64,000 bases of DNA from Phorcus lineatus (lineage: Eukaryota > Mollusca > Gastropoda > Trochida > Trochidae), in contig OV121081.1 of assembly GCA_921293015.1 (NCBI GenBank), positions 59,351,022-59,415,021 of the forward strand, read 5' to 3'. Below, piece by piece: positions 1 through 64,000 of this stretch (position 1 is the stretch's first letter; the number at the start of each line of letters is the position of its first letter). Below the pieces are notes generated by a model. It was not told the DNA's origin, searched no databases, and saw only the letters and a program-made list of their open reading frames with translations. Both the position numbers and the translations under genes were made by a program.

Positions 1-2480
1 AATATAAAACCACATGAAACAATAGACTATTTAAAAAATACACTATTATCGTGCAAAAGCGTGCAAGACACATACGTGTTTTGGCGGTACAGTTCAAACA
101 TTCTCGATCCTAACAAATATATGCACAAGGGCGTCCTCTCCAACGCAGTATGCAGTTGTATTCAGTCCTCTTTAAAATTAAAAAAACGCTCCGCACGTAA
201 TTCATTGGGGAAGTATATCGTTGTTGTACAAGTACTCAATAATTTCGTCAAAGGTTCATCGATTTCCCGATAAGTAATCCGATTAGAGTTATCGTTCTTA
301 ATACAGGCAACAAGACGTGATTCTAAGTAACAGTCTCCAACTCTCACATGCACATCATAAGATTGTTGAGGTTTGAAATATCGTCAGAATACTTAAATTT
401 CACATATATTTACGAAGCCGTTGAGTGAAACTGGCAATGTTACTATTTGTCCCATTGCCAAACAATGAAGAAGCATATGTCTATTATGTTTTTGCTATGT
501 TAACTTTGACCGCGAAAAGTTGCGGATGCGAAATGCCCGCCCTCAACCCGAAAAGCCCTCTGAAAACACCGAAAAGCGTTGATTGTTTGAAATTATGTCT
601 CATGTAATTGTTTTATTCATAATTGTCCAAATACACATCTTTCAATTTAAGTTACAATGACCCACAACGCATGTTTTAACACCCACACTTTATTTTATAT
701 GTAACTATTTACTGATATCACTCTACTGCATATGGAATGTTCTTATATTCAGTTTTGTATTAAATCAAGTGAAATTATTTAACCGTGCTGTGTTGCTAAT
801 CAAGAATTCTCACTTGAAATAATTTGATACATTTTATATTAAGCAATTCAATAAAGGCAGTATCTATTCATTGAATCTTACAAACAATTTATTCACTTGT
901 TGCCTCTTCGCTTTCGTGTATTGACTAAAGTAATCATATTAGGGAAGTCAATGAATTCCGACAGCTCTCAATCCTGTCCTCCCTTTGGAAGCACTAGTCT
1001 CAGGCTGAACATATTAAAGTCAAATCTCATTACTTGATTCCTGGCTGATGGTCCTTGAAATCCATCTTATGTGAACTATTTACGTCTGAGTCTTTCCAGC
1101 CATACAACTAAGAATATACGCATTGCCAATCCTTGTTTATTTAAAGTCAGTATTTGATACACTGACCTTTTGTAATATTCTATAACCTCAATACTGTATT
1201 GCATTAAATATTAAATACATTGCAAAAATGTTATGCTTCTTGAAAAATATTAATAATGTAAATGTATGAAGCTCTAGAAAATCATGTCTCTTATCAACTT
1301 GTAAAGATTATAATTAATCGATAACTGATTCTTTACAGGGCTACCCCGAAGAAACAGTTCCATGGATTCCCAAATATTGATAATACTGTTTTCCATTGAA
1401 ATATGACAACGCTGAAAAATAAAGTTAGGTTATAAATAGGACTGCTGCTGTAGGGCTTAGGTCTTAAAGACGTAACAAGTTAAAATAAGTAACAAGTTAA
1501 TCATTTAATAAAGTCAATTGAAAGTCAATATTGAAATATTTGCAGAGTATCTAATTTGTCGACAAATGTCACCTAAGTTGATGAGAATATTGTTGCCTCA
1601 ATATAGAAGCAAAGGTTGGTGTAAATATGTTTTCATTTGGAGTTATTGATTTTTGAATATTTAAACCTGAGACGAGATCTGTTGATGCTCATCATTTCTT
1701 CGTGAAATGAATGGTTTGACTTGAAATCGTTAAACGATAAGGCAAGAATTGTGTGCTAAAATTGGTGCATATTTACAGCTGAACTGTTCATACCTTTTCA
1801 TAAACTTCTATATAAAATGATCATTTTGGAAAATATATAGTTTCTCACCATTTCCTAAGAGTCAATGCTTTTGGATCAATATATTGAGAGTTCATATCTA
1901 CTCTGCATTTACAAGGTATAGACAAGTGATTTGTCAGAAACAGCTTTAAATTACCCCAAAAGGGCTTCTTGGCCATTTTTGAACGGATAAGATACACTTA
2001 TCAAAGAGATACAATATCACTTAAATACATTTCACCAACCCAAAAATAGGTAACATTGGTTGACGTAATGACATAACTTATATACTTTACAATAAAGATT
2101 TCGAAATAAAGAAAATACCCCGTAACAATAGATAAATAACAATACATTAATTTCACTTTAAATCCCACCCCTCAGCTTATATAATATTGATCAAATCATT
2201 AGGATCATTTTCCATTAAGTAGTTTTGAAAGACGTTTGTCATTACATCTATATGTCCTTTTTCATTAAGATAAAGCAAGTACAAAGATGAAATACATTTT
2301 TAAGATATCACAACGTGAAAAACTCACTTTAAAAAGGAACTATTGACTTGCTTTCGCTGGTTAGGAGAAGAGTTTCTGGTACGAAAATTACTCAAATTAG
2401 GAAATTAAGTTATTCAAATGTTAAACCTGACAATATTTGTCTTATGTTCATCATAGTTGGAATGACATCCATATACAACA
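1..2480. other. AT-rich non-coding stretch
   Basis: Only short open frames (up to 70 codons) with no recognisable domain, no convincing exon flanked by splice signals and no obvious repeat structure. I see nothing here that I can name. Confidence 0.5.
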
Positions 2481-2481
2481 T

Positions 2482-2706
2482 TAAAGGGCCACAGAGTATG
2501 TTGTTGGAGTCAAATATGCCAAACTGTATAAAAAAAGTGTTATTTTATCGAAAAATGGTGGTTGTTTCCAAAAACTAGCATCTTGGTGCTTATGAGTTCA
2601 GTATAGTGACAATGAAACAGGTGAAAGTCTCGATTTGTGATAGAAAACCGGACAGTGACACGCGTCAATGACTCAAACGTAATTTTGGAAACTTATTTAC
2701 AGCAGA
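2482..2706 (+). repeat. Dispersed repeat family, copy 1
   Basis: This stretch aligns colinearly, by eye, with 45778-46005. Shared landmarks in order are a GGGCCAC/GAGCCAC start, ATATGCCAAACT, an AGTGACAAT block, GAAAACCGGACAGTG, CGCGTCAA and TAATTTTGGA.ACTTAT. The most conserved part is about 80 bp around the ACCGGACAGTG core. It has no coding potential and is best described as an unclassified interspersed repeat. Confidence 0.6.
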
Positions 2707-4440
2707 CACATATGTATATATGGATTGGTATTATTAATTAGGACTTTATAAATGTACGCAGAATTTCTACGTCCTAATATTTATATGGCCGTTTTTCATT
2801 TATCATTGAAAACATACCAATAGCGAGGTGGGCGATTTGATCTTAAATTGATGACGTATGCTCATTTGGCTCTTATTTTAGGAACATAAAAAATCCTTAA
2901 ACATACTCTGTGTCAACCTCAAAATCAGTTTGAACATTCCAATATGTGCGTATATGTAGTTTCATGTGACATGTCTGTGAAGATGATTTGCCAACTCGAT
3001 CTAATGAAATGTACCTTTTAGGCGAACAGTTTTCCATGGGAGCAACAACTGTTACGATGTATTTTGTAATAAATTCTGTAAGATGTAATAACTGCAGTAA
3101 GTTGTAATAAAATTCCAATTCCTAAACATTTTGTCTGACAGTAAGCCCAAAAGTGCGAAAATATTACAAACTAGTAACAGATAATAACCACATTGTATAG
3201 ATTAGATTAGTGCATTCAATTGGCACGTCCAAAACGTTCTAGGTATCAGGCACATAGAAACATTAATTATACAGTAGCGAAATACAGACATGAGTATGTG
3301 TAACACGTGCTATTTCAGAATGATAGCCTTGAAAGTTAAATCCAGTGAAAAAGGGATATCGATGCGCTAGTCCGTAGTGTAATTGGCACCAACACATTAA
3401 TATTGAAGGAAAGTTCACGCACTTTACGTCTTAAGACCGTTATCGACAGAGCTTCGCCTTCGCAATGGTGACGTTTGGGGGTTCAATGCCAGGACATCTG
3501 AGAAAAAGTTAGCCATTCTGCTGATTTAGTCAATTGGAATGAATTAGTCAGAATATCCGTGTCTGGCCCTTTTCCCTGAATTTGAGTATACCAAAATTCT
3601 AAATGAGCTCGAGATGTCCCGAAAGCTAAGTCCTGAATATAATAATATCCCATTTTAGGAAGAGTGAATCGGGAAAGCTATTGAATGGATTGAACATTTG
3701 AAAACCATATATACTCATCGTGTCTTTTCGGTTGTTTCATTTTATCATTTTAATAATGTGGTATGGAGAAAGGAAACTGAGAAATGTTATTATTATACAA
3801 GTTGCGGTTGCAAAACGAATAATTGTTACATATTTGTGAACAAGGTTCACCATTCACTGTGCACAACATCTCGCGCTGTTTGTTACTCTTTTATTATTTA
3901 CAAAAGCATTATTGCCATTTTATTTCTTCTAGTGTATGAGTTTTTGCTTCAATAAGCATAAACGCAAATCAATATGACACTGTATATTATTTTATAACTG
4001 CAATGTGGTAGGAGACTGGAATTACCGAATCACAGGAAGGTAAGATAGGAAGAAGTATTCAAGATTAAAGTTATAGTCTAAGAAACTAAGGTATTTAAAA
4101 GTCATTTTCAATATAATCATATATTAATAAATCAAAATATTGTCTAACCGTCCCAACAGGATTGCATCAAGTCGCATAACATGATTTTATCTATATACAT
4201 GTACATGCATTTTCATTGTATTTGTATAACTTCAATAATCTCTGTGTTACTATCAAAATTGGTATCCTTTGCTACTGCACTGTTCTTAGATATGGTTGAT
4301 GTGATGCTAGACGCAATTATGGATACCCTTAATAAGATAAGATTAAGGCAAATATCGCAAGGACACAATAGAAATATCGAACCGCATATATCTAATTGAT
4401 TATTCAAAATGATGATATGGAAATGATATTAGATAGGCGA
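2707..4440. other. Non-coding stretch without recognised genes
   Basis: No ORF here has recognisable homology. Around 3440-3500 a GGGGGTTCAATGCC string resembles a degenerate tRNA B box and may be a worn SINE, but no matching A box or arm pairing is clear. Confidence 0.4.
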
Positions 4441-7400
4441 AATATAATTCATTTTATATAATGAAAATGTAATATGATATATGACATATATACTATCTCT
4501 GACACAGAAACGCACATTTTCATTAGTATCATATTTAGGTGTACATCGTACATACATGTATAACTTATTTCTGCTCCAATCCAAAACTAGAAGAAACGGT
4601 CTTTTGAGCAAAGTTATGTCTTGAAAATGATTTTTCATGTTTTAAAACCAATTGCTGTTATGATGTTGCAGATCATTAAGTTGCCAAAATGCATCAAAAT
4701 TATCTTTTAATACATGAGCTTTGAACATTAATGTTCTATTTCGATTTTCGCATTATCCGTTTTTGCAAAACATTGCAATCACATTAAACATCAAAGAAGA
4801 TCAAAGATATCGCATTGCCAATGCCCTTTTTCATGTAAAATCTTCAAGCATCACAGAACGATGTGGCAACACTTATGTATGGACGTCGTCGCCATGAACT
4901 TTATAAATTTACAACATGTTATATATAAATATCAAGGTACTTGTTGCTATATGTATATCAATCGCTTGTTAGACTTTAAATATAGAACTAAAAACGACCT
5001 TTAATGAGGTCTTAACTATGTTTAATACTAATTAAATTGAGGAGTTTTAAACGAACTATGTAACTGGTCAAAAACTATATTACATAACTTTCATTAGATT
5101 GAAAATGTGAGTTATTTGGGGATTGTGACTCAGCAACGGAGATAACGAACAAAATGTACAGGTAGAATATAATGAAGTCATCCGCTTTGAGACACTTTCA
5201 CATTAAATCGACAACGTAAAGCGTAATCATACTTCAAAACATAGAATTCCATGTTGGCCTTATAGGAATTGATTATTTTCAATTAACTAAATGTTTTTGT
5301 ATCGAACCAGCAATATGAGATATACCTTGAACTTCACGGTAGACATTTGGATATTCTTTAGAATTCTTTTCAACAGTGTGATGATGTAGTTTCTAGCGTA
5401 TTGTCAATGAATATGACATTTTTCATCAACTGAGTATATACAATCGCATAATGATACGCTTTTTTAAAATGTCCTTTGATTTCATTCTTTCCTAACAAAG
5501 GATACTCAAGTCAATTCTTCCCACATAACCGTCGAATCGAAGTGTCAGAAAAGCTAAATAACATTCAATTTGAAAAAGACACTGAATGCACATCTTCACT
5601 CGTGGTCTCCTTTCACATGAGACTTTGTTGTCACACCTTTAAATTACTGGGTTATTAGTATTAGCGTAAGACGAATCTCCCATCGTTCCAAACATAGTGT
5701 TTGTTTTCAAATAAGGGGTATTGACTCTGTCACCACCTTGGAAAAAATGAATGTTTTCTTCATGCACGTTAAGTCCCATTGCGGGTTTTCCTCAGACAGA
5801 AACATTGACATAATTGACATTGACATTTCAAGAAACATGACATTAGTGTTTGTGTTTGTAAAACATTGCTAAAACTAGTACTGGTTCTGAACATATTATC
5901 AAAAATAAAGGTCAATAATGTGTGTTCTGTCATTGATAAAGTTAAATCAATCCACATGAATCATGAGTGTTAGTGTTAACTGTTCTCTGTAGTTAAGTAA
6001 ACGAGGCATTACATGTACGAGAAGAAAATTCATAGCTTTTTAAATAATTTTAAATATAATTATTCATTATTAAGGGAAATACTTTTATCGAATATACTAT
6101 TTGATTTTTTTATTGTGTTATTTTCTTCTCCACAGGAACAAATCCGGCGGGTTGTAGAGTCTTTTTAATTCTTCACTTGGTAAACAAGGAAGGAGGAAAT
6201 CGACCTGCATGTGTGTATGTCATTTCCTTCCATGCAGAATGAGTTGACAGTCTACTTTTACTGAAACGTTTATAAGGGAGACTATAATTTACAGATTTCC
6301 AGAAAAGCAGGATTCCTAAATATCATCTTTCAGGAATCACAAATTATATGGTGAAGGCTATAGATTTTCCTCTTTCACTTTGATCATCACTTTTCAATGT
6401 GACATGGGACCTGGACACACAAGAATAATCTGACACTTGATGCTGTCATGAGCAATGCATATAGGTTTCCCGATACAGCTTCAATTCAGCTTTTTAACTT
6501 CGGACAATCTGGTCCCGAAAGAATCTGATTTAAGCAACGCTATTATAGCTGAGTTGCCACAAACTGACACTAACACTTACTATATATGTCTCGGAACACG
6601 AGGAGAAAAAGGAATGATTTTCAAAAATGTTGGATCATATAGTTATCTTCAAGCGAGTAAGTTTCTTTTTCTATTTCTTTTGACATAAATGTTAATATAT
6701 TGCATTTCAAGTTAACATATTTATGTTGTTCGATTATAGAAAAATCTTAATGGACATGCGTTCCTGTATAGAAGAGTTTGTTATGAAATTCAATTGCGTT
6801 CATTACAGATTTGATTCATGAAAACATGATAATCATTCAAATTGTTAACGTTATTACACTTTTAACACTAAATAATGTTAATCTAATCAGGTATAGTAAG
6901 TTAAATACTTACTTGCTTGCTACATGAGATTTTCTTAAAATATTACATTAACAATTGGAGATCATTAGAACATAATAAACCTGTGACCAAAATCAGAAAA
7001 AAGGGAAATTGCTAAAGTCAAATTGAATACATATTCATTTAAGCAAAGATGTTGGGAGGCTTCGTTATGTTTAAACCAGCCATGTCAATGTCAAAGGTAA
7101 TGATACACAATAATCCGGAAATTATTCATTCCGTCTACATGTTAGTTCAATTTTGAAGATACCATCGATATGCCACAAAGACATGTAACATGCCATGTGA
7201 AGATACGGGAATCCATTCAACACTGCCTTCATTATCGAGAAAGAAATGCAGTCGGCGATCCAATTCCGATTGATCCACAAGAGTTCACGTTCATCTGTTT
7301 GGCTTGCATTCTTATCAGCGACACTGTTGACAAAACATGATTTCTTAACGTCAACCTTAGGCTTACGAGGTAGTCAATAATGGTGTTTAATGAGAAGCTA

Positions 7401-7914
7401 GGCATGTAGAAGCATGCACGAACAATTAACTATTGAAGTATTGTCTTCGTTTTGAAATAATGTTAAGAATTTGACGATGACCATTAAAGGTTGAAAGGTC
7501 ATATTCGGTCGCCTAAAAAGGGTGTAGAGAAGTAAAATCATTAGATTAATATCTCCAGATTTTTTCAAATTAACTTCATGTTTTACTGGATTTCTTTGAT
7601 GAATTCGACCATTAACAAGCCTAAAAAGAGAACAATTTATTGATCCAGATATGACACACTAGAATTTTCAAATTTATCACTCTTTTCTCTACAATTCAAA
7701 ATTGAACACAAATATGCTCAAAATGATAAATAACGCACTTTAGATATTCAGCTTTCTGCATTTGATCAACATGAGAGTATTAAACGTTATGAGTCGGAAA
7801 GGACTTTTTACCACATTTTAATTGTGACAGAGTTACAGCAATTTTTAAAAAAATCACATAATATTTTATTAAATCATCAAAGTTTCATTTAATTACATGT
7901 AAGCATCAATTAAG

Positions 7915-8035
7915 TTCACCGCGATCCATAGCCACAATTTTTTTGCGGGCTTTCTCCCAGCAGTAATAGTAGCAATACTACAGCAGTGATACTCTTTAAA
8001 ACAGGGTTAATCCTAAATTACCTCACTTCACCGTT
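7915..8035 (+). repeat. Partial copy of SINE tail region
   Basis: The block containing GCGGGCTTTCTCCCAGCAGT, AATAGTAGCA and a following GTGATACTCT aligns with the body of the SINE-like element at 9205-9340, which reads GTGGGCTTTCTCTCTG, AATACTAGCA and GTGAAATACTCT. The tRNA-like head is missing, so this is a truncated copy. Confidence 0.55.
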
Positions 8036-9020
8036 TTTCGTGAGTGAGTTGGGGTTTCACATGTTTTCAAAGACATTTCAGTTGTTTAAAACGTGGATGA
8101 GTGTACAAACCGAAATTAAAAGAAAAGGAATCGAGAGAACGAGAGAAAATACGAAAAGAAATGCACAGTGAGAGATAGACAGCAGGTTTTAGAACTACTC
8201 AAATTTGGTCTGCCTCCAAGCTGTCCGCCTGTCAATGTTGAGTGCCCCTGCCAGGAGCATGTAAACCCCGGTTGGCTTAAATCTTGGGATTTCTGAAGCA
8301 CGCACACCACCACACCATGAGAAGGTAGTGAGTCAAGTGGTGGCCATCTTTCTATAGTCAGTCACTTATTTTTCGACATTGTCTATCTATGAAAACGGAT
8401 CATCTCGGAGATGTTCAAGTCGTTTGTTTAAATCATTGATGTTAGCAGTAGTTAGTTCCTTTCTTCCGCGCTTTGTCGACCGGTATATATACTTCTCTAT
8501 TAATCGTATCAAAGCGTTGATCTTAATGGAAGGAAAGTCTATTGATCACTATCCAAATGTCGTGCACTCAGATGAACAGTTTGCTTGGCGGTTGTGCTAT
8601 CATTATGTGGCAGTTACTCTCACCTCTTATCTTTTATGTGTGTATATCCATTTCCTCATCGTCACCAGTCAATAGTCCCTTTCGCTCATATGATGCTCAC
8701 ATCTCGATGTAATGGCGACGACAAAAGTGAGTCAACGTTATCTCTCGATAATCTATATCCAATGCATTAAGTAGTAGAGGTAGTTTTACAACACAGTTGT
8801 TTTAAAGAATTATCCACCGTTTACAAAACACGCAAAGAAGTGCTATTTCTCACTTGTTGTCGCCGATAACAAAACTAATTTTTATCACTTTGTTTTCTTC
8901 GACCTTCATCTTCAAGATTTAGTGGAAACGATTTAATGTCTGGTTATTTAACGGTCTTATAAATTAGATAACGTAATGAAAGAATCAAAGACGACGTGAC
9001 TGTATCCAATTCATTGCAGG

Positions 9021-9400
9021 CGCGGGATAGTGTAGTGGCTAGCGCGTTCGGCTTCGGATCAAGAGGTCCGTGTTTCGAATCCCGCCAGGAGCTCGGCAAC
9101 TTTGTTTGCAGTAGAGAACTTTTATACACGAAGTAAGGTTAGAGTGCAATGCTACACTGAATTTCGGTGCAGTACCACCCATCGTTCGCTTGTTCGAATT
9201 CCAGCCGATGATCGCAGGTTTCATCGCAATGCATAGTCACAGTGGTTTTGTGGGCTTTCTCTCTGTAATAATACTAGCAGCCCCGATAAAAGTGAAATAC
9301 TCTGGAAAGCGGCGTCAAACACCAACACTCTACACCTCACCTCTCATTACAAGAGAATGGTGGTCTTTGTTTCTCACATTGTCGAAACAAACTTTTAGTA
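9021..9400 (+). mobile_element. tRNA-derived SINE-like element
   Basis: The first about 70 bp look like a tRNA gene. There is an A-box-like TAGTGTAGTGGCTAG at 9028 and a B box, GTTTCGAATCCC, at 9072-9083, at tRNA spacing. The folded arms are imperfect, no functional tRNA can be drawn, and an unrelated body follows whose central part recurs at 7915-8035. That combination is the structure of a tRNA-headed SINE. The 3' boundary near 9400 is approximate; no poly(A) tail or target duplication was identified. Confidence 0.6.
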
Positions 9401-9924
9401 TATAAATATAAACGACCGCCAGGACATAATAATTGCAGCATGCACGCCATATTGCATTGAATGCGTTAAATGGTAAAACTAGTCATAGACTCTCAAACTT
9501 TGAAATTCCACAACTGAGTATTGATGTTCACTAAATTATATGAGGTGCTTCAAATTTATAAGCGTTACATTTCTGAGAAAGTTTTCACTAATTGAATAAC
9601 GTTTCGGTTTCTTTGATCTTAACAAGTGCTCAAAAGAAAGTATACAATGTGTTTGACCAAAAAAATGAGCATGTTTAGAAGAACATTTGTTTGTTATCAA
9701 TGGAGTGTTCAATTCATCATCAAATATACTCATTTCCTTTCCAAAAGTCGAAAGTACCGTTTGGCCGACGCAAGAAGAATGGTGTCACATACACAACAAC
9801 ACGACGACGCATTGACAACGTAAGAAGACGGTTTGCGTTGGGCGTGATCTGTTACGATCACTGTAGCATACATAGATACAGTTGTTCAGTGATGAGAGGT
9901 GGCACTATTTGTCAATAAAGTTAA

Positions 9925-10085
9925 TACAATAGATGTTCTATAGGATTCATGTCTGGGGAATATGCTGGCCACGGCTGAACAACGACGTAAGCTTTATGCA
10001 ATATTGCTTTAGGGCATTGCGTTATCGTTTTGGAAGACAATGCCACGATGTTGCTGGATAAATGGAGCGAATAGAATCTCAAAAT
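9925..10085 (-). pseudogene. Tc1/mariner transposase remnant (C-terminal catalytic part)
   Basis: On the minus strand one frame reads APFIQQHRGIVFQNDNAMP. A second frame continues with VVQPWPAYSPDMNPIEHLLY. These are the classic Tc1-family stretches around the second catalytic aspartate (Q-N-D-N-A-x-P) and the terminal SPDMNPIEH block with the last catalytic acidic residue. A frameshift and stops separate the two pieces, and the N-terminal DNA-binding domain is not identifiable next to them. The copy is a dead fragment inside segmental copy A. Confidence 0.8.
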
Positions 10086-11085
10086 AAATTGACCAGATGT
10101 TGAAAAGAAATTAAACATACCTTGAAGCATAAGTTACGCGCTGTTTTTCATCATTGGTACATCTGAAAAGTATATCTAGAACACTGCCTTGTCTCAATTA
10201 CCTAATTGTATAGAATCGTATTGATTGTATCTTCGTTATTTCGAAGAAATGATTTCTTACTTAAAGCGAATCACTATGGCATCATTCATTGATGAATGTG
10301 TGTGTGTTTTTCTCATTGATGTCACAACCTCTCTTACACGACACAAATATCAACAAATTGTGAATTATTTTATTTAGTTAATTGGAAGACACAACACTCG
10401 TTTAAGTTCAGTAAGCGAGACAAGAGCAACAATTTTGCGTAATTTACTCAAACGGGATATATTACATTTGTTTCTTGATGTTATGACTTTGCAGTTATGT
10501 GGAAATATTTCATTAAACGTACGCGCCGAAAAGCGTGCTGTAATTAGAAACCACTTAAGTGAAAAATTTTCGAATAATATTTAAAACATTCATGTTTAGA
10601 TTCGGACCAACCTTATCAATGCATGTCCATGATCTTCCGCTTCAAAAAATCATAAAATGTTCTTAAGATCTTAAGTTTAGATCAATCAGCAAACAACCAG
10701 GAATAATTAACCAACATGAATACAAAGAAATTAGAAATTCAATGACTAGAAGTGTAAATAGTGCCAAATCTGATAATATAATGACCCGGATACCACCTAC
10801 TTCCTGTAATGTAATTTACATGGGAAATTCAATTTGAAAGCAGGTTGATGAATGTACTCTGCAATTTAGGAAAAGGAAACTTTTCACAGACAAATAAACT
10901 TTGGAAACAGATACACGCTCTAAAAACTTTATCTAATTTCGATCAACTCTTTTAAAGCGAGTGCTTTATTCTTTACTGACAAATAACATGTTTCAAGTAT
11001 CAACGTCTTGTATCGGTGTTCAGGTATCAGTGGATTTTAGATGATGAATCACTATAGTGAGAATGATCCACAGAGAATTTAATGG

Positions 11086-11260
<175 letters not shown>

Positions 11261-11674
11261 GTTAACTTCAAAAACATTTTTTAGGCTTCAAAAACATTTT
11301 TCTGGCCAAAGACGTAAATCTATACATATCCTGGGTTTAACTTTTTTGAACGATTTGGATATTTGATCTCCCTTTACACCTACACGAAAACCTACCTCAA
11401 TGTTGTATCTGTACTCTCCTTAAATTTCATTCAGCATATTCAGACTTATAAGAAATCACAAATTCGTAAAAGTGAAGCAGTAGATTTTTAAGATAATCCC
11501 TGAATTGGCGAATATTTGTCTAGCTATTCAGTTATAAAGAATTTTTTTCACTAGAAGATAAAATAGGAACCATTTGATGTCAAATTGAAACACTATCCTT
11601 GTTCAAAATCATGTGAAATATCATCGAATTGATATGATTGTTATCGAGATGCCGTAATCTCCTTTTTTTCGACG

Positions 11675-14297
11675 TTCTCCTATTTTCGACGGTCGTTTTT
11701 ATCGCGTTATTATACAAGATCACGAGCGAGGTCAGAGGTCACCTGAGTTGGAAACGTTAACATCGGACCTCCGCTGCTTTCACACCGACTGGTTTCAAAT
11801 ATGGAAATCCGCAAGGTATTTACAACAAAAATTACCCACTAACAAGCATCTCTATCCAAGATTTCTAATAAAAATTAAATGCTTCAATTTTCACGTATCG
11901 GTACCAAAACAAGTCGTTTGCTTAGCTTGTGTCTCTCCAAAAATAGCAACACACTTTCTGGTGACGTCACGCCCTGTTGAGAAAAAAAAGTATGGAAGCT
12001 GAAAAGGCTCACCCCTTATATCAGAATTGACGACATTAATCAACAACAGACAATTTGATTTTCTTACATAGGAGTAATTGGGACTAGATATGACACTATA
12101 TGCTTTATCTACATACATAAAAAGAAAATTATTGATATTTTCAGCAAATTACATCGACCAGGGGGTCTTACAGAGCAGGATATTCGCAGGATGACTTACA
12201 AAATGCCTACGTATCAGTTATAGGAGAAAACCTACCGTTCAGCAGGCTGCGACACGTGTTCCCATCACTACTTTGAAAGATCGTGTAAGAGGCAGAATAC
12301 ACGTTGACACAATTAAATCTGGAAAGTCCACCCTTTTTTCACAAGAGGAAGAGTCGTTGTTAGTTTCCCACATCCGGGTAATGAGTGACATTGGCTACGG
12401 TTACACTCGCCAGGAAACTATTAACTTGGGGACAGATTATGCTCATCAACTTTGTCACAGAGACAGAGCTACACCTCAAAATTTGCGATGGCTGTATAGT
12501 TTCCTTTCACGTTGGCCTGAGATACGGGTGCAGAAGCCAAGAAAACTAGAATATGCTAGAGCTAGATCTGCTACTCGGCAATCTGTCGACAGTTACTTTT
12601 CTGAACTTGAGAAAATTATGACAAGATACAACTTCCAAGATCGTCCTCAAGATATTTTCAATATTGACGTAAAGGGATTTCAGGCAGATATTACACAGCC
12701 CAAAGTTGTGTCATCTTCAAATTTCAAGCCTCAAGCTGTTACTTCAGGAAAATCTAAAACAGTAACTCTAATCGGCGCCGTAAGTGCTACAGGAAACTCC
12801 ATACCGGGGTATTTCATCTTTCCTGGTCAACGCATGAGAGAGGATTTATTGGCGGGAGCGTCCCCGGGTGTTGATGGAACTATGTCGGAGACGGGTTGGT
12901 GCAACACGACATTTTCACAACTTACATGGAGAGTCATTTTATGAAGCATGTAGCAAGCGTGAATGTAGATTCGCCTCTACTTGTATTGTATGATGGACAT
13001 AAGAGTCACGTGTCACTTGGACTTATCCAGTGGGCCAAGAAACACCACATTATCTTGTTCGTTTTGCCACCGCACACCAGTCACTTGTTACAGCCCCTCG
13101 ATATCGGCTACGGACCCGTCGAAGCTGGTTGGACATCTGCATGTCACAGACATCTGAGAGTATCCGGTGGAAAAGCCATCACAAGATACGATGTCTGTCA
13201 GATTGCTTGCAAAGTACTTGAATCTACTTTGACACCGCACAACATCATATCATTTTTCCGTCGTTCTGGAATTTTCCCATTCAATCCGGATGTTGTGACA
13301 GATGAAGCGGTCGCCCCTTCACTCACTTTCAAGCCTACCAAAGTTTCCGAACTTTCGACAGACATGACAGAAGCACGCGATTTCCTTGGCAAGAGAGGTG
13401 GTAAGATTCTTGCGAACGTGGAGACAGCAAAAGTAAGAAAAACTGTCAGCAAAACAGTCGGCGGAAAATCAATCACTGATGACGATGTGTTAAGTAAACT
13501 GGTACATCATCACGAAGAACAAAACAAAAAGAAACCAACTAAGTCAGCTGTTGTCACTGATCAGATGAAACAGAACAAAAGGACAGGTCAGACGGACATA
13601 AATTCACGCAGGAAAAGTAACAGCAAAGTAAACAACAGCAAGGGAAAAAACTTTGTGCGCACAATTCCGCGTCGGACGAAACGGACTCAGTCAACTGATA
13701 CTGATGATGAGAAGTGTTGAGTTTGCGGAAAATTCACACCAAGTGATTTAAGGAAATAAGCAAGTTTAACATTTGTGAAATGGGCAGAGTGTGTGAAATG
13801 TGGACACTGGGTACACTTGAAGTTCTGCACGACTGTAACCAGTGTAAGGAGACATGCTGAATTCTTCTGTCACCATTGTTTGCCTTGAGTACAGGAAGAG
13901 TAGCAGTTTTCTTAACATTTGACTGTATATACGTTCGATTTAATTAATTTGATCAAGTTCAGAGTTAAACATTCGTTGGAAACGTGGATGAAGCAATGCT
14001 GTGGATATTCCGAGTTTTGGTTAGTGAAATATATTTTTGCGCTTCCATACTTTTCTTTACCTTATTTCCGTGTATTACGTGACCGTCGAAACATGGTGAC
14101 GTCACAACCTATTTACACAAGTTAGGGTCGTCCATTATTGATCGCCGTAGCGGTAGATCCAAAACAAGTAAAACAAAACGAATTGTTGATATAAACACAA
14201 TAGATAGGCTTTATTTATTATATAAATTTATTTAGGTTTTGCTTCCGAATTTAACGTACGTAATCATTATTCGCTTACACCGTGGAAAATAGGAGAA
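11675..14297 (+). mobile_element. Pogo-like (Tc1/mariner superfamily) DNA transposon
   Basis: The 19 bp at 11675-11693 and the reverse complement of 14279-14297 match at 18 of 19 positions (core TTCTCCTATTTTC, then ACGGT). They bracket a degraded pogo-type transposase on the plus strand. The implied length of about 2.6 kb suits a complete pogo/Tigger-type element. The true outer ends probably lie a few bases further out; I could not fix the TA target duplication because sequence outside the 19-mers no longer matches. The element sits in non-coding DNA between segmental copies A and B. Confidence 0.8.
12151..13888 (+). pseudogene. Pogo-like DDE transposase, broken by frameshifts and stops
   Basis: It would have cut and re-joined the ends of the surrounding transposon in the nucleus. 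Order of parts: the start of a psq-type helix-turn-helix (YSQDDLQNAY, 12181-12210); after a frameshift at about 12210-12225, the rest of it (VQQAATRVPITTLKDRVRGR); a CENP-B-like linker; the DDE core with IFNID (first Asp), LYDGHKSH (second Asp) and PPHTSHLLQPLDIG (third Asp); a basic tail; and a C-terminal zinc-finger-like module with CVKCGHWVH and CHHC. A second frameshift lies at about 12895-12905, between SETGW and IFTTYMESHF. Stops at 13718-13720 and near 13757 cut off the zinc finger. The first-Asp motif reads D-V where relatives usually have D-E. The initiating ATG is not visible; 12151 is where similarity begins. Confidence 0.85.
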
Positions 14298-16044
14298 ACC
14301 AGGGTATAAATACAATTTAAAGAATTAATCCTTAATTGATATTTAAATGTATGATATAATAACCCAGCATGGACAGCTTTTAGCGTTTAAGAGGATACGA
14401 TTTTATCTTCAGATATAAAAACAATTAAGCATTTGCAGTGCAAGTAAGTCTTGGTGAAATGACATACCAGACTTGCAAAGTGAAGGAGAAACATATTGTA
14501 TGACATTAAGGGATAATCAGATATATTCTATTAACGATTTGTCTTCCAAGAGATTGGATTCCGATTGGCTTAGGGAATGTGTTTATCCTAAATATGGGTC
14601 TAAACACCCTGCTTGTCTATTTTTATTGTCGTGTCAAGTAAGTATGTGTCTAGAAACGTGAGTTCGTGAGTGGCTTTAGGAATACAACATCCCTAACAGT
14701 GATATATAATAAAACTACAATTTATACTCCGTCTTCAATCTTCATAATACACATTTGAAGTGGTCCTATATGTACTTTAATTTTGTATTTGTAAAAAACG
14801 CTTAGTGTAAATCGTGTGTCATATTGAAAAAATGACACACGAAGGGATATAAAATGTGATATCATTCATCACAAGATCCGTTACTTCAGAAGCAATGTAA
14901 CATTGTAAGAAATTTTGTTCTGTCCCATAACACTATTTCATGAAATTTATTGATTTTCATTAAGAATGTATCTTAATGTCGACGAATAAAATTAAGTTTT
15001 GAAAAAATTATCAATTTAAATTTTCATGTAAAAAAAAATGTAAACCACTTCGAAATATTCTTTAACTAATGGTAGTCTGATTACAATAGACCGTCTTACG
15101 TAGAATAAAATTGTCTAGTGAGATCCTAACTTCTTCTATTATTCCTCTCAACATTGGTCTGAAAATAGCCTTGTTACTCCTACGTTCTGTAGTAATCTTA
15201 ACTAGCCGATCACAATGGCTCCAGCAAAAGCTCAAGTTCAATTTCCGCTAGTCAATGTTTAAAAAATAAGTAAAAAAAAACATGAAATATTGTAAATCAT
15301 TATGTAATAAATCCAACTTTCCCGGAGGAAGTTAAATACACTTTTAACCTCCCTACGGGTCTGTCCAGCCAAACAATCAGCAACAAGGACATTGTCACTC
15401 AATGTTTGTATAATAGAAGAAAGAATTATATTCAATAATATAATTTTTTTCATTTCTTTATCCTTAGCTTGACATGTACATTTTATTAACGTTGCATGTA
15501 ATGTTCCAATGATACCAGTATGGAGCAAAATTTCTATCAATGCTAGTGAATAAAATTAACGTATCAAACTCTAGAGCACAATCTCTAGATCAATTTACTG
15601 AGTGCACTTATATTGAAAACCGTCACTTTTCAGGCCCATTAATAATCCATATCTTCTTAGAAAACCCATCCATGATTTCAACGAATAATTCCAATCTTAT
15701 TTTACAATTGAGAGTTTTCAGAGAAACAGAGAGAACAGGAACGTATATAGGGCTTTACAAGTTCAAAATGGAGTTCATGTACAATTCAATGGCAAAACAT
15801 ATCGTATCAACACTTTGATAGAGCGGCAACAGCGAAATACAGTTTCTTTCTTTCAGTGCTTGCTAAGATTAAAACTTGCGATCTTCTTCGACCTTGAGTC
15901 TTTGGCAGGATTTGATCCCATATTCTCACAGTCACATATTCTGACCAGTCCAGTAGTTAACTATGTCGCCTATCTCGATTTTTCAAGGATCAAACAAGCG
16001 GTAGTTTAGCTGCTGTTACATTCACAACCCCTCTGATACATGTA
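14298..16044. other. Non-coding stretch with one strong hairpin
   Basis: No recognisable gene. At 14813-14841 a perfect 10-bp stem (CGTGTGTCAT with ATGACACACG) encloses a 9-nt loop; function unknown. A degenerate tRNA-related repeat lies at 15909-15982. Confidence 0.45.
15909..15982 (-). repeat. Degenerate tRNA-related repeat fragment
   Basis: The plus strand reads GGATTTGATCCC, the reverse complement of a B-box-like GGGATCAAATCC, then CAGTCA and TCGCCTATCTCG. The same order occurs in the copy at 49993-50074, with related sequence at 16350-16410. It is weak and heavily mutated. Confidence 0.35.
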
Positions 16045-16207
16045 CAGTGCGGGTCCAGGATTTTTTAAAAGGGGGGGGGGGGGGGGGGGTTCTGATTCAG
16101 AAATTGACAGAACTGAATCCGAAATTGTCAGAACTGAATCCGAACCATAGTAAATCGTATATAACAACGTATCAATAGTCCCCAACCCCCTCTTGGATCC
16201 GCCACTT
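16045..16207. mobile_element. Short MITE-like element with hAT-like ends
   Basis: The left end reads CAGTGCGGGTCCAGGA. The right end, reverse-complemented, reads AAGTGGCGGATCCAAGA. These match at most positions and resemble the CAGGGGCGGATCCA type of end seen on non-autonomous hAT elements. The interior has a 19-G run at 16071-16089 and two copies of an AGAACTGAATCCGAA string. It has no coding capacity and no clear 8-bp target duplication. Confidence 0.5.
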
Positions 16208-16349
16208 CTTGGATCGGCACAGCTTCAATAGCTGAATGTATTATATGTACATGCCAATAGATAGTGTAAAAATGAACCATTGCTACATATGGGGTCACAC
16301 TTTGTGAATTGGTACAAATTCTAGTACTTTTTCAGATCAAATCCATTAT

Positions 16350-16410
16350 GGGAGAGGAACCCACATCCTCGGAGTCAGGCAACATCGCCCGCATTGACCG
16401 TAAATACTAC
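16350..16410 (-). repeat. tRNA-related SINE fragment
   Basis: It shares GGAACCCACATCCTCGGAGT-type sequence, CAGGCAAC, GCCC and TTGACCGTA with 49993-50074. Read on the minus strand this is the second half of a tRNA-like head. It is truncated. Confidence 0.45.
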
Positions 16411-16639
16411 TTATACCCCCATGTCTCCTTTTTTTCTTGTAATAAACTATATATCACCAGAGTGTTTACGTTTTTTGTTACTGCGGCAAGTGTATTCGAA
16501 GGCTCGATTTTGATTCTGATCACCACTGGTTCAAATACATATTTAAGAATGGCACATTGGCAATAACAAACTAAAATGCGATTTAATGATTTTCAATAAG
16601 TTTTTTGTAGATGAGAAGCCACAATTGACAATGTCTGCA

Positions 16640-19600
16640 AAGATAACGATTTGGGGACATGATCATTCTAAGTAAGCCTTTGACACCCACACATTTCCGA
16701 AAAGAGTCACAGCTGCAGCCAATTGTCAACGTTTTCTCTGACATGAAGTCCCACAGGCATTTAAACAAGTCACAGATAATTACGTTGTGTAAAAGTAGGG
16801 CATTCATTTGCTTTGTCTCAAAGGTACGAGTTATCAGGCTAAGTGACACAATCACGAAAGCGTTATACAGTAGGGACAAGAAGCTTCAAGTATTTAAAGT
16901 TATGAAAAGTCATGGTCATACTTTACTTACTACGTATAAGTAGTAATGTTAAAGGTATTTTCTCAATCACATTCAGAGACAAAGGAAACACAAAGGAAAA
17001 ATCAAAATATGTTTGCCAGATAAAGTCGAGTTTGAATGTCTCATAAGCTAAAAAATTATGAAATATTGATATAAAGTAAAACAAGTCGTATAGTTAATAT
17101 CTTGGATAAAATGCCTGATATTCCCTTCATTTCATAGTTTAGGTTTTCAATTGTACCTTTATTTTTTTCTAGCTTAGATTTGCAATTCATCACATTCTGA
17201 TGTACACATACTACCATACCATTTTCCTGTACCAATAGCACATCTAAACTAAAATAAAAAGCGTATAGCATTTTTATATCTTTAATCCCCTTTTTTATAA
17301 AACCAGTAACCTATCTACATGAAATGTTACAAAGCACTAAAAAAAATTTTGATATGAATTGAATTATCATGAAAATGTAGGAACATTTGATCATGACATT
17401 TTTACAACTTTTGCTTGATGAACACAAACCCGTTTTTATGAAAACATTGCAATCGCATTAAACATCAAACGCAAACAAATATAATCGCATTATGAATGCT
17501 ACTTTTCCTTGAAAGTTCCCAAGTAAATCAAGTTAACGTAGAAAAAACAAAAAGTGCTAACAATAACGACGTCATCAGCATAAGATGATCTTTATCAAGT
17601 TTATGATTTATGTTCAAAGCTATGTTCATCAAATATAAATCTTAATATTTTTAGCCAAGGCCAACATTTATGACAATGTTAATGTTTAAATGTTGCTCTA
17701 CGTAAGAATAATTGAATTGGTCATAAATCACGTTTGAAATATCATCTGTTAAGAGAACAAACGTGATATTTATATGCTAGTACTTTTTCCTTGTTACTAC
17801 AAAATGAATGGCCTACATAACTGTACATACAGAACTGATTATGGTTATGAAGTTTTATCTTTTGTGGCAGTGCATGTTGATAATAAATCTGCGTGATCAC
17901 ACTGCAGCACAATAATGTGCTAGGATTTCCTGTGTATACGTTTCAGAGATTTAGTATCACATGACGTATACCTAATCTCAATTGGCTTTTAATAACTATA
18001 ATACTTTCCAATTACCTGGAATGCGACGACATTAAGCCTATAGAGATTAAAAATATATATTATGATGTCTGTACTCATCCTTTCCTAAGGACACCCCCCC
18101 CCCCCCCCTCTTTACAGTATAAGATGGATAATACATCTTAACTATCAAGAAGATGCCAAATCATATACAAAAGACACTCAGGGGTGCATATGAGACACCT
18201 AGTTACCAGATACTATCAGATGGAGTGGCATCGAAGTATATGTGTTACGTTAGATATGGTATTAATGAGATTACCAAAGTAGTGAAGTTGTCAAAACTAT
18301 TTATTTTCATTACTAATATGATACATGTTGAATATTTATCTATTGTTGATGGTATAACAATCTGATAATAGCCTTCCCACACTTATTTCAATAGCCACCA
18401 GTATCTGTGAATATCGACTACCTGCACAGTTGGTATTCAGTTGTAAAATACAAAATCTAGACTAAATTTAGTTCACTTGTAAACCATTCTGCAAACTTCC
18501 TGTTAGTCTAACAGATATAAAACAATGGCCTGTTGTGATATAGATAGCATAATATAACAAAAAGCATAGGATATGATCCACTAAGCACTAGAAGAGATAT
18601 TATCATAGATCTATATTGATAGGAACTTGTTTTTATGTTTAAATCAGTCACGACCAGATGACCAGACATGACCAGCCATACCAACTTCAACGGTCAAGAC
18701 ATCTACGAAAAAATCCGGAAATTATTTCCCCCTCATTTTGAAGATGTGATCGATCTGTCCAAGCAGTGAAATGCGATATAAACAGACATGAATCCATTCA
18801 ACACTGTCATCAATGTGAGGAAACGGTTAAAGCCAGCAATCCAAATCGATTTAATGCACAAGAAATTATGTGGTTATTTGTTAGTTTTTCTTTCTTATCA
18901 AAGTCAGTATTCACAGATGTCTGCTTTATTCCATTCTAAGGCTTCGTGCAAATTTAATCAAGATTTACATGTGGCAATTGTCAGGATCAATGTACTTTGG
19001 AAAACTTAAACGTATATTCATGTTGTGAGAAGGTGAAGAATCTTGTACATGACAGCGTAAGATGATACGGTCCTTAACACAAAAAGAAGAGAACAATCTT
19101 GTTTAACATTGATTATTATGTAGGTAAAGTCTTGCCACCAAAGAACTATTCTGAGTAGGAAAATAAGAGCATTTTATAGGTTGCGACAAAACATCATACC
19201 AGTACATAATTGCAGTTGTGTGAAAAGAAGTGGCATCCATCAAAGGTCACATATAAGTACACGCAGCTTAGGGACACCACAGACAAATTAAATAATGTTG
19301 GTTTCATATTGCCCTTAAGTCAATTTACTCAAGGATAAAACTGATGTATATCTTGAACATTTCAAGTTACTAATCCACTGATCTCTCTGCCTGAAATAAA
19401 ACAAAATGTATCAATGTTTGGAAATAAGAGATCTGAATATCTTCTCTTTGTGAGATGGTTGCCAGTACTTAAGGAGATCAATGAGTGTTGATAAGACGCA
19501 ATAAAAATGAAAATGAAAAAGTGATATGTAGGATCGAATCAACTTTGAAGAAGAAATGATTATCAACTAAATGTATCATGAAAACCTATCATTTTGCCAG

Positions 19601-20790
19601 CTTATCATATAAGAGCAGGACACAAATCTTATTCATTCAAATATCATCTTATGATCTGTTTCTGTGTAATTACATAAAAGTAACTAAATGTAAATACGGT
19701 TACTTAGCGACAAAGAACAATACAGTTTGAAACGTTTAGCCATAGAAAGAAAGGAGCAACATTGTTAGCAAATAAGTATGAGGATACAACCTGGCCAAGT
19801 CAGTTGCTTGTGTATCTATATTGTTTAATATAACCTTTTGTCTTTGTAAGTATGTAACTTCTTTAAAGTCATTCAATTAAGTAGGACATAAGCCCTTTCT
19901 GTGTTTAAATTAAACAAATTATCATATGTAGTTCTTTAGGATCTCAAAATACTTAAATTCGTTTATCAAGATTTTTAATTTTTTTTATTTCTACTCTTTG
20001 TTTCGTCAGCGAAACAGGAGAAAGGTCAGGTGTAGTTTTGTGACATGACGCCATCTCGCGACCTCGGGCATCAGGTTTTGTCTTATTCCATACACTATCG
20101 CTCTCATCATTGTTTTTCGAGCTAAGCATTGTAAATTTTTAGTTCTCAGATATTAACTTTGTTAAGTTCATTAGGTGAATAATAACTACTTCATACGATA
20201 TAAAACCAGGTTTGTTCAGTTTTTCTGTCAATAATGAAACACATAAATCCAATGCTGTTATAGCTAACTATGAAGAGGGAAAAGACGAAATATAAATTAT
20301 TGCTTGTTTTAATATATTATTAGTGTTTCAATATGGATAATGTTCAGGTAAACAAACCCGGTCATTTTGCCTTTAATAAACAATATCAAATTATGAATAA
20401 AGAAAAGAAACATTATGCTTCTGTAAAGCAAAAAAAAGGATTAAATACAAAGACACAATAAAGTTACCCTCCCAAACAAAAATCAAGTTATAGATTTGTT
20501 TAAGATCAATTTTTTTTATTGACAAACATTAATACACACTGATTAGGAATTCAGTGAATTCGATTGGAAAGAGTCAAGTTTAAAAAATAGTTGCAAAACA
20601 ATCCTGACACTACCTATTTCCTGCAATGTAATTACTGAGGAAATTCAATTTGAATGCATGTTGATGAGTGTGCTGTGCTATGGAGGAAACCAGAAAGTTT
20701 GACTGGAAAAAATATTTTAAAGGCAGATAAATGAGATCAAAATTCTCTTCGCAAGGTAAGTACATTACAAAGTAGGGAATCACTACAATG
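16640..20790 (+). repeat. Diverged segmental duplication, copy B
   Basis: Colinear with copy C at 16785-16935/59581-59730, 17160-17235/60655-60740, 17440-17525/60790-60895, 17568-17700/60970-61110 (shared GACGTCATCAGCATAAGATG) and 17925-18135/61370-61550 (shared TATAAGATGGATAATACATC). It is colinear with copy A at 18712-18880/7108-7330 and 20605-20790/10780-11065. A 15-C run at 18094-18108 replaces a mixed sequence in copy C. No convincing ORF. Confidence 0.65.
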
Positions 20791-21179
20791 AGAAATAAAA
20801 AAGTCAGTAAAAGTAGTAGTTGTTTTATATAGTGTTAATTTCAAACAAATTGGTGAGAAAGTTTTACTTATAAAGGGCTTGGGATGTTTGTTCCTTTTTG
20901 AAATTACAAGAATAAATTTATATACCTTGCTATTGTAATCTGTAATTGTATTATACATCCGACAGCATACTCGTACTTAAGGATAAGAAATTGCAAATAT
21001 TAAAACATTAACATGTAAAAATATTAGCTATCTAACTACAAAGAATGCTAACGGAATGAAATGTTCTTAAAATTTGATTGATGTTTTTAGCTCAGTCAGT
21101 TAAAACATTTTCAGATCATATTTCAAAGCTTCACTAGCATTGCAACTTGCAAAAAATACCACAAGTTTTAAAGGGTATG

Positions 21180-21440
21180 CGAGAGTGGGCGGCACAATGT
21201 GTTTCCAATATGGCGGCACGACGACACTGCCCAACGTTGTATAGACGAAGTAATCACGCCTCACATTGCTCCAAGTTTCATCAAAATATTTCCAGCAAGA
21301 TTATGCTCGAGTTCGTCCCAATGTTGCTTCATCTCCTATGATCTACCACAACAATACAGTGTAAACTATTGTAGTCAGTCCTCAGCATCAAACATAACAG
21401 AGATGAGGTTCAAATGCAAAATGGCCGACAAATTGAAATA
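21180..21440 (+). pseudogene. Probable Tc1/mariner transposase remnant
   Basis: One frame contains TAQRCIDEVITPHIAPSF, close to the Tc1-family block before the second catalytic Asp. A shifted frame contains YFQQDYARVRPNVA, matching the family's F-Q-Q-D-N-A-R-P block. A third, further on, has SQSSASNITEM where SPDLNPIEH is expected. Each step needs a frameshift, so this is a badly decayed fragment. Confidence 0.55.
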
Positions 21441-24400
21441 ACTACTCATGAACTTTGCACATCTACTAAAGATTTGTGTAGAATAATCTATCTGGCCTCC
21501 AAAAATTCTCCAAAGAGCCTAGGAGATTTGCATTGAGTGTCATGTCGGAAAGTGACAAGAATCTCTATAAGACAGAATGGAGGACGTCATCTGTTGTTGC
21601 AGACCGTAAATGATTCACTTCAATTACTGTTTATCTGACTCGGCGGTATTTTCTTTCAGAATGCGAATGAGAATATTAATGTCTGATAACAAACTTATTA
21701 ATGTACGTAATTCGTAACAATCTTTACACGTTATCAACATTAATATCTGATCCATAACCTATTGAAATACGTTTAGTTTTTTATACATCTCGTTGTTGTG
21801 TTTCATTAATGTTAAAGAAATTAAATTGCTCAATACATTTTACTTTCAATCTTAAGGTGTCAATGAGTGACACTTTGTCGTACCACAGATCGTCACTGAT
21901 TATAAAATGGTTTGATCTCACTATCTAGGCCATGCTGAAAGAAGAAAAGAAGTTTGCTTCCATAATTGTCATTCTATAAGGTGGTATTCTACTCATAGTA
22001 TTATCAATGACGTCAATCGGGGGAAAAGCTGTCTTATCATTCATATATAAAAGTAATTTGTAGAGATAGAGAAAAAATAGAAATTGAATTGACGCACATT
22101 GAGATAAATTGTTAAGTCTTTTAAAAGAAACGTCTTTTGATCGACGTTAGCACGTAAATGAAACCACACAGCAAAAATGTTATTTCGTAAAGTATATCAT
22201 GTACCAAAAGGTTGTTTGGTATACAGTATGTCAGTATGTTTTAATAGAAATTACACGAAAAAATGTTCTCTAAATGTGAAACATAAACAAAAATGTTTTG
22301 AATACGATTATGTAAACCAAGGTCACCTTTCAGCAAGAGAGATGAATTGAGTTTAATATATCTTTTATTCTGTTGATATTTGTCTGAAAACGTTCTTTAT
22401 ACTTCGTAAAAGTTGTTTACATCAATATATTCTAATTGTGATTTGATAAAAACGTAAGGAAAGATTTTTATAACAAGTTATTAACGTATCTTACAACCAG
22501 ATCAGGCATATTATTCTAAAACATTTTGAGTATAGTTTATTGTAAACGATATAAAAAGCGTTAATATTTAAATAATTATTTGCCATTGGTGATGCTATTC
22601 TACACAATATATCATTGATGAGTAAGATTTCAATTATTGTCTTTTGAAAATATAATTGTCAGAAAGATTGCGAGTGAAAGTTTATTTCTAATGTAATGTC
22701 AAATCTTCAGATCTATGGATCAGCTTCACAAATACTAGGAGATGTAAAGGTTATAGAAGGTATGAACAAGTAGAGGACATCATGATAAAACGGATTTTGC
22801 ATGGAATGGTGATATTTCGATAATGATTTTACGAATGGTGAAGCGATCAGTCACTATATGAATGAGGTGTTATAGAACATTAAAACACATAATAGTCAGT
22901 TATGTTTCTGTGATTAGAAATTAAATAATGAAAGTGTAACATGAAGTAAATTGGCTGCCTTGTTTGCACATCCACGTCACAAGCTTTTGCTTATTGAATA
23001 AGTGATATCGCTACATTTTTTACAAATGACATCATTCGTCCCAGATTTGTCGCACGTTTGGAAATACGAAAGTGATACTCTACTGCGTAAATGAGAACAA
23101 CTTAAAATATTGATTCTGATGACTGTTTGCTTTAGAGCAAAAGGTGACCAGATTGGGGTATGAAACACTTTTTACTGAATTGTTCAGAATTTGTAGAGTA
23201 TGGTGTATCAAACATTCAACTTGTCCCTTTGAAAGAATTACCACACATCATTATCAATTAAAACTGCAAGATATTCATATTGATACATCGTTTATGTTCT
23301 AGTAGACGGTTTTCTGTGTTGTTGTCAAACAAGTGTGTTAACTTCCAATTTTGTAAAATACCATTCAAACTTTGACTTAAATATTTATACTGTAAAAGTA
23401 TATGTAATGGAGGAAAAAAGGTTATGTTTTAAATATAGGATTGCAAGTTTGGCCTTTTAAGTGCAAGAAAGTCTCTATGAATTGTCCATTCCAGACTAAT
23501 AAAAGCAAAAACAGATTACTGATAATAATAAGCTTAAGGAAAATAAAAGTATATTTTATATCTAGAACCAGACAATGACTGATCCTCACATCCGGAAAAA
23601 TATTTTATCATGGATTACTTATTGAACTGTGGTAATGTGTATATCTCCGGAATCCATGGAGAGATCCAGCTTATCTCTTATCCATGTCAGCTTTTGTCTG
23701 CTTAGGCGAGTTCGTGATCTAAGGATTAGATCAGAGTGCTCAAGAGTCTAATGACGTATATTGGTAGTTCGAATAGAATAATGATCTAATGATTAAATTA
23801 TTCCTTTATCCACCTTCTAGCTATGAGTTCTTGCAGTCTTGAACCTTGGATTTCAATCATTACAGGTGATCGTAAGAAAATTTGGAAATGAACATAAACA
23901 TGTGTAAATATCAAAACATGTCATGGAAATTGATTCTATGGTTAATCTCCCACTGGAATTTGTCTTGTCTCATCGTATTCGGATTAACATAAACAAAAGC
24001 ATATAGATGATATAGAGATAGATGAATAACGTGATGTCTATATGAACAATTGTTTTATCTATACGAATCATTCACATGAATATTTAACTTTAAATCAACA
24101 ACTACAAACATAAGGCTTTTAGGTTTTGTCAAAGAGCTTTAATAGCTAGTCATGTCTTTGAATATACGATTCTTAATTTGCCCGTTTCCTTTAAAAATTA
24201 CCTTAAATTAACATTAAAATCAAAAATTGAATATGAAGCTGATAGATTATCTACTTCTCTGTTCTCCTCTTAACAAAATGATGTGGCTTTTAAAAAATGT
24301 TTAATGTTGAAAACATGTTAAACCTCAACTCACTCACACCTTCATAATGGCCTTTCAAAAATAATAGAAAGGGTCTGATACTACATACATTGTCCTTATG

Positions 24401-25791
24401 TTTTAGTTGGTGTCACATTTAATAATAGTTATCAACACGCAACAATCTTGAAAATCTTCTTGCATGTCAATCTTCCGTCATGTTACATGTATCTCAATTG
24501 ATATAAACTGCATCTAATCAAGCGATCAAGCAAATACCAAATTTGTGATAATAGAAACAAATCTTCATAATATATAAAATAATGATACATCTTATTCATA
24601 TTGTCTTGTGTTTTCCGTCATACATGGATCTAATGTATTTCAAGTATTGACATTGACTTATCAAATGTATTGATATCATAATGTTATCAAATACAATTTT
24701 TTTTTAATTTTCTGAAGCACGATCAAATATTTAGAGTCTCATGTTTATTAGACCAAGTGAATATGGTCAGATCCATTGAGACAGGAATGATACCTATGAA
24801 TTTCCTTGATGACAATTATTCTTATACTGAAGCATGAGTTATATGTTAAAGCAATGTTTAGTTCTGGATTTTACGTTGATAATGTATCTTGTGGTGATCG
24901 CTTTATATTCAGTAATGGCTTTCAGGGCGGTTGCAGTTGTTAAATAGTGATATACAGAGGATATATGTCTTTTCATGACTATTACCTAGTAAATTTCATG
25001 GAGTGAGGTAGAATGTTTATATTATATCACACATCTACGAGTGAACATATTTTACTTTTCTACTTCATGATATAAGATAAATAAGGTATTTGTCAAGAAT
25101 GTACATACATTCTATTTAATTTATGATAACATTTTATTATTTTTGCCAAAATAGGATACTTTTCCTGTTGAGTCACTACTTTGAAGAGTTTGTCGCCTTG
25201 GTAAAATTGCATTGTCATAAGAGAGTTGGTTACGTCAGCCAATTGTTTCTATGCTTTCAATGCTATGAGTAATTCATGAAATGAAGTTTATGTCATAAAA
25301 ATGACCTCAGACTCCTAACCAAGTGCCGGCAGCAGTATTTTAAATAATGTCGATGATGTGTTTGCTTGTCTTGTGAAATCCATATTTTCTTAGATTGTAG
25401 AAAGAAGACAATAACGCTCAGATTTTTTGTTGATTTTGACTCAGGGCGATGGTCAGCTAAGACATATCTGATGACAGCTAATGGTTTAGTTTTTGGCAGA
25501 AAGTACCAGTAGCCATTCATAAAGTAGACACATTCATCTACAATCTGCTTTCTTGTCCTTTTTTACCCGTCATTCAATACTGTCTCTAATAAAGTTCAAA
25601 TGCGGGAATGTCCTTTCAGCAATTGACAATTCCCTTAAATTGTGTTCTGCTAAGATAAAAGACACGGTCATTAATAAGAAGTTAAAAAAACATGTATCAC
25701 CAATTTAAAAGTTAAAGCTTACGAAATGTTTAGTTTGATGGACGAGGACGAGAAACCACAAATTCATTTATGTTTTCTGCAATAAAATGTT

Positions 25792-25815
25792 TGTGTGATG
25801 TGTGTGTGTGTGTGT
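25792..25815. repeat. Short (TG)n microsatellite
   Basis: About 24 bp of near-perfect TG dinucleotides. Confidence 0.9.
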
Positions 25816-28800
25816 TTTTATACTCTTTCGTGATAGCAGGAGGCAAAAAACTTCTATTCTTACTAAATTGGCATCTTGCTGACATGTGTTTTCTCAGCCA
25901 TTGACTTGTTGTTTGAATACCTCGTATTGATCAATCGAGGATAAATCACATCTCACAACTGATTAATACTGACGTCCGCAAAACATTTTGTTTCCATCTT
26001 CTCAGTTCTTTTGCATCTTAATCTTATTTTGTAGTTCTTTTATAAAACTACTATAAGCCATTTGTAATCAGGATGCTGACTTTGAAACATGCCTTTTGAT
26101 AGGAGTCTAATCCACGAAGACACGTAAATATATAAAGGGCATCAAACGTGTCAAAGAGAAACTTGAGCTTACCACTCGACTGTGATTATTTTGTCTTGCA
26201 TATCTATATAATTACCAAGGCGCCATGAAGGTTCAGGATCTTTGATTCATGATATCGCGGAAATAGTATTTGTTTGCATGTTGAGAATGCTCTCGTACGT
26301 GAGAAGGAAACCTTGTAATACATTTATACCTTGGCTACATTGCTGGTGATTTACGCTTAGGAAGGTATTCAGTGTGACGATTGTGACAACAATACCATGT
26401 ACGCTGTATGTTGACATCAAATCACGGTTGTGATAAGCTCATCTTTATTTGTTTGTTCTCGTCCTCTTACAGGTTCTAGTTAGTAACCATGTCTTGCCAT
26501 TTTACATCATGTCAGTGATAAAAAGGAGTGAAAGACTATTCCAAATTAAATACAGATTTTTTCCACATATGTTCCACACAATATTTCAGAGTAATAGAAC
26601 ACATTGCCCCAGTAAATTAAAAAATTAAAGTATTTCTTCTGAGGCCAGACTTATCTGTTGATCAGTTTTTAAATCTTGCTGTCCGTGGCGTTATGAGAAA
26701 TGAAGAAAAGTTAATAATGCGTCGGAAGGAATATTTTGGCGGTTTGGAGATGATGTACATGCAATAAAATACAGATTGTCTAATAATATTCACAATTTCT
26801 TACTGAAACCTTCTATTCACTATTGACTGTTGGCAATCCACCATAGTAAAATTGTTCAACGTCTAGCTATGTCAGTGAATAGCGTTGTATATTGATATAC
26901 ATACACGTTTTCATGTATGGTATGTACATGTATGTACTTTCTGGAAGTCAATTGATAGGTATGTATGTTCTGGCAGTTCGGCACAGTGGCATAAGTATCT
27001 GCTTTCATATGAATTGGAGACTACGTTCCTCTTGCCTAAAACGGTACCCAATCATATTGTGTGATGTCACTTTCTAGTAACCATTACCCGTTCCAATATT
27101 ATTGTCACTGTTCAATGTGATTGAGACATTTTTGACATGATCCCCTGAAAACATATACTAAATTTCTGACTTCGTGTTAAAACTTCAACTTATCATTTAT
27201 GGTCAAAGGTCAAAAGACAAATCTCTTCGAAAAGGAAAGACATTTTTACTGGTGTAAACCATTTGCCTTATGCTCCGAAGAAATGGGATTAGAGATATTT
27301 ATATTAGAAAGCATGGATGATATATGAACGCGATAAAATAAAATTTCAAATTCTTATAAACATATATCAGTATATCAAAACTTTGTTAAGAAAATTATAT
27401 TCACGGAAAGAAATATTATTTAGAAAAAAACACATCTGCTTTTGAAAACATAATGTTACAGATCAAAAGATATTCTTTTTTTGTAGATAAGCTCAAACTA
27501 ATCTGTAACAAGTTTTTCTCTGTTCCATTTCTTTGGAACGTTAATCCTTTCCTTGAAACTACTAAAATTTCTTGCTTTATATATATAAATCCTTATGAAC
27601 ATGCAATTACAAAAAACATCAGAAAAAATTATACAGTAATTTCGCAAAAATAAACTTACCTAACTATGTTTATCGGAGATTCGAAACTACAACTGATTCC
27701 ATGCCACAATATAAATTCTCTCGATTGTTTCTGCCAATGTTAGAATTATATTTTCAACAATAATCTGATCGATGACCTTAATGAATATCTAATTCATAAA
27801 CTTTAAATTGCTTGTTAATAAGTCAACACAAAAATGTAATCTACCTATATATTAAGACAAACTTAAGACTATATATTTAGACTATATGAGCGGTTGTTTT
27901 CTTGAACAAATATTCCTGGCACTTTTTCTGTTGTTGCAGCCTAGTATTCCAGATAAATCTTATAAAAGTTTTTTTGTTAAATGTTTCAATTAAGAGTAGG
28001 CTGCTTCTTCATATAATATCAACCTTATGTTTTCATGTCATCTAATATAGAAAACCAAGTACCATGTACAAACTGTATCGGTCATTGAAACGGTATTGGT
28101 ATGGACGATCTTCATCACATGATAACATAAGGCCTATTGATGACTCTTGTGAACTGTTTTGGACATGGACTAAAAATTCAGATCTGCACTGTATATGTTA
28201 TAGCATTTTATCATAACAACTATTACTCATGATTACTTGACTAACAATCTTATCAGTTATCATTTTGGTATTTTATTCTCTTCACATATACTTTTTGTTG
28301 ATGATATGTTGACTTTGACAAATTAGAATAAAATGGAAATAAATGTATGGCCTACTAATTGTATAATGATCTTAATCTCCCTAAGCAATTGTCATATTTT
28401 GATTCATGACATTTTTATTTTTTATTTGTAATCACATAACGACGATGTCGCGACAAGCTAAAAGCCAAGAGAATAATAGGGACACTCTCTGTCAATCATA
28501 TATTTATTTTTCTAACCTTAAAAGTTTGCTTCAGGACGGGCACTCAGACTGATGCCAACATGTTCCTTTCAAAAATATACTTATACAATCTTTTGATAAT
28601 GGTTTTTATCTGATATATATATTGCATCTTGGGAAACGGCTTAGACACATGGTAATGACTTATGCATAATATCAGAGTGATTGACACGGCTTCACGACAC
28701 AAAAGGTACCATTCCAGCCTCAAAAGAGGAGAGTGGCTGGTATAACAACCTTTAAGATAATATATTTGTATCAGGGATAAGGAATTGGTGTTGTTATTAT

Positions 28801-29117
28801 CAGTCATGCTTAAAACTCGGTCATCATGACTTTGTCTCCACGTAAGCAAAATACTGTGTGTTTTTCACTTTGGAACAAGGGAAGGGCCTTAACTTTATAA
28901 ACAGGCCGTCCACACAAGTCTATAGATTATCTCTGTTATTATTAATGAAGAACGATTTCATCTAGTTCATGCAGAAACATTTAATGTCGACTATGGTTAA
29001 CTGCTGCAGTATTTATACATACTCACAAAATCCTCTTGTAATTTATAAACAAATGGAAACCAGATGCAATGGTATTACTATCCATTACTATCAATTTAAA
29101 GTTTACCATTCGAATTC

Positions 29118-29907
29118 TACGGAAGCACCCTAGTGCCACAGTCAAAATTTTTTTATCTCCTAATTAGGAGATACTATCACTTAATTAGGAGAAAGTAACT
29201 CCTAATTAGGAGATATTAACGCCTAATTAGGACATAGCTATTTCCTAATTAGGACTTAATTATCACCTAATTAGGAGATACTATCTCCTAATTAGTTGAT
29301 ACAATCACCTAATTAGGAGAAAGTAACTCCTAATTAGCAGATAGTAACTCCTAATTAGGTGATAATTAAGTCCTGATTAGGACTTAGTTATCACCTAGTT
29401 AGGAGACAACTAAATCCTACTTAGGACATAGCTATTTCCTCATTAGTTGATAGTTTCTCGTAATAAGGTGATAATTAAGTCCTAATTGGGTGATAGTTAT
29501 CTCCTAATTAAGTGATCTTTATATCTCCTAATTAGGTGATAGTTATGTCCTAATTAGGCGATGATTAAGTCCTAATTAGGTGATAACTAAGTCCTAATTA
29601 GGTGATAACTATCTCCGAATTAGGAGTTAGTATGTCTTAATTAGGACTTAATATCTCCTAATTAGGAGATAGTATGTCCTAATTAGGACATAATAACTCC
29701 TAATTAGGTGATAGTTATGTCCTAATTAGACGATGATTAAGTCCTAATTAGGTGATAACTATCTCCTAATAAGGAGTTATTATGTCATAATTAGGACTTA
29801 ATATCTCCTAATTAGGAGATAGTTTCTAGTTATGTCATAATTAGGTGATGGTATATCCTAATTAGGGGATAAAAAATTTTTGACTGTGGCACTAGGATGC
29901 TTCCGTA
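29118..29907. mobile_element. Foldback/MITE-like element made of CCTAATTAGG repeats
   Basis: The ends form an inverted repeat of about 50 bp: TACGGAAGCACCCTAGTGCC on the left and, reverse-complemented, TACGGAAGCATCCTAGTGCC on the right. Both continue into ACAGTCAAAA, a T-run and the first CCTAATTAGG. The interior of about 690 bp consists of roughly 21-bp units, most carrying the palindrome CCTAATTAGG followed by GATA, GTTA or ACTTA linkers. I count about two dozen TAATTAG cores. It has no coding capacity. Outer similarity (GAATT on both sides) may extend the ends a few bases. Confidence 0.85.
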
Positions 29908-30888
29908 AATTCAAACAAGTACTGTTAAGAATATTTAAGGCACTTACTTTATCTTCTAGTCGATTAGAAGAAAATTAATAAGGTTTGTATTATCTAAAAT
30001 AGTACTGACCTTTTTTTCAATTGTAAGTTTATATGGTTTTATCTATATGATGTATCCATGTCAAGTTATTTCTATAAAACGAACAGATTACAAATAGTCT
30101 AAAACTTGATAAATAAAAATCAGAATTTTTACGATTAATTGTTACCTTGAATATAGAAATTATACCCTAGTTAAGGAATTTTTTCAACTCATTCGAATAA
30201 CAAATGTATATTTTTTTAAATATTTTATGTACATGTACATCGTACACGAAGGTTGAATCGACTGACAATAATTAATGATGAAATGTCATTGAGAGCTGTG
30301 ACAAATCCAAACTACAACGCATAGTGTTGCCAGTTGTATGTTAATTGTCATGTTAAGATAATACCCTTTGCCTTTTAGAAGGCCGCCATGACGGTCTGCC
30401 TAGAGTCATTTGATGCGAGTTGATAGATCATCATATTTGAAATGTCTTTATGCAGATTACACTATTATGTACACTATTGTTAGGTCAGATAAGTTTTATC
30501 TTCAGATCTCGAGATGTACTGCAAAACATTTTCCATATACTCTGGTTATGTACTAATTACTTGGTTGTGATCCACATATACACAGCCAAACAGTTAAGCA
30601 CCCCACTGGTACAAGCACTAAAAGCAGTGATTTTAAAAGACATGAGTGTTTAAGTATCATCAGTTCGAGATCTTGGTTTAAAGTGAATCGGCTTACCAGG
30701 AATCCAGGAACATCAGTGACTTGATTTGAGTGACTAAATAACTGCAGCCACTCTTTATGGTATACCCATAAACAAGTTTCTTATTTGTTTTATTGGTATC
30801 CGTAATATTTCTCGTGAAGAGCTGCCTCCGGTTCCCTCAAGTTTTATGGAGGAGGATTCCGTCTTTGTACCCGACGGCCCATGATTTC

Positions 30889-31282
30889 TCAAACTTGTTC
30901 GATTGGGTTCGAATAAGGAGACATTGCTGAAATTTGTTTCACAACATTATTTGCCAGATCTTGGTTTACAGCACGTGAACGCTGAGGTCGTGTATTGTCA
31001 TCCATGAACAAGGGTCTTGTGGCAAGTCTGTGGTCATCGAAATGACAATCCATATCCTCCTGAATATATCGCCTGTGAGTGAACCTTATAAAGTCACAGT
31101 AGAAGCCTCCACAAACCATTAAAGATCCCCCGCCAAAAGATACTCTAAGCAAACAGCTCCAGACGGCTTATTACGGTGTAGTGAAACTAAGTTCTTCTTG
31201 CAATTTCCTTGTCAGAATATCCTACCTGATGAAGTCCAATGATCTGCCATATCAATGCATCGGAAATTCTCCTTCGTGCCAT
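30889..31282 (-). pseudogene. Tc1-like transposase remnant, internally deleted
   Basis: Starting at ATG 31280-31282, the minus strand reads MARRRISDALIWQIIGLHQ and GYSDKEIARRT. This is a typical Tc1 N-terminal helix-turn-helix start, followed by a stop. Further on an open frame gives GGGSLMVCGG, LFMDDNTRPQRSRA (second catalytic Asp region) and SPYSNPIEQV (last catalytic block). The distance between parts is far too short for a full transposase of about 340 aa, so most of the middle is deleted. Confidence 0.85.
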
Positions 31283-31427
31283 TGTCAATCAGAAGTGCAA
31301 ACATGTGATAATGAATTCGATAGCGATCCTGCGTTCGTGAGAGACATTTTCCAATAAGTTACTCTTTATGGTATCACCAATATAACACTCTTTGATTTGT
31401 CATCATAACCATAATTCAGTTTTATTT

Positions 31428-31474
31428 GGGGGGTGGGGGGTGGGGGGGGGGGGGGGGGGGAGGGGGTGGGGGGG
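31428..31474. repeat. G-rich low-complexity tract
   Basis: Nearly pure G run with scattered T and one A, including one stretch of about 20 G. It could form G-quadruplexes on the plus strand. Confidence 0.9.
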
Positions 31475-31479
31475 TTGGT

Positions 31480-32930
31480 TCTTAACCTTTTTTGCGCTGT
31501 ATAAAATATAGTGTATACTCAAATAATAATAGACTTTTTTAAGAATGTTGTAATGAAAATTATCAGTGTCTTTTTTATTTTAATAATGAATATTATTTAT
31601 TTAAGTGTCCTTATTAAAATTGTGCCCTAACACTCCTCACAGCGCCTGTTGAAGCAAAATTTTGTCTGCAATGAAGCCAAACCCTCTTCGTGAATGGTAG
31701 TGAATAGATGCTCTGCCTACATGGGTCTTGAAATCTACAGTAAATATGTTTCCCTGACATTCTTATCAGTATTCCTCTCGGAATTACTTCCACTCTCCAC
31801 GTCGATGATACGTGTTGGCTCAGGTGAACTGGAGTGAAAAAAAATTGGAAAGAATACTATCACATGGTGATGTGATGTCTCATTCCTGTTACTGAAGATT
31901 TTCGTCATACTCTTGCACCTGCAACATTTTGAAATACTAACGTTTACTTCCTGATATGATTAGCAATGCATACCGCTTCCATTTGCATACATCGTAATGA
32001 TGATCATACAATCAAAATAGTTCCTACATTTTCACAAGAGCAAGAGAAAGGGTTATTTTCAATGCAGTCACAAGAACAGGACAAAAACATAATTACCTAT
32101 ATACATATATACCGCCTGATTCCAATGTTCTCGGTACGTTACTAGTTAAGAGTGCATCCTCTAGTAATTATAATATATTTTAATCTAACAGCATATTGAA
32201 GTTTTTATCTTAGTTTTTTTGTAATCATTTATTTTTTTGCTAAAACACGTGACGAGCCGCAAAGTCTGTCACAGAATTAGCAACTTTAGTCACTTAAGTT
32301 CACATTTTAAATCACGGCGGAACTGCCTATCATAAACGGAATGATTTTTTATGTCACCAATGAGATAGTGGAAATACGATTACAAATACATTTCCTAATG
32401 CTTTATTGTATTTTTTTGATGGCACTATTATTTCTCGCATTCGCTGTGCATACGGGGTTGTTAGACTTTGTCCATTATCACAACACTAAAACAATGCCAG
32501 CATGTATTGCTTTGGCAATGTGAAAATATATTATCTATCTACTCCATAAGACACACCATATGCTCGGCAACAGAAGCAAACTATTCTCTATTTTCATAAA
32601 CATTTTGGAATTATTATACGCGATATTCTATTGCATATTTGCATAAAGACAAAGCAACTATACTTCTGTTTCCTCGCCTCTCAAATTATAAATTATTAAT
32701 CGTAACATTGCCGGACGGGCAAATGCTTGTATGAGTTTATCAAATATGCAAATGCTACTAAAGTTTGTTTCATAACATATACCCTTTACTATTTGTGTTA
32801 TCATCTTTGGATAATGATTTTATTTTGTTTACGCTGATAGATAAAATATGAACCACTATATATTTACGTAGGTATGATATCTGTTCACAGCTTCCTTGGA
32901 AAGTTCCTTGGATATTCATAATGTAAACAT
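31480..32930. other. Non-coding stretch left of the large transposon
   Basis: AT-rich, no recognised coding region or repeat. Confidence 0.45.
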
Positions 32931-32937
32931 GTACTGT

Positions 32938-32985
32938 CCCAGCAAACAATTTTACGTTGCGACAACGTTGTGAAAACGTCGTGGG
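32938..32985 (+). repeat. Left terminal inverted repeat of the large transposon
   Basis: It reads CCCAGCAAACA and then ACGTTGCGACAACGTTGTGA through to CGTCGTGG. It pairs with 54521-54565 after reverse complementation, with a 2-nt gap and a few substitutions. Confidence 0.8.
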
Positions 32986-32999
32986 AAGGTGTTAGTTAC

Positions 33000-34430
33000 G
33001 TAACATCTCAACGTAATTTTGACGTTATTTGTAGATTCCTTTTTACGTAATTTTTACGTCTTTATTCGACGTTACCAAACCAACGTCCAGGGAACGTGAG
33101 ATTAGAAAGTTATTTTTACGTTATTTGTAGATTCCTTTTTACGTAATTTTTACGTCTTTTATCGACGTTACCAACCAACGTCGACTCAACGTGAGTTTCG
33201 AAAGTTATTTGTAGATTACTTTTAACGTAATTGTAACATTACTTTTGTCAGTTCAAAATACAAGTAACTTTAGCGTAAGATTAAAACGTGACGTGAACAT
33301 AGGGTAACAAACATCACATTAACATTGTTTATCAACGTCCTCCTAATGTCTCAAATTGTTGTCCCGTAAACGTGCACTCTGACATCCATTCAACGTCTCA
33401 ATCTAATGTTCCCTAAATGTTTTAAATCGTCGTGCCCTGAATGTTCTAATCTGACATCATCCTAACGTCTCAAACTGACATCCCCTCAGCGTTGTAAACT
33501 GGCATTACATTAACATCTCAATTTTACATCCTCCTAACGTCTCAATGTGACATCCTCTTAACGTTTTAATCTGACGTCCCCTCAATGTTGTAAATTGCCA
33601 TGCACTCAACGTCTCAATTTTACATCCTCGTAACGTCTCAGTCTGACATCCCATCAACGTTTCAAGCTGATATCATTTTAACGTCACAATTTTTCATAAC
33701 CTAAACGTCTCAGTTTTACATCCTCCTAACGTCTCAGTCTGACATCCCATCAACGTCTCAAGCTGATATCATTTTAACGTCACAATTTTTCATAACCTAA
33801 ACGTCTCAATTTTACATCCTCGTAACGTCTCAGTCTGACATCCCATCAACGTTTCAAGCTGATATCATTTTAACGTCACAATTTTTCATAACCTAAACGT
33901 CTCAATTTTACATCCTCGTAACGTCTCAGTCTGACATCCCATCAACGTTTCAAGCTGATATCATTTTAACGTCACAATTTTTCATAACCTGAACGTCTCA
34001 ATTTTACATCCTCGTAACGTCTCAGTCTGACATCCCATCAACGTTTCAAGCTGATATCATTTTAACGTCACAATTTTTCATAACCTAAACGTCTCAATCT
34101 TACATTCTCGTAACGTCTCAATGTGACCCCAATATAACGTCTCAATATGATGTCCCCTGAATGTCGGAAATTAACATGTCCCGAACCTCTCAATCAGACA
34201 TCCTCGTAACGTTGCATCTGACATTACCTACATGTCTCAAACTGACGTCCCCTGAACATCATACACTGACTTCCCATGAACGTGTCAACCGAACGTCTCC
34301 TCAATGTCTTCAACTTATCGCCTACTTAATCTCATTATCTAATGTCCCCCTGACGTGGCAAAACGTCTCAAACTAACTACCCTTTAACGTCTCAAACTGA
34401 CGTTCCCTTGCGCCCTTTTATATTCTGAAA
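33000..34430 (+). repeat. Left subterminal array: 24-bp monomers in a 96-bp higher-order repeat
   Basis: The monomer is about ACGTCTCAATNTGACATCCC plus four bases. Four variant monomers make a 96-bp unit whose starts fall exactly at 33609, 33705, 33801, 33897, 33993 and 34089 (five full copies and a partial sixth). Single monomers flank this core. Nearer the terminus a more diverged 96-bp repeat starts at 33022 and 33118 (shared ACGTTATTTGTAGATT). The array fades at about 34400 and has no coding function. By analogy with CACTA elements it may be a binding platform for element-encoded proteins. Confidence 0.9.
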
Positions 34431-35055
34431 CTTACTAGGTGGGAAAGTGACAAACTGAACGATGTCCCGTGAATGGTGTAACGTAACATCCCAAGAAGGT
34501 GTAAACTGACGTCCTCTTTACATAGAGATTCAACGGTTTCTTTTTGATGTTTTAATGAAAATTCCCTAAACGTCGGAAAGTTTTTGTGTTCCTCAATTGT
34601 TTCACGGATGGTTGCAGATTTTAAAAATGAATTTTGTGATGTGTAGTTCACGTATGTTAAATACCTAATGTTCATTTGTGCAAGATGTATCCCATTTAAT
34701 AGCATTATTAATTTCGTTGATCTGATTTCTGATTTCAATGTGATACTATGAGTCAACGGTCTCTGTAATCGTAGCACTCGCCTAGACATTTTTCTTCAAA
34801 TGTTATTGCCTCTTAAAATTCCCACTTTATTATTTCCGAATAATGATTTTTCGATGATTTTAATGATTTAAATTATTTTAACAACGTTATCAGTCAGAAG
34901 TGGTCATTGAAATTCTACATAGGTTACTAAAAGGCAATTGACATATGAACAAAAGACTAGGGAAAAGATACTTGTAAAACTGAACTTCAACGCATGCAGA
35001 AAAAGAATTAAGAAAGGGAAAAGAGAAAGACATTTTCAATTGTTTTTATTTCATC

Positions 35056-35221
35056 TCAAAGTATATAGTCACAAAGGCAGTACATATGCCATCTTGCTTT
35101 CTTGCTGAAGCCCGACACGTAAAACCAGATTGGCAATTCCTGGAACCGTGTTCCCTCCACGATGCAGCAGCAAGGGACTGGAGGGTTTACAGTCAATACA
35201 CCATTTTGATGTTCAATATAC
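35056..35221 (-). CDS. Candidate 3'-terminal exon, unknown product
   Basis: On the minus strand a pyrimidine-rich acceptor (ATTTACATTTCAG) precedes an open frame of 54 codons ending in TGA at 35056. It encodes a Cys- and aromatic-rich peptide with IEHQNGVLTVNPPVPCCC and ELPIWFYVSGFSKKARW. Composition and acceptor look like real coding sequence, but the exon needs a donor with two leftover bases and I found no matching one. It could be the last exon of another transcript of the large transposon or of a captured gene. Function unknown. Confidence 0.35.
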
Positions 35222-35924
35222 CTGAAATGTAAATAGATTGATAAGTAATGATTTAAGTATTCAAACTTACTTAACAAATAAAAAACATCTTTTGCAAAAT
35301 ATTAAATCATTTACAAAGTGAATATAATAGTCCTACTTTGAAGTTATATCATTTCAAGTACTAATTCCGGAAAGCATAGAATATGACCTACGGTTATCTA
35401 TAAAATCTATTACCTTGAAAATATAACTAAATACTTAAATGTAATTATTACCGCGTACGAAATAAGCACCTACTTTTGAGAAACTGTATCAGACTGTCCA
35501 AGACTGTCGTCTAAAAATGGCTACCTTCCCTTGAGACCTAGAGACCATGTCTTCTGAAAGAAACTGAACCTTTTGTTAATGTTTGAAATATATTTACATG
35601 ATATTTACACACATTAAACCACCACCTGTGTTTAATTAAAACTGAATTCGCACAGTTTGATGATAAGATTTACAAATTAACACAATGTAGATGTAACAAG
35701 AATAACTACATCAAAGTAGCGGAAATGTTTCAGTTGCGCATACTTAAAAAAAAAGCTCGCGTCATATGTGAACACATTAATTTGGATGAAAAATACGTCT
35801 ACAACAAAGACTAGAACGTCTAATTTGAGCATCAAGGAATGTTTCGTTAAATGTTTAAATGGCATTCACTGGTTACTCGTTCGGATCTTATGCTCCCCAC
35901 GACCCCGTTCAATACTAAACTCAG

Positions 35925-36000
35925 AAATTAGACGTTCTATATTCATAATGTCCTGGTTTTAACCCCTGCAGTGACGGAAAACTAGCTGCCAGTTGCCCGC
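35925..36000 (-). repeat. Duplicate of the alternative last-exon region
   Basis: On the minus strand, GCGGGCAACTGGCAG, then CTGCAGGGGTTA, an AGGACATT and TATAGAACGTCTAA parallel GCGGACAACTGGCAA, CTTGCAGGGGTTA, AGGGCATT and TATAGAAAATCTAA at 36430-36530. This indicates a local duplication inside the element. Confidence 0.6.
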
Positions 36001-36474
36001 GATCTGTCTTTCCACAAAGGTTGCGTCGATCTGAATATGTATGAACTTGTCCCCATCAACCAAACAGAACTATCTGGGGGAAAAAATACGTTAATGTTTT
36101 CAGAATGATAACTGCTCTTAATGTTAAGTATATTACACGTCGTATCAATAAGTTAAATAGTTGAATTTGTACCGAGAAGCTACTAGATTATTTGCAAGAG
36201 GTTTGAGGTATCAGAGAAGATAATAAATCAATCGGTCAGTTTACACTGCACAACAAGTCATGTTAAGAACTTGAACAACTTCAAATTATTTCAATAATCT
36301 GATGTTTTCAGTATAGAACATCAAACATATGCATAAGGTTTTTTGTATTGAACTTGACAGTCAATGTCATTTCAGCGGAGTAATACCACTTTTAAATCAT
36401 CTTTCAACATAGATGGTAAAAATGCACATGTTAGATTTTCTATATCAAAATGCCCTGTCCATAACCCCTGCAAG

Positions 36475-36558
36475 TCATTCCGAATCGGAGCCACCCATGA
36501 TGAACTGTTGCCAGTTGTCCGCCATCGGGCTCTTGTTTTGGGATGTCTCTGACGGCGC
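36475..36558 (-). CDS. Possible alternative last exon of the DUF4806-like gene
   Basis: A TTTCAACACAG acceptor is followed by 27 in-frame codons and a TGA (APSETSQNKSPM, then ADNWQQFIMGGSDSE). If the upstream exon were spliced at AGA|GTGTGT (after GGPQYR), the frame stays open and the protein would be 354 aa instead of 338. The duplicated patch at 35925-36000 resembles this exon. Unproven; the AATAAA at 36679-36684 favours the shorter form for at least some transcripts. Confidence 0.4.
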   Translation of the reverse strand, partial: APSETSQNKSPMADNWQQFIMGGSDSE

Positions 36559-36678
36559 CTGTGTTGAAATAAACACACACATTATCATTATATTATTAAA
36601 GGAAAATGGTAAACTTACTTTTTTAAACTAGGCATAAATGTACCGAATATTCAACCATAAAGATAGAAGATGAATATT

Positions 36679-36684
36679 TTTATT
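36679..36684 (-). terminator. Candidate poly(A) signal
   Basis: AATAAA on the minus strand about 100 nt past the stop of the DUF4806-like gene, at a normal distance for a short 3' UTR. Confidence 0.45.
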
Positions 36685-36782
36685 GAAAACTGGAGAGATG
36701 ATTTAACGGATAAAAGCTAAATTATCTTCATGCGTTAAAGTAACATATAAATACTTTCAATGAAATGGAATTCTTGCTTTTA

Positions 36783-39700
36783 TCAAATATAAACAATAAA
36801 ATAACTGCAAGTACACACTCTATACTGGGGTCCTCCTTTGGCGTGCGGGGCATGTTTCAGTGTATCAATCAAACACTTTTCTATGTCATGGAGGCTTGCT
36901 TTGGGAAAGTTTTTCACTGCAGCCCCTTTAAAATAATTATTTGATATATGTTGAATATTAACATAAAAATGGTTAGAGTTTGAATAAAAAATATTACAAC
37001 TCCTGTACAAAAAAATAACGGTTATGCTTCTTTATCATAATAGACTTATTCAAAGGCAGTAGCGCATGCCAATATTTTGTAAAATTGAGAATGCCTAGAT
37101 AATGTAAATCTATATCCTTAACGATCCGCACTCAGGTCATCTATTAACTAGGTATTTAAGGCAACATAAGTAAAACAAGTTATAGAGTTAATTCTTAAAG
37201 CTACGTATGTATGTAACGTTGCATTACAGTCGCATGAACATATGATATTACTAGGAGTACTAATACTATAAAGTACTACTACTACCTAATCACATGCTCT
37301 CGGTAGTGAACATAAAGTTGTTATGCACATGAAATGTTCGAAAATATTTCATGACGAGATAGTTTTTGCTTGGCAATAAACAATGACAAATGGAGAGGCT
37401 TGAAGGTGATGATGGTAGTGATATCGGAAATATCCGAATTTTGCTCACAGCCAGAAAAAAGAGAGAACGGTACCAACTGTGGTTAATCAATTATCACTTT
37501 GCAAATATAAAATTTATTAAATTGATTACGTAACGATATCGTGATAATAAACAATATCTAATATTTGTTCTCAGTTCTCAGTTGAGGGTTAAAGGCAATC
37601 CAAAAGCTACTAACATTACATACTAGCTGACTATTGATTGCTTGTATATCACCAGAACGACGCTATCCGTCTTACCATGTTTATTGTTGATTGAAGGCAA
37701 ATTATACAGAATAATAAGAATTTCATTGCATCGATGAAAGCTGAGTGAGTTACTATGTCCATATATGCCTTAAAATAGCCAATCTTAACCGAAAAAGCGT
37801 GAATTTGTTGCTTATAATGGACAATTTGTTGGTATGAACATTTTCAAACTGAACAATACATACTGAGTATGACTCTGAAAATACTCAGGTCTTGAAAAGG
37901 TTTTTTGCCCTTTCTGCCCCGAAGGCTGTAATTGGCCCACAGCGCATTTGTTCCAATTTTGCGCAACATTTTCCTCATCATTTCAGCGAGGTTTGATCCC
38001 CCAAGGCATGTTAGGAATCGTAGCTGAAACGAAACGACATCATAATAGAAAAAGAGATGCAATCATGAGACAATGTTAATGATAATCACTAGCTAAACTT
38101 ATGAATACTGGACTCCGACCCCTACTTTCCCCGGAAATATAACCAATACGAAAAACACAAGCCTAAAAAATGTTCTAATCGCAAAGAATTTTATCAATAA
38201 TTTGCAGTTATAATGTTAACGACTATAAAATATGCAATAATAATGTCGTATGAATTTTTACTGAGAAATACTCGACGTGGCGTCAACCACTACAATGTTG
38301 TTATGAAGATCAGTTTATCGCTTGTGACACTCATTTACCAATTGCTTCCTACACTTCTTATTTTCAGTTATTTTAAGGCAAAGGTTTGTCATCCCCTCTG
38401 TGTCTTCAACAGGGGCATTGAGGACGTCATGAAGCAAATCTTCATCATCTTCATCGACACCCGATTGAAATGCGATACGTCTCAGCATGATCATGATCTC
38501 TCTCTGGTTTTCCAGAACCAATTCCAGCTTAGCGTTGTAGTCTAAAACAAACAATACTTTAAAGGTCATATGGCGTATACTTTGCCTTATCAGTCAACCC
38601 AATAAAATTGTTTATTGTGCAATAGTACTTATTCGTTGAAAGCGACGGCATTGAATAAGAATTTGTCCATGGCAATAAAACCGATAATGAGAAAAAAAAA
38701 CAATGCCTGTTATGGGTTTGTGACAAATTGATGAGGTGACCATTGGTCTTCATAAAGTTTAATTAGAAGATAGATCTCAGTTGGAAGGGTCTGATTTATA
38801 CCATTAAACCTCTTAATCTGTAATTACTTACCTTCCGAGCTCATTTGGTTCCTGGGATTACTACTTATTGGGCTTATTGGAATGGAATGGAATGTAGAGA
38901 CATCGACGTCGTCTGTCGGCGTCGATGTCGGCGTCGATGTCACTGTGGGTGGATTGTGTTTTACCGCCTTCGCCCCCTGTGGTCTCGCTCGCTTCTGATT
39001 CTCATCTATAATAATCAAGTGATTACTTTTCAATTATTTAGATTTATTACATCAGTTCACTAAAGATTTTAGACATTTATACACAAAATACAAATTTTTC
39101 GCTCATGTCACTGTAAATAAGTTTGTATTTGAATATTGATCACAAATTAAAACTTGTAAAATATAACGAATCAAAATAGAATTATTTGTAAGGGATAACA
39201 TTTCCTTAGCAATTTGAGATAGTATCCTTACCTTCAACACAATCTTCGTTCGCGTGTGTTGGATTTAGCCTCTTCCTCCGCGAGGGCATTGCCAGTTCTT
39301 CTTCATCCCCTTCCTCCAAGTTTGAGGTATCCTCGGCCCTCTTGGCAAGTTGTGATGCTCGTTGAAAATCATCTGTAGATCAATTAATATTTTATTCAAA
39401 ATCATTTAATGAGTCAACTTCACTCTTTCGCCAACATGTAATGTTTACATGAACGACTATGTTTAATAAAAGATATTTAACAGATACCCGTGTAAATCCA
39501 TTTGTTTTCAAATGAGTTCCAATATCTTATATTTACACTAAGCAGTTTGATAAGGCGCGTGTATGTAAGACATACTTTAATACTAAATATCCATATCATG
39601 AATAATTACACTCACCAACGTATTGAAAAACTCGTATTTCATATCTCTGCCACCGCCTCTTATCGGGATATTCACCCCTTTTCGCACGGATATGGGCCCC

Positions 39701-39972
39701 TGATTTGGGCCAATAGCAGAACTTTTGCTAAAATCAGAATGATATATCAACATGGTTCAGGAACTCATTTCTACAATCATTAGTTATCAACAACACATCA
39801 TTCTGTCCTCACTGACTGTTGTCATCCTCATATATTTATCATCTTTATTTAAATTTGTAATAAAACTACAAATAAAGACCATGCTTACCTCCCCTATGGA
39901 CTCAATCCAGGTACAATGCACAGTTTCTACAGTTTCCTCCCCAATAAACTCGACAACAGCGTACTGGGACAT
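36783..39972 (-). CDS. DUF4806-like protein, seven exons, 338 aa
   Basis: Exons, in transcript order: 39972-39889, 39727-39616, 39372-39232, 39005-38832, 38541-38339, 38023-37864, 36925-36783. Every junction is GT-AG, phases agree, and the sum is 1017 nt (338 codons plus TGA). Residues 1-90 form an N-terminal module (MSQYAVVEF, FCYWPKS, RWQRYEIRVF, RAEDTSNLEE) of the kind often found with DUF4806. Residues 91-170 are low-complexity with a basic patch (PSRRKRLNP) and Thr-Pro repeats. A helix follows (LELVLENQREIMIMLRR), then a DUF4806-like domain at about 205-325 with LTCLGGSN, RGRKGKKPFQDL and a final HDIEKCLIDTLKHAP helix. The exact role of DUF4806 is not known; here I infer an accessory DNA-binding protein of the transposon. 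The ATG directly follows an acceptor (CTCATTACAG), so an upstream leader exon is likely. Confidence 0.85.
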
Positions 39973-40138
39973 CTGTAATGAGTTGAATGCACCTTTATGT
40001 TATTGACCATAAATACAATCATTTATCTTCAGATAGAAGTGTAATTGATATAATTGGTATGATTGTTACTATTTGTGTACTTTATGAAATGCGATTAAAA
40101 GGAAACTTTCTAAATCGTAAAAATGGCTTACATGAAAT

Positions 40139-42052
40139 TCAATATTCATGAAGGATTGCCATGAATAAAGATGTGTCATCTCCTTCGACAACCAAGGCCT
40201 TCCTTTTCAACTCATTTTCTGGCAGAACTCTCATTCGACAACGTACTGCGGATACTTTAAAAACACCTATTATTCTCGAAGCAATTGGCCTATTGAACAA
40301 GTCATGTGGTTTACTGTAAACTCTGCAAAGACACTTTCCCTCATTATTCTTTCCTACTACTATGCAACCGTTTCCATTTTCCAATACGAAGGCATTGTTG
40401 GGTCTCTTGTAACTCTTGGCCCCTAACGCTGGAGCTTTGGAGCATAGACTTGCTTCCTGTTCTTTTAATCTCCTAACAATCTGAACTAGTGGACTCTTCC
40501 CAGATCGAACCAACCTCTTTACTTTTTGCAAGTAGCTCTCAAATGCAAAGGCACTGAAAGTATCAAGACTGCCGAAAGTCTCAGCATCTGAAGCTATGTG
40601 GGTCAACATGTGCACATTGTATACTAGGAACTCGTCTCCATACAATAGTTTTCCTTTTTTCACAAAGTGAATCAGAAGTTGATGTGCACGGCCTAAACTC
40701 TCTGAAGTCATCGTCTTGCCTACCAGTAAACAAACGGCACAACTCAATTTCATGAAATGATCATAAAGGTCTTGTCTCAAGATGCCCTTAAGAACTAATT
40801 TCCCTGTGTAGAGGAGGAACTGCCTATATTCCGTAGCTTTCCATCTATCAATTTCCCTCAAACTCCTAGGTTTACGAGCAAATACCTCTGGAATGATATT
40901 CCTCATTGACAAAAGTCTTTTGCCTATCTCATCTACGTGCCCTGCTGACATCCTAACGTCCCGTTTACCTCTTATCCAAAGAAGTAACAGTCTTTTCATT
41001 ACCCCTAGGCAGATTTGATGCATGTAATCTATTGGGAAGTCTTTAACCATGTCCATCTCCAATAAGCAAAAGGGTGAAACACCTCGATGATGCTCTGATT
41101 GCTCTTGACGCCTGAACGATGCATCAGTTCTAAAAATCAAATTGTCTACATCAGGATAGCATATTCTTCCAACCCAATGACCACGTTGCGTACATCTCTC
41201 GCACCCATAATACCCAGAATAAAGTTTGCAACACTTTACCATAGCACGAGCCGGTGCATCGCATATTATGCCCTTCAAGAGGACCTTTAATGTTCTATCT
41301 TCATACTGGAAACCATTGGTGAGAATGTCCTCTAACTCATCAATGGTGTCTGACAAAAACTCTAGATTGCTTGGTTTTCCGTTACACAATGTGAATGCTA
41401 CGGGAAATACAATCTTTGGCTCTATACAAATTGCGCACAGCACAGGCCATAAAGACTTTTGAGAACTCTTAAACAGAGGCAATCCATCTATGTTGAATGA
41501 TATTGGGACGTTGTCAATGTATTTACTAATGTCATTTGGATATTTGTTCAAGTTTTTCAGGAGTTCCGTTTTCAGGCCCAGAAAAAAATATTCATAATCT
41601 GTGGTTTTGACCGTTTTCACGTTTATGTCAGTGTTCAAAAGTGTTCGCGCAGTTACTGGAAGATCAGGGTAGCCTCTATTGCGTAATATTGCAAGTATTC
41701 CCTCTGTAGCATTGTGCTTTATCTGGTAAGTGTTAACCCACTTTACAAGATCACTTTCCAAGCAGCTAACATCAAGACCGATGTCTGTACTTTCATCCTC
41801 AGAATCGGATGATAGTATTCTATGATTGTCTATTTCATCCCAAACAGCCTGTGCTTCACTACTTGACCTAAGCTTCTCGGTACCAAAACTGGAAGGTTGA
41901 ACATCATCGCATCGATGAGTTGTTCGTAATTCAGAATCGCTATCAGAATTGCTATTGAGCAGGTCAGAACAGTTGCTACCGCCTCTATGTCTTTTAGCCG
42001 CAATCCATATTTTCCTGTAAATACGCGTTTTTTTCCCTCCTTGGTCGCTCAT
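40139..42052 (-). CDS. EnSpm/CACTA-like (Tnp2-type) transposase, intact 637-aa ORF
   Basis: The predicted nuclear enzyme would excise and insert the surrounding element. The single uninterrupted exon begins with an acidic/basic, Ser-rich region (1-100). A catalytic-type region follows: FNIDGLPLFKSS (Asp189), GIICDAPARA (Asp265), a CERC zinc knuckle (284-287) with GHW, FPIDYMHQICLGVMKRLL (339-356), VYNVHMLTHIASDAE (477-491) and FGSLDTFSAFAFESYLQKVK (493-512). These blocks and their order are characteristic of the Tnp2/Transposase_21-like proteins of animal EnSpm/CACTA and fungal Plavaka elements. I infer Asp189, Asp265 and a later Glu (possibly Glu504) as the DDE triad. A splice acceptor (TGTTGCAG) ends one base before the ATG. 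The frame is open throughout, suggesting recent activity or selection. The DUF4806-like gene starts 166 bp downstream on the same strand. Confidence 0.85.
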   Translation of the reverse strand: MSDQGGKKTRIYRKIWIAAKRHRGGSNCSDLLNSNSDSDSELRTTHRCDDVQPSSFGTEKLRSSSEAQAVWDEIDNHRILSSDSEDESTDIGLDVSCLESDLVKWVNTYQIKHNATEGILAILRNRGYPDLPVTARTLLNTDINVKTVKTTDYEYFFLGLKTELLKNLNKYPNDISKYIDNVPISFNIDGLPLFKSSQKSLWPVLCAICIEPKIVFPVAFTLCNGKPSNLEFLSDTIDELEDILTNGFQYEDRTLKVLLKGIICDAPARAMVKCCKLYSGYYGCERCTQRGHWVGRICYPDVDNLIFRTDASFRRQEQSEHHRGVSPFCLLEMDMVKDFPIDYMHQICLGVMKRLLLLWIRGKRDVRMSAGHVDEIGKRLLSMRNIIPEVFARKPRSLREIDRWKATEYRQFLLYTGKLVLKGILRQDLYDHFMKLSCAVCLLVGKTMTSESLGRAHQLLIHFVKKGKLLYGDEFLVYNVHMLTHIASDAETFGSLDTFSAFAFESYLQKVKRLVRSGKSPLVQIVRRLKEQEASLCSKAPALGAKSYKRPNNAFVLENGNGCIVVGKNNEGKCLCRVYSKPHDLFNRPIASRIIGVFKVSAVRCRMRVLPENELKRKALVVEGDDTSLFMAILHEY

Positions 42053-42209
42053 CCTGCAACATTACAGGTTAAAGTTTACTTAAACAATTAATATGAGCTT
42101 TTGATGATTATTAGAATTAATATAAATATGATAACCCACGGTCATTACGTATCAATGATAACTACCCACTATTTGAAAAAGCATGATTTGTCGAGATAAC
42201 AGTCTTGAG

Positions 42210-42580
42210 TACCGTATTCGACTTAATAACCGCCCACTCCCCTATAAGCGCCCACCCACCACGTTTTTGACTGAACAATATGAGTCCTGATTTAGCGCCC
42301 ACCCCTCAACATTGCGTACCTTGCATGCTGATTCATCGAAGAGATTTTTTCAGTCTTTCAATAAGTCTTTTATTTCCACTAAAGTGAAGAATATTCAATA
42401 TTTCAAGACCCCCAGCCACCATCAAAATGATAAAGGTTACAAAACCATATTTCAAAGACATGTGTATCGTAAGAAAACACTTTGAAGACTAAACTTGAGG
42501 ACAATTTTTATCGTTTTAACAAGCGCCCCCTTTTACCAATTTTTTAAGCGCCCCGGGCGCTTATCACGTCGAATACGGTA
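42210..42580. mobile_element. MITE with CCGTATTCGAC ends, TA target duplication
   Basis: The left end reads TACCGTATTCGACTTAATAA and then CCGCCC. The right end, reverse-complemented, reads TACCGTATTCGACGTGATAA and then GCGCCC. Flanking TA on both sides fits a Tc1/mariner- or pogo-type non-autonomous element of about 370 bp. It sits between the 637-aa transposase and the 189-aa ORF, so it inserted into the large transposon. A related left end occurs at 46549. Confidence 0.8.
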
Positions 42581-42752
42581 TCATGAAGGAAGTTGTCATC
42601 ATGAATATATCAACTGAAATTATCGTGTATGACATTTTAGCATTTTCCAATTTAAAATGATTTGAACAGCGGACCAAGCTGGATAAGATCCAAGACATAA
42701 GATCTCCCTAAAATCTTTTTGCTTAACACAATATTAACACATAAAACATTGT

Positions 42753-43322
42753 TTATAAAGATTCAGAAATGTGGGAAATAGAAGGAAATGTTTGTGGAGA
42801 AGTGGGGATAACGGATGACTGTGTGAAAAAAGAACTCACACACCTACATGGCACAATGCATTTTCTTTCAACACCTTTGCTTTCTCCAGAACTACTGCTA
42901 AGTCCAATGTACTCCCATTCGAAATGCTGTGCGGGATGGTCGAACATAGATTCGTTGCAAATGGGGCATTTGTAATTGTTCACGGGGGTTAATGGAAGGG
43001 GAATTGTGTTTTTATCAATAGCATGTGGGGATAACGATGGATCGGATAATACATGATGACTAAAACTCCTATTCATTGAAACATGGGGGACTGGGTTGGG
43101 AGTTTCCACTGAATAAAACGGTCGTCTCAAATCAGGCTCCGATTGAACTCTGGCGAGACTCATCGGGAACGATACCGAGGGCAATTTAGGAAACACACAT
43201 CTGTCATAATGTGTCAGATCAAAGAAGGAGAATGGGTCTGTGAAAACGTGGGTATCCAAATGATTAAAACTGTTTCCACTACTTGCAGTTTCTGCTACAA
43301 AAATCCTATTTAAATTTGACAT
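42753..43322 (-). CDS. Unknown 189-aa protein with CPxC motif
   Basis: Single open frame from ATG to TAA on the same strand as, and upstream of, the transposase. Residues 1-110 are Ser/Pro/Phe-rich and look unstructured. Around 115-140 there is YKCPICNESMFDHPAQHFEW, a CPxC pair followed by two spaced His that could form half of a zinc finger. The rest is Ser-rich with a CIVPCRC cluster. An in-frame TGA lies just upstream of the ATG. An acceptor (TTGCTTTGCAG, exon starting at 43375) implies a 5' UTR exon boundary 53 nt before the ATG. I do not recognise the family. Position and strand suggest a third protein of the large transposon; a chance ORF is possible but unlikely at this length. Confidence 0.6.
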   Translation of the reverse strand: MSNLNRIFVAETASSGNSFNHLDTHVFTDPFSFFDLTHYDRCVFPKLPSVSFPMSLARVQSEPDLRRPFYSVETPNPVPHVSMNRSFSHHVLSDPSLSPHAIDKNTIPLPLTPVNNYKCPICNESMFDHPAQHFEWEYIGLSSSSGESKGVERKCIVPCRCVSSFFTQSSVIPTSPQTFPSISHISESL

Positions 43323-43375
43323 GTTATACTTATATCAATATTTGTCCTCTGATATCTTCTTCACGTCACTCTGGT

Positions 43376-45777
43376 CTGCAAAGCAATATATGAACAATAT
43401 CAAAAGGCGCCATGCAAGCTGAGGGTATTTTAACCTGTAGTGGTGATTTTTATTGTAATCTGAAGACATGATACATCCAAAATTGGCTTAAAGTCATTGT
43501 CTTATTTTTGCAAGGCAAATTGTAATGCATGTCGGACAAATAGTTCACCACCCACAGAAATCTTTCCCCTGACGTTTGCAACAATTTTCAGAACTCAACA
43601 GGCATTCTAGCCCTCAATAATTAAGTTCAAACTACCCTACCCTAATATTACGTGTTTTGCGAGCGTTAGTCCTAACCACGTCATTTCGCTAAGGCCGTGA
43701 CGAAGAACACACAAAATTTCCCAGCTGAATATCCAATTCAAATAGCTAAAAGCTTACCCTTTTTCAAAAACTGAAATAACATAAAGGTGGTAAACTCAAT
43801 GAAGAATGCGTCTGTCATAAGTATCGGCGCTACAGTTACTAGATTTCGGTGTTTCGCACTCGCGATGGGATTACACTTGATTCGGTACGTCATCGATCTG
43901 AAACGGCTTTAATTACGCCAATAAGCTGCTTCATCCAAAACTGTAAAACGGGCATAAAATTGAAAATCTTTGCAAATACGACAAGAAATATTCATGTTAG
44001 TGATCAGATTTTGTTCGTGAAGAATATTTAGTTCAGTTTAGTTGCCTTACAAAAATGAGACTATGACTTTAAAGTTTATGCATAACTTGTGAGATGTAAG
44101 TATCAATATATCAATCAAATAATCAAATTGGTTCCATGATGCTTTTAATAAAACATATTATACATCTCGGTCAGCTTGACGTCAGAAAGTTGATGTCATC
44201 GCCATTCCTTTTTTATAACGATCCTGTATCCCACTGTCTCCACCTTATGCTATTTAAATACTCGGCAAAGTCCCCATATTTATGTTCTAAAAGATGTGAT
44301 GCTGAATTATTCGAAATAAAAAAACGGTTATTTAATTCCCTTTATTAAGTAAACTTGAAAAAATGACCGCGTAAAAAAGGTGATTTATGAATACATCACT
44401 CTGCAAATAACCAAAGTCGTTATCATACGAGCATGAATAGTCGACTAAATAATCGAGGAAATTCTATACAGCATTACCATTCATGACTCATTTTATAGCA
44501 TTGCATTTATAAATTCCAAATGAAGCACCCATAAAATAACATTCCAACTTTGTTAAACTTAACATATTTTGTACGGGCGGATTGAAGTTAATACGATATA
44601 TGCGTATGGGGCAGTTGCATAAGGAATTACAGTTCCTGAAATTTATGAGATAAATGAATAACTTCGGAGTTTTTCAAATGATTTGATGAGTAAATCTGTT
44701 TTTAAACAAACACTAAAAAATGTTATATATTCATTCAGGTTGGAACAAGACATTGAAATATACAAGATATATTATAGACTTTTAAAAGATAGATTTGTTA
44801 ACACTAAGAGTTTAAAACCGATTTATATTTAGAAAATAAATACATCAAGATAATATGAATTGCTCTTGAGCATCAGCAAAGTTTACAGCAAAAAGTTTAC
44901 TTAAATTTTATAATGAAAGCAAAGGCATGTTTATGACAGGCAAAAAAATGTTGCTGTCATCTATCGTTTAGTCAGATCTTGATTCCAGATACATTTGCCA
45001 CAAAGCATGTTAGCATCTTGTTCTCTAGACACACCCCGTCTGTCAATCAAATTTCGCGCGTGCGTACGAAGGAGCCAATTAGTGTTGCGTTAGTCCAAAT
45101 GTATTTCGGGGGACCTACATGTAGCGGCGATGGGCGTTTGAAAATGTTACCGAAAGTTTCTTTACGTGGATGTCATTGCATAAGTGTTTCCAATTATTGA
45201 AGGATTACCATTAGGAAAACGCATGGATAAACAAAAATTCTAAAAAACCGCTCGCGATTCTAAGGAATGCGATAAGGTGAGAATTTGCATGAATCATGCC
45301 TTTTGAATTGTTCTCTTCAACATGGCATTGTACATATTAGCATAGTTTTAAAAAAACCAGCTCAACAGCGGCGTTGAAAGAATTTATATATTCTAAACGC
45401 CGAATCTTGTAGGAATGACAAGCATGCATACATTAGCTATTCTATAGAGTTTTAGTGCTGTATTTCATATGACATAAAAAGTTAGGAAATTTTTATGAAT
45501 GTTTATCGATGTACTGTGAACAGTCGCCGGGTCTTTACCCTCATTGAAATGAATAATTGCCTGCTTTGAAGAATTGCTGGGAATGAGTAATAAAATGTAA
45601 CCAAACTTGCATGTGCCTCTTTTTAAAACAATTCCGGCATATTAGAAATACATTTCGGCAATTAAACTCATGGCGAGAACTAGTATATATCGTTATCCAA
45701 TATCAATTAAAAGTTTATATTAATGTTTCTGTTTAGATTTGACATTTAGATAAACATCTTGCTTCGGAAATAAATAC
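43376..45777. other. Interior non-coding stretch upstream of the transposon genes
   Basis: No ORF with recognisable features. A patch at about 45030-45185 is visibly richer in CpG (GCGCGTGCGTACG) than its surroundings. As the region upstream of three minus-strand genes, it is a plausible place for their promoter and leader exon, but I cannot locate a start site. Confidence 0.35.
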
Positions 45778-46005
45778 TTTAAGAGCCACTCCGTGAGTTG
45801 TTAGGGTCATATATGCCAAACTTAATCAATGGTGTCATTTGATCATGAAGTATCGACTGTTACACTTACCAAAAAGACACATTTTAAAGCTCATTGCTTT
45901 TTACAGTGACAATATGAAGGTAGAGCATCGCAAATATGATCGAAAACCGGACAGTGGCGCGCGTCAAATAGTCAAATGTAATTTTGGAGACTTATCTAAA
46001 ACAGC
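45778..46005 (+). repeat. Dispersed repeat family, copy 2
   Basis: Colinear with 2482-2706 through ATATGCCAAACT, AGTGACAAT, GAAAACCGGACAGTG, CGCGTCAA and TAATTTTGGA. It may extend further right than copy 1 does. Confidence 0.6.
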
Positions 46006-46548
46006 CAGGAGGGCAGTTAGGAGTTGATAGTGTTTAGTAGGTTATAAAACTAGTATCCAGGTATATCGGACGTGATATCTAAAATCAACAGTCCCAAAAC
46101 CCAATTGCACTTTTGGCAAAAATTGCAAAACGTATCACAATACGGCATCAAATATCGCAATATATCGTTTTTTTCTGGCAATACCAAGGCAAACCCTAAT
46201 ATCTACACCTCTGTTCATTTATAAGGATGTTTTTATATTTTCCTGGGAAACCCAGTATTTCTCATATATGTCTTTTGGACATGAAAAGTTAAGATATTTT
46301 GATTTCATATCACCATATGACATTTATGTTCGTATCAAATGTAAATAATATGTTACGAAAATCACGGAGGGGCTCTTTAATGAATGATTCCTTATAAGTG
46401 CAGGGGCGATTTTTCTAAAATATATGCAGTTATGAAGTTAAGCTATCATTTCTGAATTGCTGAAAATATATGGAAAGTATAACCATTTTCACTAATAAAC
46501 AGTTGAGCAGTCAAGAGCGTACACATTCACCGTTTTTACTTGACGATA

Positions 46549-46635
46549 TACCGTAATTCCTTTAATAAACGCCTCGTGTTCATAAATTTCAAATTCCATT
46601 TTGACAAGGTGGTTATTCACCACAGGTGATAATTG
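46549..46635 (+). mobile_element. Left end of a second MITE, cut by the assembly gap
   Basis: TACCGTAATTCCTTTAATAA followed by ACGCC resembles the end type of the MITE at 42210 (TACCGTATTCGAC, TAATAACCGCC). It runs into unknown bases after 87 bp, so its right end is not visible. Confidence 0.5.
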
Positions 46636-46835
46636 NNNNNNNNNNNNNNNNNNNNNNNNNNNNNNNNNNNNNNNNNNNNNNNNNNNNNNNNNNNNNNNNN
46701 NNNNNNNNNNNNNNNNNNNNNNNNNNNNNNNNNNNNNNNNNNNNNNNNNNNNNNNNNNNNNNNNNNNNNNNNNNNNNNNNNNNNNNNNNNNNNNNNNNNN
46801 NNNNNNNNNNNNNNNNNNNNNNNNNNNNNNNNNNN
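46636..46835. other. Assembly gap (200 N)
   Basis: Two hundred unknown bases; the round length suggests a placeholder rather than a measured gap. Reading frames crossing it are meaningless. Confidence 0.99.
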
Positions 46836-48805
46836 GAATAAAGAACAATGAATAAGGCAGATTATTAGTTTTGAAGAATATAAACCAGTTTTGTTCACAT
46901 TCTGGACCTTTTTTTGGTGGTCATTTGTTATGTTTTATGATAATGTTTCAGCCCATCCTTCAAAACCTAAAGAAGGATGGTTTATAACTGTCTATTTTAA
47001 AATGACTCTCCCAAAACTTTCGTATATCTTTCTGACCCTCCCCTGAAAACACACCCCACCCCCTATATTATAACCGGTCCCTAAACGTTGCATCCATATT
47101 CATCTTTGGCATGTTCAAACATCCAATACTTTTTGCATGTAGGAGTTTGATGTGTGCAGTTAGTGAATAAACTTAATTATTAGATAGGTATTTGAAATGT
47201 GGAATTTATAAATGAAGTAAATTTATCAGAAAAAGCGTTTTCTTCTGGCATTTGTAAAAAAAAAAACCCACAAAAATGCGAAACGTAGCTTTATCTCTAC
47301 TTCAAAATCATTACGATAAAAAATGAAACTTCTTTTTAAGAGCCATCAAATATTTGTTAAGATACTGACTTATTATTTTAAATCATATATGTTTCAGTCA
47401 CCATCCCATTATGGTACCGACAATATATGTATCACCCCAACTAGGGATTCCGAAATTGGAATCCTAAGTTATGAGATAAATCAAATAGATCTTAAAGTTC
47501 ATAAATACTACTGATATATCGCCGATGAAATGCTTCACTTCTCATTCTTGTCTTATTTTACCTGGTTTAAACTGTGTTATGTTATAATCATGCTCTTATG
47601 AAATACATGTAGATATTGGAATTTCCCCTTGAATTTTGTTTCCACAAAAAGCTACCCTGATAGGACTGTCCTTAAAATTCAACAATTTCTTCACGTATTC
47701 GTTTTTTTGTACCAAACATGTTATGAATAATATGACAACGACTGTTCAGTACCGTTTGTGTTGTTTTCCCTTCCTCTCTGTAACCATATTATGGATGCAC
47801 ACCTATCTACTTCTATCAAAACATTCGGTAAAATAAATTCGTCATAACGTTTCGTCAAGGAATATGTTAGTCCTGTGTAGGTTTTACGCATCTCGTCATC
47901 GGCTCGTTGAATTAAAACTAAGGCGAGACTGATGTATCACTATATGTCGCTATTGACAGAAAGTTATAACATACACAGGGCTTTAGATAATTATTTGGAT
48001 TCAGGGGTAATTCACTCTTCAAAATGAGAGTAATTGAGGTTTTATCGTTTTCAGTTCATCATTCCAAGTTAGCATCTCTTTCTATGCTAGTCGTTGATTA
48101 TATTTTCCACACGTTTAATCTTTTAATGAACGAGAGGTTTCTCTTTGATGAAATACATAACTTGGTAATCTTTGTTTTCACACAGGTTGGCATCAAGTTG
48201 GCTACTATTCGAAATGTAAAGATCACACATGTACAAATGAAACTTTATTTTGACACTTTATTTTGATCACTCATGTAATCAAATATCTTACTCGTATGCT
48301 GGGAAAGTTATGCGTATCTGTCACTCATTGATTTCATTTTTAATGCGTATATCTGAATTACATGTGCGTATTATACGCAGATACGCATCTTATCTGGAGC
48401 CCTGAAATACATTGACAATAATTAACATGTTTATAATCCTTACAACATACACTCTGTCATTTTAATAGGATGGGAAATATTTAATTAACATGATTTAGTC
48501 TCTTAATAGAAATCACTCGTCACGACGTGCATGTCCAGACGCAACTACAGGAGGTTGCCATTGACTTATACATCGTGGTTAAGAAATTAGATTATTTTAT
48601 TTAAAAAAATGGTTAAGTAGTAAATAATGACCGGGTGACTAACGATTATGGCATAACGCGAGGCTAAATATTTGATTCAGAAGATATAAATTGACATAAC
48701 TTTACACCTATATATTTCCATGTATATATACATATACATTTATATATATACCAGGGGGAAAACAGTACAGACATGACACAACAAAATGAACAGTTACAGG
48801 CAGGG

Positions 48806-48879
48806 ATCCTCGTTAGCTCAAATGGTAAAGGCGTTACTCGTCAGGAAGGATGTCCCGGGTTCGAATCCCACTTTCGCTA
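48806..48879 (+). repeat. tRNA-like sequence (pseudo-tRNA or SINE head)
   Basis: A-box-like TTAGCTCAAATGG and a perfect B box GGGTTCGAATCCC (48857-48869) lie at tRNA spacing. The acceptor stem does not pair (the 3' side TTTCGCT has no partner) and only three T-stem pairs form. It therefore looks like a tRNA pseudogene or the head of a SINE rather than a working tRNA. Confidence 0.55.
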
Positions 48880-49992
48880 ATGTCAAGTCTTATATACTTA
48901 ATTTGTAAAACTTTACAAGTCTAATCGTTTGTGTAGGTTGAACATCTCTTAACACCCACCTGCGCAGTTGGTGGTTAATGCATATAGCCTTCAACTAAAA
49001 ACAAAGGACCGATTTGAATGATATGTGATAGTGCCCTAGGGCGATATGGAGAAACAATCGATGATTACGTCATAAGAGGTTGATATGACAATGACCCGAT
49101 GTTAAAAGAATGGGAACATATCACACCTAGGTGTGTAAGATGAAATATATAATTTGTACTTCACGAGGCAAACTATTTTACTTCGTCTTCCTTTGACGGC
49201 AGCTTTAGTCATACTATGACTGCAAAAGTAAGATAGATATATTCATGAGCTTTCTAAAAGAAACCTAATTATTACGTATTGCTGATGAATTATATAAAAA
49301 TGATAATAATTGGGATCTTTACGTCTATATATGATGTACTATATGTAATTAGAAGTTCAAATTCGCTTGACAGTATTAAAATTAAATCTATCCGTCACAT
49401 CTCAACTCGTTCGATACATTTAGATACATGTCGACATTATTATAATAGTAATGATTAGTTCTGAAAAAATATGATAAGAGCAAAATGTAGCCTTTTGATT
49501 GAACTCATATTCACATTCAATAATTAGAAGCCAATTACATAACGAGTAATTATTAAACGAAGCCAACATAGCAGTAAGCTTTCAGAGCATCTATTTAACA
49601 ATTCCATGTTTTTGCCAGGTTGAGTATCGTCTCATTCATTGTCTCAGTCGCTGGGCCTGTTTGAAGATCGCCCTCGAAGATTAAATTTAATTGTTATTCA
49701 CATATACGAGCTGATGATAATGCTTGGACAGATATCAGCCAAGCAATGTTTTATTGACAATCGAACCAATCTACACATTTGTGAACTCAGAAACATTTTC
49801 AAAATCAAGTATCATTTTAAAGACGCGCTCCTTCGAAAGGTTTGTAGTTTTTGTATTGTATGTTCAAGTTTTATGTGGATTAATGCTGTAACGCGCTGTT
49901 CGAAACGAAGCCACAAAGTAAACGCTCCGACTATGCTTGGGAGCACCTTCGCTACAATAGCAAAATTCCTATACTTTCCGGGTTGAGTTCCT

Positions 49993-50074
49993 TGCGGGAT
50001 TCAAACCCTCAGAGTCAGGCAACGCCACCAGCGTTGACCGTATACCGGCAGCTGACAAACTAGTCTATCTCGCC
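49993..50074 (-). repeat. tRNA-derived SINE-like head
   Basis: On the minus strand it begins GGCGAGATAGACTAGTTTGT and ends in a B-box-like GGGTTTGAATCCC. Relatives lie at 16350-16410 and, weakly, 15909-15982. The arms are imperfect, consistent with a SINE. Confidence 0.55.
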
Positions 50075-50889
50075 TTGACGAAAATCAAGGTACAAAAAGT
50101 GTTTATTCAGCTGTTTTTACATTCAATATCCCCCCTGAAAGATGTAAAACGGCAAAGTAGGCCTACAAATATATGTCTTATTTGCAAATACAACAATATT
50201 TTAACCCAAACGATTAATCTCTGAGAATATACAATTTCTTTCATTAATGACATTGTGTCATCAGAAATGTCGCAAAAACTGTATTTATGCATGTGGATGG
50301 ATAATACCGCATTCAAGTTGTAAGTATCTGTTAAAGATGATTTGTTTGACAATGGCGATAAACTTTTTATAGCACTGCTTAGTAGTTCTACTAATTAACG
50401 TATTTGTCATTTTGTTATATTTTAGAATAGAGTAACCCATTGTTATGAAATATCTCAAAGGCCAAAAGTTCATTTCCCTTTATATCTGTTCGAATTTTTT
50501 CACATAATTCAGTTCTGTTATTCCATTCAAAATTAATGTCAAAATCTCTTATGACCATTCTGTAATTAGATGAATTTGTCCAATCCAAATGCAATTCCTT
50601 TCAATAATGCACGATATCCTTATTTTTATTTAACCTGTCCCTATCAGTCTAAGTTGTTTTTTGCGTTAACTTGAAACGTGAAAATAAAAATAATCTCTGT
50701 AACAATAATTTTAGGGAATGAACAATTTGCTCATTTTGGTTGTTACTATTTAACATAGATTTCCCAGATTAACAATTCCCGAATGCTAAGGCTACTATTT
50801 GTATTGTAATTCTGATGAAGCTTTTGTCATTTTTTTTGCCACAATATCTTTTATCTTAATTCATTTATGCTCATACACGTGTATACTCA

Positions 50890-51735
50890 AACAACTTGAA
50901 TTGTAATATCTTATCAATGTATCTTGATATTAGTTGGTTATCGCACAAGCAATTTGGCAGCTTTAGGCGAATGTGGACGCCATCCATTGTTTATCAATCA
51001 AAGCTTAGGGTAGTAGGTTGCTGGTTAAAGAAAGTCAGCATGAATTATAATAGATATGTAGAGCAATGTTTGTTTCTTATGAAACAACATGATGGCATAG
51101 GTTACAAAATTTGGGCAACAGCTTTTAGAATGTTTTTATTTTCTTGAGGCTTAGGATTTGTATGGATTAGTAATGTAGTTGGACATAGTAAATCATTTAT
51201 GTTATGCAACGTTTATTTGACATGTATAAACAATGCTCGAGTCAATATTCAAGCTAAAATTGAAATATATTTTACTTGTATAAATCTGTACAGCTGAGAA
51301 ATTTACAAACTTTAGATGTTGCTCAAATAATTTTGAAGTTGACAAATACAAACATGTCCAGAATCCTAACCCTGCTGATTTTATATGTCCGTATTGCGGA
51401 GAGAGCGAAGAAGATTAATATCATGTTATGTATTTATGTCCATATTTTGCAAAAATTCGTGAATATTGTTTACCGATTTATTCTAAAAAAAATTTCATTG
51501 GCTCTTACGATTACAAGTGTAGGTTATTACCAATTTATCATCGCATTTACTCAACTTTTTATTTCCCTGTTATCAACAACCCACAGTAATCTGTTGCTCT
51601 GCTTTGCCACCTACTTACATAATATAAAGTATTTAGATGAAGATAGCGCTCTGGTATTATCTTACATACAATGGAATACTGTATTTCTACTCTAAGCCTC
51701 CTGGCCCCGAAATGCAATAAACTTCTGTTCTGTTC
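50890..51735 (+). mobile_element. 5'-truncated non-LTR retrotransposon (LINE), 3' end
   Basis: Only the C-terminal end of the ORF2-type protein remains, in several frames. An early frame reads SIVYQSKLRVVGCWLKKVS, YVEQCLFLMKQHD and, after a stop, GLGFVWISNVVGHSKSF. A later frame has DFICPYCGESEED, YHVMYLCPYFAKIREYCLPI, the CCHC-type knuckle typical of LINE C-termini. The element ends in AATAAACTTCTGTTCTGTTC, a short repeated 3' tail typical of non-LTR elements. The reverse transcriptase core is absent, so this is a dead 5'-truncated insertion within the large transposon. Confidence 0.75.
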
Positions 51736-52910
51736 TGTATCTTCATATATAACTATAATGTAAATGTGTTTTCTTCTTTTCACGAGAAGATTTGATGTTT
51801 CCTTGCAATGAGGTCAATCAAAGGGGCGATAAGTTGGATATTTTAATGCGCTTCACCGGTTATATAGCCTACTTAAATATATTCTAGGACGTATGTTAGG
51901 GTAATAAATTATCATAAAACACTTTCACATTAAAGTTAGAATGCTTTTTTGATTAACTTTTTTAATGCAGACTATAAAGTTATCAGATTTTTAAAAGGTG
52001 GTTTTACCAAATGAATTGTTGATGGGTCAATTGTATTTTTGTCATGGGAGGTCCTATAAAGAGGTTTTAGATATGATTACATCAGTAAGTAATATACTTT
52101 GATAAAAATTCGGCATTAACTGTCCCGATTTGGATTATATAATGGGATCCTTATTTGTTTGGTTTTTTGGTTTTTCGCTGTTTTATCTTATTACAGGTTC
52201 TGTATGAAGAAAACAAGTTTTACATATGACCTCCTTTAACTAGCAAAATGTGCAAAATGAATCCCTGCAAAACATGAAATCTTTGATTTTTGCTCAAGTA
52301 ACACTAATACTAAGGTACACGTTTTACCCGTACTCGTCCACATTGAGACGTCAGTAAATCTGTCTATATGTCGGACATTTGGGCATTACTTACATCGACC
52401 AGTTCGTGTGTTCCCCGTCTAATACAGTTGGTAACAAGTGTATATTTGATATGTAAAATTGCACGTTAAATTCGTATTCACCACATTTTCAGCCAGTCCA
52501 AACACGTCGTAAGACAGATCATAGTCGTTGTGAATTAAACCTATGTCCTATGTAAAATGCACACCCATTTCTATCATTAAGGCGACGAAGAATGGGTGTT
52601 GCAATTTCGAACATCACTACAAATGAATTCATCAAATATGTAAATCTTGAATTTTCATAATTATTTAGGTGAGCGGAAGTACTGATATTATTATCATGCC
52701 TTTATACTTAACAATGGGTTGTAGTGAAAAAAGACAATGTGAATCCTGATGAAGGGGCAAGAATTAGCCTAGAAACGCTGTGAGGAATATTTTGAAAAAT
52801 GTTCATACATAAAATTGTTTTATATTAATAGGTTTATTCAGTAAAAAACTTTTAATATCCTCTTATTGCGAACAATATCCCTCCGATGTTGCTTATTTCA
52901 CTGCAAGCTT
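51736..52910. other. Interior non-coding stretch
   Basis: No ORF of note. At 52746-52776 a CTGATGA ... GAAAC string resembles hammerhead-ribozyme core elements, but the required stems could not be drawn. Confidence 0.4.
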
Positions 52911-52914
52911 ATTA

Positions 52915-54500
52915 CAACGTTAGCTTAGTTACATGGTATTACTCTTTGCGCTCGGCTTTTCTTGGGTAAGAATGTGGTCAGAGGCTTTAACCTGACCAAT
53001 TCACAATTTTCCTCGCGCGTTAGATTTGTTTGAACATTATAATTAAATGCTTAAATACAATGTTGTTGGAAGGTTGAACTTTAAACTTACTAATTCACAA
53101 CGTCCTAGTAATATTTGCTTTGTACTCTGCATAGACGTTTGGTTTTGGCGTTTTAATACAACGTTGAATGAATGTTGGTCTTAAACGTAACCAAATCACA
53201 ACGTCTTTGTAAATAAAATTTCAACGTCGCATAGACGTTAGATTTCGACGTTTAAATACAACATTCAATGAATGTTGGTCTATAACCTAACCGATTCACA
53301 ATGTCTCTGTAACATGTATTTTCAACGTTGCATAGACGTTTGATTTCGACGTTTGAATACAACGATTTTTAAATGTTAGTCTTAAACCTTACCAATTAAC
53401 AACGTCTTTGTAACATGTATTTTCAACGTTGCATAGACGTTTGATTTCGACGTTTAAATACAACATTCAATGAATGTTGGTCTATAACCTAACCAATTAA
53501 CAACATCTTTGTAACATGTATTTTCAACGTTGCATAGACGTTTGATATTGACGTTTAAATACAACATTCAATGAATGTTGGTCTGTAACCTAACCAATTC
53601 ACAACGTCTTTGTAACATGTATTTTCAATGTTGCATAGACGTTTGATATTGACGTTTAAATACAACATTCAATGAATGTTGGTCTATAACCTAACCAATT
53701 CACAACGTCTTTGTAACATGTATTTTCAACGTTGCATAGACGTTTGATATTGACGTTTAAATACAACATTCAATGAATGTTGGTCTATAACCTAACCAAT
53801 TCACAACGTCATTGTAACATGTATTTTCAATGTTGCATAGACGTTTAAAATTGACGTTTAAATACAACATTCAATGAATGTTGGTCTGTAACCTAACCAA
53901 TTCACAACGTCTTTGTAACATGTATTTTCAATGTTGCATAGACGTTTGATATTGACGTTTAAATACAACATTCAATGAACGTTGGTCTGTAACCTAACCA
54001 ATTCACAACGTCTTTGTAACATGTATTTTCAATGTTGCATAGACGTTTGATATTGACGTTTAAATACAACATTCAATGAACGTTGGTCTGTAACCTAACC
54101 AATTCACAACGTCTTTGTAACATGTATTTTCAACGTTGCAAAGACGTTTGATATTGACGTTTAAATACAACATTCAATGAATGTTGGTCTGTAACCTAAC
54201 CAATTCACAACGTCTTTGTAACATGTATTTTCAACGTTGCAAAGACGTTTGATTTTGACGTTTAAATACAACGTTTTTTTGATGTGGGTTTTTAACCTAA
54301 CCAATTCACAATGTTTAGTTGACGTTTTGTTTCAACGTTGCAAAGACGTTAATCTTCAACATTTGAAAACAACGTACAATAAACGTCGTGGAAACATTGC
54401 TTTTTAACTTGACTAATTCACAACGTTCTATTAATGTTATCATATAACGTTGGATGAATGTTAAAGAGACACGTTGTCTTTCCTACGTTGTAGTTACGTA
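52915..54500 (+). repeat. Right subterminal array: 101-bp tandem repeat
   Basis: The unit is about 101 bp and includes GCATAGACGTTTGAT, a GACGTTTAAATACAACATTC segment, GAATGTTGGTCTGTAACC and CACAACGTCTTTGTAAC. Copies start (at the ACGTTTGAT point) at 53135, 53235, 53336, 53437, 53538, 53639, 53740, 53841, 53942, 54043, 54144 and 54245, so twelve units with almost perfect spacing. Diverged relatives extend on both sides toward 52915 and the terminus. Like the left array it is dominated by ACGT and AACGTT, but unit length and sequence differ. Confidence 0.92.
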
Positions 54501-54520
54501 AAAAAAAAACCATTACCAAA

Positions 54521-54565
54521 CCACAACGTTGTCACAACGTTGGCCAACGTTGTCTGTTTGCTGGG
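54521..54565 (-). repeat. Right terminal inverted repeat of the large transposon
   Basis: Its reverse complement reads CCCAGCAAACAGACAACGTT and then GGCCAACGTTGTGACAACGT, TGTGG. It pairs with 32938-32985. Confidence 0.8.
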
Positions 54566-54571
54566 GTAGTA

Positions 54572-57500
54572 CTGTATATTTAGAAACCGCATCACATAAA
54601 AAGTTAAGTTAACTCCCAAATTATATGGAATTCATTCCCTACACGTCAGTACTCCTTGATAAACCTTGTTTGTTATTTTACTCTTTTTTCATTTTTAAAT
54701 ATTATGTATTTATATTAATAAAAGCACATCTTTATACTCATATCCTTAAAATAAGCAGTTCAGGTTTTGTTTTCCTGAACGCCGGGTATAAATGCAAAAT
54801 TCATATACAATTATTTATCTACATATTCAACTCCTAGAGTCCCATTATTTTAACGTGCATAACTATTTCTTGCCCATTTAATATTTTAATGTCACATCAC
54901 TGTCTCAGTAGCACAGTGCTACTGCTACTTCATCTTGGTAGCATTTATTACCTCCCTTTGCTGTTAGTAATCCTGCCGCTTAGAGTTCAAGCCCAGGTTT
55001 TTGCTTAAAACTTTTGCAGATCTTATAACTATAATCCTATCCCATAATGCCTATATCCTGTCACATGATCTTAAAAAAGCACAGGTAGTGTTTGGGATCT
55101 CTGGTTGAGTGTGTTAGCAGCCTCCATATTGGAAAAAAGTCTCATTCCTCTGACTGTAAATTTAACATAGTACACAGAAACACAAATGTGAATTTTGCAT
55201 CACTTTTACTTCACTGTTCTTCTATACTGAACTTCCATTATCAATATTGTTCATGTAAATTGGCATTGCCTCTTGTTAAATATAACTTTCTCCAATGAAA
55301 GTCATAGTAGATAAATAGTGTTGTGAATGCTTCATCAATGCATTGTATCTTGTATCAAAGTTACATATTTTGAATATAAGTAATGAAAGCTATTTTTCTA
55401 TTTCATTCTAGTTTTTCAAATTTCATCCACTCAACGCCTTTAATGTTCAACGAAATACGAATATTGTCAACTGTATTACTTAACCCAACGAATAAATCCC
55501 TGTGGATGCGAGTGATGATCTTGTGTATTTCTTGCGTCTACAAACGGCGTTTAAAGAAGTGTAATTAGTAAATGGAATATAAACACGCGTAAAAACAAAT
55601 CTAAAACCTTTTGCAAACTTTTCATTGACGAAGTTAACTAATTCAAATTAAAAAGACTGCGGTTACGCTGAAATAAGACACTACATCGTGGTCACGAACT
55701 TAGGATTGCAGTTATTCATATTGTGAAATACATAAGCGTTTGCTGTACCTGGCATAGCTTTAAATGCTAGCATGTTTATTATCCTATTGACTAATTGATT
55801 AATTCCAATGGTTGGATTAAAGATTATGAAACTGTCGATTACAACGAGGATTGGTGTACTCAAGCTGTTCAAAGATGTGTTGTCGTTGCTGTTGCATAAT
55901 TACTAATTAGTAAAAGTTCAGAACAGTACTTTACTTTACAGCGAGGAAATTTCATTGGGATGTTCAGCATAGGCAGCAAATGAAAATAAAACTTCTTTTG
56001 TTATCAACTTTTTTTATGATTCACTTTGATATTCTTCTGTCTAAAGCGGTTTTTACATCTCTTACAAGTTTGACCTTTAAAACTTTCCTGAGAATCTATT
56101 ATGTGTTAAGAGAGATCAAAAGGTTTGAAATATCTCCATGTTTTAGAACGACTTCAAAAAATTTCATTCCATGTTAGTTTGTTTGAATTCGATAAGGAAT
56201 TCATTTTAACCTGTATGTTTTTAGCAGAATCAAACGAAGAAAATTGTTAAGAATACAAAATATGAACTTCTGTTGTCTTTAAACTCAGCATTAATGTTTC
56301 TCGAATGCAATTAACCAGCATGAAATTAGACTTGTTACATCCTGTAAAGATTAAATCAAAAGTATGAAATCGAATCAATTAACACTAGTAATTTCATTAA
56401 CTTTTCAAACAATAGTTCCTCATTACGAATTGTCACTGAAAAACATTTTTCAGTTCTCAATTCGTTAACACAAACACAAGTAGATGGTAGATGTACTGTC
56501 ATCCAACCTGCAAATTGTCAGTATCTTACATTAGCTTCGTAAAAATTATTTTATAGAAATAGAATTTTAAAAAGTCTTAGAAGTTTCAGTATACTGGAAA
56601 TGAGTATGATTTTATGTGACGGCTGTGCGTCACACTAATTATTGGATGAGTGAAACCCTTCAGCTATGAGAGACATAAAATTTGATTAGAGCCTTTTTGA
56701 TCAACATCCTTTTCAAGAACAAGGTATTCCTTTCCAAAAAAATCACTATATGTTTCAAATGCCAATCTTGTAATGAAATAAGGATATAAATCACTCATGA
56801 CGTATATTACGGTAATTGTATCTGGTTCAATGTATTGAATGCTCGAAGGTCAAACTTTGACGAAAATATATCCACTTCAACTTTGAAAATTCATTCTGAA
56901 TAGCTATGAAGGATATTAAATAGTTATGAGCTGTAAGAACACATTGCTTATATTTAGTAACTCATTTGAATAAGTAATTGCTTACAAAATTTCAGAAAAG
57001 GAAGCAAACTACATATTTCATTGACACGTTTATTGTTATACAGCATTATATTTCATTATTGTTTTGGTCATTTTTAAAACTTTCGTTTGTGGTAGTATGA
57101 TTTTAATATGCCATTTACAAGGAAACAATTTATTTCAAAAGGAGTTTCTTTGTCTTTGTCAATGAATTGTCTTTGGTACATGTTCCTAATTGACCCGTTG
57201 AATGCTTGGAAGTTACACTTCTTTGAATCATTTCAAAGAAGAGAATGCTTCTTATGCCACCAGTGTTCATGCTGATAGTTTCTCGTAGAAACCTTTAACC
57301 TTTAGCTTGCTGGAATATTTGGAGATATATATTGACAAGTTTTATTACTCGCCAATATTTGAAGATATATATTGACAAGTATTATTACTCGCCCGTGTAA
57401 GATAATGCAGTGTTATATTTATACGGCGATATTCAACTAGTGTAATACCGCTGCACGTATGACGTCACAATATTGTGTGGTTGTGACGCTTTCGCACGTT

Positions 57501-59560
57501 TTATACGTAATCATTAACTCGTTTGATAAAAAAGTATTAAATGGAAGGTCGTTTAGTATCCTCTATTTATCAAGTCATACCAACTATTAATTCCAAGTCA
57601 GATATCTATTCCGCCATGTCTTGACATTTGAAATTAGAGAATAAATATTGAAAATAAGGATCAAATCAATCATTGCTTTAAAGGTTATATTATTTTGACA
57701 TTTCATGTGATAAAAGAGGAAATTGAATAGTTTCATTAACAAGAATTCAATTTTACATTTTCCTTCTGTTTTCACCCATTGATTATTAATTAAAAAATCT
57801 ATGAGGAGTAAAGTTCAGAATGATATTCAAAGTTCACAAAAGAGACCCTTTTATGATTAGGTTGGTAGCATAATTCCATGCCAAATACTTATCTTATGTT
57901 TAGTCTGATAGTGATGAAAAAATAACCTTATGAACGATAAAATAACATCAGATATCTCGTTTGGTTTTGTAATTACAAAAACGACTTGCACAAATCTGAC
58001 CTTTAAGCTCGCGATATGTTACAGAGAGGAACAATTCTTAAAAGTGTACTACCCAAAAAAAAAGAAACTTTTAAGCCATTTTTCAAAGAATTTGATGCTT
58101 AACGTTTAAAGCAAAATTATAATTTTATTTCAATGATAACAAGGTGAGAATTTTTATAGACGATGTTTACTAACACGTTTGCACTGGTTTCGTTGTGTTT
58201 TACTTTTCATTAGTTCACAATGTGGAGTCTAAGCCATAACTTTAAAGGCTATCATTTGCAAAACGTTTGCCTGGTATTCTTCAGGCGATGCAGTCTGCTT
58301 TGCAAATTTCCTTCCCACTCTTCCTGCATTACAATAGTCGGTTACAGAAGTATCTGAGACGTAAAGGGACGTTGATGTTAACGTCAATCGAGTTTATCCA
58401 ATCTAGTTCTATTGGGGTACAGATCTAAGGTGTTGATTTGAGGTTCCAATTGACAAGGTAGTGGACCATGACGCATGTTGCTTATGTAATAGCATAATCA
58501 TGCTGGAACAACCCCCACTGTTGATCAACGATCGGTTGCATGTGCAGTCCGAAGAAGTTGTTGATGAACTGGTTTCCTGCTTAATACCCCCGAACACCAC
58601 TTAATCAGATCGTTTTGTTCTTGATATAACCCTTCATACTATTTCAGCCAAATCTGTCTACCTTACCATTGAAATTGTTGACAAAATGTCCGTTTTTTTC
58701 AGACGGTCAATAGTACAAAGACACGTTATTTTCCATCTCCCCATAGCAGACGAAATTGTGATTCACCACTGAAAAACACTTTACAAATGTTTCTCAGATT
58801 TCAATTCTTGATTTTGCGTTCTTAAAGCAATAACAAACTTGGAAATGGTAAAAGATTCGGCAGATAACTAACCTTCTTAGTCGAATATGCTCTTCACGAG
58901 AACGATTTCGGTAACTTAAGCCTAAAGTAATTCTCAAACGAGATATGTGTTGTGATATTTATGGTTTTGACAAAATGTTCACGCAAGTGATTAATTGTTC
59001 GTATCATATAAGAATTAGGTATAATGTCCTTTTGCCAATGTCTTTGTCCTTAATTTGACATTTGTTTTAACGTTTCATAATATTTCATTAATAACTTTCG
59101 AAAATAATTCTGTAAAATTTAAAGATAAAATTAACATATGAAACTTTAGAATATGACCATTTCGTAATTAATTTCGTAAAATAATTTCGTAATTTATTGT
59201 TAACTGTCACTTATATTTGGTGTCATTGATAATTCGTTACTTGAAACAGTTCGATAGATTCGCCAAATATGGCCGATCGTTGATCTGATATATCGAAAAT
59301 AACTATTTTAAATTAGGGACAATATGAAAAGGAATGTATAACTTCAATATACAATTGATGTACATTTAAAAAATGCAAAACAGTGTGTTGTCAATATGTT
59401 GATAACGAGACAACGACAAACATTTTTATTCAATTTTATAAATATGAAAATTCCTCTCATTGCTTGCTTTGATCAAAAGTTGTGATCATCCAGCCTCATG
59501 TCAATTCACAGCTTATGAATACTATACTATACTCGCATATACTCCATCATTAAAGGCATT
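54572..59560. other. AT-rich non-coding stretch right of the large transposon
   Basis: No recognisable gene. A degenerate B-box-like GAGTTCAAGCCC near 54980 may mark another worn SINE. A 40-bp tandem duplication lies at 57314-57393. Confidence 0.4.
57314..57393 (+). repeat. 40-bp tandem duplication
   Basis: Two adjacent 40-bp copies (AATATTTGGAGATATATATT and AATATTTGAAGATATATATT starts) differing at two positions; a recent local duplication. Confidence 0.9.
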
Positions 59561-62500
59561 AAAAAGGCTCATATAATTTCATTGTGTAAAAGTAGGGGAT
59601 TCAATTACTACGCCTCAAAGGTTTAAGTTATCAGGCTAAAATTACGAAAGTGCTATCAAGTAGGGAAATGACGGTTTAATTCTTTAAATTTTTATGAAAA
59701 GTCATGATTATACATTCTTTACCACGTACCATATATTGAAATAGATTTGATATTACCTTTGAACACATCTTATCGTATTGTCTTGCATAAAAAATATTGA
59801 CACTCGCTTCATTTGAGAGTTAGGGTTTTCAGTGCTTCCAGGCATCTAATAAAATGATTTACTATGGAAGAGTCAGTGAAACATTAAATCCTGAAAAATG
59901 TCTGTTACTGGAAATATAATGAGAAATGAGTTTGAGTAACAAAACCGTACTAACACCGAATCATATTCACTATGGTTACATCAATATCGTGACTTTTTTA
60001 GGTTATAGGGTATCTCAATATGTCATTCGTGATCTTGTTTTCATGTTTTCAATGATTGCTTTAATATTGATGATGTGCTTCCATTTGTAATAATGATCAC
60101 ATGTGCAAACTCGCAAAGATGAAAGCCTACATGTATGTCAGATATATTTTATTTTGTTGTTGTTTCTAATGAACTATCACTTTCTGATATTGATGATGTG
60201 CTTCCCTTTGTAATAATGACCTTCTGTAAAAACTCGCAAAGATGAAAGCCTACATGAACGTCAGAAATATTTTATTTTGTTGCTGTTTCTAATGAATTAT
60301 CACTTTCTAATCATAAGCGGCATTATATAAACATGATATAGGCGAAGTGGTAGATCTGTTTATTTTTCTACTACTCTCGATAACCGCAGACTTAATAGGG
60401 ATATCGATAATTGTTTGTTATGAACATCAACCAGGCCCAAAGACTTGATAAGACACATACACATATTTATGTTTATATGATAGAATTATTATTGAAGAAA
60501 TAAAGACACGCGTATAATTTTCATACATACACGTATACAGATAAAACTTTCGATATCAAAACCATAAGAAATGTAAAGAAATTCAACAACATTGACGTCT
60601 TAACGCTGAACAAACCTAACTTGATGCAAGAGCCCCTATTAAAAACTTTCCATACACCATTTTAGTGTGCTTAGATTTACAATATACCACATTCTGGTGT
60701 ACACATATTATCGTACCATTTTTATGTAGCAAAGAAATATATATATCATAGAACTTTTTACACTTTTAAACATTACTTTTCTTTTACGATTTTGGCATGT
60801 CCCTTTGCACACACTGCAAATTACATCAAACATCAAAGACCAACAAAGATAATCACATTACGGATACTACTTTTCCCTGGCACATTCCAACTAAATTAAC
60901 TTCACATATTAAGTAAAAGTAACTAATACTGCTGAAGCAACTGATATATAGATTCAGAGTGCTGTAAAGACGTCATCAGCATAAGATGATCTTGATCATC
61001 TCCATGGTCTAATATTGCAAGCTATATCCGTCCAAAGGAAATTCTCAAATTCATAAGCCAAAGAAACATTTATGACGGTTAAGTTGATGTTTTAATTTGT
61101 TTTACATATAAATGATTATCGAATGTTTTTACAGAACGCGGAAAGGGTCCTAATTCATTGAAATATAATTGACAAACATGATATTAATACGCTAGTTCTT
61201 TTAACCATTATAATTATCAATGGATTGCAACTCTAGAACGGATGACGTACATTATTGTACATGTATTACCGATTAAGATTAGGCAATATCATGTTCATAA
61301 GAAAACTGTGTAATCACATTACACTGATGAGGACATTTTGCAGCAGGAAATGCGGTAACCGATCATATGTTAGGATTTCTTTAGTGATTCATTATCTTAT
61401 TTAGTAGTAAATGACATATTCATAATATCTCTGACTATAAGAAAGGATATCCCTTTCCAATTGCCTGTAAAGCGACAACATTGCTAATTATTCATCCCTA
61501 AGAGCCCTCCCATTGTTCACATTATAAGATGGATAATACATCTAATAAAACTCCCAATTCTTGTTGCTTAGCAAGTGTTTCCTGTTGACCATGTCGTATG
61601 GACCTGACTGTATAATTATGTGAGTTCATGTGTACCTGACTGTACACTTATGGGAGTTCATGTGACCTTTTAAATTAGCTCATAGTCATACAGGTTGATT
61701 ACAGACCTTTAAAATTAAGTTTTGATTAGTATTGCACGACTAAGTCATATTCTTCTCGGAATCAAAACTAGATGCATGATGTAACTATAGAGTAGAAATT
61801 CAGCAACCTAATCCCAAGTAATTTTTTCAATTCAATTAAGTGGCTACACACATTAAATAAAGAGGTATGGCGTCAAAAATGAAATCATAGATTTGCTGCA
61901 CAAAAGCACTTTTGTTTCATTCTTTTAGATACAACTCTCGTTAAAATGATGTGTCCATCTTTATTTTGCCGAAGCATGCTGCTAGTCGGCGTACCCTAAT
62001 TTATTTCATATTAACGTTCGTACGTGTGAAATTACACATCTTGTAATTAACCAATAAAAACGTTGGTTTGTTCAAATGATGTTTACGAGGATTCATGACA
62101 ACATGGAAAGAGTCAAGAAACAAGGTCGACTCCAAGGCGTTTAATGTTTACACTGGATGCCTCACCCATTCATTCCCGTACTTTGATTAGTTTCAGAGGA
62201 AAACATTTACTCAGAACATCAACATATACACTGCTAATGTTCCTTTAACGTTTTCATTGTATAATTTCAGTCACGTAATTGGTTTTCCGGAGACAGATAT
62301 ATTCACATAACGTTATTGTCCCATTATAAACTTGTAGGACAATAAAGCCATGAGTGCTCGCGCTGCCTGTAAACCATTTCATACACATTTACTGAACATT
62401 TACAGACAAAGGATTGAGGTCACAAACGCGTATCGTGTACTTTACTAATTTCTAGTAGAATTGCACTCGGCACGACATTAGTGTATTAAGCTCTTGTTTT

Positions 62501-63000
62501 TGGTCAGATAAAAGGGCAAGTGCGTGATTAAAACATTCCATGTAAAGCTCTTTTGTATAGTAGGAATCACATTACAAATTTTAATCTAAAGGAAACGCAT
62601 TAATGCCAAATATAAAATTTCATAACATATACACATTGAATCTCTCGTCCGCAGAGAGAAACTTGGCTTTAATGTCTTTTTATTGACAAGTCCATAAATG
62701 AGCCATGAGATATTCGACAATTGCTTCCATACATCATTTCCCCACATGCAGAGAAACAGTTCATCTCGAGAAGCCTGGTTTCAACGACAGCTTTAAAAGT
62801 TAAACTGTAATTTACTGATTTCCTGAACAACAAGATTCCGTGACAATACCTCTCAGGACTCACAAATTATATGCCATAAAAGCAGTGGAGAAGGATGTAA
62901 ATTTTCCCATTTCAGTTTGATGATCACTTTTCTACAGAAGCTTATCGGTGTCACAGTGACAAAACTCTGTAATCGTAGCAGATGCTGAGGTAGGAGTATT
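59560..63000 (+). repeat. Diverged segmental duplication, copy C
   Basis: Colinear with copy B over 59581-61550 and with copy A at 62745-62935. Sequence after 63000 may continue the copy beyond the window. As in the other copies, no ORF is convincing: the best-conserved patch (62745-62935) has stops in all frames of at least one copy. Confidence 0.6.
60064..60309 (+). repeat. 123-bp tandem duplication inside copy C
   Basis: Two adjacent units starting ATATTGATGATGTGCTTCC at 60064 and 60187, sharing CTCGCAAAGATGAAAGCC and TATTTTATTTTGTTG. About 90% alike by eye. Confidence 0.85.
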
Positions 63001-64000
63001 AGTACTCACGTGTCACGTGATCTATTATTTATGTGGGAAAGTCACGGACAGTGTCAACCATCAATTGGTGTTTGCGGGATAATACTCTGCTGAGCCGAAC
63101 TGCGGAGGCCTTTACAGTCCCATTTTCAGTTTCTTTACTTTTGGATAACCCTAACAAAGAAGCCAAGGCACTCTTATTATAAAAACGCATGCTGTTCACG
63201 TGAACAGAGATCGCCATGCATTCAGGCCCTTAGATTCTGTTGTCAAGTTGAACTTATCTTGATGCTAGCTTCTTTTGTGAAATATGCACGTTTAAGTGAT
63301 TTAGTAGTAAGTGATTCTATATTGCCTTCTACATTATACCATTTCTCTAATGATTTAACTCTTTCACCACGGACTTTGTGTTGTTAACACACAGTAAACT
63401 AAAGGGAGGTAACTATTTAATTCGAAACAAAAGGTAAGTATACTTGAATTCAGTTATATATATCAGATCAAACTGCCATTTTGCGATTGATTTTTTTCGC
63501 ACGTTCAACTTTCTTTAACTCAAATATATTCAGTGGAGAAAGATAAAAATATGATGAATTGTATCATATGGTGATAATCTAGTAAAAAATAGTCAGAAAT
63601 GCTATCGCAGTCCTAAAGTACAGTTATGATAATTAGTAACTGTATGAGTCAGAGAGGAGAGAGGAGAGAGACAGAGCAGGGGTTCTTACAGTAAACATAG
63701 AAGGGTCCCTCACGTTCATGCAACGGGACGTTATCGATTGCCCGGGGTCCTGTCCAGGCTCATCGTGGAAAGTTTTTGTTGGTCAAAGATGTAAATGACC
63801 ACGAGTGTAACCCCTTAACTGTCGGATGCGATTAGCATTGATATTGAAGTTTATAAAGTTGGAAGTAAAAATTATTGTTGTGACAAAGTTAGATAACTGT
63901 GAGTGTTTAGTTAATATGGCAATAGTTTATAGAGAAAAATCTCTCATCATGGAAAAGTAAATTATACAAATGAAAGAATAAAATGGGTTAACTTCTAGAA
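63000..64000. other. Non-coding end of window
   Basis: No supported gene. Contains an AAAGGGAGGTAACT motif near 63399 and a short GA-rich tract near 63650. Confidence 0.4.

Follow-up and report, generated by a model that had tools for sequence, protein, structure and literature searches.

A giant transposon of probable CMC type, with ACGT-core subterminal arrays, in the gastropod Phorcus lineatus

The window analysed here is a 64,000-nucleotide stretch of the Phorcus lineatus genome. It contains an element that begins with the terminus CCCAGCAAACA (32938..32948, plus strand) and finishes with TGTTTGCTGGG (54555..54565, minus strand), with a 2-bp target-site duplication, GT, on both sides (32936..32937 and 54566..54567). 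Within the window, CCCAGCAAACA occurs once (at 32938) and its reverse complement once (at 54555). The two end regions, aligned locally together with flanking bases, score 52, whereas none of 500 shuffles scores above 37; this supports the inverted ends described in an earlier sequence-only reading: these are the terminal inverted repeats of a single element. That reading placed the termini at 32935 and 54568; we have corrected them to 32938 and 54565, because sibling copies that are identical over the end cease matching at CCC. GTAC, which had been put forward as the target duplication, is indeed found at both flanks, but the siblings' match ends at CCC and the duplication in the window is the 2-bp GT; GTAC is therefore coincidental. 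A literature search with the 10-base end sequence returned no transposon-related title among the matches listed.

Inside each terminus lies a subterminal array (left, 32954..34440, plus strand; right, 53000..54552, minus strand; both inner edges are approximate). The left array includes tandem rows at 33512-34224, in which four 24-bp monomers form each 96-bp unit, while the rows of the right array (53092-54350) have a 101-bp unit. In each array the density of ACGT cores is approximately 13-fold that of the interior: 57 sites are present in 32935-34400 (38.9 per kb) and 58 in 53000-54568 (37.0 per kb), compared to 2.8 per kb in the interior. Spacings of 11, 13 and 24 bp between cores are common to both spacing spectra. 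The arrays, examined in the window, in two siblings (C11a and C39) and in three of the other 20 paired copies described below, are variants of one design. Two arrays are thus present as first described, but they are not different things: the common core and spacing rule out a reading of them as unrelated. In a 23.5-kb class of three copies, the left array keeps the ACGT-core design.

The transposase gene is located on the minus strand at 40139..42052 and has 637 uninterrupted codons from the ATG (640-aa open frame, 40142-42061). Its predicted product carries CMC-type motifs in order (D189, D265, C284-C287, H345, H481-H485 and E505), which agrees with the EnSpm-like coding capacity proposed from the sequence. 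These residues were picked by eye, and their putative catalytic roles follow the CMCT motif definition. The match to DUF4218 is weak (E 0.0098, 16.2 bits, below the cut-off of 27), Transposase_21 is not matched at E values up to 1, and no match to solved structures was found; a structure model made without an alignment had a pLDDT of 35 and was not used. The relatives found are other loci in the same genome, 25-51% identical over the aligned parts. The pattern CCCAGCAAACANNNNNACGTTG has raw matches in 11 viral_contigs stretches; none of the candidate relatives obtained by pattern (7 stretches in viral_contigs, 8 in genome_contigs) was confirmed.

A second, multi-exon gene is predicted on the minus strand at 36783..39972, with exons 1-4 at 39972-39889, 39727-39616, 39372 to ~39237 and ~39024-38832, and exons 5-7 at 38541-38339, 38023-37864 and 36925-36783. 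Exons 3 and 4 were joined by eye, and at two further joins the second-best splice option was taken; the spliced 345-aa product matches PF16064 (DUF4806; E 3.7e-7, 30.8 bits, cut-off 25). A 193-aa stop-to-stop frame (42756..43322 from the first ATG, minus strand) includes a CX2C-X6-HX3H motif, CPICNESMFDHPAQH, and has no Pfam match; shuffling the gene region 30 times gave frames of up to 184 aa. Of the three coding units originally proposed, two are firm (the transposase and DUF4806 genes), but the third, this frame, is a weak possibility. Between the transposase gene and the 193-aa frame is a small MITE-like inverted repeat (42210..42580) with 26-bp arms that are 88% complementary. Reverse-transcriptase-like frames (the C-terminal zinc-binding part, read from translations) are located at 51284..51586 on the plus strand; the first has weak zinc-ribbon matches only and the second has no matches, and the region is possibly a retroelement remnant. 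Scans of the window for Rfam families (at the gathering threshold) and for tRNAs found none.

Searches of the 958-Mb genome of the window with both ends identified 34 left-end and 27 right-end matches. At 23 loci the two are paired in inverted orientation, 19.8-46.9 kb apart, and all 23 pairs have CCC..GGG termini with CCCAGCAAACA; in the hit lists, 11 left ends and 4 right ends are partnerless. Exact 2-bp target duplications, most commonly TA or AA, flank 18 of the 23 pairs (4.1 are expected from mismatched pairs), two pairs have 3-bp matching flanks, and no matching duplication is seen at three. The target duplication, anticipated as GTAC or a 3-4-bp variant, is 2 bp long. This analysis covered 28 of the 34 left ends (the six left out are all unpaired) and all 27 right ends; the C16 left end, whose terminus is not intact, was excluded. 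An empty site, which the sequence-only reading had suggested looking for, was found for copy C29. Here a tandem unit next to the insertion can be aligned across the junction without gaps, and the score peaks at 131 when exactly 2 bp are dropped, as opposed to 126 for 1 bp and 124 for 3 bp. The feature is one real DNA transposon, and it has probably been mobile very recently. In an uncounted, post hoc observation, the right end C25:10771718 (TT) is matched better by left end C25x (TT) than by the left end nearer to it; C11b, located beside an N run, would suit the right end of C11a.

The siblings C11a and C39 are 46.4 and 46.9 kb long and differ by 3 mismatches in 46,336 aligned bases. As assembled, the window copy is 21.6 kb in length, including a 200-N assembly gap (46636..46835) that leaves 21.4 kb visible. 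It is 100% identical to C11a over 13,698 bp before the gap and 99.94% identical over 7,731 bp after it, and the gap corresponds to C11a 14199-39202. Because the gap stands where two siblings have 25.0 kb more, the window copy is probably ~46 kb long and its 21.6-kb size, taken at face value in the sequence-only reading, which leaves the gap unmentioned, an assembly artefact; the gap could conceal less than 25 kb. We rejected 21.6 kb as the element's size on the basis of this sibling sequence.

An open transposase is present at four places (the window, C11a, C39 and one further copy), of which three are full-length and identical and one is approximately 10 codons shorter; one decayed copy is also present in the genome. 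No transposase was found at the other 20 paired loci among 56 matches (69 of 78 candidates scored, coordinates compared), nor by tblastn against the whole sequences of three of those 20 copies. The family appears to consist of unusually large elements, the majority without a transposase of their own.

Most of the element's length seems to have little coding content. The visible part (86 frames) and the hidden 25 kb (98 frames) match 11 and 12 Pfam families, respectively, at E values up to 0.05, with one frame per family and a best E value over both scans of 0.0012; chance alone should yield approximately 4-5 in each scan. The scans covered uninterrupted frames of at least 38 and 52 aa, respectively. 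Neither a polymerase, a capsid nor a coherent gene set was found in the 86 and 98 frames, and weak matches to families with viral or phage names (CoV_S1, 0.002; Phage_holin_4_2, 0.012) are taken as chance. Compared to shuffled sequence, the hidden 25 kb has a slight excess of open frames and its longest frame is no longer. The bulk of the element looks non-coding.

The sequence-only reading had the element growing by nested insertions. Dispersed repeats are indeed found inside, including one at 45778..46380 that is also present in the 23.5-kb class and elsewhere, but one 2-kb sample identified no source for most of the extra DNA. This sample of the hidden 25 kb matches whole in C39 and C11a only (40 of 2267 candidates scored), so that a source locus was rejected, while a nested repeat of ~590 bp within it matches many places. 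Apart from a dispersed repeat, alignment of the 23.5-kb class with the 46-kb element is confined to the opening few hundred bp. Common descent of the two interiors, considered on the basis of a shared 0.5-kb stretch, was rejected: this stretch is a dispersed repeat that recurs near position 2481-2742 of the window (72-77%) and beside another end.

We interpret the feature, with a probability of approximately 0.8, as a giant CMC-type cut-and-paste transposon, approximately 46.4 kb long in its siblings; 21.4 kb of it is visible in the window, on either side of a gap. The window copy might instead be a genuine ~21.6-kb internal deletion derivative of the 46-kb element, its gap concealing little; it is assembled at that size with 200 N, and paired family members range from 19.8 to 46.9 kb. 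Such a deletion must coincide exactly with the assembly gap, however, and the near-complete identity on both sides of the gap to a sibling with 25.0 kb in between makes this distinctly unlikely; long near-perfect repeats break assemblies. Segmental duplication or misassembly, rather than transposition, could also produce near-identical copies. C11 has two left ends in the same orientation 52 kb apart, one of them next to an N run, a sign that this locus may have been duplicated locally or misassembled, and C11a lacks a matching duplication. As a general account this is very improbable given the C29 empty site, the exact 2-bp duplications at the window copy and C39, and the flanks of the window copy, C11a and C39, which are unrelated right up to the termini. 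The possibility raised in the sequence-only reading, that two separate elements are present, each end with its own array and a second end nearby, has practically no chance of being right. The array units do differ (96 and 101 bp) and some ends are partnerless, but core and spacing are common to both arrays and 23 loci pair the ends in inverted orientation, 18 of them with exact 2-bp duplications; this objection therefore fails.

The probable assignment to CMC depends on the transposase motifs and on a DUF4218 match that does not reach the curated cut-off. In passages of PMC12730594, CMCT transposases have D, D, C(2)C, H(3-4)H and E in that order, target duplications of 2-5 bp, and termini of 5'-CA..TG-3' "in most cases". 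The Phorcus transposase has D, D, C(2)C, H, H(3)H and E in the expected order, and the 2-bp duplications (18 of 23 pairs and the empty site) are within the range. The CCC..GGG termini depart from CA..TG, which is no absolute bar because the source says "in most cases". Since the termini (CCCAGCAAACA in 23 of 23 pairs) do not begin with CAC, we have not filed the element as a CACTA/EnSpm member. The termini, the Pfam support under the cut-off and the restriction of the relatives found to same-genome loci (25-51% identical over aligned parts) could also indicate a lineage outside CMC, in which case CCC...GGG ends and 2-bp duplications would mark a new superfamily. We consider this unlikely, as every CMCT motif element is present in order and the duplication is of a reported length.

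In a CMC-type element of this kind, the transposase would make cuts staggered by 2 bp at the CCC/GGG ends. An accessory protein of the element (the DUF4806 product and/or the 193-aa zinc-motif frame) may play a role like that of maize TnpA, coating the ACGT-core arrays and helping to unite ends separated by tens of kb. The paired copies in which no transposase match was found (~20-39 kb) may be moved in trans by the few encoding copies. In plant CACTA elements, according to PMC2613891, proteins like TnpA attach to the subterminal repeats and are able to work in trans.

As described in parts of PMC2613891, plant CACTA/EnSpm elements such as soybean Tgmt* (20.5 kb) resemble the Phorcus element in having terminal inverted repeats, asymmetric subterminal repeats, a transposase plus a presumed DNA-binding protein, and non-autonomous copies movable in trans (the last presumed here). 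In contrast, the Phorcus element begins with CCC rather than CACTA, has a 2-bp rather than a 3-bp duplication, is over double the length of Tgmt* and has a second gene of DUF4806 type; its examined non-autonomous copies are large rather than deletion derivatives, with only ends, arrays and dispersed repeats in common. The fungal CMCT elements Plavaka and ESTA, by their description in parts of PMC12730594, share the D, D, C(2)C, H(3-4)H, E motifs and 2-bp duplications (TA in ESTA, 2 bp in PlavakaA), but Plavaka termini are TGT..ACA or CATCA..TGATG, and some CMCT families carry TET/JBP genes, none of which was seen here. En/Spm-type elements of the red alga Chondrus crispus (16-20 kb, 4-5 frames; cited in PMC6431247) likewise exceed the normal size, but they gain frames with size, whereas the 46-kb Phorcus element has little frame excess in its hidden 25 kb. 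Maverick/Polinton elements, Teratorn (180 kb) and Starships share with it the >20 kb size class and DNA-level mobility. No credible viral or cargo gene is present among the frames scanned here, and the absence of a family-B polymerase or capsid from these frames argues against a Maverick/Polinton or virus hybrid.

Cut-and-paste transposons are usually a few kb in length, and their non-autonomous derivatives tend to be shorter than the autonomous elements that move them. Here, near-identical 46-kb units occupy different sites alongside approximately 20 further large copies without a transposase match, and the three transposase-less copies compared have little but their ends in common. A gap in a scaffold can make an element of this kind look only half as long as it is. 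Tentatively, and at rather less than even odds, the family may represent a new CMC-related lineage, defined by CCC..GGG ends, a 2-bp duplication and ACGT-core arrays with 11/13/24-bp spacings, in which units are very large (46 kb for those with a transposase, ~20-39 kb for the others) and mostly non-coding, arrays unite distant ends, and a few transposase copies support giant non-autonomous ones that share little but their ends. With the 46-kb units and the large transposase-less copies at hand, it can be tested directly how large a unit DDE cut-and-paste transposition is able to move, and what long subterminal arrays contribute when distant ends are paired.

Ends in inverted orientation define the candidate giant DNA transposon at window 32938-54565: the window holds a single CCCAGCAAACA, at 32938, and a single reverse complement of it, at 54555. 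An alignment of the two end regions scores 52, compared with at most 37 among 500 shuffles. The assembly holding the window (957.8 Mb in 74 contigs, the window being part of contig C1) contains at least 34 matches to the left-end query (100 bp) and at least 27 to the right-end query (112 bp). Inverted left and right ends are paired at 23 loci, the window counted, with a spacing of 19.8 to 46.9 kb (23.5-23.9 kb in 6 of the 23); among the matches listed, 11 left and 4 right ends have no partner. The sequence-only reading had assigned both ends to one element, as opposed to ends that occur singly, and their repeated pairing upholds this. At C11:4548159-4646778, two left ends of the same orientation lie 52 kb apart, the outer one adjoining an N run, with a single right end: this arrangement may reflect local tandem duplication, recombination or misassembly. 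At C25:10771718-10811777, a right end is accompanied by two left ends, and its 2-bp flank (TT) suits the outer one; that pairing would give a 40-kb element enclosing another left end.

The element boundaries, a 2-bp duplication and one empty site are established. Sibling identity over the element end breaks off at CCC, and the flanks of the 23 pairs are copy-specific right up to this motif. The 2-bp flanks agree in 18 of the 23 pairs (4.1 expected from mismatched pairs), with the sequences TA (7), AA (4), TT (2) and GT, AT, TG, AG and AC (1 each), GT being that of the window copy. Two of the remaining pairs agree over 3 bp, and matching flanks are absent in three (C11a, C1_9M and C25_10M). Copy C29 is inserted within a tandem repeat, a neighbouring unit of which crosses the junction ungapped (78 bp, 5 mismatches) with the best fit at exactly 2 bp removed; this unit is an empty site. 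The left flank of C29 also contains sequence similar to a tandem array at window 29153-29824, which has 31 copies of a palindromic 21-22-bp unit, TTATCTCCTAATTAGGAGATA.

A 200-N gap lies inside the element (window 46636-46835) and was absent from the earlier account, which described a 21.6-kb unit. The window is 100% identical to the sibling copy C11a over 13,698 bp before the gap and 99.94% identical over 7,731 bp after it; between these parts, C11a has 25,004 bp (14199-39202 of its stretch) with no N. The second sibling, C39, gives the same result with approximately 0.5 kb extra. Because both siblings (46,433 bp for C11a and 46,927 bp for C39) hold approximately 25 kb where the window has its gap, the window copy, its own gap unread, is most likely approximately 46 kb in length. 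C11a and C39 show 3 mismatches in 46,336 aligned bases, 1-bp gaps and an array register shift set aside; besides that shift, the sole sizeable difference is that C39 repeats a 494-bp tandem unit once more (element position 18308-18801).

The hidden 25 kb has a longest frame of 133 aa (longest in shuffles: mean 116, maximum 145) and 5 frames of at least 100 aa (3.0 expected). Pfam analysis of its 98 frames with at least 52 aa gave nothing beyond one weak match for each of 12 unrelated families (best E 0.0012); these are taken as chance, about 5 matches being expected at the threshold used. A 2-kb sample of this DNA, which includes a dispersed repeat of approximately 590 bp, has full-length matches in C39 and C11a only.

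Tandem arrays are located inward of the two ends, at 33512-34224 and 53092-54350. ACGT occurs 57 times in 32935-34400 (38.9 per kb) and 58 times in 53000-54568 (37.0 per kb), as against 2.8 per kb for interior DNA and 3.2-3.7 per kb beyond the element. CpG exceeds expectation in both arrays, with observed/expected ratios of 1.64 and 1.62, compared with 0.78 for the genes and 0.84 for the hidden part. The proposal that the arrays are two different things is not borne out: when ACGT, ATGT and ACAT cores are counted, spacings of 11, 13 and 24 bp dominate in both, occurring 34, 27 and 54 times on the left and 50, 47 and 50 times on the right (0.8-2.1 expected each), with 40 and 53 bp found in the right array and not the left. 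Since the dominant spacings are equal, the left 24-bp monomer and the right 101-bp unit are two builds of a single pattern. In the 23.5-kb class of shorter paired copies, the left array can be aligned to that of the 46-kb element for the first few hundred bp only, and the core spacings are kept (three copies). Array regularity arises partly from tandem duplication itself; the agreement of two differently built arrays, plus a third in the other class, points to a putative binding-site code.

The transposase frame (40142-42052, minus strand) is open over 637 codons. It is open at four places in the genome: full-length and identical in the window, C11a and C39, and approximately 10 codons shorter in C11b (C11:4555363), the right part of which was not traced. 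A decayed copy is present at C16:22027634-22029223, and other genome matches have 25-51% identity across the aligned parts. Long open frames with 35-40% identity (e.g. C25:3463854, C15:27428834, C7:2107465 and C29:30976877) probably belong to other families of the same superfamily. The other 20 paired intervals contain none of the 56 transposase matches (69 of 78 candidates were scored), and a tblastn search of three of these 20 copies over their whole length (C7, C5_40M and C11_12M) found nothing. The motif residues (D189, D265, C284-C287, H345, H481-H485 and E505) follow the order described for the CMCT clade (PMC12730594). Pfam gives the protein a weak match to DUF4218 (E 0.0098), which falls short of the family cut-off. 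A separate transposase outside the element (window 12195-13720, plus strand) consists of two overlapping frames and is apparently frame-shifted: the second matches DDE_1 (PF03184, E 1.8e-9), and the first has no Pfam match. A perfect CT repeat of 171 bp occupies window 11088-11258.

Downstream of the transposase lies another gene; its predicted exons, when joined, encode a protein of 345 aa in which a DUF4806 domain scores above the cut-off (E 3.7e-7). The exact sequence of this protein is provisional, because exons three and four were joined by eye (the script offered no join) and two other joins are second-best options. DUF4806 shares a domain table with expanded transposase domains in Hydra (PMC7642931). 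The frame at 42756-43334, 193 aa long, may be a third coding unit; when the 7-kb gene region was shuffled 30 times, no frame exceeded 184 aa.

The 23.5-kb class has been recently mobile as well, since mismatches are 0.15-0.23% in two aligned pairs (C7/C5_40M and C5_40M/C11_12M). A remnant of a reverse-transcriptase zinc domain (zf-RVT, E 4.5e-9) lies in its interior, and what this class has in common with the 46-kb element is limited to ends, arrays and short repeats.

Because of its termini, the element, whose coding capacity was earlier called EnSpm-like, is not filed as CACTA/EnSpm proper; membership in the wider CMC group is likely. The enlarged CACTA element Candystripe1 is approximately 23 kb in length. 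Other reported enlarged CACTA elements measure 17 kb (Tam1) and 20.5 kb (Tgmt*) (PMC2613891), and those of a red alga 16-20 kb (PMC6431247). A search of the open literature, as far as its text was accessible, found no 46-kb CMC element; one could exist elsewhere, Repbase included.

Recent spread of the 46-kb and 23.5-kb units is established, and transposase sources are few. Maize En/Spm offers a parallel, as its TNPA binds subterminal repeats and its proteins can be supplied in trans (PMC2613891). In Phorcus lineatus, the DDE transposase would cut at CCC/GGG, an accessory protein may sit on the spaced array cores, and the transposase-free copies may have moved in trans.
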